Part shown: piece after piece, positions 1 through 64,000 of the stretch | Numbering within the stretch: the stretch's first letter is position 1 | How the letters are laid out: each line of letters opens with the position of its first letter | Origin: Mesobacillus persicus | GTDB taxonomy: Bacteria; Bacillota; Bacilli; Bacillales; Cytobacillaceae | DNA: 64,000 bases | Direction of reading: 5' to 3' | NCBI RefSeq assembly: GCF_900109925.1 | Contig: NZ_FOBW01000005.1 | Span: forward strand, 124,001-188,000 | The notes under the pieces: model-generated | What the model was told of the DNA's origin: nothing | The model's database searches: none | What the model saw: the letters and a program-made list of their open reading frames with translations, nothing else | Translations under genes and position numbers: made by a program

Positions 1-1750
1 TATAGTCTGGGAAATGGATGAAATTAGGAAAACGCGATTTTAAGCCTGGATTTGCTTTTAGAAACGTCTCCATTTCCTTGCTATACCCTGCAAGAATGAC
101 CACCAAGTCATCACGGTAATCTTCCATTCCTTTGACAAGCGTATCAATGGCTTCCACACCAAATGTGTCATGTTCATTTCGGTAAAGAGCGTAAGCTTCA
201 TCAATAAACAAGACCCCACCGAGAGCGGATTTAATCACATCATTTGTAAGTCTAGCTGTTTGTCCAACATATTCCCCAACCAAATCAGCACGACTCACTT
301 CCCTTAACTGACCGGTGGATAACACACCAATCGCTTTTAAATATTTCGCAACAATACGAGCAATCGTCGTTTTCCCTGTACCGGGATTCCCGGTAAACAC
401 CATATGCATGGCAATCCCCGCATTTTTCATCCCTCGGCTTTGCCGAAGCTTTTGGACCTTAACATGATCTTCCAATTGCAAGACGTAGTCCTTCACTTGT
501 TTTAATCCGATAATCCGGTCCAGTTCTTTCTTAATCTGCTCGATTCCTGTTTGGTTTGTATCACGGACATATTGATGTAATGGGATGATTTCCTGATGAA
601 TCTGTGCCATAATCCTGCCATCGGTTATCATTAAATGGACCGGAACAGGATCATTTTGCGGATTTCTCAACTTATATTCCGCCAATGGTTTAAAAATCTC
701 TTGTTCCACAACAAGTCCTAAACCAGATATACCGGTTGAACCTGAAAATTTCCCTGCAATATAGGAAATCACCCCACCCGACCATTCAAGCCTCATCAAT
801 AGTTGGCTTCTCGCTTTTTCTTGCAATTGTATGAGGGCTCGTTCTGCCAACTGCTTGATTTCTTCATCGGTATACCGCTCCATATGAACTAGGTCATCCA
901 TCGCCCCAATCATTTTCGAACCAGTTACATCTTGTAAGCTTTGCTCCGACTTCTCATAAAGAAAAACAAGGTATTTTCCATTCGCATAGATTTCACTGAT
1001 TGATTGTTGGAGCAATGCTCCAGTTGCCTCAACCAATTTATTTTTATCCATAATATAACGCGCTGGAAGTGCATAACTTCCAGATATGGTTAGTTGCCCG
1101 ATTGCATCTAGCACTCTCGATGGTGCTTTATCGATGTTTTCAAATAAGACGACATCTGTTTTCGCATATAAACATTTATATAAGTCCGATAAAAATAATT
1201 GAAATTCAGAGTCTGTTGCATAAGAGGATAGATCCATCATCGAGACCGTCTCGTGCTTCACTAAATTTTGTTGTTTGAGCAACTCAGCCATTAGGACAAT
1301 ACTTTGCCGTCTGCCAGACCCAGGGTGACCAAAAAGAACGAGTGTATTTTTCGGTTTGTTTTTTGACATGCCCGTAACAAATGGTCGTTTAAATGCAAGG
1401 CAAAGTTCATCCAAATAACGCTTCTGCCCGATCATTTTTCTCCCCAATTCACTTCGAATCCATTTAAAGTCTCCTTCTAATCTTTCACCCTGAGGTGCTG
1501 GCTGTTTTTCTTCTCTACTATCCTGAGGAACGGTTGATTGATAGCGAACAGCTGGATTCTCTTCTGACCTGGTTGGCCTTGGGATTGATTTCGTCCCTTG
1601 ATTATGTCTTACAGGCTGAGTTGGCCTACTTGCTGTTTTCGCAGTTACTCCTTCTTTATTGATCCAACCATGCCTTTTTATGCTGCGAATGACTTGCCAC
1701 TCTGGGAATAAAAACTTAAGGATTTCTTTTATATTCCAATTGATTCTCAT
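1..1750 (-). CDS. Two-domain AAA+ ATPase (CbxX/SpoVK-like), 3' end outside window
   Basis: Reads as an uninterrupted frame from an ATG at 1750 to the window edge, so about 583 residues are visible and the C-terminus is missing. Residues 1-100 are a polar, proline-rich linker. A first AAA domain has a degenerate Walker A (GHPGSGRRQS, residues 141-150) with R where K-T is expected, so it may not hydrolyse ATP. A second domain has a perfect Walker A (GNPGTGKTT, about residue 450) and Walker B (FIDEAYAL, about residue 513) and resembles CbxX/CfqX/SpoVK ATPases. The RBS (AGGTGG) follows the stop of the DUF4236 gene by a few bases, so the two are an operon. An oligomeric remodelling ATPase is inferred; the client is unknown. 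Confidence 0.75.
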   Translation of the reverse strand, partial: MRINWNIKEILKFLFPEWQVIRSIKRHGWINKEGVTAKTASRPTQPVRHNQGTKSIPRPTRSEENPAVRYQSTVPQDSREEKQPAPQGERLEGDFKWIRSELGRKMIGQKRYLDELCLAFKRPFVTGMSKNKPKNTLVLFGHPGSGRRQSIVLMAELLKQQNLVKHETVSMMDLSSYATDSEFQLFLSDLYKCLYAKTDVVLFENIDKAPSRVLDAIGQLTISGSYALPARYIMDKNKLVEATGALLQQSISEIYANGKYLVFLYEKSEQSLQDVTGSKMIGAMDDLVHMERYTDEEIKQLAERALIQLQEKARSQLLMRLEWSGGVISYIAGKFSGSTGISGLGLVVEQEIFKPLAEYKLRNPQNDPVPVHLMITDGRIMAQIHQEIIPLHQYVRDTNQTGIEQIKKELDRIIGLKQVKDYVLQLEDHVKVQKLRQSRGMKNAGIAMHMVFTGNPGTGKTTIARIVAKYLKAIGVLSTGQLREVSRADLVGEYVGQTARLTNDVIKSALGGVLFIDEAYALYRNEHDTFGVEAIDTLVKGMEDYRDDLVVILAGYSKEMETFLKANPGLKSRFPNFIHFPDY

Positions 1751-1762
1751 TGTATGGACCAC

Positions 1763-2818
1763 CTACCATTCCGTCATTCGTTCCACTGGTCGAAAGCCTT
1801 TTGTCTTTAAATGGTCGATATGATGCTGAAAATTTCCCATCGCGTCAGAAGGGTCAAGTCTGGCGAAGTTTAGTTTATCCAAAATATCCCGATTGAATGA
1901 AATCGAGAGAAGAACTTGGTTTCCCATATGACCAGTTGCTGTATTTAATGCATATTCGGTCACATGAATCAAACACCTCTCCACTGGTAAGGAAGCAAAC
2001 AAATGACGTGCTGCCCAAATCGCATAACCTGATACATAATCCTTCTTTATCTCATGATAGTTAGTTGCCCCCATTTTTCGTCTCGATACTTTTCCTGTTT
2101 TCGTTAAAGTAAGTTGTTCAGTTGGAATTTCATCCCCATTGATTTGAAACTCCATCTCTACACGATGTGCATCGTGTATATGGAATTGATAGGGTAAATC
2201 CGCAAACTCGCTGCTTTCTGCAACGACTTTTTTGTAAGCTTCCGGCTGACCACTTAAAACGGCATCTGCCAAGCTTTTTAATTCCTGCCACTCCCGGTAA
2301 TCCTTTTCATCCTGTTGTTTGGCTTGTTCAATGGCGGAAGCGAACCGTTCTCTTTTACGTTCCGCTAATTTCGGGATGATTCGTTCGATTAAGTTGGGCG
2401 CATAAGCTTCGTAGTGATGGATCGCTTTTTGCTGCAATGGCCCGATTTCCCCTGAGGTAAATGGTGCTGGCATGTTTTGGATTTCCTCCCAAAGGATTGG
2501 CTCTGGGGAAATTTTATGTAAAGATGTGATTGTTTGAATATAGTGTTCATGTTCTTCCACGAGAGCTTGATTCTCTGCCAGATGATTAGCGGAAGAGGAA
2601 GAAGCGGCGCTTTGAACTTTTTTCTTTTTCTTCCCAGTAGATGTTTCTACATAGGATAGCCCTGTTCCAGGAATTCCAACTGACTTTGTTCGTCTACCAG
2701 ATGAATGGATAGAATAACGCATCCCTCTTGTGCCAAAACTAACCCCCATTCCCTTTTTACCAAAATTCAGACGAACACCCTTTGCTATTTTGACACTCTT
2801 TCTAAACCGAAACGCCAT
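1763..2818 (-). CDS. DUF4236 domain protein
   Basis: 351 residues starting MAFRFRKSVKIAKGVRLNFG, the hallmark N-terminus of DUF4236 (glycine-rich repeated short strands with conserved GVSFGTRG-like and IPGTGLSY motifs, residues 1-60). A lysine cluster (GKKKKK, about residue 63) follows, then a long mostly helical region with charged heptads and a C-terminal alpha/beta part. No signal peptide or membrane segment. The ATPase gene starts 12 bases downstream, so the two proteins probably work together. The function of DUF4236 is not established to my knowledge; here it may be the substrate adaptor of the ATPase (inference). Confidence 0.7.
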   Translation of the reverse strand: MAFRFRKSVKIAKGVRLNFGKKGMGVSFGTRGMRYSIHSSGRRTKSVGIPGTGLSYVETSTGKKKKKVQSAASSSSANHLAENQALVEEHEHYIQTITSLHKISPEPILWEEIQNMPAPFTSGEIGPLQQKAIHHYEAYAPNLIERIIPKLAERKRERFASAIEQAKQQDEKDYREWQELKSLADAVLSGQPEAYKKVVAESSEFADLPYQFHIHDAHRVEMEFQINGDEIPTEQLTLTKTGKVSRRKMGATNYHEIKKDYVSGYAIWAARHLFASLPVERCLIHVTEYALNTATGHMGNQVLLSISFNRDILDKLNFARLDPSDAMGNFQHHIDHLKTKGFRPVERMTEW

Positions 2819-2862
2819 TGGTTCCCACCTCTTGCTCAGATATAAATTCTCTTGGTCATAAA

Positions 2863-2903
2863 AAAAAGCAGTAGCTCCTATATGTATAGGGTTACTGCTT
2901 TTT
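2863..2903. terminator. Bidirectional hairpin terminator
   Basis: AAAAAGCAGTA and TACTGCTTTTT form an 11 bp stem around a loop of about 19 bases, with A-runs on one side and T-runs on the other. It lies upstream of the DUF4236 operon start and downstream of nothing on the plus strand; it most likely isolates the operon from transcription coming from 3.2-4.1 kb on the minus strand. Confidence 0.6.
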
Positions 2904-2930
2904 ATGTAAATGATTCAGAAATTAGACAAT

Positions 2931-3143
2931 GACACAGGGACGGTTCCCAGGTCCCATTCAAGTAAAAGGAGAGATGGAGTGTGGCTTTACGCATTTTTTA
3001 TGCTTACTACTTTCAATATAAATGATTCACTGTGGCCGATGACTTAAATATCATGGCATTGGTAGCATTTATAATTTTTTTGTAGGCTGGATAGTGATGA
3101 GAAATATGTGTTTATGCGGGACAGACGAACCGTCCCCATGTTT
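2931..3143. repeat. Inverted pair of GGGACGGTT-type short repeats in a 420-base gap
   Basis: The gap 2819-3238 holds no convincing gene. It contains GACACAGGGACGGTTCC at 2931 and, in the opposite orientation, GAACCGTCCCCATGTTT at about 3127, i.e. the two ends of an inverted pair about 200 bases apart. A third related copy lies near 61560. Such GGGACGG palindromes recur in Bacillaceae genomes; I infer a REP-like element or its remnant. Confidence 0.45.
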
Positions 3144-3238
3144 CTTCAGTGTTGAACTCCCCTAATTTCCTTGCCCCAAAGGTGCCAAGCATCTGCCACA
3201 CCCTAGATATTACCTGACATTCCCTCACTAAATCGCTA

Positions 3239-3832
3239 TTACTTCGGATTGTATTCAATTGCTCCTGCATATTTACCTACTAGAGGGTTATCCTCCGAAT
3301 TAGCCGCTGGATAATAATACAATGTATTAAAGAATAAGTCAGTATTGAGTTCTCCAGAAAAACCAGCAACATGATGATTTCCTACAAATATGTATTCTTC
3401 ATTATTTAAAACCCGTCCAAGAGACATGTCCCCATATAATTTATAATGCAGAACTAGAGCATCTTTATTGTCATAAATTTCTACAGAAATTTTGTTCCCT
3501 TTTTTCTTAACTAAATCATTCACGATGTAGTTCATTTTATCCTTAAATTTTGTGTTTTCTACATTAACAGGATCAATTAGTACATAGTAAGATAAAGCCC
3601 CATCATATCTCTTTTCAACTTCGTATATAATCTTGTAGTTGTATTCCGAGGTTGCTCCTTCTCTTAATCTTTCCCCTTTCGAATTTTCTACTTTTTCTTG
3701 TTCTACCGAATCTGTTTTGATCGTTTTTTCTTCACTCATAACGGAGGGAACTGGTTGTTCTTTATTAATACTTAGTCCAACATATACCCCTAAAACAGCC
3801 ACAATAATTAAAATCACTGGATTTAATTTCAT
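3239..3832 (-). CDS. Exported or membrane-anchored protein of unknown function
   Basis: 197 residues. One N-terminal hydrophobic segment (LNPVILIIVAVLGVYVGLSI, residues 3-22) acts as signal anchor; no lipobox cysteine follows. The next 40 residues are acidic and disordered, then a compact alpha/beta domain (residues 65-197) rich in tyrosine with no motif I recognise. ATG start with GAGGAA upstream. It is followed on the same strand (from 4102) by nothing closer than 70 bases. Unknown function; extracellular or wall-facing location is inferred. Confidence 0.6.
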   Translation of the reverse strand: MKLNPVILIIVAVLGVYVGLSINKEQPVPSVMSEEKTIKTDSVEQEKVENSKGERLREGATSEYNYKIIYEVEKRYDGALSYYVLIDPVNVENTKFKDKMNYIVNDLVKKKGNKISVEIYDNKDALVLHYKLYGDMSLGRVLNNEEYIFVGNHHVAGFSGELNTDLFFNTLYYYPAANSEDNPLVGKYAGAIEYNPK

Positions 3833-3904
3833 TTCCTCTACACTTCCTCTTTACAACAATCAATTTGGTAAATCTGTTACACAATGAAACCCTATCTCAC
3901 TAAA

Positions 3905-4102
3905 TTATAAAAATTCAGAACTATAGATACCTTCTTTACAATTTACACAATATCCTCTTCCGTTTGTTAATGGAACAGGACAACCACATTCACAATATTT
4001 TAACTCTGTTCTATTTGTTTCTAAAGGTATAAATCTATTACCGCAATACTTACATTTCGTTAAGTAGTTATTGTTTTCTTTATTACAGTTAGTACATTTC
4101 AA
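3905..4102 (-). CDS. Small double zinc-ribbon protein
   Basis: 65 residues with four CxxC-like knuckles: CTNC (3-6), CKYC (17-20), CECGC (38-42) and CVNC (53-56). This is the pattern of two tandem zinc ribbons. The TTG start at 4102 is preceded by AGAGG at 7 bases. It is transcribed away from the membrane coiled-coil gene at 4329 and just upstream of the exported protein gene. A nucleic-acid or protein-binding adaptor is plausible; not recognised as a named family. Confidence 0.6.
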   Translation of the reverse strand: MKCTNCNKENNNYLTKCKYCGNRFIPLETNRTELKYCECGCPVPLTNGRGYCVNCKEGIYSSEFL

Positions 4103-4328
4103 TTCTTATCCTCTTCTCTATAATTTAGTTCTTTCTTTTTACAAATGCCCTTAATATTCATTATCAATTCTTCTGTTTGTTCATCAAATATAGCGATTAG
4201 TCCCAACACAAAAAGACCACCTTAACAATTTTCTAATTCAACTCTTCTGGGAGAGTTAGGACCGTATCTATCTTTCTACCAATTATAGTATAATACTTAC
4301 ATGAAATATTTGGAAAGAGGGTTTGTTT

Positions 4329-5555
4329 ATGTATGAATTATATATTTTGCTTCTAACATTAATTCCCATTACCATTCTAACTTTCATTCTTTTAAAAAAG
4401 AAAAACCAGAGCAATGTTTTTACAAGTATCATAGAAGTTGAGCAAGAGGACATGAAAATGGAAGATACTCAAAAAAAGGAAGAACTATATGTTTTCGATT
4501 CTCCATTTTCAGTTCAACAAATAGACTCCTCAATTTTAGAATCAAAAAAAGGAATTGAATCAAATGAAAAATTAAAGGAACATTCCAATGATTTATTACG
4601 TATAGTCAAGTCATATACTCCACATTTAAACAAAGGTAAAGAAGTATATGAAGTAGTATTCTCAGAATCCTTGCAAGAGGAATTAAAAAAAGGAACTGCT
4701 AGAATTATGGATTCAATCAAAAAGGATGGGTACAAGCGTGCAATGGCAGTAAATGAAAGAGGAACAGTTATTGAACATGCAAACCTAAAGATGCAAAAAT
4801 ATAATCCTACACAATTAAAAGCCCTTGCATTGAATACACTTACGGTTGTAGTATCACAAGAACATTTGCAGGAAATCCGAAGAGGATTAGAAAAAATCCA
4901 AGTTTCTCTAGATCGGTTAATAGCAATGAGAAAAAATGAATACTATGGAGATGCAAAAGGATCTTATGATTACCTAAAAAGAGCATATACAATCTATCAA
5001 AATAATGAGGTTAGCGATAAAGTAATAATCCAATTAGAGAGTATTTATCGTGAAAATATATCATCTATATACTCAATATTAAAGGATTTAGAAGATGTTA
5101 CTGTTCAAGTATCAGATCTTAAGAAGAAAGTATGGATGTGGCAAACAAAAGAACAATTAACCAATTTAAATAAGATAGTTACAGAATACAATGATTATGA
5201 AAACTTACTTAACCTATTTATTATGAATGTAACTGCGTGTATAAAGTTAATGGAACTTTATGGTGATTCTCAAGCAGTTATCGATCATTCAATAGAAAAC
5301 ACTAATGAGTTAATCAAGTTGTTTGAGAAAAATAGAAAGAACTTTTTAATTGAATTAGATTCCTACTCATCAGAATTCAACACAATATTTACTACTGAGA
5401 ATTATTTAATTGAAAAACAGAGAAGCATTAAGAAAGAAATTAAAAAGATAAATAACATATCAAACGATTATATAAAAAAGAGTTTACCTGAGGCACCCGG
5501 AACACTATACCTTGCTGTTGAGGATAATGAAGTAGTTTCTGTTTACAGAGCATAA
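4329..5555 (+). CDS. Membrane-anchored coiled-coil protein of unknown function
   Basis: About 408 residues. An N-terminal transmembrane helix (YILLLTLIPITILTFILL) ends in a KKKN stop, so the bulk is cytoplasmic. Residues 60-150 are mixed; from about 175 on the protein is almost all helical with long charged heptads, and it ends in a short beta-rich tail (LPEAPGTLYLAVEDNEVVSVY). I chose ATG 4329 over TTG 4323 because GGAAAGAGGG lies 8 bases before the ATG. A perfect TATAAT lies at 4289-4294 with only a weak -35. No family recognised. Very AT-rich, and monocistronic because of the strong terminator at its stop codon. Confidence 0.7.
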   Translation: MYELYILLLTLIPITILTFILLKKKNQSNVFTSIIEVEQEDMKMEDTQKKEELYVFDSPFSVQQIDSSILESKKGIESNEKLKEHSNDLLRIVKSYTPHLNKGKEVYEVVFSESLQEELKKGTARIMDSIKKDGYKRAMAVNERGTVIEHANLKMQKYNPTQLKALALNTLTVVVSQEHLQEIRRGLEKIQVSLDRLIAMRKNEYYGDAKGSYDYLKRAYTIYQNNEVSDKVIIQLESIYRENISSIYSILKDLEDVTVQVSDLKKKVWMWQTKEQLTNLNKIVTEYNDYENLLNLFIMNVTACIKLMELYGDSQAVIDHSIENTNELIKLFEKNRKNFLIELDSYSSEFNTIFTTENYLIEKQRSIKKEIKKINNISNDYIKKSLPEAPGTLYLAVEDNEVVSVYRA

Positions 5556-5587
5556 AGAGGTTTATTAATCTCTTTATGCTCCCTTTT
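5548..5587 (+). terminator. Rho-independent terminator overlapping the stop codon
   Basis: GAGCATAAAGAG (5548-5559) and CTCTTTATGCTC (5570-5581) form a perfect 12 bp stem with a 10-base loop, followed by CCTTTT. The TAA stop at 5553-5555 lies inside the left arm. Confidence 0.85.
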
Positions 5588-5740
5588 CCAATATATATCT
5601 ATCTTTATGTTATAGTTTTGAAAACTTTTTGCTAATTAATTTTGAACACTTTTATGTCAAAATTTCCCCCACCATGCCTTACTTAGGGGGCCCTAGTACA
5701 TAAACGCTTAAACCCAACACGGTCAGTCATCATCCAACTC

Positions 5741-6166
5741 TCACCACACCCTCATAAAATACCCCGCAACAACCGGAATACTCCCAAACTCCTTCCTCAT
5801 CTCCCGAAACGTAATCACCCCATTCCCTCTCGCAAGCTCAAAATCTAGCGGATACTCATGACAATTCAATGGGGCGTGCCGAAAGGTTTCGGTAAAGAAT
5901 TCGATGGCCTCTTGGTCACTATAAGCATAGATAAAAACAAACTCCTTCGCATTTCGTTTCAGTGAGTAGATACCTAGCTTCCGAATCCCTAGTAGATTGT
6001 TTTGAATCATCTCCGCTACCTTCTGATGATCGGCTTGATGAAAGTCAATCTGATCAATGTGGTCATCCATGGAAATTTTCCGCTCTGCTAGTAGATGGCA
6101 GAGATAATGGGCCAAGGAGGATTGTTCTAAATGAAACGCCTCTAGATAAAGTTCTTCCACAAGCAT
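5741..6166 (-). CDS. Conserved-looking protein of unknown function downstream of dnaB-like gene
   Basis: 141 residues, soluble, acidic N-terminal helices (residues 1-65) followed by a small alpha/beta part ending FGSIPVVAGYFMRVW. No motif recognised. It lies 54 bases after the DnaB-like gene on the same strand, so it may be the third gene of that replication operon. A role alongside the helicase is only inferred from position. Confidence 0.55.
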   Translation of the reverse strand: MLVEELYLEAFHLEQSSLAHYLCHLLAERKISMDDHIDQIDFHQADHQKVAEMIQNNLLGIRKLGIYSLKRNAKEFVFIYAYSDQEAIEFFTETFRHAPLNCHEYPLDFELARGNGVITFREMRKEFGSIPVVAGYFMRVW

Positions 6167-6220
6167 AAAAGCACACCCTCAAGTTAAAATTGATCAGTCA
6201 TTCTCTTCGTACGAAAAAGG

Positions 6221-7483
6221 TTATGCAAGCTTTAAACTTTGGTCCCTATGGTCCTCAATCTTTCCTGTATGCTCGTTGTAATTCACCTTAATGAAACCCA
6301 CCGCCCCATTTCGATTTTTCGAGACAATGATTTCAAGGGAATGATCTTCAGTATCCTTGTCATAATACTTTTCACGATACAAGAATAAAATCACATCCGC
6401 ATCCTGCTCCACGCTGCCCGATTCCCGAATATCGGACATCATCGGCCGTTTATTGGCTCTAGACTCTACCGAGCGATTCAGCTGCGCCAAACAAACGACA
6501 GGGCAATTAAACTCCTTCGCCATATTTTTCAGAGATTTAGAGATTTCTGTTACCTGCAAATGCATATTCCCACCATAAAATTGACCTGAATGAATCAGGG
6601 TTAAATAATCAATAAAAAGTATCGGTTTCTTCGCTGGAAATTGATGCATCAGCTTTCTCGTCTTTGCTCTCATTTCAGCTACACTTTGGCCAGCTCCATC
6701 AAAGATTTGAATATGAGTTTCGGCGAGATTGGCAATCACATCCGACCAGCGATTCTTTTGATCAGGACTCAGCATCCTTTTCGGATCCCGCATTTTTGCC
6801 CGGTTGAAGCCCCCTGTCGAAGCGATTAAACGGGAGGTGATTAGTTTTTTAGGCATTTCCAAGGAAAACACGAGTGGTAGGTACCCTGCCCAACCCGCCA
6901 TTTTCGCAAAATGCAGCATCACATCGGTTTTACCCATTGAAGGTCTTGCCGCTAAAATCGTCACTTCCCCGTCCTGAAAGCCTCCTATGACTTCATCGAG
7001 CTGATTGATGCCCGTTGTCGCACTTTTCAAGGCTGCTTGGTCTTCCCAAGGTGCCTCGTAGACATCTGCCAATTCTTGTTGGATGGACGCGTGATCCTCC
7101 ATTTTCCCTTGGTTGATTTTATCCAACTCAGCTATGACCTTGGCAATCTCCCAATCATTCATCGCCGCTACCGTCAAGATATTCCGCTTTTCCCGCTCCT
7201 TCCACAGATCGAGAATGAGCTTCTCCGTTTGATCAAATTTCTCAACATCCGCAAACGACAACAGCTCGGAAAGGTACGACATTCCCCCGAATGACTTGAG
7301 GTCAGGTAAGGTGGTTAAGTGAAGTAAATCAATATGTTTGCCAGCTTGGGTAAATTCCATCATTCGTCGCATTAACTCTTTATGCCGGGTACTTTCTAGC
7401 TGTTCAGGTTGTATCACCGTATCTTTGAGTAAGTACTCCGCTTTCATCAAGCTCCCTAAAAACGTCTTTTCAGCAATACTCAT
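6221..7483 (-). CDS. DnaB-like replicative helicase (phage/plasmid type)
   Basis: 420 residues, a little shorter than chromosomal DnaB (about 450). Residues 1-110 are the helical N-terminal DnaB domain. The RecA-like C-terminal domain shows Walker A (ARPSMGKTD, about residue 180), SLEMP, Walker B (LFIDYL), AQLNRSVE and REKYYDKDTEDH motifs in the DnaB order. It would unwind DNA at a fork as a hexamer. The gene begins 2 bases after the stop of the DnaD-like gene, giving the primosome pair DnaD-DnaB typical of phage and integrated-element replication modules. No capsid or integrase gene is nearby, so it is a solitary module. Confidence 0.88.
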   Translation of the reverse strand: MSIAEKTFLGSLMKAEYLLKDTVIQPEQLESTRHKELMRRMMEFTQAGKHIDLLHLTTLPDLKSFGGMSYLSELLSFADVEKFDQTEKLILDLWKEREKRNILTVAAMNDWEIAKVIAELDKINQGKMEDHASIQQELADVYEAPWEDQAALKSATTGINQLDEVIGGFQDGEVTILAARPSMGKTDVMLHFAKMAGWAGYLPLVFSLEMPKKLITSRLIASTGGFNRAKMRDPKRMLSPDQKNRWSDVIANLAETHIQIFDGAGQSVAEMRAKTRKLMHQFPAKKPILFIDYLTLIHSGQFYGGNMHLQVTEISKSLKNMAKEFNCPVVCLAQLNRSVESRANKRPMMSDIRESGSVEQDADVILFLYREKYYDKDTEDHSLEIIVSKNRNGAVGFIKVNYNEHTGKIEDHRDQSLKLA

Positions 7484-7485
7484 GA

Positions 7486-8508
7486 TTATTCCCCCGCAGT
7501 AGGGTCAAAGATAAATTCACCAGGAATTGCTCTTCCGGTAGGAATCGACTGCGTTGACGTCCTAGATTGCTGCACTGGCTTTTGGTTCTCCTGATAAAAA
7601 TCAATTTCATCAACCGACAGCAACGATTCATTTTCCCAGTTTTTCAGAATCCCAACCACATAGTTCAACCTTCGCTTGTTGTTGGCACAAGCAATCTCCA
7701 TCGCTTTTAAAATCACTGCTTTTGCCTGTAAAAATTTTGAATCATCTAACCAAGCTAACAGCTGCTGTTTGCCGTTCATGTTTGATAACCCAAATCCATT
7801 CTGGTCCCAAAACTCAATAATTTCTTGAACGTCAGCACTCTTTTCATCAACCTGATTGAAATCCACCTTATCTGGATTCTTCTCTTTATTTGGATTAAAG
7901 ACTTGTTGTTGTTTTTCTTTTTCATTTTCTTTTTCATTTTCTTTTTCTTTTTCTTTTTCTTTTTCTTTTTCTTTTTGCCCACGTATCGTAGGACGACACG
8001 TTGACGTATCGTTATCCCCTTCTAAAAGGTCGCCCTCTTCGCTTTCTTGACCTCGATCATCCTTGCTGTCAATGCATTCTCCTTGTTTATAAAAAGATTC
8101 ATAAAGGTTTCTAAATTCCTGCTTATGGATCGCCTCCGCAACATATTGGATCAACGAAAGATCTTGCACCTTTTTTAATTCGGAAAGAATACAATCCATA
8201 ACCGGTTTCCCGCCCTTATGAAAATTATCTTCCCCCCAGTTTTTAATCGCGAGTTCTCTCGTTTCCGGATTGTAACGAATCAACTTATGGTGATGAATGA
8301 ATCGATCCATTAGCGAACCAATACTCTCTATCGAATATCCCATATCAAAGGCGATTTGTTTTTTATTAATTTTATAGACTCCAATTTGAGTCGTATGGGG
8401 ATTCGTAAGCAAATACAGATAAAAATATTTGTCCTCTGGAGTCATCACCTCAGATAAAACCGGATTCATCCAAAACTCAGTTTGTACCATACGATATTTT
8501 GCCATCAC
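7486..8508 (-). CDS. DnaD-like replisome organiser
   Basis: 340 residues. Residues 1-125 form the winged-helix replisome-organiser N-terminus (KYRMVQTEFWMNP, then a wing with IGVYKINKKQIAFDMGYS). A low-complexity linker follows, containing (KE)n encoded by a hexanucleotide repeat. Residues about 225-295 are the DnaD domain (IIEFWDQNGFGLSN... ending LNYVVGILKNW). DnaD proteins open origins and load DnaB through DnaI-type loaders; no loader is visible here. GTG or the next codon ATG could start the gene. It is directly upstream of, and co-transcribed with, the helicase gene. Confidence 0.88.
   Translation of the reverse strand: MMAKYRMVQTEFWMNPVLSEVMTPEDKYFYLYLLTNPHTTQIGVYKINKKQIAFDMGYSIESIGSLMDRFIHHHKLIRYNPETRELAIKNWGEDNFHKGGKPVMDCILSELKKVQDLSLIQYVAEAIHKQEFRNLYESFYKQGECIDSKDDRGQESEEGDLLEGDNDTSTCRPTIRGQKEKEKEKEKEKENEKENEKEKQQQVFNPNKEKNPDKVDFNQVDEKSADVQEIIEFWDQNGFGLSNMNGKQQLLAWLDDSKFLQAKAVILKAMEIACANNKRRLNYVVGILKNWENESLLSVDEIDFYQENQKPVQQSRTSTQSIPTGRAIPGEFIFDPTAGE
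7917..7976 (+). repeat. CTTTTT hexanucleotide microsatellite inside the dnaD-like gene
   Basis: Six perfect CTTTTT units at 7941-7976, preceded from 7917 by interrupted units carrying CATTTT. On the coding strand this gives alternating Lys-Glu with two Asn substitutions. The 6-base unit keeps frame, so slippage would lengthen or shorten the linker by two residues per unit without breaking the protein. Confidence 0.9.
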
Positions 8509-8860
8509 GAACCACTATCCTTTCCATTATGAAAATTGCTTTCAATGTTGATATAGGGGTTAATGGGTGATAGCGGACAGGGTGGGTTTTATGAAGTTGT
8601 GGAGGTTTTGTGACTATCGCAGGATTGTTAACAGCTTACTTCTGAAATTTTTTGTCCCTCATAAAGATTCCACAGACCAATAATAGATTCATTAAATGCA
8701 AAAACCGCACGAGTACAAAATTTTTTATAGTTTATAATAGTCAAATAAAACTCTTATATAATACTAAGTGGCAATTAAATATGATGGTTTTAATGTAGGA
8801 TAATATAAACTTTGATATAATTAATTTGAAAATTTAGAACATGTAAATGGAGGGCTTTGT
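8509..8860. other. Intergenic region between divergent dnaD-like and OLD genes
   Basis: 352 AT-rich bases between divergently transcribed genes, so both promoters must lie here. I see no repeat element, RNA gene or coding remnant. TATAAT-like hexamers occur around 8755-8825 but none has a convincing -35. Confidence 0.4.
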
Positions 8861-10558
8861 TTGAGGTTGAAAAAATTTAGTGTAATAAATTATAAGGTGT
8901 TTAATGAAAAATTTAGTATTGATTTTTCAAAAGAGGACATTGTTATTTTAACAGGAAGGAATAACACTGGTAAATCGACGTTCCTAGAGGCAATCAATCA
9001 GTTTTATCTCCCTACTACTGCTAAAGGGAAAATTCAAATTGAATGTTATTCGAATCAAGATGAAACAAAGATTATTGAATTAGAAGCTGAATTCATTATT
9101 AATGAAGAGACTGGTGAAACTATAACCATCAAAAAGAAGTACTCAAATGATAATGGGAAATACTATGACGAAGAGGATGTAGAAATTAAGGCCCGACATA
9201 GATTAAAGGAAACACTTGATAGAATATTAGAAAATAGTCCTTACTACATAACCCCTTATATGACTACTGAAGAAATTGATAAACAAGTACAAGAAATCTA
9301 CTCACAAATTATTACTACTGAACTAAACAGATTGGAGGTTGAAGATGTTGAAGGTGAGGAATTAGAACAAATTAAAAAGGATTATGCGGAACTCAAAAGT
9401 TCCATACCCAAATTATTAAGGAAAATTAAAAAGAAAACCGATACTTCTCTAGAAAATGTCAGCCAAAATGTATCAAAAAATTTACAAAGTGTTTTTTCAA
9501 ATGAATATTTACGCGTTTCTGTACAAGGCGGAGAAAGTAATGGATTCTCTATTTCAGATATTGTAAAGTCTACAGATTCCGGAGTATTAATTGGGAACAA
9601 ACAGAACAGTGATATGCCCCTTTCTACCCAGGGTACTGGAATACAAAGAATGAGCCTAATTTATATAATTCAAAACTTAATTGAACAAGGTCTGCTAGGG
9701 ACAAATGAACATAAAATGCTCCTTATTGATGAACCAGAGGCTTTCTTACATCCGGAAGCGGTTAGGGCATTAAGTAGATCATTATATTCAATTGGGGATA
9801 GAATGCCATTAATAATTTCTACTCATTCACCAATTCTAATTGACCTTTCTGAAAATCATACTACTATTCAGGTATTAAGAATTGGAAAATCAAAAGCAAT
9901 TGAGTTATACCAATCGTCAAGTTCTCAATTTGATGGAAATGATGTAAATAATATGAAATTATTGAATTATGTAGATTCATATATAAATGAGTTCTTTTTT
10001 GCTGAACAAATAATAATAGTAGAAGGTGACACAGAGTATATTGCACTTAAACAGTATATTAAAAACCAGAACCTTAATATTCATGTTATTAGAGCAAGAG
10101 GAAAAGCAACCATCTGTTCCTTAATGAAAATTTTAAACCAATTTAAAACCCCATATTTTATATTACATGATATTGATAATCATGAACGGTTTATAAATTC
10201 CACATTAAAAGCACAGCTAACTAATTGCAATAATATATATAAATTGAAGTCAAGTTCAACTAGAATATTTGGATCAGTACCTAACTTTGAACGCGCAATT
10301 GGACTAAATGACGTTCCTAATAGCAAGAAAACAGAAACAATCCATAATATAGTTAACGGTATAAACAAAGATTTATATGATGAAGCTAGAAAAAAGATTA
10401 AAAATCTATTTGATTATATTTTCAATGAAGAAATTGGAGTAGAATTGGATGGTGCTTTTGTAGAAATATTGTCTCCCTTAGATTACGAAGATTTATTTGA
10501 ACCTTTACTTAGTAGAGAGAAAAAGGTTATTAAGAGGAAGAGAACAGCTAAATTATAG
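8861..10558 (+). CDS. OLD-family ATP-dependent nuclease (ATPase plus TOPRIM)
   Basis: 565 residues. An ABC/SMC-like ATPase comes first: Walker A GRNNTGKST (32-40), then a Q-loop/coil insertion, Walker B LLIDEPEAFLHP (about 286-298) and the H-loop STHSPILID. The C-terminal TOPRIM domain has IIIVEGDTE (about 384-392) and HDIDN (about 436), the acidic metal-binding motifs of OLD nucleases. TTG start with TGGAGGG 6 bases upstream. No UvrD-like helicase gene follows, so this is a stand-alone (class 1) OLD rather than a Gabija pair. It is convergent with the Wadjet operon, from which it is separated by a terminator. A role in phage or plasmid defence is known for several OLD proteins and inferred here. 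Confidence 0.85.
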   Translation: MRLKKFSVINYKVFNEKFSIDFSKEDIVILTGRNNTGKSTFLEAINQFYLPTTAKGKIQIECYSNQDETKIIELEAEFIINEETGETITIKKKYSNDNGKYYDEEDVEIKARHRLKETLDRILENSPYYITPYMTTEEIDKQVQEIYSQIITTELNRLEVEDVEGEELEQIKKDYAELKSSIPKLLRKIKKKTDTSLENVSQNVSKNLQSVFSNEYLRVSVQGGESNGFSISDIVKSTDSGVLIGNKQNSDMPLSTQGTGIQRMSLIYIIQNLIEQGLLGTNEHKMLLIDEPEAFLHPEAVRALSRSLYSIGDRMPLIISTHSPILIDLSENHTTIQVLRIGKSKAIELYQSSSSQFDGNDVNNMKLLNYVDSYINEFFFAEQIIIVEGDTEYIALKQYIKNQNLNIHVIRARGKATICSLMKILNQFKTPYFILHDIDNHERFINSTLKAQLTNCNNIYKLKSSSTRIFGSVPNFERAIGLNDVPNSKKTETIHNIVNGINKDLYDEARKKIKNLFDYIFNEEIGVELDGAFVEILSPLDYEDLFEPLLSREKKVIKRKRTAKL

Positions 10559-10595
10559 GATAGGTGGATAAAAGCAATTCTACATAAAAACCATG

Positions 10596-10622
10596 GGGCT
10601 ACTAAAGTAGCCCTAATTTTTC
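10596..10622. terminator. Hairpin terminator between OLD gene and jetC
   Basis: GGGCTAC (10596-10602), loop TAAA, GTAGCCC (10607-10613), followed by TAATTTTT. It ends the OLD transcript and separates it from the convergent Wadjet operon, which stops 53 bases further on. Confidence 0.8.
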
Positions 10623-10665
10623 CAGTGATCAAAATAATTTACTACAATGCCAACAGGCTATTAGT

Positions 10666-13600
10666 CTACTCCCTACTACTAACTTTTTTTACAATCCCAA
10701 CCACCTTGCTTTTAGGAATAGTTGGATCATGTTGGACCACAAATGCTTTTGAAAATTTATTCAGATACGTTTCTTCATGTGATTTTGGTGTCAGGATAAT
10801 GAGTTTTCGTTTCAACTCCTGCACGTATAAATCAAACACTTTTGCTTTGCGGTTTTCATCCAAAGCACTGTCAAATTCATCGAGGACAATGAAACCTGGT
10901 GAAGTCTGTAAGTTTTGCAGCAATGCAAGGGCAAAAAGCAAGGAACTTAATGATTCCTCCCCGCCTGAGACTCCTTTCCCCACTTTTCCGCCACGAGCTT
11001 TTATACTAACATCCTCCATCGCACCTCGATGACCTTCCTTACGGGCTTTAATATATAAATGAAAATGGGTCCTTTTCTTACGGTCCTCATAGGACTCCCA
11101 GCTAATCTCTCCCTCAAATTGGAATTGACTCATGTATGACTTAAAACGCTGTTGGAGTTCCAGAACACGCATATTGATTGTGGTTTCTAACTGATCCTTT
11201 AAGTTTTCCATTCTTTCTTTATCTTGTTCCAGAAGGATATTGGTTCTTTTATATTCACTTTCTAAGCGTTCATATTCCTGCTTAACTGTTTGATAATTTT
11301 CTTGTGCAGCTGGATCGATATCCGGTTCTGTTCGAGCATGGTCAAAAGTCACTTTTCCATTTTCACGGTTGTTCTTTATCTGAACAACTGATGGGATCCT
11401 CTCTAAGATAACATTAGCTGCAACTTCCGAATAAAGCTCAGCAACTATTGTTTTTAATTCCGATAGCTCCTCAATTACATTTACGAGTTCCAACTTCGCA
11501 GAATCCATTTCATCAATCTTGTTGCTCTTTTGATTTTCTATTCTATTCATGCTCTGGTTGGCCCCTTCTATTGCGTCAACCATGTTACTAACTTGCCGAT
11601 CCGTTGTAGAAATCGTTCGTTTTAACTCATCGATATTGTCTTCAAGAAGTTCAATATTCCGTTTTTCAGACTTAAAACGATGTTTTTCATTATCCAATTG
11701 TTTTTGTAGTCGGTTACGTTCTTCGTACTTGTCTTTCATTTTGCCAAGCTCTTCATAGATGGATGCTTCTTCCTTTAACACACGCTCAAGGTTTTCGTGT
11801 TCTATTTGCAGACGTACTAATTTGTCTTTTACTTTTTCTAATTCTTTAACTTCTTCTTCCATTTTTGCTTTAGCAGCTATTTCTTCCGCTAATTTCTTTT
11901 TTCGTTGTATCCTTTCTTGCTCACATACCATAAACGCCTCAGATTCACGAACTTGATGAATGATGCTATTCAACTCTTGAGTGGACTTTGTTTCTGCTGC
12001 AATTGCGTCTTTTACATCGGAAAGCTTAATCGTATAATCCTCTATCAGCTTCTTTACTTCTTGCATACGGATTCTTAAGGCTTTTACACTTAAGATGTAA
12101 CGATTTTTTTCTTGGGAACCACGTATTCCCATTGGGTCAATTATTAACCCGTTTTTTATCGAGATAGACTTGTCCTTAAAAAATTGTTCGATCCACCATA
12201 GTGCTTTTATTGCACAAGGAAGAACTTCTTCACTAATTCCATCCTTAACCCTAATTTGAAGCAAAGGCAGTTCCGTAATCATCCTGTCGGGAATAATATT
12301 TTTCAACGGAACATGATATAAATCATTTGGAGCAGCTGCTTGTTTTCCATCATAAAAAATTGTGTATTTAATCGAATTATATAGATGTTCATCTTTTATT
12401 TTTGCGCCTTCATTTAATTCAATTAACTCACGAAGGGCGAATGCTTTTATTTGTTGGGATTGAAAATATTTCATGGATTCAATTTGTCGAGCGGAGAGGT
12501 CACGATCTTCATTTAGCAAACTTAATTCAATATTAAAATCATTCAGCTTTTGCGTATAATCAAACTCCAATTCTCTATTTCTAACTGTCTTTGCATTCAA
12601 TGAATCAATAGTCTGTTGCACGGCATGACTACTTTGATATTGTCTCAGCCTTTCAAGATGACTCTTCTCAGCTTGTCTATCAATCTCTACTTGGTGGGAA
12701 ATTTTTGCTATTCGTTCTACCGCTTCACCTACAGCATCTTTTTTAGAATTCAAATGATCATTATTCTGGGCAAATTCAAAATTGGTTTTCTTTTGTACTT
12801 CCGTTAGCTTGTCCAAAGCTAAGTTTACTTCTTTTTCTGTTCGTGTCACCTTATTTTTTCTTTCTGTGATGGTCTCTAGTTCTTGATCCAGCACGTCCAA
12901 TCTTGATTGAATTTGATTGATGCTATCGCTTATTACCGCTAACTTTTTAGAGTCTGACTCAATCTGAACTTCCATTTTATCTCGTTTAGTTTTATAGGTT
13001 TCAATTTCGAGAACAGATTTTTCCATTAACGATTTTCTTATTACTAAATCATCTTTTGCATCTAGTAGATCTCCCTCTAACTGTTCGACTAATTCTCCAA
13101 GCCTCTCAATTTCTTTTTTATAGGACACCTCTAGTTGAAGTAATGATCCAATGTATAATTTTCCGCCTTCAGTCAGTCTCTTTTGATTAGCTAAAAAGCG
13201 GTCTAATGCGTTCTTTTTTAACGAAAGCTCAGCTTTCATGAATTTCACATTGCTTTCGGCTGATTTCAGCGTTTCCTCTGTCTCCTTTACCTTTTCCATG
13301 CTTTCTTCCCAATCACGCTGGACTTTGTCAATTCCGTGCATCTGACTAAAAATACGAAAGCGTTCTTCAGGGTTCATGACCGCAAATTGGTTTACCTCTT
13401 GCTGGTACCAAATTAAATAAAATAAATCAGGATCTACTTTGTATTTATATTGAAGGTCCTTCTTATAAGCTGTAAAATTATAAAACCTGTCTCCAGAGGT
13501 GTATCGAATGGAATGATCCCAATTATTGATTATATCGCCACTAGATATACTAAACTCTTTTTTTATCGGTTGTCCCGGTTCTTGAATAATTCTAAGGGAG

Positions 13601-13881
13601 AATTCAACAAAAGATGGTGCATCGATTTTCATAACACCTTCATTACAAAAAAGCAATGTCATCTTTGCTTTCCAGGTCTCATCTGGGGGCAAATTTCGGG
13701 ATTTTAGCCCCTCCACGTCTACTTTAGAGGAGTACAACACGGCCCCCATACAAAAGGTGATCGTCGATTTTCCCGCACCGTTTGGACCTGTAATCATAAC
13801 ATGGTCTTTTTCACCAGATAAGTCTATCAACGTTGGAGGATAGTCACGAACACCTGAAAAAGTCAATCTCCACGGAATCAT
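10666..13881 (-). CDS. jetC: Wadjet JetC, SMC/MukB-like ATPase
   Basis: 1,071 residues, with the SMC layout: N-terminal Walker A GPNGAGKST (32-40), two long coiled-coil stretches (about 170-480 and 590-870) around a central hinge-like globule, then the ABC signature SGGEESLSSLLFALALL (from 972) and Walker B FIVLDEFDSAL (about 997-1007). It is the motor of the JetABC loop-extruding complex that finds small circular DNA; JetD then cuts it. Its ATG overlaps the jetB stop by 4 bases (ATGA), showing translational coupling. It is the last gene of the operon. Confidence 0.93.
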   Translation of the reverse strand: MIPWRLTFSGVRDYPPTLIDLSGEKDHVMITGPNGAGKSTITFCMGAVLYSSKVDVEGLKSRNLPPDETWKAKMTLLFCNEGVMKIDAPSFVEFSLRIIQEPGQPIKKEFSISSGDIINNWDHSIRYTSGDRFYNFTAYKKDLQYKYKVDPDLFYLIWYQQEVNQFAVMNPEERFRIFSQMHGIDKVQRDWEESMEKVKETEETLKSAESNVKFMKAELSLKKNALDRFLANQKRLTEGGKLYIGSLLQLEVSYKKEIERLGELVEQLEGDLLDAKDDLVIRKSLMEKSVLEIETYKTKRDKMEVQIESDSKKLAVISDSINQIQSRLDVLDQELETITERKNKVTRTEKEVNLALDKLTEVQKKTNFEFAQNNDHLNSKKDAVGEAVERIAKISHQVEIDRQAEKSHLERLRQYQSSHAVQQTIDSLNAKTVRNRELEFDYTQKLNDFNIELSLLNEDRDLSARQIESMKYFQSQQIKAFALRELIELNEGAKIKDEHLYNSIKYTIFYDGKQAAAPNDLYHVPLKNIIPDRMITELPLLQIRVKDGISEEVLPCAIKALWWIEQFFKDKSISIKNGLIIDPMGIRGSQEKNRYILSVKALRIRMQEVKKLIEDYTIKLSDVKDAIAAETKSTQELNSIIHQVRESEAFMVCEQERIQRKKKLAEEIAAKAKMEEEVKELEKVKDKLVRLQIEHENLERVLKEEASIYEELGKMKDKYEERNRLQKQLDNEKHRFKSEKRNIELLEDNIDELKRTISTTDRQVSNMVDAIEGANQSMNRIENQKSNKIDEMDSAKLELVNVIEELSELKTIVAELYSEVAANVILERIPSVVQIKNNRENGKVTFDHARTEPDIDPAAQENYQTVKQEYERLESEYKRTNILLEQDKERMENLKDQLETTINMRVLELQQRFKSYMSQFQFEGEISWESYEDRKKRTHFHLYIKARKEGHRGAMEDVSIKARGGKVGKGVSGGEESLSSLLFALALLQNLQTSPGFIVLDEFDSALDENRKAKVFDLYVQELKRKLIILTPKSHEETYLNKFSKAFVVQHDPTIPKSKVVGIVKKVSSRE

Positions 13882-14606
13882 TCGGTTTCTCCTTTCTTAT
13901 ACAGATTGTATCTTTTGAAAAACCTGAGTACTTCTTCCTTGCTTAGTTGGTTTGATTGGCTAAACTCCGTTGTACGCCGCAAAAACGAATCTGAAAAAAC
14001 ATGAACACCTATGGCTGTTAGCTGATATGCCTTCTCTTGAGAGCTGGTATCATATTCTTCAATTGCACCAATTTTTTTCAGTGGATCAATATTCAACAAA
14101 ATTCGCTGATTGGCTTTAGTCGTTTCATGCCCAAAGGCATCAAGTAGTTGGTCGAATAACGTGAACTCATGCTGGAGTACCTCTTGCTGATAGAACATAT
14201 ATAAAAGAATCGAAAGACTTTCTTTTGTTAGTGTATTTCTAGCTGCTCTTGCTGGCACCCTCATCATCACAATCACCTGGTCACGTCGGTCATCAAAAAT
14301 AACCTTCATGTAACGACTAACCGCCTGATTTACCCTAATTAGGAACGAGAAGAATTTTTCATCTTCTCCCTGAATGTGCAACAATTTTTCTACTTCTTTA
14401 CGTGATAGTCCAAAATTTCCAGAACGGATGGAAGCTGATGATGAAAATAAGATGTTCATAAACGCTAATTCTTCCGCTTCTGTTAACATCCCTTTCAAAG
14501 ATTGCATCACATGAAGTGGATTCACATTTATATCCTCTTCTTGGTCCAACCAATTATAGTCTTCTTTCTTTTTGTCGGTTCCGGATAATGCTCGATCCAT
14601 CGTCAC
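13878..14606 (-). CDS. jetB: Wadjet JetB, MukE-like kite subunit
   Basis: About 242 residues with winged-helix-like helical content, no catalytic motif, ending QLSKEEVLRFFKRYNLYKKG. Size and position between JetA and JetC fit the MukE-like (kite) subunit that binds the JetA kleisin. The possible starts (GTG 14606 or ATG 14600) lie inside the 3' end of jetA, an overlap of about 50 bases, so translation is probably coupled. GGAG precedes the GTG by 10 bases. Confidence 0.88.
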   Translation of the reverse strand: MTMDRALSGTDKKKEDYNWLDQEEDINVNPLHVMQSLKGMLTEAEELAFMNILFSSSASIRSGNFGLSRKEVEKLLHIQGEDEKFFSFLIRVNQAVSRYMKVIFDDRRDQVIVMMRVPARAARNTLTKESLSILLYMFYQQEVLQHEFTLFDQLLDAFGHETTKANQRILLNIDPLKKIGAIEEYDTSSQEKAYQLTAIGVHVFSDSFLRRTTEFSQSNQLSKEEVLRFFKRYNLYKKGETE

Positions 14607-15972
14607 GGTCCATCCACTCCCAATCTCGTTCGTATTTTAAGAGATTCCTATTTTCTTTCGATTTTTCAATCTTTATTTTTTTACTTCCAACCAATGCAGC
14701 TATCGCGGTAATTGCGTTTACAGCGTCACTCCATTGGTTGGAGGTTGCTTCAATGACAACTTGTTCCATCGGTGCTTGATCATGGTCTTCTAAATAAGTT
14801 TCAATTGCCTCTGTTTCTATCATGGATTTAGTTAATAGCCATTTAGAATCACCCATTAAATCATCCATTTCTTCTTCTGAAATTACCTCAGCACCATACT
14901 CTATTTCTTCTTCCGTTTCATTTACCGGAGATAGAACCGGTTCATATGATTCTATGAATTGCATTGCCTCATCAATGGCTATAGGCGACAGTGGTGCGGC
15001 AAACTTCACCGGCATCCACATCCCATCTGTAGCTTCTTCTTCGTATTGCCCTTGTTCCATAAAACTAAACAATTGATAGACATTAGGGATATCGGAATCT
15101 AAAGGAGGATCAAAGGTTTGAATAATAAATCCCCTGACTTTTTCGGGTTGAATCGTTGTCGCTAAAGGTGTTTTTTGCATATGGGTAAATTTTAAATATT
15201 TATTAATCATTCCTAAGCTTAAGTTTGTACCCTCTGCGAGAACAGCTGTACCTTTCTGCATTAAATTAGATAGTATTAAGCTATCTTCAACGGTTTGAAA
15301 TTGCCGGAAGCGTTCTATTAATCTTCCTTCTAAATCCTCCATTAAATTGTGAATCAACTCTAGCTGGGGGAGTGCATTTCGGTCAGCAAGCATCTCCAGT
15401 TCTCGTTCCTTCATTAACTGGACAGCATCTTCTACATTACGTATCATACTTGCAATCTTATTGCCACCAGAAATTCCATTATCATCATAGGCTTCACTTA
15501 ACTCAGCATCACGCCTTGCTTGAAATAACGAACGACCAATGTCGTCTTGAATATAGTAGGCCAAGGAATCATTCGCTAAACGGATTAAAGCATCCATCAT
15601 CCTTTTCCCAACTTCCCTCATTTTCAACTGCCTTGATTGTTTGGAAATCCAGTTATATTTCACCAGGACATTAATCACTTGGTCCACTCTTTTTTTAGAA
15701 GGTGGCTCGGAGTCATTGTAACGATTCCGGTATCGATAAAAAACGGTCTCTGCGTTTTCGATTGGGTCACCCAAACCAAGGGCAGCTTCGTTAATTAATT
15801 GGATAATTTTAAGAAAACGCAAAATTTCCGCAGGTGATTGAAAAGAACTTTGGGAGCCTAACTCGCTTAAAACACCAGATAAAGAGGCAATATCACGCAT
15901 TGTTTGAAGTACTTCAGGAGCAGATTGATTTGTTTGAAAAATAGAAATTAATGATTGATCCACTTTTTCCAA
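14554..15972 (-). CDS. jetA: Wadjet JetA, MukF-like kleisin
   Basis: 472 residues: an N-terminal winged-helix part (residues 1-130), a helical middle (130-290) and an acidic linker rich in EEE/DD (about 350-385) before a C-terminal domain. This is the arrangement of MukF-like kleisins that bridge the SMC heads. TTG start 9 bases after AGGAGG; the start overlaps the end of jetD by 25 bases. Family assignment rests on gene order, size and the partner proteins more than on a short motif. Confidence 0.88.
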   Translation of the reverse strand: MEKVDQSLISIFQTNQSAPEVLQTMRDIASLSGVLSELGSQSSFQSPAEILRFLKIIQLINEAALGLGDPIENAETVFYRYRNRYNDSEPPSKKRVDQVINVLVKYNWISKQSRQLKMREVGKRMMDALIRLANDSLAYYIQDDIGRSLFQARRDAELSEAYDDNGISGGNKIASMIRNVEDAVQLMKERELEMLADRNALPQLELIHNLMEDLEGRLIERFRQFQTVEDSLILSNLMQKGTAVLAEGTNLSLGMINKYLKFTHMQKTPLATTIQPEKVRGFIIQTFDPPLDSDIPNVYQLFSFMEQGQYEEEATDGMWMPVKFAAPLSPIAIDEAMQFIESYEPVLSPVNETEEEIEYGAEVISEEEMDDLMGDSKWLLTKSMIETEAIETYLEDHDQAPMEQVVIEATSNQWSDAVNAITAIAALVGSKKIKIEKSKENRNLLKYERDWEWMDRDDGSSIIRNRQKERRL

Positions 15973-17276
15973 TCTCCAACACCTCCTACTACTTCTTCTT
16001 GCTCCATTTTTCTATCTTTCAGGAACGCTTCCATATATTTCTCATAATCGTCCCAGGTCAAAATTACACTCTGGTCCGCAGCAACCCATTTTATGACTTT
16101 ATCCTGATGAATCTTGGAAATGGCCATATATAGTTCTTTTGAGATTTTAACACCATCTGGGTCATAATCACTCCATAAAATCACTTGGCTTATGTTGCTG
16201 TTTGTTAATAGCTGAACAATACAAGACTTATGAGACGAACGAAGATGACCATCTACACACAGGACAAGGGAGCGATTCCCTTTAAGAAAATTCTTTTCTG
16301 CAGCTAATCTTGTTAAAATACCCCGATTTTCAACAAGCCAAAGCGTAGTTGCATTTGTTGCATATTCCTCTTCAGCAATAGATAAGTCCGTTAACGCTTG
16401 GACTGGCCCATATTCATAAGAGGAGTATTTTCCAGTTAATTTTCCAGCAAAGTATAATGGAGTAATTTTGCCTAGGCTAGTCATTCCAAGCATAGCAATC
16501 GGACACTGCGTAACCGATTCCAATTGCTCAATGAACTCGTTTTTATATTGATCAAACTCTTTAGAGCCACCAATTTGCTTATAATACGATGCACCTATTT
16601 CCTTCCAATCAAAATCTGCTTTTTTCATACTTAACTTTAAAAAGCCAGTAAGAAAATGAAGGAATTTAATTATTTTCTCTACTGACCATAAGTTTGGAAA
16701 TTTGGACAGTGCTTTAAGTTCAGAAACATCTTTCATTGAAATTTCATTAATAAATGATAGACAATAGGTAACACCCTTTTTCCGAACCTCAGAAAAGGAT
16801 TTCTCAGGATTTTGTGCTAATAACTCGCTTCCTTCTTTCCAACTATTAAACTCTTGTTTTATTTGCATTTCCTTTTTTCGAAGTTGGTCCTGCTGGTATT
16901 TATACAATCGGTATCCGATTCGATACTGTTGAACATCAAGTGTTCTCCCATCCTTCTTAAATCGTATCTCTTTGAAAATAATACCTTGTTCTAACCATTT
17001 AATGGTTTTGTGGTCATATTCATTTAGTTGTATTTTCTTTTTTGTGGTTAGCTTCAACTTTAATATCTCTTCTTCCAAAACAATTGGTTCATCTTCTCCT
17101 TGTAGAACTGATAAAGTAATAAACCCAACTACCCGTAATGTTCTTTCAGTCTGTTTAACTATTTTTAAATCAACCAAAGAAGTATCAACATTTTTTTGGC
17201 TATCGTAAGATTCAAGCCTTTCACCACTTTTTAACATAAACCGCTCTATAAAATTAACTACTTCCTTCGAGATCAT
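15948..17276 (-). CDS. jetD: Wadjet JetD, TOPRIM nuclease (DUF2220 type)
   Basis: 442 residues. The N-terminal part (1-290) carries DNA-binding helices; the C-terminal TOPRIM-like domain shows LWLVENRG (E316), VDGHL (341-345) and SDYDPDG (D370, D372, D374), the acidic set found in topoisomerase VI-like JetD nucleases. JetD cleaves the plasmid DNA trapped by JetABC. Here it is the first gene of the operon. ATG start with GGGGATA upstream. The order D-A-B-C differs from the A-B-C-D order of the best-studied system and suggests another Wadjet subtype; I do not assign the number. Confidence 0.9.
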   Translation of the reverse strand: MISKEVVNFIERFMLKSGERLESYDSQKNVDTSLVDLKIVKQTERTLRVVGFITLSVLQGEDEPIVLEEEILKLKLTTKKKIQLNEYDHKTIKWLEQGIIFKEIRFKKDGRTLDVQQYRIGYRLYKYQQDQLRKKEMQIKQEFNSWKEGSELLAQNPEKSFSEVRKKGVTYCLSFINEISMKDVSELKALSKFPNLWSVEKIIKFLHFLTGFLKLSMKKADFDWKEIGASYYKQIGGSKEFDQYKNEFIEQLESVTQCPIAMLGMTSLGKITPLYFAGKLTGKYSSYEYGPVQALTDLSIAEEEYATNATTLWLVENRGILTRLAAEKNFLKGNRSLVLCVDGHLRSSHKSCIVQLLTNSNISQVILWSDYDPDGVKISKELYMAISKIHQDKVIKWVAADQSVILTWDDYEKYMEAFLKDRKMEQEEVVGGVGDWKKWINH

Positions 17277-17373
17277 ATTATCCCCATCTTTATTTGTTAA
17301 CTTATATTATTAGCAAAATTTTCTTGATACAGACTATACTTTTTAGGAAAAAAGAGACTGATAGATATCAAAT

Positions 17374-18357
17374 TTACCATTCTCCCTTTACTATTTTGTA
17401 AGAGCGGTCTACTTTTTCTACAACTTCTTCTAACGATAATTTCCCATCATCAACTAAACCTTCAAGGTACTGACAAACCTCAACATAAATTCTCGGTTTG
17501 CCTGTAATATATCTTTTATTACTTGCTCCGTGGTGCTTAATTAAAAGTTCGGATATGATTCTTGCACTAGTAACCCCTTCATCTAGATACTGGTTTATTG
17601 CACTTAGATTATTATAATTTGACCTTTGAATTCTCTTGGTAGATGGTGGGGATTCTTCATTGAAATCTTTAAACAAATCAAAGGTAGCCTGTTCTCGAAT
17701 TGTGTTTTTTTCTACTTGAGATACATGCCGAGTTGGATTTGGTGGTGTTAAAATAACCTTTTCCTCTTTCCTTTCGAGATGGCTATCAATATCTCTTTTC
17801 AATCTGTTTAGTTGCCTATCGAGAAGAGGTATACCTGCATCTAAATGACTTTTAATATCCTTCGCCAGCTGTAAATCTTCTGGAATATTTGAAATATAAT
17901 CAATTAATGACCAGCCGTCTCTAATTTTAGAAAGCAGTTCATCTCGCTCATAATCAATCTGATTAAATCCCTTTTTAACCGATGCTATAATATCGGCAGG
18001 TAATCCAGTATGCTCCTCGAAGTGAGTAATACCAAAGCGACGAATCTGATTTGTTGTTAGATGTTTAACAATATACTGGTACCTAAGAGGTTTCCCACAT
18101 TCACATGGGGTTTCAGGGTTAACAAAGCCATTATCTATATAATCTTCTAATACCCACTCATCTAAAATCATTTCTATTTCTTCAATGGTGGCAGAATGAG
18201 GTAAAACGATACCTTTATCCCTCGCTAAAACATTGGCGAATGAAGTCCTTTTCCCTCTTTTCACATATAGATCAATAAATTCCTTTTGTTGAGTACTTAA
18301 GCCTTTTAATACCTCATCTCTTTCAGAAACATCTAAAGTAATCATTCTTTTATCCAC
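17374..18357 (-). CDS. Unknown protein, probably DUF3895-like, upstream of Wadjet
   Basis: 327 residues. The N-terminal half has helix-turn-helix-like content and a CECGKPLRYQY knuckle (about residue 84), a single Cys pair that could be half of a zinc site. Residues 150-235 are charged helix, and the tail (240-327) has another small helical domain. I think it matches DUF3895 but cannot confirm this. It overlaps the upstream gene and stops 97 bases before jetD, on the same strand, so it probably belongs to the defence operon or its control. Confidence 0.6.
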   Translation of the reverse strand: MDKRMITLDVSERDEVLKGLSTQQKEFIDLYVKRGKRTSFANVLARDKGIVLPHSATIEEIEMILDEWVLEDYIDNGFVNPETPCECGKPLRYQYIVKHLTTNQIRRFGITHFEEHTGLPADIIASVKKGFNQIDYERDELLSKIRDGWSLIDYISNIPEDLQLAKDIKSHLDAGIPLLDRQLNRLKRDIDSHLERKEEKVILTPPNPTRHVSQVEKNTIREQATFDLFKDFNEESPPSTKRIQRSNYNNLSAINQYLDEGVTSARIISELLIKHHGASNKRYITGKPRIYVEVCQYLEGLVDDGKLSLEEVVEKVDRSYKIVKGEW

Positions 18358-18800
18358 CCGGCTTCCTTTAGTTTATTTGTAAGAATCTCTTTTTCCTTTT
18401 CAATCAAATTGATATGTAATTCATAGTTTTCATCATTCCGGTCTAAAGATTTTTTTATTAACTCTAATTCACTAAGTCGATCTGTCTTCCGATTATACTG
18501 GTACACCAATAGCTCTATTTCTTCCTGTTCAAGAAACTTTTCCATTTCAGCCGTATAACTGTAATCAAAGCCCTCGTCTTTTTTCAAGTTATAAAGGTTG
18601 TCAATTTCATCTAATGCAGAAGATAAAAGAAGCCTCGCTGCTTCTGCCCTGGATGTATCCGTTCTATTTGCAAATTCCTCTAGCATCTGGGTGTAATTTT
18701 TATTGAGGTGAATACTAAACTTTGTTGAATCCTCCCCCAATTGCTTTGATTGAGCTACCTTAGATAATTTTTTATATAAATAAATTGAATGCCTTTCCAT
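18342..18800 (-). CDS. Probable ribbon-helix-helix protein with coiled-coil tail
   Basis: About 152 residues. Residues 25-65 (STKFSIHLNKNYTQMLEEFA... then DTSRAEAARLLLSSAL) have the strand-helix-helix pattern of RHH/Arc-type DNA-binding proteins; the C-terminal half is a charged coiled coil. ATG 18800 is preceded by GGAGG at 5 bases. Its stop overlaps the start of the next gene by 16 bases. A perfect palindrome at 18814-18839 sits immediately upstream and could be its own operator. Confidence 0.6.
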   Translation of the reverse strand: MERHSIYLYKKLSKVAQSKQLGEDSTKFSIHLNKNYTQMLEEFANRTDTSRAEAARLLLSSALDEIDNLYNLKKDEGFDYSYTAEMEKFLEQEEIELLVYQYNRKTDRLSELELIKKSLDRNDENYELHINLIEKEKEILTNKLKEAGWIKE

Positions 18801-18813
18801 ATATACCTCCACA

Positions 18814-18839
18814 AAAAAGATTCTTTAGAGAATCTTTTT
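18814..18839. promoter_or_regulatory. Perfect 11 bp inverted repeat upstream of RHH gene
   Basis: AAAAAGATTCT, loop TTAG, AGAATCTTTTT. In the minus-strand direction it lies between the WYL regulator gene and the RHH gene and ends in T residues just before the RBS. It can be an intrinsic terminator or attenuator that reduces read-through into the defence genes, or an operator for the RHH protein. Confidence 0.6.
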
Positions 18840-18898
18840 AATTCAAACATACATAGAATTGTCATTTTTGTAAACTATTTTTTAATAAGTTAATTCTG

Positions 18899-19849
18899 TT
18901 ACTGATAGAAATTGTTCCACTTTTGTAACATTTCTTTCATCTTCAATCGGTAGGATTCCGGTTCAAGTATCTCAGCATCCGGTCCATATTGCATGATCCA
19001 TTTTAAGATTTCACGGTCATCATTTACTGTAACCTCGAACAATAAACTGCCGTCTGTCAGTTCTGTCAACTTAGGCGGAAGGTTGTATTCTTCTTCTTTT
19101 ATATAGCGGGCTATTTCTTGACTGAATTTGACTTTAAAATCAATTCTCTTCTCTCCACGTATAATCGACCATGTATTTTGCAAATATTTTTCCAAACTTA
19201 TATCGTCTTTAGTAAATTTCTCATTTACTACTTTTATACTTTGAAAGCGGTTTAAACGAAAGGTTCTAATTTCACTACTCTTGTGGTCATAGCCAATAAT
19301 GTACAAGCGATCTTTGCGTGGCATTAAGAAATATGGATCGATTTTACGTGTGGTTGTTGTATTCCTACTTTGTGTATGGTAAATAGCTTCAATAGAGCGT
19401 GATGATAAGACAGCTTCAATTATGAATGGTAATAAATCCTTTTCCTCAAGGGATTCAGCTGATTTTCCACTCTGGATGGCCTTTGATATATTAGATAAAA
19501 ATGTTTTTCTTTCTACTTGTTCTACTTTATGGGTTGCCATCACTTTTTCGTAAGCAGACATAAATGCCTTGGTTTTATATTTTTCACCTAGCAATACCGG
19601 AAGGACTTCAAAAGCCTGCAATTCATCCTCGTCCCAATTAAGTGGGTATTGTTTAAATCTCCCAAGAAATTTGTAGCCCTTACTATGACCCTCATTCATG
19701 ATTGGTATGTTTGTAGCATTTAAGATTTCCAAGTCCCGATAGATATTTCTCTCCGATGTTTCGCAGAGATCAGCTAGTTCCCTTGCCTTAATTCCGGGGG
19801 ATTCTTGTATTATATTAATTATCCTCAATAGACGAATTAAACGTTCCAC
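18899..19849 (-). CDS. WYL-domain transcriptional regulator
   Basis: 316 residues: an N-terminal DeoR-type winged helix-turn-helix (RLLRIINIIQESPGIKARELA, then SERNIYRDLEIL, residues 1-60), a central WYL domain (about 140-215, with RKIDPYFLMPRKDRLYIIGY) and a C-terminal WCX-like extension (FEVTVNDDREILKWIMQYG). Such regulators sense a nucleic-acid or nucleotide ligand and often control defence loci. It is the first gene of the minus-strand series ending in jetC. GTG start 6 bases after GGAGG. Confidence 0.88.
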   Translation of the reverse strand: MERLIRLLRIINIIQESPGIKARELADLCETSERNIYRDLEILNATNIPIMNEGHSKGYKFLGRFKQYPLNWDEDELQAFEVLPVLLGEKYKTKAFMSAYEKVMATHKVEQVERKTFLSNISKAIQSGKSAESLEEKDLLPFIIEAVLSSRSIEAIYHTQSRNTTTTRKIDPYFLMPRKDRLYIIGYDHKSSEIRTFRLNRFQSIKVVNEKFTKDDISLEKYLQNTWSIIRGEKRIDFKVKFSQEIARYIKEEEYNLPPKLTELTDGSLLFEVTVNDDREILKWIMQYGPDAEILEPESYRLKMKEMLQKWNNFYQ

Positions 19850-19902
19850 AGTTTGCCTCCATGCATTTTAATTTAATTTACATTTATTGTAACACATCAT
19901 CA

Positions 19903-19918
19903 TGACAACAGTTTGTCA
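19903..19918. promoter_or_regulatory. Candidate operator of the WYL regulator
   Basis: TGACAA-CAGT-TTGTCA, an inverted repeat with 6 bp arms, lies 54 bases upstream of the WYL gene start. A TGTTACAAT extended -10-like sequence on the minus strand is at about 19887-19895, so the palindrome sits in the core promoter region, where a repressor would act. Confidence 0.5.
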
Positions 19919-19944
19919 GCGAACATACGTTTTAGTAAGTTTAT

Positions 19945-19992
19945 ATAAAAAAAGACAGTTATCCTTAATAAAGTGATAACTGACTTTTTTAT
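19945..19992. terminator. Bidirectional hairpin terminator
   Basis: AAAAAAAGACAGTTATC pairs with GATAACTGACTTTTTT with one mismatch (8 bp perfect core plus A/T flanks). It isolates the WYL promoter from the intergenic region to the right. Confidence 0.7.
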
Positions 19993-20230
19993 ATAATTAT
20001 GTAGTTAGGGGCACTAGTGTTTATACTTCCTTATCAACAAGGCTTAAGAATTTTTTTCCGAATTAAAACATGCCGAAAGAGCAAATGGTACGTCCCTTTG
20101 CTCCTAGTAATTCCATATATGCACCCGTTCCCGAAAATGCCAACTTCTTCACTATAATGTAAAAAACGATTTCTAAACTAAATAACCTTTCAGTAGATAA
20201 AAGAGTTCTTTGCTCTACAAATTTCGACAC

Positions 20231-20252
20231 CACTCGGGTGGTGACAGGCACC
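20231..20252. repeat. GGTGCC-family palindrome remnant
   Basis: Reads ...GGTGGTGACAGGCACC; related to copies at 30946, 33631, 44764 and 47448 that share the GTGCCTGNCAC core in the opposite orientation. Confidence 0.4.
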
Positions 20253-20967
20253 AAATCCAAGGAATTATACTCAGGATACTCCAATAATACTATCGATACT
20301 GGTGGTCGGGGTCGAGATAGGTCTTAAAGTTTTGATATTATAAGGTTTTGCTGAGGTGATGTGTAAAATTTGTGTAAAATTATTTTATTTGGAAGTGTAA
20401 AGCTGGTGTGTTATTTCTAGCTACTTTTGTTTCCACACTCCACATGTGTTGAGTGTTGATTGTAGATAAGAAGCCAAATTAGAAATGTAGCTTTGTTCAA
20501 CTTATAAAATCTAACCCCTAGTCAAGCTGGGTGTTTATTTCACTTTCAAAACCACCTCCAACCTGTCAAGGTGGATAGATTGATAGGATTATAACAGTTT
20601 GTGTCGGAAAACGTTGATTTAATAGGCTCTAGTTTTTGTTTAGTAGTGTTTAAACAAATGTAATTGGTGGCAGTATTTTCAAATTTTCCACCAATCTGCC
20701 ACCAACCCGCCACCAGCTAAAAATCTTGATTATAAAAAGGTTTTCATGAACATTGAAAAGCTCGTATAAGAGAGAGTTAAGAAGTAATTTAGTGAAAACA
20801 AGTAATTTTGTTGTTTTATACTCGATGTTATATGTGTTGCTTCTTAGTTTCCCAAACAACATAAGTGAATGGATTGATTTCATCGGATTATATGCGTTTA
20901 TAATAAATAGAATATTGTCAACTTAACTTCTGCCCAGTTATATCTTCAATTAAAGGAGGCTTTAGCA

Positions 20968-21010
20968 AAACAAGAGCTTGTATCTAATTGATACAAACTC
21001 TTGTTTATTT
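20968..21010 (-). terminator. Terminator of the Type ISP gene
   Basis: AACAAGAGCTTGTATC, loop TAATT, GATACAAACTCTTGTT: a 16 bp stem with one mismatch, with T-rich flank on the minus strand. It lies 135 bases past the restriction gene stop. Confidence 0.75.
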
Positions 21011-21144
21011 GTGTATTATGACGCAAAATAAGTTCTAAAATTGGTGCAATATAAATCTCAAATTGACACTCCCGTTAAATGTATTAACGTTTTCGGGGGT
21101 TGTTTTGTCAAGGATTTTCGAGGGAATATTGTGTAATATGACCC

Positions 21145-24100
21145 CTATTTTTGTTCATCTACTTCAAATTCAGGTAGCTGATCAATTAATTCGAGCGTAC
21201 GCATACTTACAGTAATCACTGAAAGTAGGAGATTCAAGATGTATTTTGGATCATCACTAAATTCATTTGGATCATCTGTAATCCCTGATTTTTTATCGTT
21301 TTTCACACGATATTGGTCAATAATCCATTCGATAGCAGAACGTCCATTAACGACATATTCATACGCTTTTTCCGGAATATTTGTGATGGTAATAGCATCG
21401 TTGTAAATAATCGTTGAATTATCATTAACTGACTTACCATTTTCATTATGCTTTTTTTTGTGCTTCATTTTGTCAACACGATAATTTGGGGTTGATCCAG
21501 TTAGTTGAAGCTCAACTTCTGGCCAACTAGGTTGATCCTCGTAATTCAAATGCAAATCAGTAAGTTTACGACCGATCTCGACATACTTCTCTTTGTTTTT
21601 GAGAAGTGGGATTCGTGGTAATGCTTTTCGTAAGTCATTGGCGTACTTTTGACGATATGCCGGTGTGTGAAGAACAGCATAGACATAGTAAAATTCATCA
21701 TCACCTGAAACATTATCGACACGACCGTTGAACAGTCCGCTCTCTTCATAAACATAACGTGGGAAATTACGTGACTTGCTAATCATATCCATAAATGTTG
21801 CATTTTGAGTAATAAGTGTTGAAAAATCACCTTTATATCCTGCTCCAGCAACATTAATCAATAAATTCTTCGAATTAGATTTCGGGAAAGTTTGGTAAGT
21901 CTTTCTAACGTTTTCGTTTAAGAAACGATTTCGGTACAAATACTTCTTAGTAAATGGTCGATACATAGATAACAAGATATCTTCTGACGCAAATACCGTC
22001 TTTTCATGTCGCGCAGCACGTTGTTTCAAACTTCGTGACCAAGATACTTTCCTTTCATCATCGGTTACATAATCCATAACAGTCTTATCATTTAATTTGA
22101 TTGTTAAATCTGATAAGTTATCAACTTCAGCATTATAGTTGTCAATCATACGTGCCACATTATGAGATACAGCTTGCTTAGAAAAATTGCTTACCCAAGC
22201 ATCACGATTGGTAACAATTCCAATATCTTTCATACCAAAAATTGCATTGGCTTCATCTGCCAAAGCGGGATAATTTAAGTAATTTTCATCACGCTGATTA
22301 ATCCAGTCGTTATTCTTATCAGGCGTAATAGTTTTCCAATTGATACCTGTAATTGACTGGCTATTACGTAAGATTGACAGTTTTTCATCACGACTGAGAT
22401 AGTCGCCAATATCATGGTAGTGAATTTCATGATCTTCACTACCATCTTTGACAAGGATAGAAATCGCAATTGGCGTTCGGCTACCTGAACCAAATATCTT
22501 ACCACCTTCTCGACGTGAAGTTTCACCTTGCGTACGTTGATCGCCTCGCAAATTGAAAATGTAAAGGTGGTTGAATTCTTCATAGAGTGATTTTCGGAGA
22601 CCGTCAGCGGATTGACTATCAATATACGATCCGTTTGATACAAATCCAATTACACCTTTTGCTTTAATACGGTTTGATGACCAGCGAATTGATAAAACGT
22701 AGCTATCGTACATACCCAGGACACTAGTAGTTTTAGAATTTTTGACATATGACTTAGCGATTGACTCGAACAGTTTTGGATATTCGAGATTTTTATTATT
22801 ATCGTTTTCGCTAGATTGTCCTTTTGAATACGGCGGGTTTCCAACAATTGCCGTAATTGGCACTTCTTGCTGACGTTTCAAACGTTCATCGTTTGTTCCA
22901 AAATAAGTATCATCTTGTGTATCTTCATTTTCTGTACTCTCAAAGGTATCTGTTAGAACAACGCCTTCAAATGGCACATAGCCTTGTTCATCACCGTTAA
23001 TATCATCAAAGGTTGCCTCAATGTTAATCGCCGCAATATAGTAACTCAACAAGACAATTTCATTGGCGTGTAATTCTTGGAAAAACTTACGCGTAATATC
23101 AGATAAGGTAATTTCACCCGCATCCATTTTGTCTTTTAGATAAGTCAAAGTGCGTACAATAAATGTTCCGGTTCCAGTAAATGGATCCAGCACATGAACA
23201 CCTTCGCTCCCTAATGACTTGCCAAAGTGTTTTTGCAACACGTCATCCACTGATTTCACAATGAAATCGACAACTTCAATTGGGGTAAAGACAATTCCTA
23301 ATCGTTCAGTAGTTGATTTAAACGCCGTACTGAAGAATTTGTCGTAGAGAGTGACAATGATTTTTTGCTTATCTTCTGACTTCTCAACGCCTTCTGCTCG
23401 CATTCGAACGGATTCATACAAGGGTTCAAGGCTTTCCTGTTCTTTGGCAAATCCAGCCTGCTCGAGTTCTTTAACAATCGTTTCCATGGCCATTGAGACA
23501 GGGTTATTCTTTACAAAACTGTATTCGTCAAATAAGGCTTCAAACACAGGTTTCGTAATCAAATGTTGTGACAACATTTCAGCGGCTTGATTTTCATCGA
23601 TACTTTCGTTGATGTTGTGCTTTAATGATGTCACGAACTTTTTGAATTCAATACTAATTGGGTCTTTTTTATCCGCTAATTTGGTTTTAATCCAACTAAT
23701 TTGACGTTGTGCAATTTTAGCAACATCGGCTGACCAATTTTCTAAGTATTTACGATCACCAACTTTTTGAACGATTTTACCGTAAATGGCCCCTTCAAAC
23801 TTGTCCCATTCTAGGTTCAATTCAGTTTGAACATACGCTGGTTGACCATTAGCATTGGATGAGTCAAGATCATTACTTTTTTCTGGGGCACTACCAACTC
23901 CAATGACTTTAAGCTGCTTAGGTTTGGCGATATTAAGCTTGTCGACCATGGCTTCGAAACGTTCATCAACTGAACGTAAAGCATTGATGACTTGCCAAAC
24001 AGCATCATAATTTTTGTTATTATCAAGGACCGTTTCGGGTGTTTCGTTTGCAGGAATGACAACGGGTAGGATAATATATCCGTAATCCTTATCTTCTGCT

Positions 24101-25884
24101 TTTCGCATGATACGACCAACTGCTTGGACAATATCAACTTGTGATTTTTTAGGTGCTAAGAATATAACGGCATCTAAAGTTGGCACATCAATCCCTTCAG
24201 TTAAGAAGCGGACATTTGAAACAATACGTGCTTCATTGGCAGGTTTGTTTGGATTAGCTAACCAATCCAACACTTCTCCCTTTTGTAAAGCGTTCATCGA
24301 ACCATCAGCGTGGCGCATTGATAGATGAACAGTTTCACTTTCAATTTCCCCACCAAGATATTCATTAACGACTTCTTCAAACTGTTGTGAAACCTTTTTT
24401 GAATCCTCAATTGTACGGGTAAAAGCAATTGCTCGTTCTAAAGGAGCACCATCATAGGCGCTATTTTTAATCGGGTTTTTATAGCCATTACGGCGCATCA
24501 TGCCGTTCCAAATTCCCACAATACGACCAACATCATCAATGTTTAATCCATTGTCAGGATCTGCTAACGTACGTTGCATATCCTTTTGAATTGCGGCTTC
24601 GTCTACCGCAAGTACCATAACTTTGTAATCCGTCAAAATCCCATGCGATACGGCTTGACCAAATCCCATGCGGTAGAATACTTGACCATATTTACTTTCA
24701 TCATCCATTGAAGAGAGTAAAATACTTTTCTCTTGGGCATTCTTTTTCGCGCCTTCTCCATAAATCTTAGGTGTAGCGGTTTGATACATCCGCTTGACAC
24801 CTTGAACATTGCTATTGCTATGCACCCTAGAAAAGGCACTGGCTTCCTTACTTGATTCATGAGCTCCAGTAGTCCGGTGAGCTTCATCGGAGATAATCAG
24901 GTCAAACTCAGGGAATCCTTGCTTTTGTGCTTTACCAATCACATCAATACTTTGGTAAGTACTAAATACGATAACTAGATCATCTTGTTGGGAATGTTTT
25001 TCAATATCTTTCCAATTGGCTAATAGCTTTTTTGTAGAAGTTGTAGCGGGATAACCAATATCCGTTGACTTAATATCTTCAGTGCCATCACTACCACGAG
25101 ACGCATCACGATCTGAAGTAACCGCCATGCTTGACATAGAAAGTTCCGTATCATTGTTCCAACCACGCAATGTTTGTGTTAAGAGTTGAATACTAGGTAG
25201 CAGATATAAAACTTTAAATTGCTTGTTACTTTGCTTAGCAAGTGCTTCTGAAATCTTTAAACTCGTAAATGTTTTCCCTGTACCCGGCGCCATAATTAAT
25301 TGGCCACGATCATTTTCTTGAAAGTGTTTAACGGCTGATTCTAAAGCTAATTGCTGGTAAGAACGTAGTTGTTTAGGTGAGCGAACAGTTACTTTTTCAG
25401 GAAGTTCAAAACTAAATTGAGACCAATCAATTTGAGAATTACGTAGGTCAGACAGACCGACTATTTCGATCCCTTTTTGGTTATTAGCAACCGTCTCCAG
25501 TGCATTTTGATTCCAATCATCGACTGTCGAAACAATAAGTCCTCTTTGGTAATAAGTCTTACCCAACTCAGCAACAAAAGAGTTGATTTCAGACTTACCA
25601 ACTTTTCTTTGATAAAACTTAGCCTGAACAGCAACTAGGTCTCCATTGAATTGTTGGGCAACTAGATCAACACCGGTATCCTTTTTAGGAATCCCATATT
25701 CTTCAGGAACTTCATGTAAAAGCCAAACGCTTTGATAAAGGCGCTTATAGGTTGGTTCATTTTTTAAATAGGCCAATACTAATTTTTCAAAGAGTGTTCC
25801 GCGCTCTCTTTGAACATCACCCGCAGTGCTATTAATTTGATCAATTAGTACGTCGAAGCCTGTAATACTGGGATTATGTGTCAT
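21145..25884 (-). CDS. Type ISP-like single-chain restriction-modification enzyme
   Basis: 1,579 residues, the length and domain order of Type ISP enzymes such as LlaGI. An Mrr-like PD-(D/E)xK nuclease comes first (GVDLV with D75, VQAKF with K91), then an SF2 helicase/translocase (APGTGKT about 201, DEAH about 338), a helical coupler, an N6-adenine methyltransferase (DPFTGTGTF about 900, NPPY about 1020) and a C-terminal target-recognition region (about 1150-1581). The enzyme methylates one strand of its site and, on unmodified DNA, translocates and cuts after head-on collision. ATG 25884 is preferred to ATG 25890 because AAAGGA is then 8 bases away. No separate specificity gene is needed. 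Even codon use differs from AT-rich neighbours, suggesting transfer. Confidence 0.9.
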   Translation of the reverse strand: MTHNPSITGFDVLIDQINSTAGDVQRERGTLFEKLVLAYLKNEPTYKRLYQSVWLLHEVPEEYGIPKKDTGVDLVAQQFNGDLVAVQAKFYQRKVGKSEINSFVAELGKTYYQRGLIVSTVDDWNQNALETVANNQKGIEIVGLSDLRNSQIDWSQFSFELPEKVTVRSPKQLRSYQQLALESAVKHFQENDRGQLIMAPGTGKTFTSLKISEALAKQSNKQFKVLYLLPSIQLLTQTLRGWNNDTELSMSSMAVTSDRDASRGSDGTEDIKSTDIGYPATTSTKKLLANWKDIEKHSQQDDLVIVFSTYQSIDVIGKAQKQGFPEFDLIISDEAHRTTGAHESSKEASAFSRVHSNSNVQGVKRMYQTATPKIYGEGAKKNAQEKSILLSSMDDESKYGQVFYRMGFGQAVSHGILTDYKVMVLAVDEAAIQKDMQRTLADPDNGLNIDDVGRIVGIWNGMMRRNGYKNPIKNSAYDGAPLERAIAFTRTIEDSKKVSQQFEEVVNEYLGGEIESETVHLSMRHADGSMNALQKGEVLDWLANPNKPANEARIVSNVRFLTEGIDVPTLDAVIFLAPKKSQVDIVQAVGRIMRKAEDKDYGYIILPVVIPANETPETVLDNNKNYDAVWQVINALRSVDERFEAMVDKLNIAKPKQLKVIGVGSAPEKSNDLDSSNANGQPAYVQTELNLEWDKFEGAIYGKIVQKVGDRKYLENWSADVAKIAQRQISWIKTKLADKKDPISIEFKKFVTSLKHNINESIDENQAAEMLSQHLITKPVFEALFDEYSFVKNNPVSMAMETIVKELEQAGFAKEQESLEPLYESVRMRAEGVEKSEDKQKIIVTLYDKFFSTAFKSTTERLGIVFTPIEVVDFIVKSVDDVLQKHFGKSLGSEGVHVLDPFTGTGTFIVRTLTYLKDKMDAGEITLSDITRKFFQELHANEIVLLSYYIAAINIEATFDDINGDEQGYVPFEGVVLTDTFESTENEDTQDDTYFGTNDERLKRQQEVPITAIVGNPPYSKGQSSENDNNKNLEYPKLFESIAKSYVKNSKTTSVLGMYDSYVLSIRWSSNRIKAKGVIGFVSNGSYIDSQSADGLRKSLYEEFNHLYIFNLRGDQRTQGETSRREGGKIFGSGSRTPIAISILVKDGSEDHEIHYHDIGDYLSRDEKLSILRNSQSITGINWKTITPDKNNDWINQRDENYLNYPALADEANAIFGMKDIGIVTNRDAWVSNFSKQAVSHNVARMIDNYNAEVDNLSDLTIKLNDKTVMDYVTDDERKVSWSRSLKQRAARHEKTVFASEDILLSMYRPFTKKYLYRNRFLNENVRKTYQTFPKSNSKNLLINVAGAGYKGDFSTLITQNATFMDMISKSRNFPRYVYEESGLFNGRVDNVSGDDEFYYVYAVLHTPAYRQKYANDLRKALPRIPLLKNKEKYVEIGRKLTDLHLNYEDQPSWPEVELQLTGSTPNYRVDKMKHKKKHNENGKSVNDNSTIIYNDAITITNIPEKAYEYVVNGRSAIEWIIDQYRVKNDKKSGITDDPNEFSDDPKYILNLLLSVITVSMRTLELIDQLPEFEVDEQK

Positions 25885-26191
25885 CGTCATCTTCCTTTTA
25901 AATTGAATTGTGTTACCTTAATAATTTTACCAAAATCGCCACCATTTTTTGGATGTTAATTAGATATCATCTTCTACTGTTTCATTATTTTCCACGACCT
26001 TTACCATATTTCTTGCGAATAGTTAGCCCCTTAAAACAAGGGGGTTAATTTCTCTTTTATAGGCTTAATAACTCGAGACTCCACATTAGCAGATTTATTC
26101 CAATAACTTCATTTCGTATATTTAAAAGCTGGAAAAATCTTCTTTAGAAAAACAAGCATAACCTGTTGTTCGGAATTGCTTAAGTGACATT
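25885..26191. other. Promoter region of Type ISP gene with possible coding debris
   Basis: About 300 bases. The first 60 bases upstream of the restriction gene are AT-rich and must hold its promoter. Around 25990-26015 the minus strand reads IRKKYGKGRGK-stop after an interrupted frame, a basic tail that looks like the end of a lost gene. The right end abuts repeat copy 1. Confidence 0.35.
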
Positions 26192-26242
26192 GGGTCAGAC
26201 CCTCACTGAAGTAACGCTTTACTACACCGGGGGACTGACCCC
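26192..26242 (+). repeat. Hairpin repeat copy 1
   Basis: GGGTCAGACCCTC arm, core GTAACGCTTTACT with one change near its end (TACACC), right arm GGGGGACTGACCCC. Its right edge is the exact point where the hsdR fragment stops. Confidence 0.85.
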
Positions 26243-26726
26243 AAAATCATGACGGCGATAACGTTGAATCTGATTGAACGCCTCTTTAAAGTCTAAACCG
26301 CGACGTTTCAGTTCAATTTGATCGAGTGGTAGCCCGTTGATTAGGATCGTCACATCATAACGATTTATATAGGTGCCTTTGACTGTTGTCTGTGTTGTTA
26401 CTTGGAACAAATTCTTCCACCAGTCTTTTGTATTCATGAGTTCTACATATAACTGCGAACCATCCTCACGTTCAATCAATAACTTGTCGCGCAAGATCTT
26501 GGCAGAATCGTAAATACTTTTGCCTTCAATCAGGGTTAAAGTACGTTTGAATTCTGTATCAGTTAAAGGTTGTCCATCTAATTTGTGTTCATTAAATTTA
26601 TTAAGTTTGGTTTTTAAAGTTAGCAAGGAGTGCATCGTAATCTGTAATCTTTACGGGTATATAGCCTTTATTAACGAGATGTGTATGTAACTTTTTCTCG
26701 AGTTGCGCTTCGGATTGATAGCCCAT
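26243..26726 (-). pseudogene. hsdR remnant (Type I restriction R subunit, N-terminal nuclease part)
   Basis: Starts at ATG 26726 (AAAGGAG 9 bases upstream) with MGYQSEAQLEKKLH, typical of HsdR. The frame is lost at an AAAAA run near 26610 (one extra base gives a stop at 26601) and continues in another frame as NKFNEHKLDGQPLTDTEFKR through the HSDR_N nuclease core: YDVTILINGLPLDQIELKRRG holds the D...ExK catalytic residues. It ends after RYRRHDF at the repeat; motor domains, hsdM and hsdS are absent. So it is doubly broken, by a frameshift and a 3' truncation. It may be the remains of a Type I system replaced by the Type ISP enzyme next door. Confidence 0.85.
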
Positions 26727-26910
26727 CTATAAAATCTCCTTTAATACTTCTTCTCTTTATTATACTGAAAATAAGTGGAAAAGGGTTCATAAATGGGTGG
26801 AAAATTATTGGGAAGTGTTTTCGGAAAGGAAAGTACAACAGATTATGGTTTCGATTTGGAGAAATACGTGTCTCGATATACACGCAGTAAGTAAATACCT
26901 TTGAAAAAGC

Positions 26911-26959
26911 GTCAGACTCCCATCGAAGTAACGCTTTACTCCACCGGGGGACTGACCCC
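26911..26959 (+). repeat. Hairpin repeat copy 2
   Basis: Left arm partly decayed (GTCAGACTCCCATCG), core and right arm GGGGGACTGACCCC intact. A 5'-truncated replication gene begins within 8 bases of its right edge. Confidence 0.8.
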
Positions 26960-26966
26960 AAAATTC

Positions 26967-27637
26967 CGGTGCTTGAACAGCTTGGGTACTGGGTTGAACT
27001 GACCTATCGCGATGGAAGGGAGAATATTTATATTTATCTTTACCATCTTTCTGATGTTCCCTTTACAGACAGTGAAGTAGAGGAAATGATCTTAGAGCTT
27101 GAAAAGGCTGGCTTTAAAGTGAAACACATCAGTGAACCCTATCATCACTTACTCTTAGCTCAAAACGAAGGATATCTAGACCCCTTTTCTATTGTTGACT
27201 TTCAACAGTTGAAATTTAACAGTCCATTTTCAACAGTTGAAAATCGACAGCTATTAAATAAAGAGAAAAAAAGAAAGATAGAACAAATAAATAGAGATCA
27301 AACAAACATTGTGAATTCACAAGGTGACCACCCTCTCTCCCATTTAGATGAATTTGAAAAAGCCATAACGAACGTTTGTCATGAGCTCTATGTCGAATAT
27401 GCACCAAGTAGATGGAGCAAACGATCCTGGAACACACTTACCCATGCCTTTATAAAAGAAACGATCGAATCAAATCGGTATAAGAATATTCCTAGAAACC
27501 AGATAAGGGCCTATACAGAAGCAGCCATTCGTAAAATGGCCTTCTTCAAGGATAAAAAGAACCAAAAGATACACGTGGCAAGAACCATTCCCACCCGTCC
27601 AGTGCCATTTTATGACTGGTTAAATGCCGACTCTTAA
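26967..27637 (+). pseudogene. 5'-truncated replication-initiator-like gene
   Basis: About 222 residues survive, corresponding to residues 64-284 of the full copy at 49063; the first 63 residues, including most of the HTH, are missing and replaced by hairpin repeat 2. A 6-base insertion near 27028 adds two residues (IYIYLYHL against IHLYHL). The rest, with FNSPFSTVENRQLLNKEKKRK and the C-terminal VPFYDWLNADS, is nearly identical. No RBS precedes the remaining GTG at 26969, so expression is unlikely. Confidence 0.75.
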
Positions 27638-27732
27638 CGCCGACTGAACGTCCCGATTTTTCTTGTTTTAAAAGCAAGTCACCCACATATAAAATCAGGA
27701 AAATATCCATTATCGTTTCATAAAAGCAGATA

Positions 27733-27762
27733 AAACCTGAGTTCTAATAGGAACTCAGGTTT
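27733..27762. terminator. Terminator of the replication-like gene
   Basis: AAACCTGAGTTC, loop TAATAG, GAACTCAGGTTT, a perfect 12 bp stem. The same hairpin follows the other two copies of this gene (50016, 55714), so it belongs to the duplicated unit. Confidence 0.8.
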
Positions 27763-27824
27763 ATCCCTAAATTATTTAGATTGATGCTGACACTATCCTT
27801 CGGAAATAATACTGTGTGAAAACC

Positions 27825-28790
27825 TTACTCACCCACCATACCGTCATTATCATTATCGCGCATATAGGGGTATAACCAGTGATCACTCGTTATTGGCATA
27901 CTGAAACCTGCTGCTTTTGCTTCTTTAATTGTCACCTGTCCATTACCGTTTGTATCAACGCTAGAAATATCACCGTTTGTGTTTGAACTGGTTGAATTGG
28001 AAGGCTCACTGTCAGTTAAACCGAGTGATTCGTTAACTTTATCAGGGTTCACATTATCAAATGTATCAACGATTCTGTTGCCCATTAAAGTATAGGTATA
28101 CTGATAACTTGAAGGAATCTGCGTTTCTGTATTCGGATATGTGATAATTGCCTCAAAATTAGTAGCTCCACCTGCGTCACGGATTACTCTTTCCATATAT
28201 GCTTGATCCCCATGTCGGTTGAGCGTACTATCTTGTGGGGTAATATTATAAGCATTCGATACCCCTCCGAGAGAATCAGCAATTATATGTCCTTCATCTA
28301 AAACGTCACTTTCGACACCAGGAACCTTTGCCTCATCAGAATAGTATCTGCCAGACGATAATACAGGTTCGGTACTGTCATCTTGTAGAATGATTTCGTC
28401 AGCAATGACGCGTACTAGTTGCCCGTATTCATTAGTAAATGCCCAATATTCACGGTCCCCATATCCAATGTCAACGGCGACGTTAGGTTCACGATATCCA
28501 GACAAATCACCACCATCAACTACAATAAGTTCGTATCCTGAGAACAGTTCATTATTTTGTTGGGTTGGTGTTTCCTTCACAACCGGAACACTCGTCGTTT
28601 CCTCTACTACTCGTTCATCAACATCCATAGTGACAGTTTCTTCTTTTTCGTTATTATCATTTGTTTCAACTGTAGCTACTTCTTTTGGATCTGTTTCTAC
28701 ATTTGTAATGGATGAATCTTCTGCGTTGGTACAACCAGCCATAAAAATAATTGTTAATAGTAAAATTAAATAGTTCATTGTCTTTTTCAT
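27825..28790 (-). CDS. Secreted lipoprotein nuclease with EF-hand-like C-terminus
   Basis: 321 residues. A lipoprotein signal (MNYLILLLTIIFMAGC, lipobox FMAGC) anchors it outside the membrane. Residues 25-85 are an acidic Thr/Glu-rich linker. Residues about 95-250 form a DNA/RNA non-specific endonuclease-like domain: DEGHIIADSLGG matches the DRGH catalytic motif with E for R, and NITPQDSTLNRHGDQ holds the conserved Asn. The C-terminus carries DTNGNGQVTIKEA and DNDNDGMVGE, calcium-binding/excalibur-type loops, though the last lacks the usual Cys. TATAAT lies at 28813-28818 on the minus strand. Likely degrades extracellular DNA for nutrients or during competence. Confidence 0.82.
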   Translation of the reverse strand: MKKTMNYLILLLTIIFMAGCTNAEDSSITNVETDPKEVATVETNDNNEKEETVTMDVDERVVEETTSVPVVKETPTQQNNELFSGYELIVVDGGDLSGYREPNVAVDIGYGDREYWAFTNEYGQLVRVIADEIILQDDSTEPVLSSGRYYSDEAKVPGVESDVLDEGHIIADSLGGVSNAYNITPQDSTLNRHGDQAYMERVIRDAGGATNFEAIITYPNTETQIPSSYQYTYTLMGNRIVDTFDNVNPDKVNESLGLTDSEPSNSTSSNTNGDISSVDTNGNGQVTIKEAKAAGFSMPITSDHWLYPYMRDNDNDGMVGE

Positions 28791-28959
28791 TTTAGGACTC
28801 TCCTATAATAGTATTATAATGTTTATTCTAAAGATATCGGAATGTTTACATAGATTAACGTTGTTAACCTAGGTCTGATTAGCTTTATAGCATTAAAAAA
28901 AAAGTTCTCTACTTGCTGAGACTCTGAAACTAATAATAAATATATATTTAGGCATCTAT

Positions 28960-29346
28960 TCATGTTGGTACTCTTTCTTTTATAACTGATAAAATAAAAT
29001 GATATGCTTGGAATAAAGTTGAAAACTCCTCTTCACTTAAGAGAAAAGAATGTGCAATTTTATTTCTGAGTGGGTAAACATCGCGGAGTCTCATGAAGAA
29101 TTCAAGAGGTAGTTTATAAAATGCACTCTCATACGTTCGTATATATACACTTTCAAGTTCATGTAAGCATAAACTCTCAAAGTCTTTTCTGGGTCCTCGT
29201 CTTAACTCTAGTCTTGGGGCTACATGAAACCAATTTACACCATATTCCTCCATCATTTTTTGCCTAACGAAGATACGAAGAGAGTTCTCGAGAGTATAAA
29301 GCATTCCGTATGCTTCCTTCATATAATTTACCTCTGATACTAACAA
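28960..29346 (-). CDS. HEPN-domain protein (Swt1-like HEPN)
   Basis: 128 residues, all helical. The motif RNKIAHS near residue 93 fits the R-x4-H active site of HEPN ribonucleases, and LENSLRIFVRQKM with YGVNWF near the N-terminus resembles the Swt1-type HEPN group. TTG 29346 and ATG 29322 each have a good RBS. HEPN domains act as metal-independent RNases in toxin and defence systems; no antitoxin (MNT) gene is adjacent, so it would be a stand-alone or orphan protein. Function is inferred. Confidence 0.6.
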   Translation of the reverse strand: MLVSEVNYMKEAYGMLYTLENSLRIFVRQKMMEEYGVNWFHVAPRLELRRGPRKDFESLCLHELESVYIRTYESAFYKLPLEFFMRLRDVYPLRNKIAHSFLLSEEEFSTLFQAYHFILSVIKERVPT

Positions 29347-29488
29347 AACATCACCCCTTCTCTTATTACCGCACAGTCTTATAAAAAGCGGAATAAATTA
29401 TACCTTTATTATACTTTCAATAAATATAATAACAACATGATTACAACCAGTGAGGGGAAATGTACCATTCTTGACTAATTTAAAAAAT

Positions 29489-29538
29489 GGGGTCACCCCC
29501 ACTGAAGTTACGCTTTACTCCACCGGGAGACTGACCCT
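29489..29538 (+). repeat. Hairpin repeat copy 3
   Basis: Variant with GGGGTCACCCCC, core GTTACGCTTTACT and GGGAGACTGACCCT. It lies just after the stop codon of the ligase gene, as do the copies next to the two ligase fragments. Confidence 0.8.
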
Positions 29539-29549
29539 AAAATTCTAGT

Positions 29550-30380
29550 TTATTTCCATTCAACAAATGACGGAATTCGTAGCAACCCAGCTTTAGTTAG
29601 ATTCCTATACTTCACCCGGCATCTAACTGGCTCAATAAAAGTATATTTTTTATCCTCTGAAATAACCTTTTGACTTCTGTATAATTCTTTCCATGCATCT
29701 GGTGGCATGAACTCCATTATTCCAGCTGGTTTACCATCTAGGAAGGTCAGCAGCAGCCCAAATTCTCCTCTTCTAAACCCCGAAATAAGAACGTCCTCAA
29801 ATTGGTAATTAATCACCTTAAGCCACGCCTGACTACGTTGACCGACCTCATATCGAGAATCTTTACGCTTTAGGACTACCCCTTCTAAACCTTGTTGCTG
29901 GACCAAATCAAAGTAGGGAGAAGCGTGACCTTCTATATATTTCACTTTAGCTACTAGACCACTATCCTCTTTAATAATTTCCTCTAGCAGCTTCTTCCTT
30001 TCCATTAACGGCAATTTAGTAAGAGATTCACCTTTATATTGTATAACGTCGAAAGCAACATAACTTAAAGTTCCATTGTCTATCAATTTACGTTTTGACA
30101 TAAACCGGCTCATTATGGCTTCAAAGTCGGGTTTACCATCTTGATCTGTAACGATAATCTCGCCATCTAAAACCGTACCATCTGGAATATCGATTGTTAA
30201 AAGCTCTGGAAACTTGTCTGTAACCTCATTGTTATGACGGGTATATAGCTGCACCTTGTTATCAAACTTAGAAAGTAACAGCCTTATTCCATCTAGCTTG
30301 AGTTCTGTTATATACGAATCATCATCAAAAGGCTGTTCTGACCTTTGTAATAGCATTGGTGAAACAAACACATAAACCAC
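29550..30380 (-). CDS. ATP-dependent DNA ligase
   Basis: About 273-276 residues, a minimal ligase. Adenylation domain with the lysine motif ELKLDGIRL (K about 28), LDGEIIV (motif III), AFDVIQYKG, EGVVLKRKDSRYEVG (motif IV) and WLKVINYQF (motif V); residues about 195-276 form the OB fold. It seals nicks using ATP, unlike the NAD-dependent housekeeping LigA. Start is GTG 30380 or, better spaced from AAGAGG, GTG 30371. Two 3'-terminal fragments of close relatives occur at 47035 and 56376, so the gene belongs to a spreading or duplicated family. Confidence 0.88.
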   Translation of the reverse strand: MVYVFVSPMLLQRSEQPFDDDSYITELKLDGIRLLLSKFDNKVQLYTRHNNEVTDKFPELLTIDIPDGTVLDGEIIVTDQDGKPDFEAIMSRFMSKRKLIDNGTLSYVAFDVIQYKGESLTKLPLMERKKLLEEIIKEDSGLVAKVKYIEGHASPYFDLVQQQGLEGVVLKRKDSRYEVGQRSQAWLKVINYQFEDVLISGFRRGEFGLLLTFLDGKPAGIMEFMPPDAWKELYRSQKVISEDKKYTFIEPVRCRVKYRNLTKAGLLRIPSFVEWK

Positions 30381-30529
30381 CTCTTAATAATTATAAGATG
30401 GATTGAATGTAGTTTCATTGGTATCTAATTTACATATATGGAATTTCTCACAATGGACCCTATAACAATAAAAAGAGCATCTTATCATGGGTATTCACCT
30501 TGAGGTCACACATTAGCATGTGAGGACGC

Positions 30530-30877
30530 CTAATCTCCGACAGCTACCCCAATCACACTAGCGAATGCGACTCGCTCAAACTCACCAGGCTTTGTTTCTA
30601 TCCGTAGTTGATGTGTAATCTGGTCAATATAATACACCTTACCTGTTATAACCTCCGTGAATCCATCGCCCCAAATCGTTAACTTCACCGGCAAATTATA
30701 CTCCATCGCATATCCTATTTGCTGGTCAAATTCCTCCTTTTCATCTTCGTCGATGATCGGCTTTATTTGCCGTTGAGTATCTCGCCATAACTCATGCTGT
30801 GCCTTTACCTGTTCGGGCATAAAAAACGCCCCTTTCCATTTCATTTTCCCTCTATCACGTAATGCGATATCAATCAT
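30530..30877 (-). CDS. YolD-like protein
   Basis: About 112-115 residues with RDRGKMKW... AFFMPEQ near the N-terminus and a beta-rich C-terminus (GFTEVITGKVYYIDQITHQLRI), the signature of the YolD-like family. Such proteins usually sit beside a UvrX/DinB-type polymerase; none is present, so this is an orphan. The only ATG (30877) directly abuts AAAGGAG, which is too close; the in-frame ATC at 30868 has ideal spacing, so the real start is uncertain. Confidence 0.75.
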   Translation of the reverse strand: MIDIALRDRGKMKWKGAFFMPEQVKAQHELWRDTQRQIKPIIDEDEKEEFDQQIGYAMEYNLPVKLTIWGDGFTEVITGKVYYIDQITHQLRIETKPGEFERVAFASVIGVAVGD

Positions 30878-30945
30878 CTCCTTTGATATTATTATACAGG
30901 AACATACGTTCCCATGTATACAAAATTAAAAGGACCAGTCTAGGT

Positions 30946-30966
30946 TGCCGTGCCTGTCACAACCCG
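30946..30966. repeat. GGTGCC-family repeat, degenerate
   Basis: GCCGTGCCTGTCACAACCCG, followed by ATTAATCTTGTTTCAC. Matches the core of the elements at 33631 and 44764 but is decayed beyond it. Confidence 0.45.
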
Positions 30967-31051
30967 ATTAATCTTGTTTCACATAAATGTTCCACACAAC
31001 AATAAATTGTGGTATGTGCTCCACTTCTTAAGAAGTTTCTAGATAAAAAAT

Positions 31052-31102
31052 GGGTCAGACCCCCACTGAAGTAACGCTTTACTCCACCGGGGGACTGACC
31101 CC
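31052..31102 (+). repeat. Hairpin repeat copy 4
   Basis: Consensus copy: GGGTCAGACCCCC, AGTAACGCTTTACT, GGGGGACTGACCCC. Reading frame of the DUF4357 fragment begins at its right edge. Confidence 0.9.
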
Positions 31103-31108
31103 AAAATT

Positions 31109-31708
31109 TATCCGACCTCAAACAACTCTTTTGGTCCAACTGAAATAAGTTATCTTGAGAATCGTTTTTGCGCAATAGCCACGGATGCCAAACGATATCT
31201 TGTCAAGAATGGAAATGACCCTACCTCTGGGAACATCACGGAGGAAAAAGAAAGTGAACTTGAGGAGCTCATCGATTACGCCAAACTGGTTATGGGTACA
31301 CTGGGCCATAAGGTTTTTGAAAATTTGACTGAGGTAAAAACGCAAATCGAAAAACCAGAAACCTCATATAATGAAGATAAGTTGTTACTGTACTTGAAGC
31401 GAAAAAGCAGAAAAAGTGGTATCACCATTGAAGCTACGTGCAAACAAACCAACGAGGGATTCGTGGTGCTAAAAGGCAGCCACATTGAAACCATCGATTC
31501 TGAAAGCATACCCTCTGGTATCAAAGATATCCGTAAAAAATCACAAGTTGATGTTAATGGTATATTGCAAGAGGATGTTCTTTTCCGCAGTCCCTCATAT
31601 GCAGCTGCCTTTGTAGTTGGCGGTCATGCAAACGGATTAACTGAATGGAAAGCAGAAAATGGAAAGACATTAAAAGAAATAGAACATATTCACGAAAGCA
31701 CAGAGTAA
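31109..31708 (+). pseudogene. 5'-truncated GIY-YIG-type nuclease with DUF4357 tail
   Basis: An open frame runs from the hairpin repeat through SFGPTEISYLENRFCAIA and ITEEKESELEELIDYAKLVMG to a DUF4357 domain (SPSYAAAFVVGGHANGLTEW, near the C-terminus). In intact relatives a GIY-YIG nuclease domain precedes this; it is missing here and no start codon with an RBS exists near the junction. An internal ATG at 31292 could at most give a 138-residue tail. Followed by a strong terminator at 31777. Confidence 0.7.
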
Positions 31709-31776
31709 TTTTTACATATAAACAGCATTTCCTTTTGAGAGCAGACCCTAAAGAACTAAATTCAACACACGATTAA

Positions 31777-31824
31777 GGTGTGAAACACCATCTGGATAAT
31801 TAGATGATGTTTCACACCTTTTTA
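31777..31824 (+). terminator. Rho-independent terminator
   Basis: GGTGTGAAACACCATCT and AGATGATGTTTCACACC form a 17-base stem with minor mismatch and an 8-base loop, followed by TTTTTATT. It belongs to the truncated DUF4357 gene. The rest of the gap 31825-32116 contains only hairpin repeat copy 5. Confidence 0.8.
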
Positions 31825-31908
31825 TTCAAAACAAACTTACCTGCTCAATCTCACTAGCCCCTACATAACCACTTCTAACACTTCTCTATCTCTCTCGATG
31901 AGAAAAAA

Positions 31909-31955
31909 GGGGCCCACAGTGAAGTATAGCGTTAGCCCACCGGGGGACTGACCCC
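31909..31955 (+). repeat. Hairpin repeat copy 5 (most diverged)
   Basis: Left arm shortened (GGGGCCCACAG), core altered (GTATAGCGTTAGCC), right arm CGGGGGACTGACCCC intact. Still in the common orientation. Confidence 0.7.
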
Positions 31956-32116
31956 AAAATTAGGTACCATATTTTATTTACAACCTGAATTGGTTTAAGA
32001 AGACATACTTTATTAGTAATATCAGTATATTAGTAATTATTTTAAGAAATACGAAAAAAGGAAGTATGTGCTTACTTCCTTTCTTTTCTTATTGTAAAAA
32101 TATACATATCTTATAT

Positions 32117-32308
32117 TTATCTACTATTGTATCTCTTACCAGCAATATCTTCCCAATTAAGTGGGATTGCTCTTGAATAATGAGGATCATTAGGCGAAAG
32201 GGGGTCCTTTCTCAATTCAACATCAAGCCCTAAACTTTTACTTAGCTCCATAAACTTCTCGAGGGTTGTTTTACCACGCGATTCTTTAACTACAACAGTC
32301 TTCTCCAT
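32117..32308 (-). CDS. Small unknown protein
   Basis: 63 residues, charged, soluble, starting MEKTVVVKESRGKTTLEKFM. A strong RBS (AAGGAGG) precedes the ATG at 7 bases. It follows the membrane coiled-coil gene by 21 to 22 bases on the same strand, so the two form a pair. Not recognised; the size and order would fit a small regulatory or antitoxin-like partner, but nothing in the sequence proves this. Confidence 0.55.
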   Translation of the reverse strand: MEKTVVVKESRGKTTLEKFMELSKSLGLDVELRKDPLSPNDPHYSRAIPLNWEDIAGKRYNSR

Positions 32309-32329
32309 GATACAACCTCCTTACATAAC

Positions 32330-33379
32330 TTAATTATAAACCCTTTGTAAACCTTCTTCAACAGCTATTTGCTTACTGGTCAGAATATTAATTAACTCCG
32401 CAGACAAGTTACCAACTTCAGTCTCTGTGCCCCTGTTCTCTAAAGTGAGAACAAAAATACTCTGAGTTCCGTCTGACAACTTTAACTTAATTGTTAAGTA
32501 CTTCCTTTCTTCTTTGCCATTTTTAACATCGCTTTTACTTGAGTAATTAAATTCATAAAGAGGTTTGTCGTAAATGATCCCTCTCAATATACCTGTTCGA
32601 GACAAGGAATTTAACTCATCAATTATTTTTTCCAAACTACTCATTCTTAGTTGTGCTTGTAAGTTTGTCAGGTCTAACAATATTTGGTAAAACGCAAACT
32701 CAATTGCGTTTTCTACTGATGCATTCCCCGGTGGGATTTTACTGAGTTTTTGTAATAATTCAATAGATAACTTAACAATTTCTTCGTCTGAGTCATTATC
32801 ATTAGTTTTTCTATATAATAAGACTGCTTTTTCATATCTTTTCAATAAATCAGATGGTAATTCAAAATATTGCTGCAACAAAGCATTCTGATTAATGCCC
32901 TCCATTGCATATCCTTCTTGATGCTGAATTTTTATTCTAGTTACATCTTTATTACGTTGAATGAAGTAACTATATCTTTGAACAGCAATTACCGAGGAAT
33001 TTGCTTTTGTGAAATTTTCCAACGTTTCATAAATCATCTCACTTTGCTTAATTCGATTAAGAACCCCAAATTCACGCCACAATCCTCGAGTGTGTTCTCG
33101 TAAATCCTGTTCTCTTTTAGCAAGTTCAAGCTTTATTTCATTTATTTGATCTTTTTTTTGTTCTAAGTCCTTTCCATGTAACAATTCGACTCGTTCATAT
33201 TTTTCATTATGGAAAAGTATTATCAGTGCAATTATCTCTAAAAATACAAATAATATGAAAGCGATTAATCCAATAGAAATATCTTCTATAGTTCCAGCAA
33301 AAAATTGTGTAAATAAACTTGCAGCCAAACCAAATAAAGGTAAAATAACAACAGCAATCCAATGATAGATAGTTTTCAT
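32330..33379 (-). CDS. Two-helix membrane protein with cytoplasmic coiled coil
   Basis: About 349 residues from ATG 33379 (GGGGAG 7 bases upstream; an ATG at 33424 has no RBS). Two transmembrane helices within the first 55 residues (AVVILPLFGLAASLF and IGLIAFILFVFLEIIALII) with a short outside loop, then a coiled coil (about 65-110) and a large cytoplasmic helical domain with a C-terminal beta-rich part. No enzyme motif seen. Architecture resembles membrane sensors or anchors of defence pairs, but this is only an analogy. Confidence 0.6.
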   Translation of the reverse strand: MKTIYHWIAVVILPLFGLAASLFTQFFAGTIEDISIGLIAFILFVFLEIIALIILFHNEKYERVELLHGKDLEQKKDQINEIKLELAKREQDLREHTRGLWREFGVLNRIKQSEMIYETLENFTKANSSVIAVQRYSYFIQRNKDVTRIKIQHQEGYAMEGINQNALLQQYFELPSDLLKRYEKAVLLYRKTNDNDSDEEIVKLSIELLQKLSKIPPGNASVENAIEFAFYQILLDLTNLQAQLRMSSLEKIIDELNSLSRTGILRGIIYDKPLYEFNYSSKSDVKNGKEERKYLTIKLKLSDGTQSIFVLTLENRGTETEVGNLSAELINILTSKQIAVEEGLQRVYN

Positions 33380-33630
33380 AAACGGACTCCCCATGAAAAT
33401 TAGTGATATGAAAATATATTTCAAATGTTAATCGAAAAATAAAAATAATGAAAGTTAAAACAACACCAAGCGACAAGCACTCCTAATATCATAATATCGA
33501 ATTAACTGAATAAATCCATCATTATTTATTATTTACCTATCCTCTTCTAAGAAATCAATGTTACATTTCTTAGAAGTTATAATTAAGTTTTCCTTTCCCA
33601 ACATAACAGTTCACAAAAGGCATTATGTGT

Positions 33631-33680
33631 GGTTTCGGTGCCTGGCACGACCCGAAGATTGATGGGTTTTGTCGAAGAAC
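33631..33680 (+). repeat. GGTGCC-family repeat, long copy
   Basis: Begins GGTTTCGGTGCCTGGCAC and continues with GAAGATTGATGGGTTTTG. About 45 of 50 bases match the copy at 44764. It lies in a 370-base gene-free stretch (33380-33748). Confidence 0.7.
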
Positions 33681-33748
33681 TAGTTTAGTCTTTTAGCTTG
33701 TGATTTTATCTTAAAGGTTATATAACCTACAAAACATTACTAGTTACT

Positions 33749-34059
33749 CTACAAAACCACCTCAAATCCCCCAACCTCCTTCACATACAAAAACTTAACT
33801 GTCAAAACAGATGCGTCATTAACAATATCGAGTTTTACAATGCTATTTCCATTACTCTCTTTATGGAGAGATTCATCCCGATTCAGGATCAGCATGATAT
33901 CGGCATTCTCTGCTATGCTAGCTAATTCATTGAGGTAAGAAATTCGTGACCGTTTATTTTCCTTTTGATGACCTCCACTTGAAAGCTGTGATAGAAGAAT
34001 AATCGGTACCTGGTATTGTTCTGCGATTTGCTTTAACTCCTTTGTGAAATGGGGAAAAA
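33749..34059 (-). pseudogene. C-terminal remnant of a DnaB-like helicase gene
   Basis: About 100 residues in one open frame: ELKQIAEQYQVPIILLSQL, RISYLNELASIAENADIML and ILNRDE match the end of the DnaB RecA domain (the glutamine finger and Rxx region). The frame begins at hairpin repeat copy 6 with no start codon or RBS, so everything upstream of about residue 330 of the parent is gone. It is not a copy of the dnaB gene at 6221, from which it differs strongly. Confidence 0.7.
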
Positions 34060-34110
34060 GGGTCAGACCCCCACTGAAGTAACGCTTTACTCCACCGGGG
34101 GACTGACCCC
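34060..34110 (+). repeat. Hairpin repeat copy 6
   Basis: Consensus copy, abutting the dnaB remnant on its left. To the right, 34111-34354 has a minus-strand tail GKPGKTTNPFWIDQVLNRL-stop around 34165-34225 that looks like a further coding scrap. Confidence 0.9.
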
Positions 34111-34317
34111 AGATCTCGACCCCAAATCTCTTGATTTTTTGATTGCCTTTTTTCCCTAGCTACAATCTGTTTAACACCTGATCAATCCAAAAAGGATTGG
34201 TTGTCTTCCCTGGCTTTCCCCAATTAATTATGGTTTATATGTGTTCTACAAAGCAAAAAATTGGGTACATCCCAACTCCTTAAGAAAACCTGGTCCCCTG
34301 GATTTCCAAGATTAATA

Positions 34318-34334
34318 GGGGACATAAAGTCCCC
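34318..34334 (-). terminator. Hairpin after the aminotransferase gene
   Basis: GGGGAC-ATAAA-GTCCCC lies 20 bases past the aminotransferase stop on the minus strand; a short T-rich stretch follows, so it is a weak terminator. Confidence 0.45.
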
Positions 34335-34354
34335 CCACCAAGGCATAAAAAATT

Positions 34355-35701
34355 TTAAACTTCAATACTACGAAAGCTTTCTTTTAGTGTTTTGACAATA
34401 AAGGTAAAATCATCTTCAGTAATACTTAATGGCGGTGCGAGTTGTAGGATGTTATTGTAGCCTGCGACAGTGTCTCCATTTTTTCCAATAATTAACCCTC
34501 TCTCTTTGCAAGCGCTAATGACTTTATTAACGATATCAAAATTTTCTGGCTTTTTCGTTCCTTTATCTTCAACCAATTCAATACCGATAAGAAGCCCCTT
34601 TCCTCTAATATCACCTACATAAGGAAGATCATTTAGTTCTTCTAGCTCTTTTAGTAGTCGTTCTCCTAGAGTTTGTGAGCGTTCAATTAGTTTTTCTTCT
34701 TCAAGAATCTCAAGGTTTTTTAGTGCAAGTGCACAAGCTGCTGGGTTTCCGCCAAATGTATTTACATGGCGAAGGCGATCATATTGTTCATTACCGCTAT
34801 ACGCCTCATAAATCTCTCTTTTTACTGCAGTAGCAGAAAGTGGAAGATAGGCACTTGTGATTCCTTTAGCCATCGTAATAATATCTGGTTTTACATCATA
34901 ATTCATAAAACCAAACGGCTTACCTGTCCGTCCAAATCCGCAAATGACTTCATCGCAGATTAGTAGAGCCCCATGTTTTTCACAAATCTCTTTGACTTTT
35001 TTCATATAGTTTTGAGGTGGAATCAAGCAACCACCGCCTGTTATGATCGGCTCCATTATCATAGCCGCCACAGTATGGCCTAATTCCCATGTCATTACCC
35101 GGTCCACTTCCTGAGCACTTTCAAGGGTTTGCTCGTCATTTGGATTGCGATAGACATCTGGTGGATGCACATGGATAAATCCCGGAGCTAATGGCTCATA
35201 TTTATATTTCCTTTCGGCCTGCCCCGTTGCTGCAAGGGCACCCATTGAATTTCCATGGTACGCGCGATAGCGAGAAATGAATTTGTATCGTTCAGGGTTC
35301 CCTTTTTGCTGGTGGTATTGGCGCGCAATTTTAAACGCAGTTTCATTTGCTTCTGATCCACTATTTGAGAAAAATATAACGTAATCATCACCAAGCCATT
35401 CGTTAAGCTTCTCGGCCAATTTTATGGCTGGAACATGACTTTGGGTAAGTGGAAAATAGGGCATTTCAAGAAGCTGATTATAAGCGGCTTCAGCCAGTTC
35501 CTTTCTCCCATAGCCTACATTTACACACCAAAGGCCAGACATCCCGTCTAAATACTTATTCCCCTCAACGTCCTCGACCCAAGCACCTTTGGCCTTTTGT
35601 ATGATTAAGTTTCCCCGTGAAGGAGCCGACCCCCTCATAGAATGCCAGATATATTGTTCATCTTTTTTCTGTAGATCCTTTCCTTGATCCGTACCTAGCA
35701 C
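34355..35701 (-). CDS. Class III omega-amino acid:pyruvate aminotransferase
   Basis: 448 residues, PLP fold type I, class III. Visible motifs: SNSGSEANETAFKIAR (phosphate cup), YHGNSMGALAATGQ, LLICDEVICGFGRTG (the D that pairs with the PLP nitrogen) and IITMAKGITS with the Schiff-base lysine. It moves the amino group of an omega-amino acid to pyruvate, giving alanine and a semialdehyde. The dehydrogenase gene next to it and alanine dehydrogenase across the regulator suggest beta-alanine (or 3-aminoisobutyrate) as substrate; taurine-type substrates are possible but no sulfoacetaldehyde gene is present. GTG start after GGGGAG. Confidence 0.88.
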   Translation of the reverse strand: MLGTDQGKDLQKKDEQYIWHSMRGSAPSRGNLIIQKAKGAWVEDVEGNKYLDGMSGLWCVNVGYGRKELAEAAYNQLLEMPYFPLTQSHVPAIKLAEKLNEWLGDDYVIFFSNSGSEANETAFKIARQYHQQKGNPERYKFISRYRAYHGNSMGALAATGQAERKYKYEPLAPGFIHVHPPDVYRNPNDEQTLESAQEVDRVMTWELGHTVAAMIMEPIITGGGCLIPPQNYMKKVKEICEKHGALLICDEVICGFGRTGKPFGFMNYDVKPDIITMAKGITSAYLPLSATAVKREIYEAYSGNEQYDRLRHVNTFGGNPAACALALKNLEILEEEKLIERSQTLGERLLKELEELNDLPYVGDIRGKGLLIGIELVEDKGTKKPENFDIVNKVISACKERGLIIGKNGDTVAGYNNILQLAPPLSITEDDFTFIVKTLKESFRSIEV

Positions 35702-35733
35702 TTTTATCTCCCCACTTCAACAAAATTTTTTTA

Positions 35734-37191
35734 TTAATAACGAGCAGTCATCATTTTTTTGCGAGTGAAGAATTCAACTCCATCACGGCCGTTGGCATGT
35801 AAGTCACCATAAAATGAATTTTTATAACCTGAGAATGGGAAGAATGCCATTGGGGCTGGTACACCTAAATTTATCCCAAGCATACCGGCATCGATTTCCT
35901 CACGGAACGTGCGAATAGCATTTGCACTATCTGTATATAGACATGCACCATTAGCAAATTCAGATTGATTTGTAAGCTTGATTGCTTCTTCAAGGGTTTT
36001 TACACGGACAATTGATAATACAGGGGCAAATATCTCATCTTTCCAGATTTTCATATCTGTATTCACATGATCAAAGATGGTTGGGCCCACGAAATAGCCA
36101 TGATCTTGGTCCCCTTCTCCCCTGCCATCACGGACAAGGAGGGCTCCTTCATTTTCGCCAATTTCAATATATTGAATGGTTCGCTCCTTATGTGCTTGAC
36201 GGATAACCGGCCCAAGAAACACACGCTCATCCATTCCATTTCCTATTTGTATCTCATCAGCCTCTTGTTTTAACCGGTTAACTAACTCATCCGCTATATC
36301 TCCAACGGCTACTACAACAGATGCAGCCATGCAACGTTCACCAGCTGATCCAAAGGCAGATGCAATAATATTTGTAACCGCATTATTTAGGTCAGCATCT
36401 GGCATAACGATTGAGTGGTTTTTTGCACCAGCAAGTGCCTGAACTCTTTTTCCATTCGCTGCAGCTGTTTTATAAACGTACTCTGCTACTGGCTGTGAGC
36501 CAACAAAAGAAATCGCTCGCACATCCTCATGTTCAAGGACGCCATTTACAACGTCATGCCCTCCATGAACAATATTTAGTACCCCGTCCGGTAGTCCAGC
36601 CTCTTTGAACAACTCAGCTAGGCGATTAGCCATAAGCGGGGTGCGTTCAGATGGTTTTAACACAACGGTATTTCCGCACGCAATGGCTAGTGGGAACATC
36701 CAACAAGGTACCATCATCGGAAAGTTAAATGGCGTAATGCCACCAATTACCCCAATTGGGTATCGGTACATACCAGATTCAATACCTGTCGCAATATCCG
36801 GTAACTGATTGCCCATCATTAGTGTAGGAGCTCCTGCAGCAAATTCGACACATTCTATCGAGCGTTGCACTTCCCCGTATGCTTCTTTATAACTCTTGCC
36901 GTTTTCAACGGTAATTAGTTTGGCCAACTCATCCCAGTTTTTAACTAGTAATTGCTGATATCTGAATAGAATGCGTGCACGTTGAGGAACCGGTACCTTC
37001 CTCCAAGTTTGAAATGCTTCTTGTGCAACCGTAACCGCTTGATTAACATCTTCACGTGTGGAGATTGGCAGTTTGGCAATTATTGTGCCAGTAGCCGGAT
37101 TTGGAATTTCATCTACTTTCTTACTTTCCGATAATATCCACTGGCCACCAATAAAATTTTTTAGTGTTTGTATTTCTTTAACTACAACCAT
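35734..37191 (-). CDS. mmsA: CoA-acylating methylmalonate/malonate-semialdehyde dehydrogenase
   Basis: 485 residues, typical length. MmsA features: NFIGGQW start, [23 protein letters not shown] (cofactor and substrate loop), [13 protein letters not shown] and GERCMAAS with the catalytic cysteine in place of the ALDH FxxxGQxC motif, and KKMMTARY end. It oxidises malonate or methylmalonate semialdehyde to acetyl- or propionyl-CoA with loss of CO2. 32 bases upstream of the aminotransferase gene, so the pair is co-transcribed from the promoter at about 37200-37338. Confidence 0.92.
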
Positions 37192-37259
37192 AAAAGAGCC
37201 TCCCTATAATTCATAATTTTACAAAATTTTAAACTATCTAACATAAGTATATTAATCAA

Positions 37260-37290
37260 ATAAAGCGTTTTCATTAGACAAAGTGTAAAT
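37260..37290. promoter_or_regulatory. cre-like site and AGTGTAAAT box upstream of mmsA
   Basis: On the minus strand TGAAAACGCTTTAT (37260-37273) is close to the CcpA cre consensus, and AGTGTAAAT (plus strand, 37282-37290) lies beside it. The same two elements occur together at 39103-39123 before ald. Catabolite control plus a shared activator site, perhaps for the PucR-type protein, is inferred. Confidence 0.5.
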
Positions 37291-37338
37291 TGTTTTTGTA
37301 AAACTACGTTACGTTCAGCACAATTTCAAGTCTATTTC

Positions 37339-38958
37339 TTACAGTGAGTCTTCGAAATCCTTGAAGGGCACTTTCCTCACCCCATCCATGTACCCATATG
37401 CTGCAACAGCAAATTCAATCGCTTGTCTTTTTGGCGGTTCCATAAAGTCCTCTCCAAGTAACTCATTTAACTTTTCAAGTCTGTGATAAAGTGTTTGCCT
37501 TACAATAAAAAGCTGACTTGCTGTTTCTTTTTTAGAGCCATTGAATTGTAAATAATACTTTAATGTATTCATAAGTTTCGCGTTATTTTGACGATCGTAT
37601 ATTATGATGGGCTTTAAATAGTCTGAAATGAATTCATATAATATTCCTTGATGTTGGGCGGCATTAATGATTCTATAAATGTGTAGATCTTCATAAAAAT
37701 AACTAGTCACTTCATTTGGTATCTTTTCTCTAATAACGGAGGCCTCTTTTGCAAATGCGTAGCTTTTCTTTACATCTGCCAAACGGAGAACTGGTGTACC
37801 AACATTAATTTTTAAATGGGGATAAGGATAACTGGTGAAATATTTTGATTTTACTATTTGTTCAATCGCTGTCGATACTCTATGTTTATAATGCTCTTGC
37901 AATCTATTATCAATCAGTATTATTACAAGCGAATCTTCCATCGGTGCTGGTAATATATGAAACCCTTGGGTCTGAAAAATATTGCGTAAAAATAGTTTTA
38001 AATAGGTCATGTTTGGATCATCTGGTTCCAAATCCACCTTGATCAGAAGGACAATCGCCCTTTTCGGCTTTATACCTGGAACAATCTCTTGAAGTGATTT
38101 CTCTACCTGTTCTTCGTTTTGTTCTCCATTTAGCCATCTCTGAATCCAATCTATTTGTTTTGTCTTTCTTCTTTCTTCCGTCCATAATTCACGTAAAATG
38201 AGTTGAGCAAGTGCTGTTACCGTTCTGTCCAATAATAATTTTTCAAATTCAGTTACAGAATCTTCCTTGTCTATAATGACTAACTCAGCATACTCCTGAT
38301 TAAATACTTTAACTTTTTGCCGGGAGATATATTCCTTTTTTCCTAAACTGCTTTCTTTTACCAAACGAAGGAGGTTTTGGTTTTCCTTTTCAGATTTATT
38401 GGAAGCAATACTATAGTGACCATCATTTGATAAGTAAATAACAGGCATATGTAATTGTTTTTGCAACATTTTTAAAACGCTCTCTTTAGGATCTGCCTCC
38501 AGCATCACTTCATTTAGTCTTCGTGAGTACTCCTCTAAATCCGATACCATTTGATAATGCTTTTTAATAATTAATGTATGTATCTCTTCGGTGATATCAA
38601 CAAACCTTACTTCTTCATTAAAAACAATAATCGGAAAATGCAATTGGTCTGCTAACTGGATTACTTCACTGGGGATCTCATTTACATATTTCACTAATTC
38701 CACACAGAGTCCAGCCACATCACGCTCTATTAACTGTCTTACAAGCGAAAGCAAAGTTTCTTTGCTAGCACCCCACCCTACACCAGTTGTTAGTATCAGT
38801 TCATTTCCGTTTAATAGATTACCTATATTCGTAATTTCCATAACATGAACCCATTTTATCGTTCTTGTAATACCTTTTTTCCCTGCCACAATTATTGCGC
38901 TTTGAAAACTTTTCTGTTGCAATATCTCCTCTACCGATAACTTGACATCTTTTTTCAT
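37339..38958 (-). CDS. PucR-family transcriptional regulator (AdeR-like)
   Basis: About 539 residues from ATG 38958 (GGGGGAG 8 bases upstream). An N-terminal PucR domain (residues 1-125, LSVEEILQQKSFQSAIIVAG, then ELVKYVNEIPSEVIQLAD), a central GGDEF-like/CdaR region and a C-terminal HTH_30 (KKETASQLFIVRQTLYHRLEKLNELLG). In B. subtilis the PucR-type AdeR activates ald; this one lies between the catabolic pair and ald, so it most likely activates both sides in response to the substrate. Confidence 0.88.
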   Translation of the reverse strand: MKKDVKLSVEEILQQKSFQSAIIVAGKKGITRTIKWVHVMEITNIGNLLNGNELILTTGVGWGASKETLLSLVRQLIERDVAGLCVELVKYVNEIPSEVIQLADQLHFPIIVFNEEVRFVDITEEIHTLIIKKHYQMVSDLEEYSRRLNEVMLEADPKESVLKMLQKQLHMPVIYLSNDGHYSIASNKSEKENQNLLRLVKESSLGKKEYISRQKVKVFNQEYAELVIIDKEDSVTEFEKLLLDRTVTALAQLILRELWTEERRKTKQIDWIQRWLNGEQNEEQVEKSLQEIVPGIKPKRAIVLLIKVDLEPDDPNMTYLKLFLRNIFQTQGFHILPAPMEDSLVIILIDNRLQEHYKHRVSTAIEQIVKSKYFTSYPYPHLKINVGTPVLRLADVKKSYAFAKEASVIREKIPNEVTSYFYEDLHIYRIINAAQHQGILYEFISDYLKPIIIYDRQNNAKLMNTLKYYLQFNGSKKETASQLFIVRQTLYHRLEKLNELLGEDFMEPPKRQAIEFAVAAYGYMDGVRKVPFKDFEDSL

Positions 38959-39102
38959 ACCTATGTCTCCCCCAATCCAATTAATACCCTGCATTAAACA
39001 ATATGTGAGAAATTATAGCATTTGCACGCATTAATTGTCCGACTTATCAGAATAATTTTACATTATGTAATATTATTCTCTAATTTTTTATATATTTTGT
39101 CC

Positions 39103-39123
39103 AGTGTAAATAAAACGCTTTCA
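39103..39123. promoter_or_regulatory. AGTGTAAAT box and cre-like site upstream of ald
   Basis: AGTGTAAAT at 39103-39111 runs into ATAAAACGCTTTCA at 39110-39123, a cre-like sequence. It is 135 bases before the ald start. The region 38959-39258 otherwise holds only AT-rich promoter DNA for ald and the regulator gene. Confidence 0.5.
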
Positions 39124-39258
39124 TGATAAAGTGAGATTAATATTCGGAAAATACAGAATAGTCAAATCTACTAATTGGGGGTAGTTTATGGATAAATCAA
39201 GAGTCTCTTAAATATGTATGTCACTGTATCTATTAAGCATGAATTAGGGGGATTCAGA

Positions 39259-40392
39259 ATGATTATAGGGATACCAAAGGAAATAAAAAATAATGAAAAT
39301 CGGGTAGCTATAACACCAGCAGGAGTTACTTTATTTATTAAAAGTGGTCATAAAGTGTTTGTTGAGAAGGATGCCGGGATTGGTAGTGGATTTAATAACG
39401 AGGATTATGTAAATGCAGGTGCAGAAATCATAGATAACACGAAAGACGTATGGAACCAGGCAGAAATGATTTTAAAGGTTAAGGAGCCTTTAAAAAGTGA
39501 ATATCAATTTTTCCGCGAGGGATTAATTCTATTTACATATCTACATTTAGCAGCTGAGCCTGAATTAGCAAATGCCTTGAAGGAAAAACATGTGATTGCC
39601 CTAGCTTATGAAACAATCGCCGTAAGAAATACACTTCCACTTCTAACCCCAATGAGTGAAGTTGCTGGGCGAATGGCCGCCCAAATTGGTGCTCAATTTC
39701 TACAAAAAACGAATGGGGGCCAAGGAATTCTTCTTGCAGGTGTTCCAGGTGTAAGTTGTGCCAAAGTAACAATTATTGGCGGAGGAATTGTTGGAACAAA
39801 TTCTGCAAAAATGGCTATTGGGTTGGGTGCCGATGTAACCATTATTGATTTAAGTGCCGAGCGTTTGCGGCAATTGGATGATATATTTGGAAGCCAGATT
39901 AAGACACTAATGTCTAACCCGTATAATATTGCCCAGTTAGTGAAAGAAGCGGACCTTTTGATTGGCGCAGTATTAATTCCGGGAGCTAAGGCTCCAAAAC
40001 TAGTAACAGAAGAGATGGTTAAAACCATGAAACCTGGATCAGTTATCGTTGATGTTGCCATTGATCAAGGTGGCATTGTTGAAACTATTGACCATGTAAC
40101 CACTCATGATAACCCAACATTCATTAAGCATGGCGTTGTTCACTACTCAGTTGCCAACATGCCGGGAGCTGTTCCAAGGACATCAACAATCGCACTTACA
40201 AATGTAACTATACCTTATAGCTTACAGATTGCGAATAAAGGAATCTCAAAAGCTATAGAAGAAAATAGCGCATTAAAACTCGGAGTAAACACAGCAAACG
40301 GAGAAATTACTTATGAAGCTATAGCTAGAGACCTTGGATATGAATATGTAGCCGTTGAAAAGGCTCTTAATAAAACACTAACTGCTAATTAA
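39259..40392 (+). CDS. ald: Alanine dehydrogenase
   Basis: 377 residues, starting [20 protein letters not shown] as in all bacterial Ald proteins (an upstream in-frame ATG at 39214 lacks an RBS; AGGGGGA precedes 39259). Substrate residues R15 and K74-type motif (ILKVKEP), Rossmann motif [15 protein letters not shown] and [16 protein letters not shown] are present. It deaminates L-alanine to pyruvate with NAD. Here it would recycle the alanine made by the aminotransferase and release ammonium. First gene of the plus-strand operon with the TRAP transporter, 28 bases before dctP. Confidence 0.95.
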
Positions 40393-40420
40393 TTAGCAGT
40401 TAAACAAAAGGAGGAGAACA

Positions 40421-41470
40421 ATGAGAACTAAAAAATTTGCGGCATTCATTCTTTCGCTTGGTCTGGCAATTGTGGCACTTACTGCCTGTGGCGGTGGAAA
40501 AGAAACTGCTGGTGATGGGTCTAGCGATCCTATCGTTTTAAGATTAGCATCTGATGCTCCATTAGAGCACATTGCAACTGGTTTAAACAATGAACTTGCT
40601 GAAATCGTAAAGGAAAGAACAGAAGGCAGAGTTGAAATTAAATACTTCCCGGCCAGCCAGTTAGGTGGATATGAAACTGTCTATGAAGAAATCATGAGAG
40701 GTACAATCGATGCCGGACAAATAACAATTCCAGATGCTTTAGACGCAAGGCTTGGCGCAGCGTATGTTCCATACTACGCTAAAAACTTTGATGAAGCCAA
40801 AATCCTGTATGCTCCAGATTCCTACCTTTCTAATCAAATAGGTGAATTAACAGCTGAAAGCGATGTTAAATTCCTTGGTTTCGTGATTGAAGGATTTATT
40901 GGTCAAGCGTTTGTAAAAGAACCAACTGATATGTTTACTCCAGGGGTAAACAAAGAGGTTAAAACAAGAAGTCCTGGCATGGTTACATTCCGTATCCCTC
41001 AAGAAGAACTTGGTTTCATTCCAATTACCGTTCCATATGCAGAAGTACCTACAGCTATTCAAACAAAAGTTGTTGATGGTTGGGTAGGTGGAACACCAAA
41101 CATCAACTATGCATGGGTTGGTGAAGTAATCAATTACATGTATGTAAACTATTTACATGCAGAAGCAACAAGCTATGTTATGAGTGAAAAGACCCTTGAA
41201 AAACTTTCCCCTGAAGATGCTGAAATCGTTATTGCTGCATTCAATGAACAAAGTGAAAAGAGCTTTACATTAGCACAAGAAAATGAAGAAACCTACAAGA
41301 AGAAATTAGCTGAAGATTATGACGTTGAAGTTATTGAATTCACTGAAGAACAAATAGATGTTTATGCTGATTTTGTTAGAGAAACTACTTGGCCTAAGCT
41401 TGAGGAGCAGTTATCTAAGGAATTAATGGATGGTATGAGAGCTGAAATTGAAAAACTTAAGTCAAACTAA
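40421..41470 (+). CDS. TRAP transporter solute-binding lipoprotein (DctP type)
   Basis: 349 residues. Lipoprotein signal ending LTACGGG. The mature part is a DctP-type binding protein (VLRLASDAPLEHIATGLNNE, KYFPASQLGGYE, and the ligand-clamping region PEEAEIVIAAFNE). It binds the substrate outside the cell and hands it to the membrane subunits. The conserved ligand-carboxylate arginine is probably in the KTRSPGMVTFRIP segment. Given the enzymes beside it, a beta- or omega-amino acid is the expected ligand. Confidence 0.9.
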   Translation: MRTKKFAAFILSLGLAIVALTACGGGKETAGDGSSDPIVLRLASDAPLEHIATGLNNELAEIVKERTEGRVEIKYFPASQLGGYETVYEEIMRGTIDAGQITIPDALDARLGAAYVPYYAKNFDEAKILYAPDSYLSNQIGELTAESDVKFLGFVIEGFIGQAFVKEPTDMFTPGVNKEVKTRSPGMVTFRIPQEELGFIPITVPYAEVPTAIQTKVVDGWVGGTPNINYAWVGEVINYMYVNYLHAEATSYVMSEKTLEKLSPEDAEIVIAAFNEQSEKSFTLAQENEETYKKKLAEDYDVEVIEFTEEQIDVYADFVRETTWPKLEEQLSKELMDGMRAEIEKLKSN

Positions 41471-41494
41471 CAAGCTAACAATTGCCTTAACACA

Positions 41495-41516
41495 CGGGAA
41501 AGGGTACCCCTTCCCG
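41495..41516 (+). promoter_or_regulatory. Intercistronic hairpin between dctP and dctQ
   Basis: CGGGAAAGGG-TA-CCCCTTCCCG, a near-perfect stem without a T-run. Such hairpins stabilise or attenuate transcripts so that the binding protein is made in excess over the membrane subunits. Confidence 0.6.
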
Positions 41517-41554
41517 TCCCTATTATTTCTACTATCAAAGGAGGGAGACGTATA

Positions 41555-42097
41555 ATGGATAACCTTGAAAACAAGTTAGAAAAATCATTTATTTGGTCAG
41601 CCTTAGTAAAGTTTTTAAGGTTTGGTTTAATTGTCAGCAATATACTTGTAACACTAATTGCTTTTGCTGCTGTTATAGCCCGTTCCCTTGACTACAATTT
41701 ACTTGGATACGAAGAAATACTTATTATTTGTGCCTTCTGGCTCTATATGCTTGGAAGCGCTTATGGTTCTTATGAAAGAAGCCATATAAAAGCGGATATC
41801 ATCGTTATTATGATGAAAGAGGGACTTTTAAAGGATATCCTCTCACTAGTACGTGATACCTTGAGTGTTTTTCTTGGTATCGTATTTTTTCTATGGGCCA
41901 TTCAATTATTCCAGTGGAATTTGATTAATGATCAGGCAACCCCAGTTTGGCGTATTCCAGTAATAGTGGGTCAATCTTCACTTTTATTTGGATTAGGTGT
42001 AGGAAGCTTTTTCCACTTAGTTTATTTGTATGATGGAATAAAAAGATTCTATTTAATATGGGTAAAAAAGATCCAATTCAATGATAAAAATGATTAA
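41555..42097 (+). CDS. TRAP transporter small membrane subunit (DctQ type)
   Basis: 180 residues with four transmembrane helices and the DctQ-like pattern (LGYEEILIICAFWLYMLGSA, then a cytoplasmic loop ERSHIKADIIV). RBS AAAGGAGGGAG before ATG. Forms the membrane complex with the large subunit whose gene starts 18 bases later. Confidence 0.88.
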   Translation: MDNLENKLEKSFIWSALVKFLRFGLIVSNILVTLIAFAAVIARSLDYNLLGYEEILIICAFWLYMLGSAYGSYERSHIKADIIVIMMKEGLLKDILSLVRDTLSVFLGIVFFLWAIQLFQWNLINDQATPVWRIPVIVGQSSLLFGLGVGSFFHLVYLYDGIKRFYLIWVKKIQFNDKND

Positions 42098-42115
42098 AGG
42101 AAGGAGGGATATTAA

Positions 42116-43414
42116 TTGATTTCTTTAGTAGCCGTTCTTGTATTAATTGTCATTCTATTACTTGGTGTTGAAATACCCTATGCATTTTTTGCTTCTATCC
42201 TAGTAATTGTTTTTTTTGGTGGATATGATTATACTTTCCTTTTACCATATGGGTTTAGTAAGGTAAGTTCCCTAATCCTTGTGGCAATTCCACTTTTCAT
42301 ACTTGCAGGTCAACTTATGGAAAAGAGCGGAATTGGTGAAAGTTTAATAAATTTTGTCACAACGTTTATAGGACGCATCAGGGGAGGACTTGGAGCGGTA
42401 ATGGTTATATCCTGTGCCCTTTTCGGTTCCATCTCTGGTAGTGGATTTGCTACCCTTTCAAGTATCGGAACTATTATGCTTCCGCGAATGGCAGCTGCAG
42501 GATATCCAAGAGGAATTTCTACTGCACTTATCTCAAGTGCTGCCTTGCTGGGACTTTTGATCCCACCAAGTCTGAACATGATTTTATTTGCCTTTATCGC
42601 TGGCCAATCCGTATTGGCTACATTCCTTTCCACTCTAATTCCTGGAATCATACTCGTAATTTTACTAATTTTCACCAACTGGTGGATGCTAAGAGACTGC
42701 AAAACATTAGTAATACCAGAAAAAATAGAAAAGACTGTTTTTGTTAAAACATTAGGTAACAGAACTGGAAGAGCTATACCTGCCTTAATTGCACCTTTTA
42801 TCATTTTAGGTGGTATCTATGGCGGTTTCCTAACTCCAACTGAAGCTGCAGCCGTTTCAGTACTATATACAATTCCTATTGGAATACTTTTCTACAAAGG
42901 GCTCGATTGGAAAACATTCAAAACGGCCTTAATAATAGCTGGAACTACAGCTGGTGTTATTATGATCATGCTATTATCTGTTATGATGCTTTCAAGATTA
43001 TACATAATGGAAAGTGTACCTGATATGATTCTTGAATTTATGATGTCAGTTACAGAAAATAGACTCATTCTAATTTTCATGCTTAACTTATTCATGATTA
43101 TTATAGGAATGCTAATGGACGATACAAGTGCCATCCTTCTTTCTACACCTATATTACTACCAGTAGCAATTTCACTTGATCTTCATCCAATACACTTTGC
43201 AGCTATCATGGGCGTTAATCTTGGACTAGGTTGCGTAACCCCCCCAACCGCTCCATTCTTATACCTTGGGTCAAGAATTGGCAATACACCAATCAATGAA
43301 ATGATGAGACCGACAATGTGGATAATTCTTTTCGCATGGATTCCAACATTGTTCATAACTACTGTCTTTCCAGAGGTTGCATTGTACTTACCAAAACTAT
43401 TTGGCCTGTTATAA
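42116..43414 (+). CDS. TRAP transporter large permease subunit (DctM type)
   Basis: 432 residues, about 12 membrane segments. DctM motifs: IPLFILAGQLMEKSG, GAVMVISCALFGSISGSGFA, PPSLNMILFAFIAGQS and LGCVTPPTAPFLYL. It moves the substrate with sodium as coupling ion in known relatives. TTG start 7 bases after AAGGAGGG. Last gene of the operon; no clear terminator follows before the repeat-rich zone at 43.6 kb. Confidence 0.9.
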   Translation: MISLVAVLVLIVILLLGVEIPYAFFASILVIVFFGGYDYTFLLPYGFSKVSSLILVAIPLFILAGQLMEKSGIGESLINFVTTFIGRIRGGLGAVMVISCALFGSISGSGFATLSSIGTIMLPRMAAAGYPRGISTALISSAALLGLLIPPSLNMILFAFIAGQSVLATFLSTLIPGIILVILLIFTNWWMLRDCKTLVIPEKIEKTVFVKTLGNRTGRAIPALIAPFIILGGIYGGFLTPTEAAAVSVLYTIPIGILFYKGLDWKTFKTALIIAGTTAGVIMIMLLSVMMLSRLYIMESVPDMILEFMMSVTENRLILIFMLNLFMIIIGMLMDDTSAILLSTPILLPVAISLDLHPIHFAAIMGVNLGLGCVTPPTAPFLYLGSRIGNTPINEMMRPTMWIILFAWIPTLFITTVFPEVALYLPKLFGLL

Positions 43415-43642
43415 AAACTACACCTCAATAATAGAGCACGCTGAATGATTCATTATCCGCCTTCTCAATTGAAATAAAAGCAGTCGGAATAACGGGAATC
43501 TATTATAGGTTCTCGTTACCATCTGCAACTCTTTAACGTTATCTAAGCAAGACGCAGCACTCCACATGTTTTGAAGGTTTGACGTGCGTAGTGTAGTAAT
43601 TAGAGATAAAGATAGTTGGATCCTGAAGGCCAATGGGTCAAT

Positions 43643-43694
43643 GGGTCAGACACCCCACCCAAGTAACGCTTTACTCCACCGGGGGACTGACCCC
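43643..43694 (+). repeat. Hairpin repeat copy 7
   Basis: Left arm GGGTCAGACACCCCACCC (one insertion), core and right arm consensus. The IS3 orfA remnant starts 5 bases to its right; 43415-43642 to its left is non-coding and follows the TRAP operon. Confidence 0.85.
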
Positions 43695-43699
43695 AAAAT

Positions 43700-43868
43700 T
43701 CGGAGGTAAAGTCTTTCACCGATTTATAAATTGCTACTTCTGCTACTCCATATTCGCTGCTTATTCTTTAACTGAGTTACCGGAATGATACAAATCGAAA
43801 ATCGTTTTCTTAAAGTCAACATTATATTTTTTGCCTGTAGCTTTACGTTCCAATTTGGATACGTCCTC
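43700..43868 (-). pseudogene. IS3-family OrfA remnant A
   Basis: On the minus strand SKLERKATGKKYNVDFKK, then TIFDLYHSGNSVKE, a stop, and after a frame change SEYGVAEVAIYKSVKDF. This is the helix-turn-helix N-terminal part of an IS3-family OrfA with one frameshift, cut off at the hairpin repeat. OrfB and both inverted repeats are gone. Confidence 0.7.
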
Positions 43869-43926
43869 TCAAAATAATTGTAAGGACTTAATTAAACTGT
43901 GCCCACGAAACTATACTAACTCCATT

Positions 43927-44241
43927 TCATTTATTTTGGAACATTTTAATTAATTTGCTCCAAAAAGTTGGAGTCTTCTCAGCCTTTTCTATGATCCTTA
44001 AATTAAATGTAGCCTCATCAAAACTCATCATATCACCGCCAGCTAGTTGTCCATTAGCCGTTAAAAATTCCAATGTGCCCTTTTTTAATCTCCGGAATCT
44101 AACTTGTTTTATCCCCTGGTATTCATCAAATTCGGTTACTTTGTATAGGTTATGTGGATCAACTCCACTTTCCCCATAAAAATCAATCCTAGTGACAATA
44201 TCACCAATTTCCGCATATCCGTTTTTTACTTTGCAATACAT
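43927..44241 (-). CDS. Unknown small beta-rich protein
   Basis: 104 residues with SH3-like strand pattern (GYAEIGDIVTRIDFYGESG, then LYKVTEFDEYQGIKQVRFR) and a basic C-terminal tail (KLIKMFQNK). No signal peptide. ATG preceded closely by AGGGAG. Family not recognised; lies between two IS3 remnants. Confidence 0.5.
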   Translation of the reverse strand: MYCKVKNGYAEIGDIVTRIDFYGESGVDPHNLYKVTEFDEYQGIKQVRFRRLKKGTLEFLTANGQLAGGDMMSFDEATFNLRIIEKAEKTPTFWSKLIKMFQNK

Positions 44242-44431
44242 TTCATTTCTCCCTAACTTTTTAATTTCCCAAAATTAAAAATAACCCTTTTCTTATATTG
44301 CCCTAAAGCATGGAGTTATTTTCTAGGACTTTTTTTAAAAGAATGAATGGATAGGCTAAGCACTACACTTAGTTGGACAGAAAAGTTAAGGTGACGTAGA
44401 CAGCATCTAATACAAATTAGGAGAATTTACG

Positions 44432-44568
44432 ATGACAAAAGAGCGAGACGAAAGTTTACAGATAAGTTCAAAAATCAGATGGTTCAGCTATATTTGAACA
44501 GCAATCCAATAAAAGACATCATTCGTGAGTATGACCTTACGCCTTCTTCCATAGAATTGAAAGACTAA
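44432..44568 (+). pseudogene. IS3-family OrfA remnant B
   Basis: ATG ACA AAA GAG CGA starts an OrfA (MTKERRRKFTDKFKNQMVQ, LYLNSNPIKDIIREYDLTPSS) but one A is missing in GCGAGACG, so the frame breaks after five codons; the rest is open in the next frame until a stop at 44566. It is a different IS3 subgroup from remnant A. No OrfB remains. Confidence 0.7.
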
Positions 44569-44763
44569 GTATAAGTTTACAATCCTCTGCTTATTCATCT
44601 CCTTACTCCAATGTTACTGGTCAACATGTCAACACCTGTTCGGTTAATAGGTATAAACCAATATCATTTCCCTATATCTGCCTGTCTGTCTTCTTACCCC
44701 ACTTCTCTCAAAGACTGCAACGCTCCTAAAAATCAACCTCTGTTGTTCCATATAAAAGCTATT

Positions 44764-44813
44764 GGTTTCGGTGCCTGGCACCACCAGAAGATTGATAGAT
44801 TTTGTCGAAATTA
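44764..44813 (+). repeat. GGTGCC-family repeat, long copy
   Basis: GGTTTCGGTGCCTGGCACC, then GAAGATTGATAGATTTTG; same length and orientation as the copy at 33631. The stretch 44569-44763 between it and the IS remnant has no gene. Confidence 0.7.
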
Positions 44814-44846
44814 TTAATATAGCATTTAGTCGAAAAATGGAAAAAT

Positions 44847-44897
44847 GGGTCAGATCCCCACTGAAGTAACGCTTTACTCCACCAGGGGACTGACCCC
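44847..44897 (+). repeat. Hairpin repeat copy 8
   Basis: GGGTCAGATCCCC left arm, CCACCAGGGGACTGACCCC right side; two substitutions that keep the stem partly paired. Only 34 bases separate it from the GGTGCC repeat. Confidence 0.88.
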
Positions 44898-44913
44898 AAA
44901 ATTGTGTTTCGTC

Positions 44914-45024
44914 TTAAGATTTATAGATCATCCATAAATTTTTTAGTTTCTCCTTATCACTAAGGGACTCAGGATTCTTAAAACCCTTTTTCATCATAAA
45001 ATCAATTATTTTTTCCTCTTCCAT
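44914..45024 (-). CDS. 36-residue small protein
   Basis: MEEEKIIDFMMKKGFKNPES, ending NLWMIYKS: acidic start, basic middle. The ATG is preceded by GGAGGG 7 bases upstream, which is the main reason for calling it. A perfect 25-base palindrome lies just before the RBS region. Function unknown; it may be a complete microprotein or the surviving start of a longer gene. Confidence 0.5.
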   Translation of the reverse strand: MEEEKIIDFMMKKGFKNPESLSDKEKLKNLWMIYKS

Positions 45025-45048
45025 TTATTCACCCTCCAAGTTTTGATT

Positions 45049-45073
45049 GTGACAAGTCACTGTGACTTGTCAC
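45049..45073. repeat. Perfect 25-base palindrome, copy 1
   Basis: GTGACAAGTCAC, T, GTGACTTGTCAC. A second copy with one change lies at 55384 beside a gene fragment. It may be a separate REP-like element or an operator of the 36-residue gene. Confidence 0.75.
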
Positions 45074-45165
45074 TTTGTGTTCGAAGAAGATTAATAAGAA
45101 GTATTTGCCTTTACTTTCGAGGGTGAGAAGAAAAGTATCAAAGGGAATTTTATAGAGCTATTTTA

Positions 45166-45627
45166 TTACCTGCGAAAAACAATTAGAAAAATAATTACAG
45201 TGATTAGGAATGGGCTTATCCACCCTAAAGTAAATGAAGAGATTTCATGTCCTTTTCGTGGTTTCCAAATCTCAATAAGATTTGAAATAACCTCCAAAAC
45301 AGCAACTACACCTGTAATCCATAGAACCACTAGTGCTATATCAGCTTCTTCGTACACTTTTTGATTCGATTCATGAGCTACTCCAAACAAATCAGACATT
45401 GATTGATACCATTCGCTTATATATTTTCCAAATATATTTGTATGAGATGGCCCTGATAGTTGATTCCAAATCCAATTAACAAGAAATACATAAGATATAG
45501 CTTTCGCGAAGGTAATAAATAATGTAAATCCTTGGAAAAATTGAGATTTATTGATATAACGTTGATCTAACTGACGTTGGGCAATTGCTACTTTCCGTGG
45601 TGGAAGCTCTTTTATTTCTTCAAGCAC
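45166..45627 (-). CDS. Small membrane protein
   Basis: About 153 residues from GTG 45627 (AAAGGAG 8 bases upstream). Three or four hydrophobic segments: FFQGFTLFITFAKAISYVF, ALVVLWITGVVAVLEVISNL and FTLGWISPFLITVIIFLIV; the N-terminus is basic. No motif recognised. Likely in the inner membrane; last of a small minus-strand group with the zinc protein at 45737. Confidence 0.6.
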   Translation of the reverse strand: MLEEIKELPPRKVAIAQRQLDQRYINKSQFFQGFTLFITFAKAISYVFLVNWIWNQLSGPSHTNIFGKYISEWYQSMSDLFGVAHESNQKVYEEADIALVVLWITGVVAVLEVISNLIEIWKPRKGHEISSFTLGWISPFLITVIIFLIVFRR

Positions 45628-45736
45628 GCTGGTCTCTCCTTTAATTACCTTATATGTACAAATTGACATTTAAACATGATTACTATGATTTACATGGCCT
45701 TTTAGTTCTTCCAGCTGAACAGTTTTGAACTGTGCA

Positions 45737-45985
45737 TTAATATTCTGAACTGTTTAAGTTATTTCCACATTTGAAGCATTTAAGAGATACAATGATTTCA
45801 TCAGTACTTAATGTGCTATCGTCATTAAAAATCTCTATATCCCCGGATCTTTTAGAAAAATTATATTCTAATTCTCTAACACACCCACATTTTAAACATT
45901 TAATGCTAAACATAGGTTCATCCTTCTTTCCGTCTAAAAGCTCTATTGCGACTGCCTTTAAAATTGGTATAACAAATCGTTTCAT
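45737..45985 (-). CDS. Small zinc-binding protein
   Basis: About 82 residues with CLKCGC (31-36) and CFKCGN (about 71-76), a two-knuckle zinc ribbon split by an acidic loop. ATG 45985 with AGGGG upstream. Unknown role, perhaps part of the 45-47 kb gene group. Confidence 0.55.
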   Translation of the reverse strand: MKRFVIPILKAVAIELLDGKKDEPMFSIKCLKCGCVRELEYNFSKRSGDIEIFNDDSTLSTDEIIVSLKCFKCGNNLNSSEY

Positions 45986-46126
45986 CAATTCACCCCTACG
46001 TCGCTTTTTGATTCAACTAGCCTGTCCGTTCGTATTAATTCGACAAAAAGAGCGTTTATCCCTTCTTGGATAAACGCAACTTTGGGGCATTGTTTTCACA
46101 TTGGACAGTTATTTATCTGCTCTTAT

Positions 46127-46867
46127 TTAGTAGGATGCGTAAACCTCCTCTTCCATCCAGCATTTATCCCACTTGTAAAACTCTAGGATTTGAGTTTTTT
46201 CATCAAATGTAATTACAAACTTACAATTAAAAATAGATCCAAATAAAACCCAGTCATCATGGATTTCTTCGTATCTGCCTTGGTAATATTCAAAATCCCT
46301 TTTAGGAATAACAAAAGCAAAGGCGTCTTTATAATCGGTTGATTCCGTTGCTCTAGGAAGACTTCTACCTTTTAATATTAAGCCAAATAATTTATGAACA
46401 GAATTAGGTCTATCATTTGATGCTATACCGTTAGGCTTAGTTCCAATTTTAGCCTCACATCTCAAATAAATTTTCTCACCTTTTAAATCTACTTCAGCCT
46501 CAAAATCCATTAACCTATTGGAGTCACAATTATATGTATATACTTTAAATTCCATTAACTTTTTACACTTTTCATTTAAAGCTTCAACAAATTTCTTTTC
46601 AGTTATATCTTTCTTCTTAAGTAGAAATGTAATTTGATCCCCCATCCTAACTTCAGATGTTTTCCATCCAGCATCGATCCATGAACGTGCATGGGAATGA
46701 GTTCCATGTAATTCATTTGCCCACCATGCTGGATAATTATATGCTGATTTAGGTAGATTAAACTGTAAAATTTCTTCTATTTCAGTAAATGTAAGTTTTT
46801 GTTCTGATGCCTCCTTAGATTTTTGTTTAAGATACTCATATAATTTTATGTACTTACCGTTATACAT
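46127..46867 (-). CDS. Unknown protein with DUF7662-like N-terminus
   Basis: 246 residues. The first 75 (KYIKLYEYLKQKS... LTFTEIEEILQFNLPKSAYN, WWANE, ARSWIDAGW) match a small domain I believe is DUF7662, found at the N-terminus of nucleases and regulators. The remaining 170 residues form an alpha/beta domain (DFEAEVDLKGEKIYLRCEAKIG, with E...E-K spaced like a PD-(D/E)xK core), which could be nuclease but is not certain. AAGGGGGG RBS. No partner gene is obvious. Confidence 0.55.
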   Translation of the reverse strand: MYNGKYIKLYEYLKQKSKEASEQKLTFTEIEEILQFNLPKSAYNYPAWWANELHGTHSHARSWIDAGWKTSEVRMGDQITFLLKKKDITEKKFVEALNEKCKKLMEFKVYTYNCDSNRLMDFEAEVDLKGEKIYLRCEAKIGTKPNGIASNDRPNSVHKLFGLILKGRSLPRATESTDYKDAFAFVIPKRDFEYYQGRYEEIHDDWVLFGSIFNCKFVITFDEKTQILEFYKWDKCWMEEEVYASY

Positions 46868-46982
46868 CTATTAATCCCCCCTTGATCCGTCCATATATCT
46901 ATAAAAATTTTACACTTAACATATATAGAATAACATTGAAAAAAATTATAGCTGCTAAACAACAGAAAAACATGCAAAAGTC

Positions 46983-47019
46983 AAAAAAAAAAAAAAAAAT
47001 GAAACCAATGTGATTTCAT
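46983..47019 (-). terminator. Poly-A17 tract with short hairpin
   Basis: Seventeen A residues on the plus strand preceded, on the minus strand, by ATGAAA...TTTCAT. This would terminate minus-strand transcription coming from the ligase fragment at 47035, so it may be the old terminator of a lost ligase gene. The rest of 46868-47034 is empty. Confidence 0.5.
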
Positions 47020-47034
47020 CTTGAAATACTAATA

Positions 47035-47130
47035 CTAATTCCATTCTACAAATGACGGTATCCTTAAGAATCCAGCTTTAGTTAGGTGCCTATATTTCAC
47101 TCTTAAACTTAATCGGCTCAATTGGCCAGT
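47035..47130 (-). pseudogene. 3' fragment of an ATP-dependent DNA ligase gene
   Basis: RVKYRHLTKAGFLRIPSFVE, WN-stop matches the last 20 residues of the ligase at 29550 (RVKYRNLTKAGLLRIPSFVE). Beyond about 30 residues the frame slips (a small indel) and is cut by hairpin repeat 9. Confidence 0.8.
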
Positions 47131-47180
47131 GGCTCAGACCCCCACTGAAGTAACGCTTTACTCCACCGGGGGACTGACCC
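47131..47180 (+). repeat. Hairpin repeat copy 9
   Basis: GGCTCAGACCCCC, consensus core, GGGGGACTGACCC. A ligase tail abuts on the left and a DndB-like fragment on the right, so both flanks are broken genes. Confidence 0.88.
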
Positions 47181-47183
47181 TAA

Positions 47184-47477
47184 ACCCTTGAGGCTGTCGG
47201 AAATTTTGTTAGCACCTCAAGCGTGAAAAAACAAAATCAGGAAATCATTAAGTCGGAAATTAAAAATCGGTTTCTCGATAAAAATCACAAAGAGGATATT
47301 AAACACTACTTAAAAGAAGAACGGGAATTTATAATCCCGCCAATCACCTTAGTTTCACCAGAGCCTTTAATTTTCGTTAGAACTAGGTTCGAAAATGAAC
47401 TGGAACAAGCTCGAATTTTATCAGATAAAGAGTTTATAAGAATTTGTGGTGCCTGGCACGCCCCGAGGGTAAACTAA
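47184..47477 (+). pseudogene. Fragment of a DndB/DGQHR-like gene
   Basis: An open frame runs from the hairpin repeat: LEAVGNFVSTSS, SEIKNRFLDKNHKEDIKHYL, EREFIIPPITLVSPEPLIF. This resembles the N-terminal part of DndB/DGQHR proteins, which control DNA phosphorothioation. It stops inside a GGTGCC repeat (47448-47468), so both ends are bounded by repeats. No other dnd gene is present. The GTG at 47223 has no RBS. Confidence 0.6.
47448..47468 (+). repeat. GGTGCC-family repeat, short copy
   Basis: GGTGCCTGGCACGCCCCGAG; supplies the last codons and stop of the DndB-like fragment. Confidence 0.55.
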
Positions 47478-47868
47478 GCCGCCCTGTCGTTTACCACAAT
47501 TCCAAAGGTATTAAAATCTCCAAAAATATTGGGATCAGGTGGCTGCCCCAAATGCCGCTCAAAACCTCTCAATCTTCTAAAAATCCGAGGCGACAGCGCA
47601 CTGCTTCCTAAATTAGCATGGCTTTTTTTAGCTTAGTAGCGCACTTACCACAACTGTCCTTTTTTCGACAATTTTTTCAGTCTTCAGAAATAAAAAAAAG
47701 CCCTCATTAAAACCGTATAAAATCAGGGTTTTTCAAACAAAATTTCGATTACTGCGACAAATAGTTTGCACTTAGACAAAAGTTTTGCCCCCAATAAACA
47801 AATGCGCACTTATCTGCATGTCACATAAATTCTCCTTATTATTCAATAGTCTTAAAAGGAGATTGAAT
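47478..47868. other. Gene-free region upstream of XRE regulator
   Basis: No coding sequence recognised. A hairpin-like AAGCCCTCATT...AATCAGGGTTTTT sits at about 47699-47737, which could terminate plus-strand transcription from the left. The promoter of the XRE gene must be in the last 100 bases. Confidence 0.35.
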
Positions 47869-48096
47869 GTGACGAAACATAAAGTAATGAACATTGGTCC
47901 TGCAATTAAAAGACTGAGGAAGCAGAAGTTGATGTCTCAGGAGGAATTGGCAGAGCATAGCTCGCTTGGATTAAGAACCATTTCAGCCATCGAAAATAAT
48001 GAGGAGGACCCCCGTTTTAGCACACTCTACAATTTGGCTATTGGACTAGATATCGATATTCTTGATCTAGTAGTTGAAATAAAAAAAGAATTATAA
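47869..48096 (+). CDS. XRE-family transcriptional regulator, minimal
   Basis: 75 residues, essentially one HTH_3 domain: IGPAIKRLRKQKLMSQEELA, HSSLGLRTISAIENN, FSTLYNLAIGLDI. GTG 47869 fits AAGGAG at 7 bases; the frame is open further upstream but without an RBS. It has no effector domain, so it is a small Cro/SinR-like repressor. It stands 330 bases before the comK-like gene; a regulatory link is possible but not shown. Confidence 0.8.
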   Translation: MTKHKVMNIGPAIKRLRKQKLMSQEELAEHSSLGLRTISAIENNEEDPRFSTLYNLAIGLDIDILDLVVEIKKEL

Positions 48097-48424
48097 TACC
48101 AGCCAATACAGTCCTATCCCACCTAAAGAAAGAGATGAAAGGGAAAGCTCTCAATACTTTCCCTTCTCTCCACTCACCTACGAGCCAACAAATACGAATT
48201 CATATTTTCTCACACTTTTTTGTAAACCCTTTCAAAATCTAAACTACTTTTGATCAACTAAACACATACGGTTTTAGTTGATCCTTCCCATAAAAGTAAA
48301 TATATCGTTTAAAGGTGGAATGAATCCTATATGAGTGACTAACAACTAGTGCCTTTCAACAGAAAAAAGATCAAACGATACATTACAACCGACCTCCTAA
48401 CTGCGGGTCAAAGGAGCCGAATCG
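48097..48424. other. Upstream region of comK-like gene
   Basis: 328 bases. Contains a 9 bp hairpin without T-run (AAGGGAAAG/CTTTCCCTT, 48139-48165) and the inverted repeat at 48252. A-rich and T-rich blocks (AAAATC...CTTTTG near 48233-48253) could be ComK boxes (AAAAN5TTTT), but spacing is not exact. Confidence 0.4.
48252..48283. promoter_or_regulatory. Perfect 11 bp inverted repeat upstream of comK-like gene
   Basis: GATCAACTAAA, 10-base spacer, TTTAGTTGATC. No T-run follows, so it is more likely an operator or RNA stem than a terminator. It lies about 140 bases before the start codon. Confidence 0.6.
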
Positions 48425-48949
48425 ATGTTAATAAAAAGGCATTATCTAATTAATCAGCAATTTATGAGCATGGCTGGTTTCTATGATCGCCATGGCAAAC
48501 TGTGCACCTTAGTTCGTGAAACCGAAAGGACGTTTATAGTTGACAAATCTCCCATCGAAATCCTAGATGAAAGCATTTGCTGGGTTGGCTACGATTTAAA
48601 AGGAGCCATACTCGCATCAAAGAGATTGCTTGGGGATATTCAAATGTGCCCCATCATGGTGAATCCGGTTGAACGAATCGTTCTGTTTCCGACGCAATCA
48701 CATAAAAATGCTGAAACAACATGGCTTAATCCGGCCCATATTAGACGCACCATCAGCATGAACAGACAAACACTTGTAAGATTCACAAACGGCACCACAT
48801 TACTCATTCCATCAAGACTTTCTTCCTTCAACACGAAAATCCAAAACGCTGAACAACTTGAGGATATAACCGCACGTGGGCCAAATAGTACTTTCTCCTT
48901 CATTCTAGATCCAAAAAAACGCAAGAAAAAGAAGAAGCAACGACAATAA
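48425..48949 (+). CDS. comK: ComK-family competence transcription factor
   Basis: 174 residues; B. subtilis ComK has 192. Shared features: SPIEILDESICWVGYDLKGA, then PIMVNPVERIVLFPT, TTWLNPAHIRR, RFTNGTTLLIPSRLSSFNTK. The C-terminus is short and very basic (KKRKKKKKQRQ) instead of the longer acidic ComK tail that MecA recognises, so turnover control may differ. ComK binds paired AT-boxes and activates DNA-uptake and recombination genes. ATG with AAAGGAG 9 bases upstream. Monocistronic. Confidence 0.85.
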   Translation: MLIKRHYLINQQFMSMAGFYDRHGKLCTLVRETERTFIVDKSPIEILDESICWVGYDLKGAILASKRLLGDIQMCPIMVNPVERIVLFPTQSHKNAETTWLNPAHIRRTISMNRQTLVRFTNGTTLLIPSRLSSFNTKIQNAEQLEDITARGPNSTFSFILDPKKRKKKKKQRQ

Positions 48950-49062
48950 ATATGAACGATTGTGGGTGAGTGTTATATACGCTTTTCCCATCTAAAAATA
49001 AAACACCAAAAATGAGGAGATAATAAGCCATTTATCTCCTTTTAAAAAGGAGAACCCCATCT

Positions 49063-49917
49063 GTGAACGGAATCATTAAACGACAAAAGAGGAAAGATTT
49101 TGCTCAAATTCACAATCACCCATTACAACGTTTGACCGATATTCGAGCCATTGGCGTACTGGCCCATTTAATGTCTATGCCCGAAAATTGGGTCATTCGT
49201 AAAACCCATCTATACAGCACGTATGGTCGGGGCCCGATTTCCAGTGGGATTGCGGTGCTTGAACAACTTGGATACTGGGTTGAACTGACCTATCGGGATG
49301 GAAGGAAGAATATTCATCTTTACCATCTTTCCGATGTTCCCTTTACAGACAGTGAAGTAGAGGAATTGATTTTAGAGGTTGAAAAGGCTGGCTTTAAAGT
49401 GAAACACATCAGTGAACCTTATCATCACTTACTCATCGCTCCAATCGAAGGATATGTAGACCCCTTTTCTACTGTTGATTTTCAACAGTTGAAATTGAAC
49501 AGTCCATTTTCAACAGTTGAAAATCGACAGCTATTAAATAAAGAGAAAAAAAGAAAGAGAGAACAAATAAATAGAGATCAAACAAACATTGTGAATTCAC
49601 AAGATGACCACCCTCTCTCCCATTTAGATGAATTTGAAAAAGCCATAAAAAATGTTTGTAATGAGCTCTATGTCGAATATGCCCCAGGTAGATGGAGCAA
49701 ACGATCCTGGAACACACTCACCCAAGAGTTTATAAAGGAAACAATCGAAACAAATCGGTATAAGAATATTCCTAGAAACCAGATAAGGGCCTATACAGAA
49801 GCAGCCATTCGGAAAATGGCCTTCTTCAACGATAAAAAGAACCAAAAGATACCCGTGGCACAAACCATTCCCACCCGTCCAGTGCCATTTTATGACTGGT
49901 TAAATGCCGACTCTTAA
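49063..49917 (+). CDS. Replication-initiator-like protein with N-terminal HTH, full copy
   Basis: 284 residues. Residues 10-85 have a winged-HTH (LTDIRAIGVLAHLMSMPENW, LYSTYGRGPISSGIAVLEQL) like phage and plasmid replisome organisers. A charged linker (about 145-180) leads to a C-terminal helical domain (KNIPRNQIRAYTEAAIRKMA). GTG start after AAAAGGAG. The 26967 and 55410 copies are truncated versions. It is convergent with the nuclease fragment at 50106, keeping the order of the 27-kb locus. A DNA-replication role is inferred from the domain layout only. Confidence 0.7.
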   Translation: MNGIIKRQKRKDFAQIHNHPLQRLTDIRAIGVLAHLMSMPENWVIRKTHLYSTYGRGPISSGIAVLEQLGYWVELTYRDGRKNIHLYHLSDVPFTDSEVEELILEVEKAGFKVKHISEPYHHLLIAPIEGYVDPFSTVDFQQLKLNSPFSTVENRQLLNKEKKRKREQINRDQTNIVNSQDDHPLSHLDEFEKAIKNVCNELYVEYAPGRWSKRSWNTLTQEFIKETIETNRYKNIPRNQIRAYTEAAIRKMAFFNDKKNQKIPVAQTIPTRPVPFYDWLNADS

Positions 49918-50015
49918 CGTTGCTTGGACAACCGAACTTTTCCTTGTTTCAAGCAAGTCATCGATATTGAAAATCGGGAAAATGATTCATCACACCATCT
50001 CATTAGGCAGATAAA

Positions 50016-50043
50016 AACCTGAGTTCTAATAGGAACTCAGGTT
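50016..50043. terminator. Terminator of the full replication-like gene
   Basis: AACCTGAGTTC, loop TAATAG, GAACTCAGGTT; same hairpin as at 27733. Confidence 0.8.
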
Positions 50044-50105
50044 CTCCCTACATTATTAAGATTGATCCTGACACTACCCTTCGTAAATAATACTCTGTGA
50101 AAACC

Positions 50106-50377
50106 TTACTCACCCACCATACCGTCATTATCATTATCGCGCATATAGGGGTATAACCAGTGATCACTCGTTATTGGCATACTGAAACCTGCTGCTTTTG
50201 CTTCTTTAATTGTCACCTGTCCATTACCGTTTGTATCAACGCTAGAAATATCACCGTTTGTGTTTGAACTGGTTGAATTGGAAGGCTCACTGTCTGTTAA
50301 ACCGAGTGATTCGTTAACTTTATCAGGGTTCACATTATCAAATGTATCAACGATTTTGTTGCCCATTAAAGTATATT
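50106..50377 (-). pseudogene. 3' fragment of the secreted nuclease gene
   Basis: Nearly identical to the last 92 codons or so of the gene at 27825 (from YTLMGNKIVDTFDNVNPD to DNDNDGMVGE), with one R-to-K change. Homology ends at 50377 inside the nuclease domain; the frame continues a little into unrelated sequence but has no signal peptide or catalytic motif. So this is the right-hand end of the duplicated block. Confidence 0.85.
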
Positions 50378-50810
50378 GTACATCTGAATTTACTGGGATA
50401 AATATAACAAAGTTTAATTCCTCTATACTTGTACATATTTTTTCCCATATCATATGGGTGAAATTATTATTTTCGAGATAGAAAAAGCTACAAATATTTA
50501 AATTAAGGCTCTGTTAAAGAATTGTGTTGATTATTAATATAGAAATAGCTTGGTTTAAGAACCAAGCTATTTTTGCATTCATTTAAATGTCTTCTTAAAC
50601 TAAAGCCTCCGATAGTTTTAAGTGCAATATTTCACAAACTTTTTTAAAGTCCCCCATTTTAGCTGAATATTTGAAAAGCCCTTTTAGTTATGATATCTCC
50701 CTTGTCAAACCAAAAAATATTAATTTTCCATGCAATATTACATAATTAATAAAAAAATACCAGATACTTGTTATAGAATATAAAATTAAACTTAAAAAGG
50801 AATTGATTAT
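50378..50810. other. Gap with a terminator and AT-rich DNA
   Basis: A perfect hairpin AATAGCTTGGTT-TAAG-AACCAAGCTATT plus TTT lies at 50544-50573. Left of it, GGCTCTGTTAAAG at about 50507 resembles an insertion-sequence end, but no partner end or transposase is visible. The right part holds the DUF3231 promoter. Confidence 0.45.
50544..50576 (+). terminator. Strong intrinsic terminator
   Basis: 12 bp perfect stem with 4-base loop and T-run; no intact gene ends just upstream, so it is probably left over from a lost gene. Confidence 0.75.
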
Positions 50811-51818
50811 ATGGATAATACAAAGGCTGTAAAGTTAACTGCGGGTGAGTTAGCACACTGTTGGGAACAGTTAATGAATAATAGTATGTCAAGTGTTGTT
50901 TTGGAGTATCTGACCTTAACAACAGAATTAGAAGAAGTAAAATCTCTTTGTAGTGAGGCGGGTTCTATTTCTAAATCTGCTGTACAATTTTTTGAATCTG
51001 TTCTACGAAGTGAAAACTATCCAATCCCCAAAGGTTTTAACATTAAAGATGATTTAAACCCAAATGCCCCTAAGATGTATACGGATGTTTTTATACTATT
51101 TTATTTAAATAATATGTCTAAAATTGGAATGTCCTTAACAAGTATGGCACTATCCGATTCAGTAAGGGAGGATATCCGTAATTTTTTCCATGAACAATTA
51201 AAAAACATTTCAAGTTTATTTGAACGTACAACAACTATTCTATTGGAAAAGGGAGTATTTGTAAGACCTCCTTCAATTACCTACACTCATGAAACAAACC
51301 CAATTGCAGATAAAGGATTTTTGGGTAACTTCTTTAATGATAATAGAGAATTAACGGCAAGAGAAGCAAATGAGCTACACAAAAATGTTTTTATGAATTA
51401 TATTGGTAAAAACTTATTAATTGGATTTATTCAATCTACATCTAATCAGCAATTAATGAGTTTATTGCAACATGGAAAAGAATTAGCTTTAAATATTATA
51501 GACAAATTAGGTGATATTTTAGTTCAAAATGATTTGCCTATTTCAATGACTTGGGATACGAATGTTTTGGATGGTAAAACCTCTCCTTTTTCAGATAAAT
51601 TAATATCTTATCTATTAGACCAACTTAATCGTGATGGTATCGCCAGTTATGGGTATAGTGCAGCAGTAAGTATCCGAAAAGATTTAAAAACTACATATGC
51701 AAAGATAATTGCAGATGTGTATCAATATGAAGAAAATATAAAATCCTTTATGATAAAAAATGAGTGGATGGAGAAACCTCCTGTTTCACTAAATAGGGAT
51801 AAGCTTGCTCAAGACTAA
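50811..51818 (+). CDS. DUF3231 family protein
   Basis: 335 residues, built of two similar halves (about 1-165 and 170-335), each a four-helix bundle: LTAGELAHCWEQLMNNSMS and LTAREANELHKNVFMNYIG begin the two halves. This duplication is the mark of DUF3231, which is related to spore coat F-type proteins. ATG with AAAAGGAA upstream. A sporulation or stress role is inferred; metal ligands of ferritin-like folds are not clearly conserved. Confidence 0.85.
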   Translation: MDNTKAVKLTAGELAHCWEQLMNNSMSSVVLEYLTLTTELEEVKSLCSEAGSISKSAVQFFESVLRSENYPIPKGFNIKDDLNPNAPKMYTDVFILFYLNNMSKIGMSLTSMALSDSVREDIRNFFHEQLKNISSLFERTTTILLEKGVFVRPPSITYTHETNPIADKGFLGNFFNDNRELTAREANELHKNVFMNYIGKNLLIGFIQSTSNQQLMSLLQHGKELALNIIDKLGDILVQNDLPISMTWDTNVLDGKTSPFSDKLISYLLDQLNRDGIASYGYSAAVSIRKDLKTTYAKIIADVYQYEENIKSFMIKNEWMEKPPVSLNRDKLAQD

Positions 51819-51826
51819 AGAAAAAT

Positions 51827-51860
51827 AAAGCTACCAAAGTACGGTAGCTTTTTGTTTTTT
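51827..51860 (+). terminator. Terminator of DUF3231 gene
   Basis: AAAGCTACC, loop AAAGTAC, GGTAGCTTT, then TTGTTTTTTT. Confidence 0.85.
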
Positions 51861-51929
51861 TTAAGGAGTATTCCAAATCTCCTTTAAGAAATGGTGAGTG
51901 TACTCGATATATGAAAGCCATTATTCCAC

Positions 51930-52015
51930 TAAAGGTAAGCGTTTGAAGTTATCTCCGGCTTTTCCCCTGCTCCACACGGAACGTGCCAGTTTCCTAGCAT
52001 TCCGCGTTCCATCTA
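51930..52015 (-). ncRNA. 3' end of a group II intron (domain V-like hairpin)
   Basis: On the minus strand CGGAATGCTAGGAAACTGG leads into CACGTTCCG: a hairpin with a GAAA tetraloop and a bulge as in group II domain V, followed by an AGGGGAAAAGCC stretch towards the intron end. It lies just downstream of the intron-protein fragment, as expected. The 5' half of the intron is absent, so it cannot splice. Confidence 0.55.
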
Positions 52016-52064
52016 ACGATGGTTTTGTTAATTATAAGTTTCAAGTTACTCTTGTTGTTTTGGG

Positions 52065-52753
52065 TTATTTGATTTGTTCTAATTCACATGCTTCCCGATA
52101 TTTATTAATTTTCTGTAGCACCGGTTCTGTGATACCCAATTTTTTCATGAGTAGGTTCATCTTAATTATATCTGTCATATGGATAAGTTTATGTACATCT
52201 TTATGAAGGATGCGTAGGTTATGAAACTTGTCGCTTCCACCGAGTTGTATAGGAATAAAGTGATGGCAGTGCAAGTCATGTGCTTGAAGAAATAATCCTG
52301 TGATTTCACATTTTCCATTTTTCATACTATATCGGCTTATTCGATTATCCATATATTCGACACTGCGTGTCGGGATTTTCGACTCCATTAAAAGAGCTAT
52401 TTCTTGCTTGATATTCTTGTGCAAGTTCTTATGAATCTGCGCTCGACCTTTCACCGTGAATGGTGTTAGACTTTGTGTAAAACTAATCACGTTTTTTGTC
52501 TGAACATTCGCGATAGGGAAAAGGTGAATACCTGCAATTTTAAAAGTCTTGAATCCTAAACTATAAAATTTCTTGTAGGTTGGTGGTGGATTCGTTGGAT
52601 GTGCGTATTTCCCGATAGGCTTAAGACGATTGTACATCATTGCACGTATTTCATAGGCAAGACGTGAGAACGCTAAATTGACATGTGTTGCTCTATTAAA
52701 GTAATTATGTAGACCTAATACAAAACTATTAAAGCGTAAAGCATTTGAAAAAA
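52065..52753 (-). pseudogene. C-terminal fragment of a group II intron reverse transcriptase/maturase
   Basis: From hairpin repeat 10 an open frame reads NALRFNSFVLGLHNYFNRAT, then the X/maturase region and a C-terminal HNH endonuclease: CEITG, DLHCHHFIPIQLGGSDKFHN, VHKLIH. About 225 of some 600 residues remain; the reverse-transcriptase core is gone. Truncation falls exactly at the repeat. Confidence 0.85.
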
Positions 52754-52805
52754 GGGGTCAGACCCCCACTGAAGTAACGCTTTCCTCCACCGTGGGACTG
52801 ACCCC
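52754..52805 (+). repeat. Hairpin repeat copy 10
   Basis: Variant CTTTCCTCCACCGTGGGACTGACCCC (split: CTTTCCTCCACC, GTGGGACTGACCCC), shared only with copy 11. Broken genes lie on both sides. Confidence 0.9.
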
Positions 52806-52810
52806 AAACC

Positions 52811-52882
52811 TTTCAATCGAATTTAGTTCTAATTGGATTGATTACAGTAATCATAATGATTGTCGTAAATAGAAAAAAGTAA
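52811..52882 (+). pseudogene. C-terminal remnant of a small holin-like type I toxin
   Basis: Frame reads SNLVLIGLITVIIMIVVNRK, K-stop: the transmembrane helix and basic end of small Bacillus type I toxins (TxpA/Bsr-like). The start is lost at hairpin repeat 10. Downstream layout (CCGCCC..., a hairpin, and a terminator at 52982) matches the usual toxin/antisense-RNA arrangement. Confidence 0.55.
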
Positions 52883-53109
52883 CCGCCCCCAGCCCGACCA
52901 AAGGATAAAGGGGTGTTACCTTTTTCAAAACACCTTTTAGATTTTCTAGGTCAGCCGCTCTTCATGCGGCATGTAGTTGTGTTGACTGAGCATTCCAGTG
53001 CTCGGTCAATTTTTATTTTATATACTTTCTAAATTAATTATACATCAATATATGGTCCAAATAAAAATAATTTAATAATAGGGGTTTGAGTCAAGTTTTT
53101 ATGAAAAAT
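52883..53109. other. Type I toxin 3' region with terminator; otherwise empty
   Basis: Holds AAAGGGGTGTT...AAACACCTTTT (about 52904-52935), which could end an antisense antitoxin RNA on the minus strand, and TTGACTGAGCA-TTCCAG-TGCTCGGTCAA with TTTTT (52982-53014), the terminator of the toxin mRNA. No other gene seen up to copy 11. Confidence 0.5.
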
Positions 53110-53156
53110 GCCCCCCCCACTGAAGTAACGCTTTCCTCCACCGTGGGACTGACCCC
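53110..53156 (+). repeat. Hairpin repeat copy 11
   Basis: Same core variant as copy 10 but the left arm is reduced to CCCCCCCC, so the outer stem cannot form. Confidence 0.85.
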
Positions 53157-53189
53157 AAACCTTCATTAACGAAAAACCTCGTATTTCGA

Positions 53190-54131
53190 CTAATAGTTCT
53201 CAGTGATCCCCCCTAGTGAAGAGGCTTTAATGGTCGGATCCTTCATAATTTCTACGATTTCATCCTTCGTCCCATAAACGATTACGCCTAGTATTTCTAC
53301 ATCGTCTATACCAATATTTTTCATAGTATTGTAGGTTTTTTGGTGTTCACTGGAAGCACTCGTATTCAGCAACTCTAGGAACTCTTCATATTCATATGCC
53401 CAGTCTGACGCTGAAGGATAAGAATTTCTTATGGAAAAGCCTAATGCTTCATTCTCCCTAATAAACGTTGCAGACCAGTCGTATTCCTTCGCCTCTTGTT
53501 TGAACGTGTTTAATTGGGTATTGCTATAGGTATTTAGCCAAAACCAAGTCATTTCTGGTAGCTGCAGGGTAGGAAGCTCACTTGGCTTATATGGCTGATC
53601 AAAGGATAGAGCTACCTCATATATTTTTTCCCCATCCATACTTTCAATCAATTCTTCATCATTTTTATATTTTTTGTAATCAACCTCTGGATGAAAAAAC
53701 AGCATTTCCCTCCAACCATTTTCTTTATAAGATAATTGCCAATCCTCTCCCGTGACTCCGATGCTGCTACCTGCACCTCTTGAAATCAATACAGATGGAT
53801 TCAAACCGAATTGATATTGTTTTTGTTCAATAACAATCGATTTAATTTTCATGTCCTTTGAAATCTTATAATGGCTCATACCTCCTAGAATACCCCTTGA
53901 ATCCACTGTTTCACTGATGTATCCGTTCGGTGTGCTAAGTCGTACATAAGCATCCCATTGCTTAAATGCCTTTTGGCTAAAATAAGCTGAAATTGCGAAA
54001 TTGGCTATGGTTAGTAGAACGAACACGATGATAGAAACGAAAACAATCGTTATGAACGACTTCCTTTTACCTTTGTTTATAGCTTTTTTTATCTTCTTCT
54101 CATCAAAAATATCCTCTGAGTATTCATCCAT
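53190..54131 (-). CDS. Anti-sigma factor with Sigma_reg_N/Sigma_reg_C domains (YhdL-like)
   Basis: 313 residues: a cytoplasmic N-terminus (1-25), one transmembrane helix (FITIVFVSIIVFVLLTIANF, about 26-46) and a large extracellular part. Sigma_reg_N starts right after the membrane (YFSQKAFKQWDAYVRLSTPN) and Sigma_reg_C is in the second half (ELPTLQLPEMTWFWLNTYS, then IGIDDVEILGVIVYGTKDEI). The gene overlaps the sigma factor gene by 8 bases. It would hold the sigma factor at the membrane until an envelope signal arrives. Confidence 0.85.
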   Translation of the reverse strand: MDEYSEDIFDEKKIKKAINKGKRKSFITIVFVSIIVFVLLTIANFAISAYFSQKAFKQWDAYVRLSTPNGYISETVDSRGILGGMSHYKISKDMKIKSIVIEQKQYQFGLNPSVLISRGAGSSIGVTGEDWQLSYKENGWREMLFFHPEVDYKKYKNDEELIESMDGEKIYEVALSFDQPYKPSELPTLQLPEMTWFWLNTYSNTQLNTFKQEAKEYDWSATFIRENEALGFSIRNSYPSASDWAYEYEEFLELLNTSASSEHQKTYNTMKNIGIDDVEILGVIVYGTKDEIVEIMKDPTIKASSLGGITENY

Positions 54132-54630
54132 GTAGCTCCCTCCAATTCTTTTGAAATTCTTTTCTAGCCCGAAATAAATACGTCCTAATCGTTTCTTCCT
54201 TCATTCCTAGTAATAATGAAATCTCCTTATAACTAAGTTCAAATTCATATTTTAATACCAGTAACTGTTTAAAGACTTCTTGAATACCTTCTAGAGTAAG
54301 TGCGATTTCATGATTCATCTCGATATTCAAAACGCTAGATTCGGTGTTTTGGTCATTCGCAAAGTTGTTCCAGAAGCGATCATCATCAATTAAAATCACT
54401 TGTTCTTTTCCTTTTTTCTTTAACAATTTTTTAAATTCATTTAAAGAAATGGTAAAAATATATGAAAGAGCTTTATCCGAAGGAACACCACTACTATAGG
54501 CCATATACTTCATATAGCTTTCTTGAACAATATCTTCTGCATCTTCATGGCTACAACCGTTCTTTTTCAAATAAAAATAAATCATTTTTGCTTGTTTTTT
54601 GTATATTTCCAACAGTAGCTGAGAATCCAT
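54124..54630 (-). CDS. ECF-type RNA polymerase sigma factor
   Basis: 168 residues from ATG 54630 (AAGGGGGG just upstream; an upstream in-frame ATG at 54714 lacks an RBS). Region 2: YFYLKKNGCSHEDAEDIVQE; region 4: LELSYKEISLLLGM-like (FELSYKEISLLLGMKEETIR). Upstream, TGTAAAC (about 54684-54690, minus strand) may be part of an autoregulated -35, but the -10 is unclear. Controls an unknown regulon in response to the membrane anti-sigma factor encoded next to it. Confidence 0.9.
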   Translation of the reverse strand: MDSQLLLEIYKKQAKMIYFYLKKNGCSHEDAEDIVQESYMKYMAYSSGVPSDKALSYIFTISLNEFKKLLKKKGKEQVILIDDDRFWNNFANDQNTESSVLNIEMNHEIALTLEGIQEVFKQLLVLKYEFELSYKEISLLLGMKEETIRTYLFRARKEFQKNWRELHG

Positions 54631-54736
54631 AGCTCCCCCCTTTCTAACGTCCCTCACTAATAAAGAGTCATTTCCCTTCAAAAAGTTTACAGCAATACTG
54701 AAAAAATTTTTCATAAAAAAATAAAAAATAAAAAAA

Positions 54737-54788
54737 GGGGTCAGACCTCCACTGAAGTAACGCTATACTCCACCGGGGGTCTGCCCCC
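54737..54788 (+). repeat. Hairpin repeat copy 12
   Basis: GGGGTCAGACCTCC, core CGCTATACT (one change), GGGGGTCTGCCCCC; the A-to-T and other change make the right arm pair better with the left than in the consensus. Confidence 0.85.
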
Positions 54789-54808
54789 AAACCTTTGCGT
54801 TTATTAAA

Positions 54809-55285
54809 TCAACTGACAAACTCTTGTGTGATTCTTTTTCCAGCCTCTAATCGTTCAATAAAGTGTCCGCCTGTATACTCTTTTATTACGCTCTTCCAAA
54901 ATGATTGTGCTGGTTCGTTTTTTAAAACCTGAAAAACTTCCCAGTTCCCCTTGTGTAAACGGAATATATCTTTTGCAACTGATCTACCCAGTCCAGTCCT
55001 CCTATATTTTTTCATAATAAAGAATTCAGCAATTGAAAAGTATGATTTAGTTTCTGTTTTTATCCATTTTACTAAGACAAAACCTGCGTAATTTCCGCTA
55101 AATCTAACTAGATATGGAAAATGATGATCTTCTGCCCAATAGTCATTTAAGGGATACTCACCAAATCTCCCATTTTCTTCAACGTGTGCGTCAATAAACT
55201 CTGAAAAGTCATAAATATAGTATTGCATTAAGTTTGTAAGTGTTTCCGAATGATCCAAACTCGCTTTAATTATCTCATAGTTCAT
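54809..55285 (-). CDS. GNAT-family acetyltransferase
   Basis: 158 residues from ATG 55285 (GAAAGGT 7 bases upstream). GNAT core: GFVLVKWIK (beta 4), FSIAEFFIMKKYRRTGLGRSVAKDIF with the acetyl-CoA loop RRTGLGRS, and a C-terminal NEPAQSFWKSVI. Substrate unknown. Monocistronic between repeat 12 and a palindrome. Confidence 0.85.
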   Translation of the reverse strand: MNYEIIKASLDHSETLTNLMQYYIYDFSEFIDAHVEENGRFGEYPLNDYWAEDHHFPYLVRFSGNYAGFVLVKWIKTETKSYFSIAEFFIMKKYRRTGLGRSVAKDIFRLHKGNWEVFQVLKNEPAQSFWKSVIKEYTGGHFIERLEAGKRITQEFVS

Positions 55286-55383
55286 TGTTAGTACCTTTCT
55301 GTTCCAATATAATTTACTGGTTTCTCTATATTCATTCAACCTACCAATTGAATTATCCTCTACAAGTTACACAAAACCTTTTA

Positions 55384-55408
55384 GTGATAAGTCACTGTGA
55401 CTTGTCAC
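55384..55408. repeat. 25-base palindrome, copy 2
   Basis: GTGATAAGTCAC, T, GTGACTTGTCAC; one change from the copy at 45049. The replication-gene fragment begins at its right edge. Confidence 0.75.
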
Positions 55409-55409
55409 A

Positions 55410-55619
55410 TGGAACACACTCACCCATGCCTTTATAAAAGAAACGATTGAAACAAATCGGTATAAGAATATTCCTAGAAACCAGATAAGGGCCTATACAG
55501 AAGCAGCCATTCGTAAAATGGCCTTCTTCAACGATAAAAAGAACCAAAAGATACCCGTGGCACAAACAATTCCCACCCGTCCAGTGCCATTTTATGACTG
55601 GTTAAATGCTCACTCTTAA
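55410..55619 (+). pseudogene. 3' fragment of the replication-initiator-like gene
   Basis: Codes for WNTLTHAFIKETIETNRYKN to VPFYDWLNAHS-stop, about 69 residues, over 90% identical by eye to the ends of the copies at 26967 and 49063. The left boundary is the 25-base palindrome. The gene's terminator (55714) is retained. Confidence 0.85.
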
Positions 55620-55713
55620 CGCTGCCTGGACAATTCGACTTTTCTTGTTTTAAAAGCAGGTCTTACATTTAAAATTGGGAAAAGATCCATCATCGTCTTT
55701 TAAAAACAGATAA

Positions 55714-55743
55714 AACCTGAGTTCTAATAGGAACTCAGGTTTC
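55714..55743. terminator. Terminator of the replication-gene fragment
   Basis: AAACCTGAGTTC-TAATAG-GAACTCAGGTTT, third copy of this hairpin. Confidence 0.8.
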
Positions 55744-55777
55744 TCCTTATATTCTTAAGATTTATGCTTACATAATC

Positions 55778-56257
55778 TTACAGAAATCCACATTGAAGGT
55801 CTTCTTCTTTAATTGAATCGCTGATGAGTTGATAAAGCTCCAATAATCCCTCATGTTCAGGTTCAAAGCCAATTCTAGTTACATGATCTTCAATGGCCTC
55901 AATCATTTTGTATCCTACTTTTCCTGACAGACGAGGTTCTTCTTTCCTATTACTTTTCATATCATCAGCTAAATATGTGATGATCTTAAGGTGAGAATCT
56001 CCTATTGGGTTGATGTAAAACAAGAAGTAGGGCAATTTTTTAACTAGTTCCGTGAAATACAACCTCCTCTTCGTCCTCCTCTGGTTTGAATCTGATTCAT
56101 CTTCCTCAATAGTATGTAATTCAATAGAAGCGAACCGATTATTCAAGCTTTGATTTGCCTCAATTTGATTGATGGAATCTAAAATAAGGTTGATGTTAGT
56201 AGAATGTATATCCTCTTTGGTTAGGTCAATGCTTAATAAGGTGTTTTTGTCTTTCAA
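55778..56257 (-). CDS. Unknown soluble protein
   Basis: 159 residues from TTG 56257 with AAAGGAG 10 bases before it. Residues 60-68 are basic (QRRTKRRLY), then a hydrophobic strand-rich part (LPYFLFYINPIGDSHLKIITYL) and an acidic helical end. No motif recognised. It replaces the nuclease gene as the convergent neighbour of this third replication-gene copy. Confidence 0.5.
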   Translation of the reverse strand: MKDKNTLLSIDLTKEDIHSTNINLILDSINQIEANQSLNNRFASIELHTIEEDESDSNQRRTKRRLYFTELVKKLPYFLFYINPIGDSHLKIITYLADDMKSNRKEEPRLSGKVGYKMIEAIEDHVTRIGFEPEHEGLLELYQLISDSIKEEDLQCGFL

Positions 56258-56375
56258 GCATGGGACGCTCCTTTAACAATCATAATAAGGAGTAGTATTC
56301 CTGTATTATGTTTTTAATTATTCATGGAAAATACTTAGCCTATCAAATACATGTATTATCCTCTCTAGCCAATGT

Positions 56376-56436
56376 TTATTTCCATTCAACAAATGACGGG
56401 ATCCGGAGTAACCCAGCTTTAGTTAGATGCCTATAC
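56376..56436 (-). pseudogene. 3' fragment of an ATP-dependent DNA ligase gene (second)
   Basis: RHLTKAGLLRIPSFVEWK-stop, identical in protein to the end of the ligase at 29550 apart from one residue. The fragment is cut at hairpin repeat 13. The gap 56258-56375 is AT-rich without features. Confidence 0.85.
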
Positions 56437-56481
56437 GTCCCCCATTAAAGTAACGCTTTGATTCACCGGGGGACTGACCCC
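56437..56481 (+). repeat. Hairpin repeat copy 13
   Basis: Left arm missing (starts GTCCCCCATTAAAG), core CGCTTTGATTCACC, right arm GGGGGACTGACCCC. The ligase tail meets it where the left arm should be. Confidence 0.8.
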
Positions 56482-56563
56482 AACACTTCTATTATATTTA
56501 AGAGAATAATGGTAGATAATAACGCATGAATATAAATTGGAAAAAAACGCGGAGGAGATCCTT

Positions 56564-57100
56564 ATCAAAATAATAAAATTTACGGTATTATTCATTGTGC
56601 TATCCTTTTCTCTTTCACATGTAGTTAAAGCGAACTATACTAGCGAGGAATATCAGAAGTCATTTTATGATATTGGTTACAAAGAAGTTCATGAAGCATT
56701 GGTAGAAAGTAGAGCGCATTTCAAACATGAGATTGAATTGCCAGTCCAAATTCCGCCAATTGAATTCACTCACAGCTTCGGAAGGCTTAATGACCTCGAG
56801 GGTGACGTAAATGATGGCTTCGAAATTGTATACCATCATAAAGATAAACCAAAAAATCACTATACTATTGACGTCAAGCCCATTAAGTACGGTCTTGAGC
56901 TAAGGAAAGAGTCTATTGATCAAACCTTCAAACTAAAAGACGGAAGTGAAGCCTTATATAGTACGGATTTTGCAGAAGGATTTAACCTATTGATCTTCGA
57001 AAAAAAGGGTTGGCAGTATATTCTAAGCATTAATAAAGCTGTTTCAGACAAAGTAAAACCAGAAATTTTAGTTGAGATAGCAAACTCAGTAGGTCCATAA
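56564..57100 (+). CDS. Exported protein of unknown function with non-standard start
   Basis: About 179 residues. A textbook signal peptide (KIIKFTVLFIVLSFSLSHVV, then KA-N) would begin at codon ATC 56564, which lies 6-7 bases after GGAGGAG; a TTG at 56537 is in frame but has no RBS and would put 9 odd residues in front. So either ATC is the start, or the start codon was mutated. The mature part is mixed alpha/beta (ELPVQIPPIEFTHSFGRL, then YILSINKAVSDKVKPEILVE). Family not recognised. Confidence 0.55.
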   Translation: MKIIKFTVLFIVLSFSLSHVVKANYTSEEYQKSFYDIGYKEVHEALVESRAHFKHEIELPVQIPPIEFTHSFGRLNDLEGDVNDGFEIVYHHKDKPKNHYTIDVKPIKYGLELRKESIDQTFKLKDGSEALYSTDFAEGFNLLIFEKKGWQYILSINKAVSDKVKPEILVEIANSVGP

Positions 57101-57110
57101 ATAGAAAAAT

Positions 57111-57162
57111 GGGGTCAGTCCCCCACTGAAGTAACGCTTTACTCCACCGGGGGACTGACACC
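57111..57162 (+). repeat. Hairpin repeat copy 14
   Basis: GGGGTCAGTCCCCC: here the left arm has T so the 14 bp stem pairs fully with GGGGGACTGAC-CC except for one change (GACACC). Confidence 0.88.
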
Positions 57163-57177
57163 AAAATGCCTAAGTGA

Positions 57178-57432
57178 TTAGCTTTCCATTTCAAGAATAG
57201 CCTCAATTTCATCTTGAACCTCTTTATTTACAGAAAGAGCACGTTTTTTCCTCAATTCTAGATCCACTTCTTGATCGATAAAATGATTGGTATGTTTGTC
57301 AAAACAATCGTAACAGATGGCGTAAAAATCTTTTTGTTCCTTTTTTAAAAATTCAAATTCCCATGTTTCAAGTTCCAAATAACTTACTTTGTCATTCGTT
57401 TCTTTTTCACATAGTTCGCACATTGTTTTCAT
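57178..57432 (-). CDS. Small Cys-rich protein
   Basis: 84 residues with CELC (5-8) and CYDC (about 40-43), a likely zinc site, followed by a charged helix. ATG with AAAGGATT upstream. It lies 22 bases downstream of the desaturase gene on the same strand. Function unknown. Confidence 0.55.
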   Translation of the reverse strand: MKTMCELCEKETNDKVSYLELETWEFEFLKKEQKDFYAICYDCFDKHTNHFIDQEVDLELRKKRALSVNKEVQDEIEAILEMES

Positions 57433-57454
57433 GATTCATAATCCTTTCATCTGT

Positions 57455-58351
57455 CTACTTTTTATTTTTTTGAAGTTGGCGATCTTTAATTCTTTTTAAA
57501 CGGCCATGATAGTTTAATATATTTGCTTGTGATTGCTTTGCCTCGTCGGTGGTAGGTTGTAAGTTCGCAATATCCCAATAAGTCACAACCACATCTAATA
57601 CTTGGTCAAAATATTGTAGCGGACCATAATTGGCATTGATGGCAATGGTTTTCATTCTCTCGGTAAAGTCAGGCATAACAGCACCTGGCATGGAGAAATT
57701 AATAATTACGTCCTCAAAGAAAACAATGAAATTCGGATCAAGTTCAAGATGCGCTTTCACGGTATCACGATAGAATGCATAATGAAGCGCTTCGTCTTTC
57801 GCTAAACGCCGAAGCAATGTCGATAGATCTTTGTCGTGTGGACCAGCTATTTTGGCTACATTATTATAGAAAACTAGTGTCGCTAACTCTTGCAATGACG
57901 TATAGGCCATAGTTGCGAGTGGGTTCGTGAAATCTGGAAACCACCCGTTTTCAACGACTCTCCTTCTTAATTCATGCAATCTTGTAGGATTTACGTTCCG
58001 GGTAACTAATAAATACGTTTCTAGTAAGTTCGAATGTTGATCTTCTTCTGCTGTCCAAGTGCGCACGAAATCATTGATTACTTCCATTGAATTTTTGAAA
58101 GTATAATCCAAATGTGAAGTATACCAAGGTAAATTCACCTCGGTAAGCAAGGCTGTTTCAACTGCAACAATGACACCTTCTGGTAGGGTTACTTGACTTT
58201 CCTCCCATGGAACACGTTTAAAAGACATCGCCTTATCCCATGGAATAAATTCATGATAACTCCAATCAATATTTGCCGATCGTTCCTTATGTAATTGATA
58301 CAATTCTTTAATGCGCGGTTCTAACCGCCTATCCAAATCTGAATTTAACAT
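57455..58351 (-). CDS. Acyl-ACP desaturase (ferritin-like di-iron)
   Basis: 298 residues. Di-iron ligands in the type 2 fatty acid desaturase pattern: ETALLTEVNLPWY, WTAEEDQHSNLLETYL (E-x2-H) and LAKDEALHYAFY (second E-x2-H). It introduces a double bond into acyl-ACP using oxygen and ferredoxin-type electrons, adjusting membrane fluidity. ATG with AAGGAG 8 bases upstream. Bacilli usually rely on the membrane Des enzyme, so this is an additional route. Confidence 0.9.
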   Translation of the reverse strand: MLNSDLDRRLEPRIKELYQLHKERSANIDWSYHEFIPWDKAMSFKRVPWEESQVTLPEGVIVAVETALLTEVNLPWYTSHLDYTFKNSMEVINDFVRTWTAEEDQHSNLLETYLLVTRNVNPTRLHELRRRVVENGWFPDFTNPLATMAYTSLQELATLVFYNNVAKIAGPHDKDLSTLLRRLAKDEALHYAFYRDTVKAHLELDPNFIVFFEDVIINFSMPGAVMPDFTERMKTIAINANYGPLQYFDQVLDVVVTYWDIANLQPTTDEAKQSQANILNYHGRLKRIKDRQLQKNKK

Positions 58352-58465
58352 GTTTTTAGCTCCTTAAGTTTTTTAGTTAGAATGTTTAATAATAATTATA
58401 AACTAAAGGATAAACAAATGACAAAGGAACGCTACCGGTTTGTTTGATTAAGCAGTGCCAAAAAT

Positions 58466-58517
58466 GGGGTCAGACCCCCACTGAAGTAACGCTTTACTCC
58501 ACCGGGGGACTGACCCC
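58466..58517 (+). repeat. Hairpin repeat copy 15
   Basis: Full consensus: GGGGTCAGACCCCC, AGTAACGCTTTACT, GGGGGACTGACCCC. Best reference copy. Confidence 0.92.
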
Positions 58518-58539
58518 AAAATCCAAGTTTAATCACTCA

Positions 58540-59085
58540 TTATTTCCAAGCGGACATATATTTCTTTTGATATTTGCTATCTTCTTCGTTCTCAATCAAA
58601 TCCATTGCTATTTCCTTAATTTGTTCATCTTTTACTTCATCATATAATTTTTTTAAACCCACAATCATATCGTATCGAATCAAGGTATAATTTTTTTCGT
58701 CCATTCCATTTTTAAACCTATCAATCATATGATCGAGAAGCATTTCTCTTTGTTCTTGTCCTGCTAACCCTACTTTCCAAATTGATTGTATAGTATGGCG
58801 AGCAGTTACAAATTTCGAATCTTTTGTTACTTCCCATAACGCTGGGAAATCATGAAGCATCCGTTTTTCAGGGTCACTGATTGCTAAAGCAGATAGAAAC
58901 TGTCCTGCTCTAGCTCTACGGTGATTATCGCGATCAGAAAGCCACCCTATCAATTGATCCCATACTTCATAAGACCAGTCTACTTTTTCTTTTGTAGCAT
59001 GCATTATATTCTGAAATGCTTCATATTGTAAATTTTTGTCTTTCCCTTCAAGGTTTGTAAAATAAGACTTAATTGTATCATCCAT
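58540..59085 (-). CDS. HEAT-repeat-like protein
   Basis: 181 residues from ATG 59085 (AGAGGTG upstream). All-helical with repeated paired helices (VDWSYEVWDQLIGWLSDRDN, RRARAGQFLSALA, RHTIQSIWKVG), as in HEAT/armadillo scaffolds related to AlkD-type folds. No catalytic residue pattern recognised. A protein- or DNA-binding scaffold is inferred. Confidence 0.65.
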   Translation of the reverse strand: MDDTIKSYFTNLEGKDKNLQYEAFQNIMHATKEKVDWSYEVWDQLIGWLSDRDNHRRARAGQFLSALAISDPEKRMLHDFPALWEVTKDSKFVTARHTIQSIWKVGLAGQEQREMLLDHMIDRFKNGMDEKNYTLIRYDMIVGLKKLYDEVKDEQIKEIAMDLIENEEDSKYQKKYMSAWK

Positions 59086-59293
59086 TGAAACACCTCTAAC
59101 ATGGTTTATTATTATCAATTTTATCCTATTTATGGTCTCTTTCAAATTTTTCTAACCTGCTGCGTTTGTTGAACAAGTTAGAATAAAAATTGAAGCCACT
59201 TATGTTCTGGTTCGTGTAATTCCAAGGCATTTCAAAGCCATTGTTTGTTCTCATTACCAAGGTAATCCTTTATAGTCATAAAGGATTAAAAAA

Positions 59294-59344
59294 GGGACAG
59301 ACCCCCACTGAAGTAATGCTTTACTCCACCGGGAGACTGACCCC
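59294..59344 (+). repeat. Hairpin repeat copy 16 (rightmost)
   Basis: GGGACAGACCCCC, AGTAATGCTTTACT (one change), GGGAGACTGACCCC. No further copy occurs to the right. Confidence 0.85.
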
Positions 59345-59364
59345 AAACCTTCTAGCCCCTTCTT

Positions 59365-59634
59365 TCATTTAATTTCGCCTTGAAATTGGTCATGTATTTT
59401 TATTTCCGTAAGGGTATCCTCTATTTCATTTATGTATTGTTCAAAAAGATGTTTTTTTTCAACTTCGCTGAAGTTCTTTTTATCGATTGAATTTAATAAA
59501 GCAATCACTGCTTCAAATTTTAAATCGTCAAATGAAGGAACTTCTGATTCTCCGCTAATATTCCCTGTTACCACAAGCTCTCCCTCTTCATTTTCGAGAC
59601 TAAAATTAAATTGGTTGATCGGTCTTTCTGTCAT
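59365..59634 (-). CDS. Unknown small acidic protein
   Basis: About 89 residues from ATG 59634 (GGGAGG 8 bases upstream). Beta-rich first half (FNFSLENEEGELVVTGNISG), helical acidic second half. No motif recognised. Divergent from the exported-protein gene at 59715. Confidence 0.55.
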   Translation of the reverse strand: MTERPINQFNFSLENEEGELVVTGNISGESEVPSFDDLKFEAVIALLNSIDKKNFSEVEKKHLFEQYINEIEDTLTEIKIHDQFQGEIK

Positions 59635-59714
59635 GGCTAATTCCTCCCTAATATCGAACATTTACATATTCTCCATGATTTCACGCAAAATATACTGATT
59701 TTATCAGGAGGTGT

Positions 59715-60221
59715 GTGGTCATTAAAAAGCTGTTTCTATGTATTAGTATGCTTTTACTTACATCCTTTATCTCAACGTCATTAGCAGCAGAGGCTTTAAT
59801 CTTTGAGAAGTTACCCCAGGCCCAAAAATCAAAACAGTGGGCAGTCCATGTTGGCGAAGCCGAAAAGGAGAAGGATTTGGTAAAACCCATCAAAGGGAAA
59901 TTTGTTACCTATTCTTTGAAAATTGATAAAATTGGAAATGACGTGGATTCGGTCAAAGTTCACTTATATAGAAATGAACCCAATTCCAAAACAAAATATT
60001 CCCTAGTGAGTTGTCCAAACAGTGTTCCTTGTAGCAGGGAGAATGATGAATGGGCCATTGCCTTAGCAAAACAAATGAACGACGGAAAACCTTATCTATT
60101 TCGTAATTTTCTTTTGGCAGAGAAAGCAACCGAGTTAGAAGTGGAAGTGGTTTGGACTGAAGGTGGACAAGGGAGATCGTTGAAAGAAACATTTACATTT
60201 ACTGAGGAAAGCAAAGAATAA
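59715..60221 (+). CDS. Exported protein of unknown function
   Basis: About 166-168 residues. Signal peptide KKLFLCISMLLLTSFISTSL ending AA-EA. AGGAGG lies only 3 bases before GTG 59715 but 9 bases before the in-frame ATT 59721 that directly precedes KKLFL, so ATT may be the true start. Mature domain: beta-rich with SCPNSVPCS (a possible disulfide) and VVWTEGGQGRSLKETF. Operon with the next exported protein. Confidence 0.6.
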   Translation: MVIKKLFLCISMLLLTSFISTSLAAEALIFEKLPQAQKSKQWAVHVGEAEKEKDLVKPIKGKFVTYSLKIDKIGNDVDSVKVHLYRNEPNSKTKYSLVSCPNSVPCSRENDEWAIALAKQMNDGKPYLFRNFLLAEKATELEVEVVWTEGGQGRSLKETFTFTEESKE

Positions 60222-60239
60222 ATAAGGGGTTGAGTGATT

Positions 60240-60707
60240 ATGAGAAAGCTATTATTGTTCATTTCGACTATTGCGTTTTTCATCCTTCCTGGTTTCGATC
60301 AAACGGAACAAATATCACTATCTTCGATTGATACTACAATCATTAAGGCTGAAAATATTCTCCGCTATGATATTAAAATGAAGAACGAAGGTCCAAAACC
60401 ATTTAAAAGTGAGTTCGATTATCCTGGTCAGTATTATTATGGTCTTGAGGTCGTTGTTAGGCCAGGTGAAAAATTAGCTTCAAAAATGGAATTGGTTGAG
60501 GATAGCAAGTATATGAAAATGCTGCCAATGGGTAGTGGTGGAACTGGTATGATTGATTCAGGAAAAGAAGGGTCTTTCCATGTAGAGTATAGAATTAAAG
60601 ACGGGGGAGATCCCAAAGAGGTTAAGAAATGGGCATTTGACTCCACGGTACTAATAATAGACGGTGTGAAAATTATAAAAGAATTCCCCTTAAATCATGA
60701 AGGATAA
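60240..60707 (+). CDS. Exported protein of unknown function
   Basis: About 155 residues from ATG 60240 (AGGGG 10 bases upstream; GTG 60234 is an alternative). Signal peptide RKLLLFISTIAFFILPGF. Mature part has immunoglobulin-like strands (TIIKAENILRYDIKMKNEGP, YGLEVVVRPGEKLASKMEL), as in FixG/copper-chaperone-like extracellular domains, but no metal motif. 18 bases after the preceding exported gene, so they are a pair. Confidence 0.6.
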   Translation: MRKLLLFISTIAFFILPGFDQTEQISLSSIDTTIIKAENILRYDIKMKNEGPKPFKSEFDYPGQYYYGLEVVVRPGEKLASKMELVEDSKYMKMLPMGSGGTGMIDSGKEGSFHVEYRIKDGGDPKEVKKWAFDSTVLIIDGVKIIKEFPLNHEG

Positions 60708-60734
60708 CACCCATTTCAACTAAGATGTATAAGT

Positions 60735-60756
60735 CGTTTTTCCCCATTGAAAAACG
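60735..60756. terminator. Hairpin between convergent genes
   Basis: CGTTTTTC-CCCATT-GAAAAACG, 28 bases after the exported-protein stop; usable in both directions. Confidence 0.55.
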
Positions 60757-60814
60757 GCTATCTAATCGTTAGCCTTCTACATTTTCGGTTTTGCTCTACT
60801 TCTTTTGTACACTT

Positions 60815-61525
60815 CTATAGTTTCTTTTTTAACTCTTCAATCTCATCTCGAGTGAGCTTTGTAATTTTACTAACGAGTTCGACTGATAGATCTTCTTTTA
60901 ACATTTCAAGTGCTATTTGTCTCTTCTCCTCCATTTTCCCTTCTATTTTCCCTTCTATTTTCCCTTCTATTTTCCCTTCCATTTTTCCCTCCTTTACCCC
61001 TTTCTCTCTCCAAGAATTGGGCAGTTTAAAGATTTGTTCTGCTTCTTCGTTATCCAACTGTTTAATCTCTTCCATGAGTTGTTCCTCCCTGCCGTTTATT
61101 TAAGAATAAATACGTTTCGAAAAAACCATTTATGAGTTCTGCCTTTGCAGGATTTAATTCCATCTTTACTAGCATTCGCAGAAATTCTTTTTTTACCTGA
61201 ACCTTTTCCTTTTCACTATAGCCCATTTTGCTTAATAGAGCCGCAGCCACGGGATTATTTGATTGAATATAATCACGCCAATTTATTTTATTTAATTCTA
61301 CTTTTAGAAAATCAAAGGTCAATACATGGAAGAATGGAAATGTTACGGTAAATTGATTGCGTTCATTTCGCTTTAGATTGTGAGCGAAGATGGCAATCGG
61401 CAATACTGGCTTCTTGTGTTTATTATAAAGTAAGCTGAAATACTGATACATTCGTTTATGAAAATCTTTTTGAACATAGCTTTGTGGTTCCACATGAATA
61501 ATAATCAGCGTGAAATTTAAAAATC
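60815..61525 (-). pseudogene. Rpn-family PD-(D/E)xK nuclease/transposase-like gene, truncated and frameshifted
   Basis: The middle part reads VRFLNFTLIIIHVEPQSYVQ, then FHKRMYQYFSLLYNKHKKPV (with E-x-Q of the PD-(D/E)xK core) to FETYLFLNK. The frame then shifts near 61080: REEQLMEEIKQLDNEEAEQI continues to the Rpn C-terminus with an in-frame 12-base repeat (EGKIEGKIEGKIEG). The first 80 or so residues, with the catalytic Asp, are missing at about 61525, next to a GAACCGTCCC repeat at 61559. So it is dead unless the two parts are made separately. Confidence 0.8.
60944..60985. repeat. 12-base tandem repeat in the Rpn gene
   Basis: TTTTCCCTTCTA repeated about 3.5 times, coding for GKIE repeats; typical of Rpn tails and prone to slippage in whole repeats. 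Confidence 0.8.
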
Positions 61526-61698
61526 TAACTCAAAGTCAAATGTTTTAGATAGTATGAGGAGAACCGTCCCTGCGTTTTAGATAAATACGAACAATGAATT
61601 TGGTAAAAATAATTTCATTCGCTTTTTAGTAAAAAATGCTTTAAATTTACTAGAATCTTAGATATACTTACTCCATTAGAAAAATACATACAAACAAT
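61526..61698. other. Gap upstream of the riboswitch
   Basis: Holds a GAACCGTCCCTGCGTTTT repeat (about 61560-61577) related to those at 2931 and 3127, then AT-rich DNA that must contain the xpt promoter. No gene seen. Confidence 0.45.
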
Positions 61699-61765
61699 CT
61701 CGTATAATCGTGGGGATATGGCCTACAAGTTTCTACCGGACTACCTTAAATGGTTCGACTACGAG
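61699..61765 (+). promoter_or_regulatory. Guanine-type purine riboswitch aptamer
   Basis: Matches the purine aptamer consensus: P1 CTCGTATAATCG...GACTACGAG, GGATATGG, GTTTCTACC, CCTTAAA. The core reads GACTACG; the C at the Y74 position indicates guanine (hypoxanthine) rather than adenine. The P1 3' strand ACGAGTGA can instead pair with TCACTCGT at 61801-61808 in the terminator, giving an off switch for xpt and the permease. Confidence 0.93.
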
Positions 61766-61784
61766 TGATGTTTTGATGTTCTTT

Positions 61785-62458
<674 letters not shown>

Positions 62459-62472
62459 AAGGGGAGTACACC

Positions 62473-63987
62473 ATGACTTCTAAAACGATTCATTATCCTT
62501 TATATAAAAAAGAAGATACCGATGCTTTTTTTGCTCTGTTTCAAAATAACTTAGCCAATTTTGTCGTGATTGCTGTCACCATGCTTGGAATGGGATTTCC
62601 AGCAAGTATTGTATTTGGAAAGGTCATTCCTGGTGCTGCCGTTGCTGTCATGGCAGGGAACCTCTATTATGCTTATATGGCGAAGCAACTTGCCCATCGT
62701 GAAGGCCGAACAGATGTAACAGCTCTATCATATGGAATCAGTACACCCGTCATGTTTGTCTTCCTATTCGGTGTTCTAGCTCCTGCCAATGCACTAACGG
62801 GTGACCATGAACTCGCCTGGAAAATTGCGGTTGGTGCTGCCTTTTTAAGTGGACTTGTTGAAGTTCTAGTAAGCTTTAGTGGGAATTGGATTCGCGACCG
62901 CCTTCCTCGAGCTGCTCTTCTAGGGGCAATTGCTGGTGTCGCTTTAACCTTTGTTGCGGGTGAAATGCTGTTTAATACATTTTCAATCCCAGTTGTCGGT
63001 CTCGTTTCTTTAGCCATTATTCTTATTGGAATCGTCGGTAAGCTTGCAATGCCATTTCGTATTCCTGCTTCCTTATTTGCTGTCGTCGCTGGGACGATCT
63101 TAGCCTTTACTCTAGGCTATCAGTCCCCCACAGCGATTCAAGAAGGCTTAGCGAATATTGGTTTTTATCCTATTCTACCAACCATTGCTCCTTTTGAAGG
63201 AATGACGTATTTGTTTGGTAGCCTCATCGGGATCCTAGCTGTCTTGATTCCGATTACTCTCTATAACGCAATTGAGACGATGAATAATGTTGATGCCATG
63301 TCTGCAGTTGGTGATTCGTATGATGTTCGAAAATGCCAAGCTGTTGACGGGGCAGGAACCATGATTGGAGCGCTTTTTGGTGGGTTGTTCCCAACAACCG
63401 TGTATATTGCAACGGTTGGTTCAAAACAAATGGGTGCGGGTCGTGGCTATAGTATTTTAAATGCGATTGTCTTTGGACTTGCTGCTATGTCAGGTGTCAT
63501 TGCTGCGATGGCAGCCATTATTCCACTAGCAGCCGTTGCTCCAATCCTTGTATTTGTTGGAATGTCTATGGTTGGTACCGCGTTCACGTCAAATGATAAA
63601 AAGTATTATCCTGCTGTTGCCATTGCCATGTTGCCATATCTCGCTAATTACGTCATGACGCGTTTTAATAATGCAGCAGGCGAGGTCGTCTCAAATATTT
63701 CTCTTGGAATTGTTCCATTAGGACAAGGTGCCTTGTTTACTGCTATTTTACTAGGTGCCATGACAGTAGCGATTATTGATCGCAACTTTAAACAGGCGAT
63801 TATTTTCTCACTTATTGCTTCATTATTATCATTCATCGGATTTATTCATGCACCAAAATTAGCGATAAATGCTGCACCTGATTACACAATCGGGTATCTA
63901 CTTGTAGCTGTGTTATTCGGTTATTATGCTTGGAAAGAAGCAAAGGCCAGTGGTCAGGTAGAAGTAAAGAGGAAAGCAGCGGCTTAA
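62473..63987 (+). CDS. NCS2-type purine permease
   Basis: 504 residues, about 12-14 membrane segments. NCS2 features: FQNNLANFVVIAVTMLGMGF, TDVTALSYGISTP, the GTMIGALFGGLFPTTVYIA substrate loop with conserved glutamine-type position, and NNAAGEV near the end. It starts 14 bases after xpt under the same riboswitch, so it probably takes up xanthine, guanine or hypoxanthine; the exact base is not readable from the sequence. The stop is 13 bases from the window end. Confidence 0.88.
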   Translation: MTSKTIHYPLYKKEDTDAFFALFQNNLANFVVIAVTMLGMGFPASIVFGKVIPGAAVAVMAGNLYYAYMAKQLAHREGRTDVTALSYGISTPVMFVFLFGVLAPANALTGDHELAWKIAVGAAFLSGLVEVLVSFSGNWIRDRLPRAALLGAIAGVALTFVAGEMLFNTFSIPVVGLVSLAIILIGIVGKLAMPFRIPASLFAVVAGTILAFTLGYQSPTAIQEGLANIGFYPILPTIAPFEGMTYLFGSLIGILAVLIPITLYNAIETMNNVDAMSAVGDSYDVRKCQAVDGAGTMIGALFGGLFPTTVYIATVGSKQMGAGRGYSILNAIVFGLAAMSGVIAAMAAIIPLAAVAPILVFVGMSMVGTAFTSNDKKYYPAVAIAMLPYLANYVMTRFNNAAGEVVSNISLGIVPLGQGALFTAILLGAMTVAIIDRNFKQAIIFSLIASLLSFIGFIHAPKLAINAAPDYTIGYLLVAVLFGYYAWKEAKASGQVEVKRKAAA

Positions 63988-64000
63988 TTGAAAGAGGAAC

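Follow-up and report, generated by a model that had tools for sequence, protein, structure and literature searches.

A REPIN-type hairpin repeat of Mesobacillus persicus whose orientation follows GC skew

A hairpin repeat that recurs in the genome of Mesobacillus persicus is oriented, nearly copy by copy, according to GC skew and not according to the neighbouring genes. Here GC skew serves as a proxy for replication direction, as the origin was not located. This fork-aligned orientation is the distinctive feature of the repeat, and its near constancy hints that the repeat spread by way of DNA that was single-stranded at the replication fork. Our preferred reading, which we hold to be probable, is that the repeat is of the REPIN type, that a RAYT of the clade that we call group B (a Y1/HUH single-strand transposase) most likely spread it by working on single-stranded DNA of the lagging-strand template, and that this RAYT has since been lost from the genome. 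The spread of REPs is described as poorly understood (PMC8266576, abstract). The present element is asymmetric, so that orientation can be read for each copy, and it follows the fork even against gene direction; such copy-by-copy alignment constitutes natural evidence for REPIN spread via single-stranded DNA of the lagging strand, as for IS608.

The window, a stretch of 64,000 nucleotides on contig C21, contains 16 plus-strand and no minus-strand matches to a 39-base consensus when as many as 6 substitutions are allowed; in 30 first-order Markov sequences as long as the window neither strand gave any match at up to 8 substitutions. With the 14-base arm and up to 2 mismatches, 28 matches were obtained (both arms counted), whereas dinucleotide shuffles averaged 0.12. 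The scan and its empty controls bear out the 16 copies, all on the plus strand, listed in a sequence-only reading of the window, with several of the starts given there shifted by 1-3 bases (Table 1). That reading had also confined the copies to the part between 26 and 59.4 kb, which holds inside the window at the 6-substitution threshold but not for the contig, where further copies are found at C21:193-224 kb (69-100 kb when counted from the window start). All 16 copies have a right arm that can be made out, and the left arm is missing or badly damaged in three (31909, 53110 and 56437). At gathering scores Rfam matched only a purine riboswitch and a group II intron in the window and none of the repeats, and literature searches with the repeat motifs as letter strings returned no match.

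Table 1. Copies of the repeat in the window (window coordinates)
Copy	Position	Strand	Condition and context
1	26191..26242	+	full doublet; contains the stop codon of a minus-strand ORF (26222-26635) for an HsdR N-terminal fragment
2	26908..26959	+	doublet, left arm damaged
3	29489..29538	+	doublet; left arm short by 2 bases
4	31051..31102	+	full doublet
5	31908..31955	+	right arm intact; core and left arm damaged
6	34059..34110	+	full doublet
7	43642..43694	+	full doublet
8	44846..44897	+	full doublet
9	47130..47181	+	full doublet
10	52754..52805	+	full doublet; adjoins gene read as truncated type I toxin gene
11	53110..53156	+	without left arm; variants common to copy 10
12	54737..54788	+	full doublet
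13	56437..56481	+	without left arm
14	57111..57162	+	full doublet
15	58466..58517	+	full doublet; same as consensus used
16	59293..59344	+	full doublet

The element is made up of two GGGGnCnGnCCCC palindromes, inverted and usually 39 bp apart, that is, a REP doublet of the REPIN type, and the same 39-bp pitch recurs in relatives among the matches listed. The linker of ∼25 bases between the REP units is itself a small hairpin (TAACGCTTTA). When two copies were folded, the inverted units and their short spacer formed one hairpin, and both stems described in the sequence-only reading were recovered, the outer one with a single A.A mismatch. For the consensus copy the predicted RNA fold is -43.1 kcal/mol on the minus strand vs -33.3 on the plus strand, and the predicted DNA fold -22.3 vs -18.5 kcal/mol; in the two folded copies the minus-strand RNA is more stable by 9.8 and 12.6 kcal/mol. 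Only one arm of the element shows the canonical GT[AG]G foot clearly: GTGG stands at the base of the left arm, read on the minus strand, in 13/16 window copies and before the right arm in 2/16 (copies 10 and 11). The original suggestion of a REP-like, strand-biased element moved by a RAYT is supported in kind by units beside one RAYT clade in relatives, by an orientation that turns with GC skew and by neither of the contrary outcomes named beforehand having been seen (see below); it is qualified by the one-armed foot and by the lack of a RAYT of that clade here, with mobilisation and single-strand transposition as steps that we infer.

The whole-genome search with the consensus that had been recommended gave 41 copies at E<=1e-3 on contigs C21, C19 and C23 (nhmmer matches with E above 1e-3 were dropped before counting). 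On C21, 27 copies in the same orientation lie within 74 kb, and smaller groups lie on C19 and C23; the copies are concentrated in a few low-GC regions. Their number falls short of the figure of over 100 per genome given as usual in the abstract of PMC2817692, which counts against the preferred reading. None of the 39 oriented copies falls within an ORF of at least 100 aa, and 2/39 overlap an ORF end, so that the repeat is, like REPs, multi-copy, extragenic and palindromic. Among 19 copies, similarity between neighbours is weak (rho 0.25; p 0.014 by permutation).

Orientation was counted after leaving out copies of ambiguous strand (2 in this genome, 7 in the congener G006). Plotting it against replichore, as had been proposed, was done by way of GC skew, with which 37/39 orientable copies agree, and orientation reverses where the skew reverses. 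Equal numbers on both strands of one replication arm, an outcome named beforehand as contrary to a strand-biased mobile element, were not seen (27 vs 1 on C21). In the fetched stretches of G006 25/29 orientable copies agree with skew, or 21/25 without contig C14, whose skew switches sign between 10-kb bins and which holds four agreeing copies; four orientable G006 copies on negative skew are oriented opposite. Gene direction behaves otherwise: ORFs in C21:150-225 kb number 33 on the minus and 30 on the plus strand, but the copies point one way in 27/27 cases. The upstream ORF is co-directional in 26/39 copies and opposite in 13/39, and of these 13 fully 12 still follow the fork.

These data bear directly on an RNA-level element under selection, either an intrinsic terminator or a stabiliser of mRNA ends, which we regard as improbable although it is the strongest of the alternatives. 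As in intrinsic terminators, the minus strand has a GC hairpin with a T-run behind it; there the hairpin gains G.U pairs, ATTTTT comes next, and it would so stop fork-codirectional transcription. The stability gain of the minus-strand RNA in both folded copies fits, as do 6/27 C21 copies that sit 11-29 bp past a minus-strand ORF. In contrast to terminators, the repeat is dispersed, its linker is conserved beyond what termination needs, units flank RAYT genes, and orientation is not set by the upstream gene, the opposed copies following replication with one exception. Moreover, the gene contexts of the 39 copies (tandem 21, divergent 9, convergent 9) are similar to those of C21:150-225 kb as a whole (tandem 32, divergent 15, convergent 15).

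Somewhat less probable still is unbiased insertion followed by loss of opposite-orientation copies, their hairpins being deleted on one template or harmful to the fork, even though the bias is nearly complete. Hairpins on the lagging-strand template are substrates for deletion. On C21 the putative lagging-strand template is the minus strand, which carries the more stable hairpin; the surviving orientation thus has the stabler fold on just that template, the opposite of the deletion expectation, and selective loss is disfavoured.

No RAYT gene had been noticed in the window, and a genome-wide search for Y1_Tnp (PF01797) confirms this, with hits above cut-off on C12 and C26, a weak fragment on C19 and nothing else. 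The C12 gene belongs to group A and the C26 gene to group r2, and neither has these units adjoining: the former was rejected as the cognate enzyme for lack of such units nearby and the latter because its adjoining repeat differs (GGGGACGGTTCTTTTGCTTCC). No group-B RAYT was found in the genome, and no remnant of one at E<=1 on C21, C19, C23 or the part of C12 that was retrieved. A cognate RAYT in the same genome, a usual mark of REPs and REPINs, was therefore not found. With two other RAYTs present and none of group B the copies look orphaned, and they are probably immobile remnants.

Relatives of the repeat occur in many Bacillus-related genera. Units lie ≤700 bp from a group-B RAYT at 24/28 loci, in a scan that permitted one substitution and in which several matches are looser sister motifs; L350 and L351, taken as group A and without units, were left out of the 30 loci (24/30 with them included). 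The same scan found units at 78/2000 random places on C19 and C23 of M. persicus, at 2/9 group-A loci and at 5/10 group-r2 loci, the last figure implying that the motif extends beyond group B. A TnpA_REP gene between two copies, which the sequence-only reading had recommended seeking, exists in Alkalihalobacterium elongatum, where the RAYT (L181:1687-2208) is flanked by doublets at 1621-1672 and 2376-2419; units adjoin the RAYT in Neobacillus muris, Lentibacillus and Salirhabdus as well, all four loci having been found via the repeat. The REP hallmark of units flanking a RAYT gene is thus present in relatives. In tblastn searches of 117 repeat-pattern loci (914 kb) four RAYTs were recovered, the best match being group B for all four; tree support for group B is 91/92, under the starred level of the tool. 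Among 61 genomes, 14 are repeat-positive (own included), and a match of at least 190 bits to the G006 RAYT is present in 8/14 of these vs 17/47 others, a weak association in which repeat and group-B RAYT do not clearly coincide. Relatives with candidate cognate enzymes make the model directly testable.

An integron-like array, in which the hairpins would serve as recombination sites separating mobile cassettes, is very unlikely. It would account for the single orientation, for the accessory genes between copies and for congener homology blocks that stop 15-43 bases from the repeats on both sides (window 57177-58423; L014 14855-15975), but blocks and copies alike are simply located at gene ends. 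The intervals hold from none to eight ORFs, one being a 9.5-kb catabolic block, and not the one gene per attC site of integrons, the right-arm motif was not found in 27/30 congener loci holding homologues, and skew-following orientation is seen on C23 and C19 also. Integron cassettes were rejected on these grounds, the intervals not being single genes and flanking repeats usually not being found in relatives. Least credible is a MITE of another transposase unrelated to RAYTs: the repeat is short and non-coding with inverted arms and conserved A/T-rich flanks, but units and single arms adjoin group-B RAYTs far above background, and strict replication bias is not expected of elements moved by double-strand cut-and-paste.

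Under the preferred reading, a group-B RAYT would have acted at the fork, where the element was exposed as single-stranded DNA in the lagging-strand template, each insertion would thereby have been fixed in one orientation relative to fork movement, and the enzyme would later have been lost from this genome. We infer the RAYT as mover, the lagging-strand DNA as substrate and the former presence of the enzyme. A more speculative extension, possible but on balance unlikely, is that in Bacillus relatives the RAYT inserts REPINs only in the lagging-strand template and preferentially near its own gene, leaving a dense one-way cluster as a lasting footprint; if true, the C21 cluster would be the mark of the lost RAYT. 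The tendency of copies in relatives to cluster near the RAYT gene is no more than suggestive. Leaving aside copies less than 1.5 kb from the RAYT, 19/37 copies of Lentibacillus sp. CBA3610 lie ≤100 kb from it, P=0.004, 0.06 and 0.23 against a randomly placed RAYT when copies are merged within 200 bp, 2 kb and 20 kb, respectively; the corresponding values are 0.06-0.08 for G035 and 0.12-0.15 for contig C2 of G010. Against local spread, G010 (among the matches listed) and G034 have about 100 units each over several contigs, and the doublets of G006 are mostly on contigs other than that of its group-B RAYT.

The closest known systems are the REPINs or REP doublets and RAYT (TnpA_REP) of Pseudomonas fluorescens and E. 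coli, which, in the parts of PMC3116915 and PMC6006769 seen, share inverted extragenic palindromes forming one hairpin, single units, tandem arrays and units flanking a Y1/HUH transposase gene. Unlike these, the present repeat occurs in Bacillus-related genera, has the GGGGnCnGnCCCC palindrome, a TAACGCnTTA linker and a one-armed GT[AG]G, numbers about 40 copies clustered in a few low-GC regions, and has single copies aligned with the fork and a cognate RAYT not found in the genome. In SBW25, REP tandem arrays are reported to run forward around 2 Mb and in reverse around 4 Mb (PMC3116915), which may be the same orientation effect. IS200/IS605 elements (IS608, ISDra2) are similar in that their Y1 transposase recognises hairpins and prefers the lagging-strand template (PMC6006769); each of them encodes its own transposase and has subterminal hairpins, whereas the repeat here is a geneless single hairpin. 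GTAG- and CGTC-tagged REP families likewise comprise intergenic palindromes and dimers with RAYT association, but the passages of PMC3733652 consulted list no Bacillus family of this kind, with Bacillus named for bcr1 only, and the repeat here is without a clear GTAG tag.

Sites were compared among congeners at the 3' end of dus, where by eye the element was seen in 0/6 congeners; at this single site it is lineage-specific. A fixed ancient RNA gene at shared sites, the other outcome that had been set against a mobile element, was not seen at this one site. Empty sites with alignable flanks were not found, the dus flanks in congeners being too diverged for a junction. Movement of the dus gene itself was set aside as not separable from ordinary rearrangement; in G004, G005 and G006 dus lies within a few kb of genes that M. 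persicus has on C21, and in M. persicus it is on C23.

The repeat, a hairpin of ~52 bp with the consensus GAAAAAT-GGGGTCAGACCCCC-ACTGAAGTAACGCTTTACTCCACCG-GGGGACTGACCCC-AAAATT as read by eye, occurs in the window in 16 plus-strand and no minus-strand copies when a 39-base consensus is scanned with up to 6 substitutions, as the sequence-only reading had claimed; 30 random sequences contain no match to this consensus even when 8 substitutions are allowed. The right arm is discernible in all 16 copies and the left arm is missing or heavily damaged in three. Genome-wide BLAST with the consensus (E≤1) confines matches to C21 (the contig of the window), C19 and C23, and scanning these three contigs whole at E≤1e-3 gives 41 copies, of which 32 are full, 6 left-truncated, 2 right-truncated and 1 truncated at both ends. 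Truncation is thus mainly at the left arm, a pattern that fits single REP units or could be directional. Twenty-seven copies pointing the same way are packed into 74 kb of a 4.64 Mb genome, with a GC content of 0.36-0.38 in the copy-dense region vs 0.39-0.42 over most of the remaining contig.

Each strand folds into a long hairpin that encloses an inner one, and each arm is a palindrome in itself. In relatives the arms occur singly, paired as doublets or in head-to-tail arrays, mostly at a 39-bp pitch (31 bp in one RAYT-adjacent doublet) and accompanied by the linker motif TAAnGCnTTA; six family units run head-to-tail with a 39-bp period in one genome (G035, L023 1345-1552). The architecture is that of a REP doublet, or REPIN, and we consider the repeat to be, quite probably, a variant of the REPIN/RAYT kind belonging to Bacillus relatives, our confidence being slightly reduced by the looser motif at RAYT loci and by exceptions to orientation in the congener G006. 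PMC6006769 gives a GT[AG]G foot for the canonical REP and the lagging strand as the habit of IS608.

The distinctive and testable trait of this variant is its fork-aligned orientation. Copies were oriented by the difference in strand scores (at least 5 bits) under a model trained on 19 C21 copies, and replication direction was taken from GC skew over 50 kb around each copy, a proxy used without a located origin. The relation to replichore that the earlier reading wished to see plotted is borne out by this proxy: 37 of 39 orientable copies match the skew (30 plus at negative and 7 minus at positive skew, two exceptions; Fisher p 4e-6), with 2 more ambiguous. In the fetched stretches of G006 the agreement is 25 of 29 (p 0.003; 7 more ambiguous), four of the 25 lying on a contig, C14, whose skew is mixed at the 10-kb scale, so that 21/25 remain without it. 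Transcription does not explain the bias, because ORFs of at least 100 aa are mixed over C21:150-225 kb (33 minus, 30 plus) where copies point one way in 27/27 cases, and because 12 of 13 copies with an opposing upstream ORF on C21, C19 and C23 are still fork-aligned. Gene contexts of copies resemble the C21 background.

Over the whole of C21 both the G-excess and the majority of coding lie on the minus strand, from which we infer that this strand is the lagging-strand template. The more stable fold would therefore lie on the fork-exposed strand: a consensus copy gives -43.1 (minus) vs -33.3 kcal/mol (plus) with RNA folding and -22.3 vs -18.5 kcal/mol with DNA folding, since the minus strand has G.U or G.T pairs where the plus strand has A.C mismatches. 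A possible precedent is found in SBW25, with REP tandem arrays oppositely oriented at about 2 and 4 Mb (PMC3116915); PMC3110155 states that the repeats it describes in Bordetella show no co-orientation with the fork, and the portions of PMC3733652 and PMC2817692 at hand make no mention of such a bias. Titles and abstract openings in the open-access literature on RAYT, REP, Bacillus and replichore did not contain this repeat family.

We distinguish three RAYT groups: B (the proposed cognate), A and the longer r2. In the tree, eleven of the 12 rows assigned to B form one branch (support 91/92, under the starred level), the twelfth, L153, being placed outside it. Units lie within 700 bp of the RAYT, one substitution allowed, at 24 of 28 group-B loci (BLAST-returned loci minus two group-A, grouped by BLAST identity with the tree covering some), 2/9 group-A loci (0/7 once the side branch of L159 and L166 is left out), 5/10 r2 loci and 78/2000 random places from C19 and C23:1-200 kb; some of the RAYT-locus matches are to looser sister motifs, GGGGTCAGGCAC and GGTGnCnGnCACC among them. 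Among four RAYTs located via the repeat itself, that of A. elongatum is flanked by doublets on both sides, and units adjoin those of N. muris, Lentibacillus and Salirhabdus; tblastn with 3 RAYTs returns exactly these four among the 117 pattern loci listed (914 kb), with group B as best match. A RAYT gene between two doublets, the arrangement that the earlier reading proposed to look for, is thus seen in A. elongatum; in the genome of the window no group-B RAYT was found and the repeat is apparently orphaned.

The repeat is present by BLAST in 14 of 61 genomes, including its own, and a degenerate-pattern scan of genome contigs gives at least 117 stretches; genera among the matches listed are Bacillus, Neobacillus, Peribacillus, Lentibacillus, Alkalihalobacterium, Salirhabdus and similar ones, which we take to be in or near Bacillaceae. 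Co-occurrence with a RAYT match (at least 190 bits to the G006 RAYT) is loose, 8/14 repeat-positive genomes vs 17/47 others. In one repeat-positive genome this match is split into two adjacent pieces (G036:C1:2287425-2287948). The doublets of Lentibacillus sp. CBA3610 are not scattered uniformly, 19 of the 37 being no more than 100 kb from the RAYT; against randomly placed RAYTs P rises from 0.004 to 0.06 and 0.23 with wider merging of neighbours. Among the matches listed, G035 (at least 20 loci after merging) and one G010 contig lean the same way without significance; copies may have spread locally around the RAYT.

In a comparison with congeners the element appears lineage-specific at the sole site given: within the 250 bases that follow dus it is seen by eye in our genome and in none of 6 congeners. 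Among the homology blocks listed between window 43.0-62.5 kb and the 6 congeners none spans a repeat, which says little either way because the region is mosaic. At the group II intron remnant, homology to a G006 locus ends at 52698, 56 bases ahead of copy 10. Group-B RAYTs of G006 and G003 lie within ~3 kb of putative type I toxin-antitoxin segments; in G004 and G005 such segments are far from the RAYT. The putative toxin frame of the window segment is cut beside the repeat, and we speculate that this segment may mark a former RAYT place.

Other features of the window
Feature	Position	Strand	Remarks
Type I toxin-antitoxin segment (putative), truncated	52811-53065		between copies 10 and 11; 82-90% identity to RAYT-near segments in G003 and G006
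Group II intron remnant	51929-52698	minus	Rfam match 51929-52009; HNH ORF 52065-52640
HsdR N-terminal fragment	26222-26635	minus	stop within copy 1; adjoins long Type ISP restriction-modification gene, 21145-25890
Purine riboswitch	61680-61781		upstream of ORF pair 61841-63987

Other transposases occur in the genome. A group-A RAYT on C12 lies beside a gene that is presumably comM, and an r2 RAYT on C26 (261 aa, L017 1420-2490) is flanked by another repeat, GGGGACGGTTCTTTTGCTTCC, which also occurs there inverted. On C19 an ORF (L018 1474-2250) opens with a weak, partial Y1_Tnp match under the cut-off and continues with what we take to be TnpB, as would result from deletion of the middle part of a TnpA-TnpB pair.
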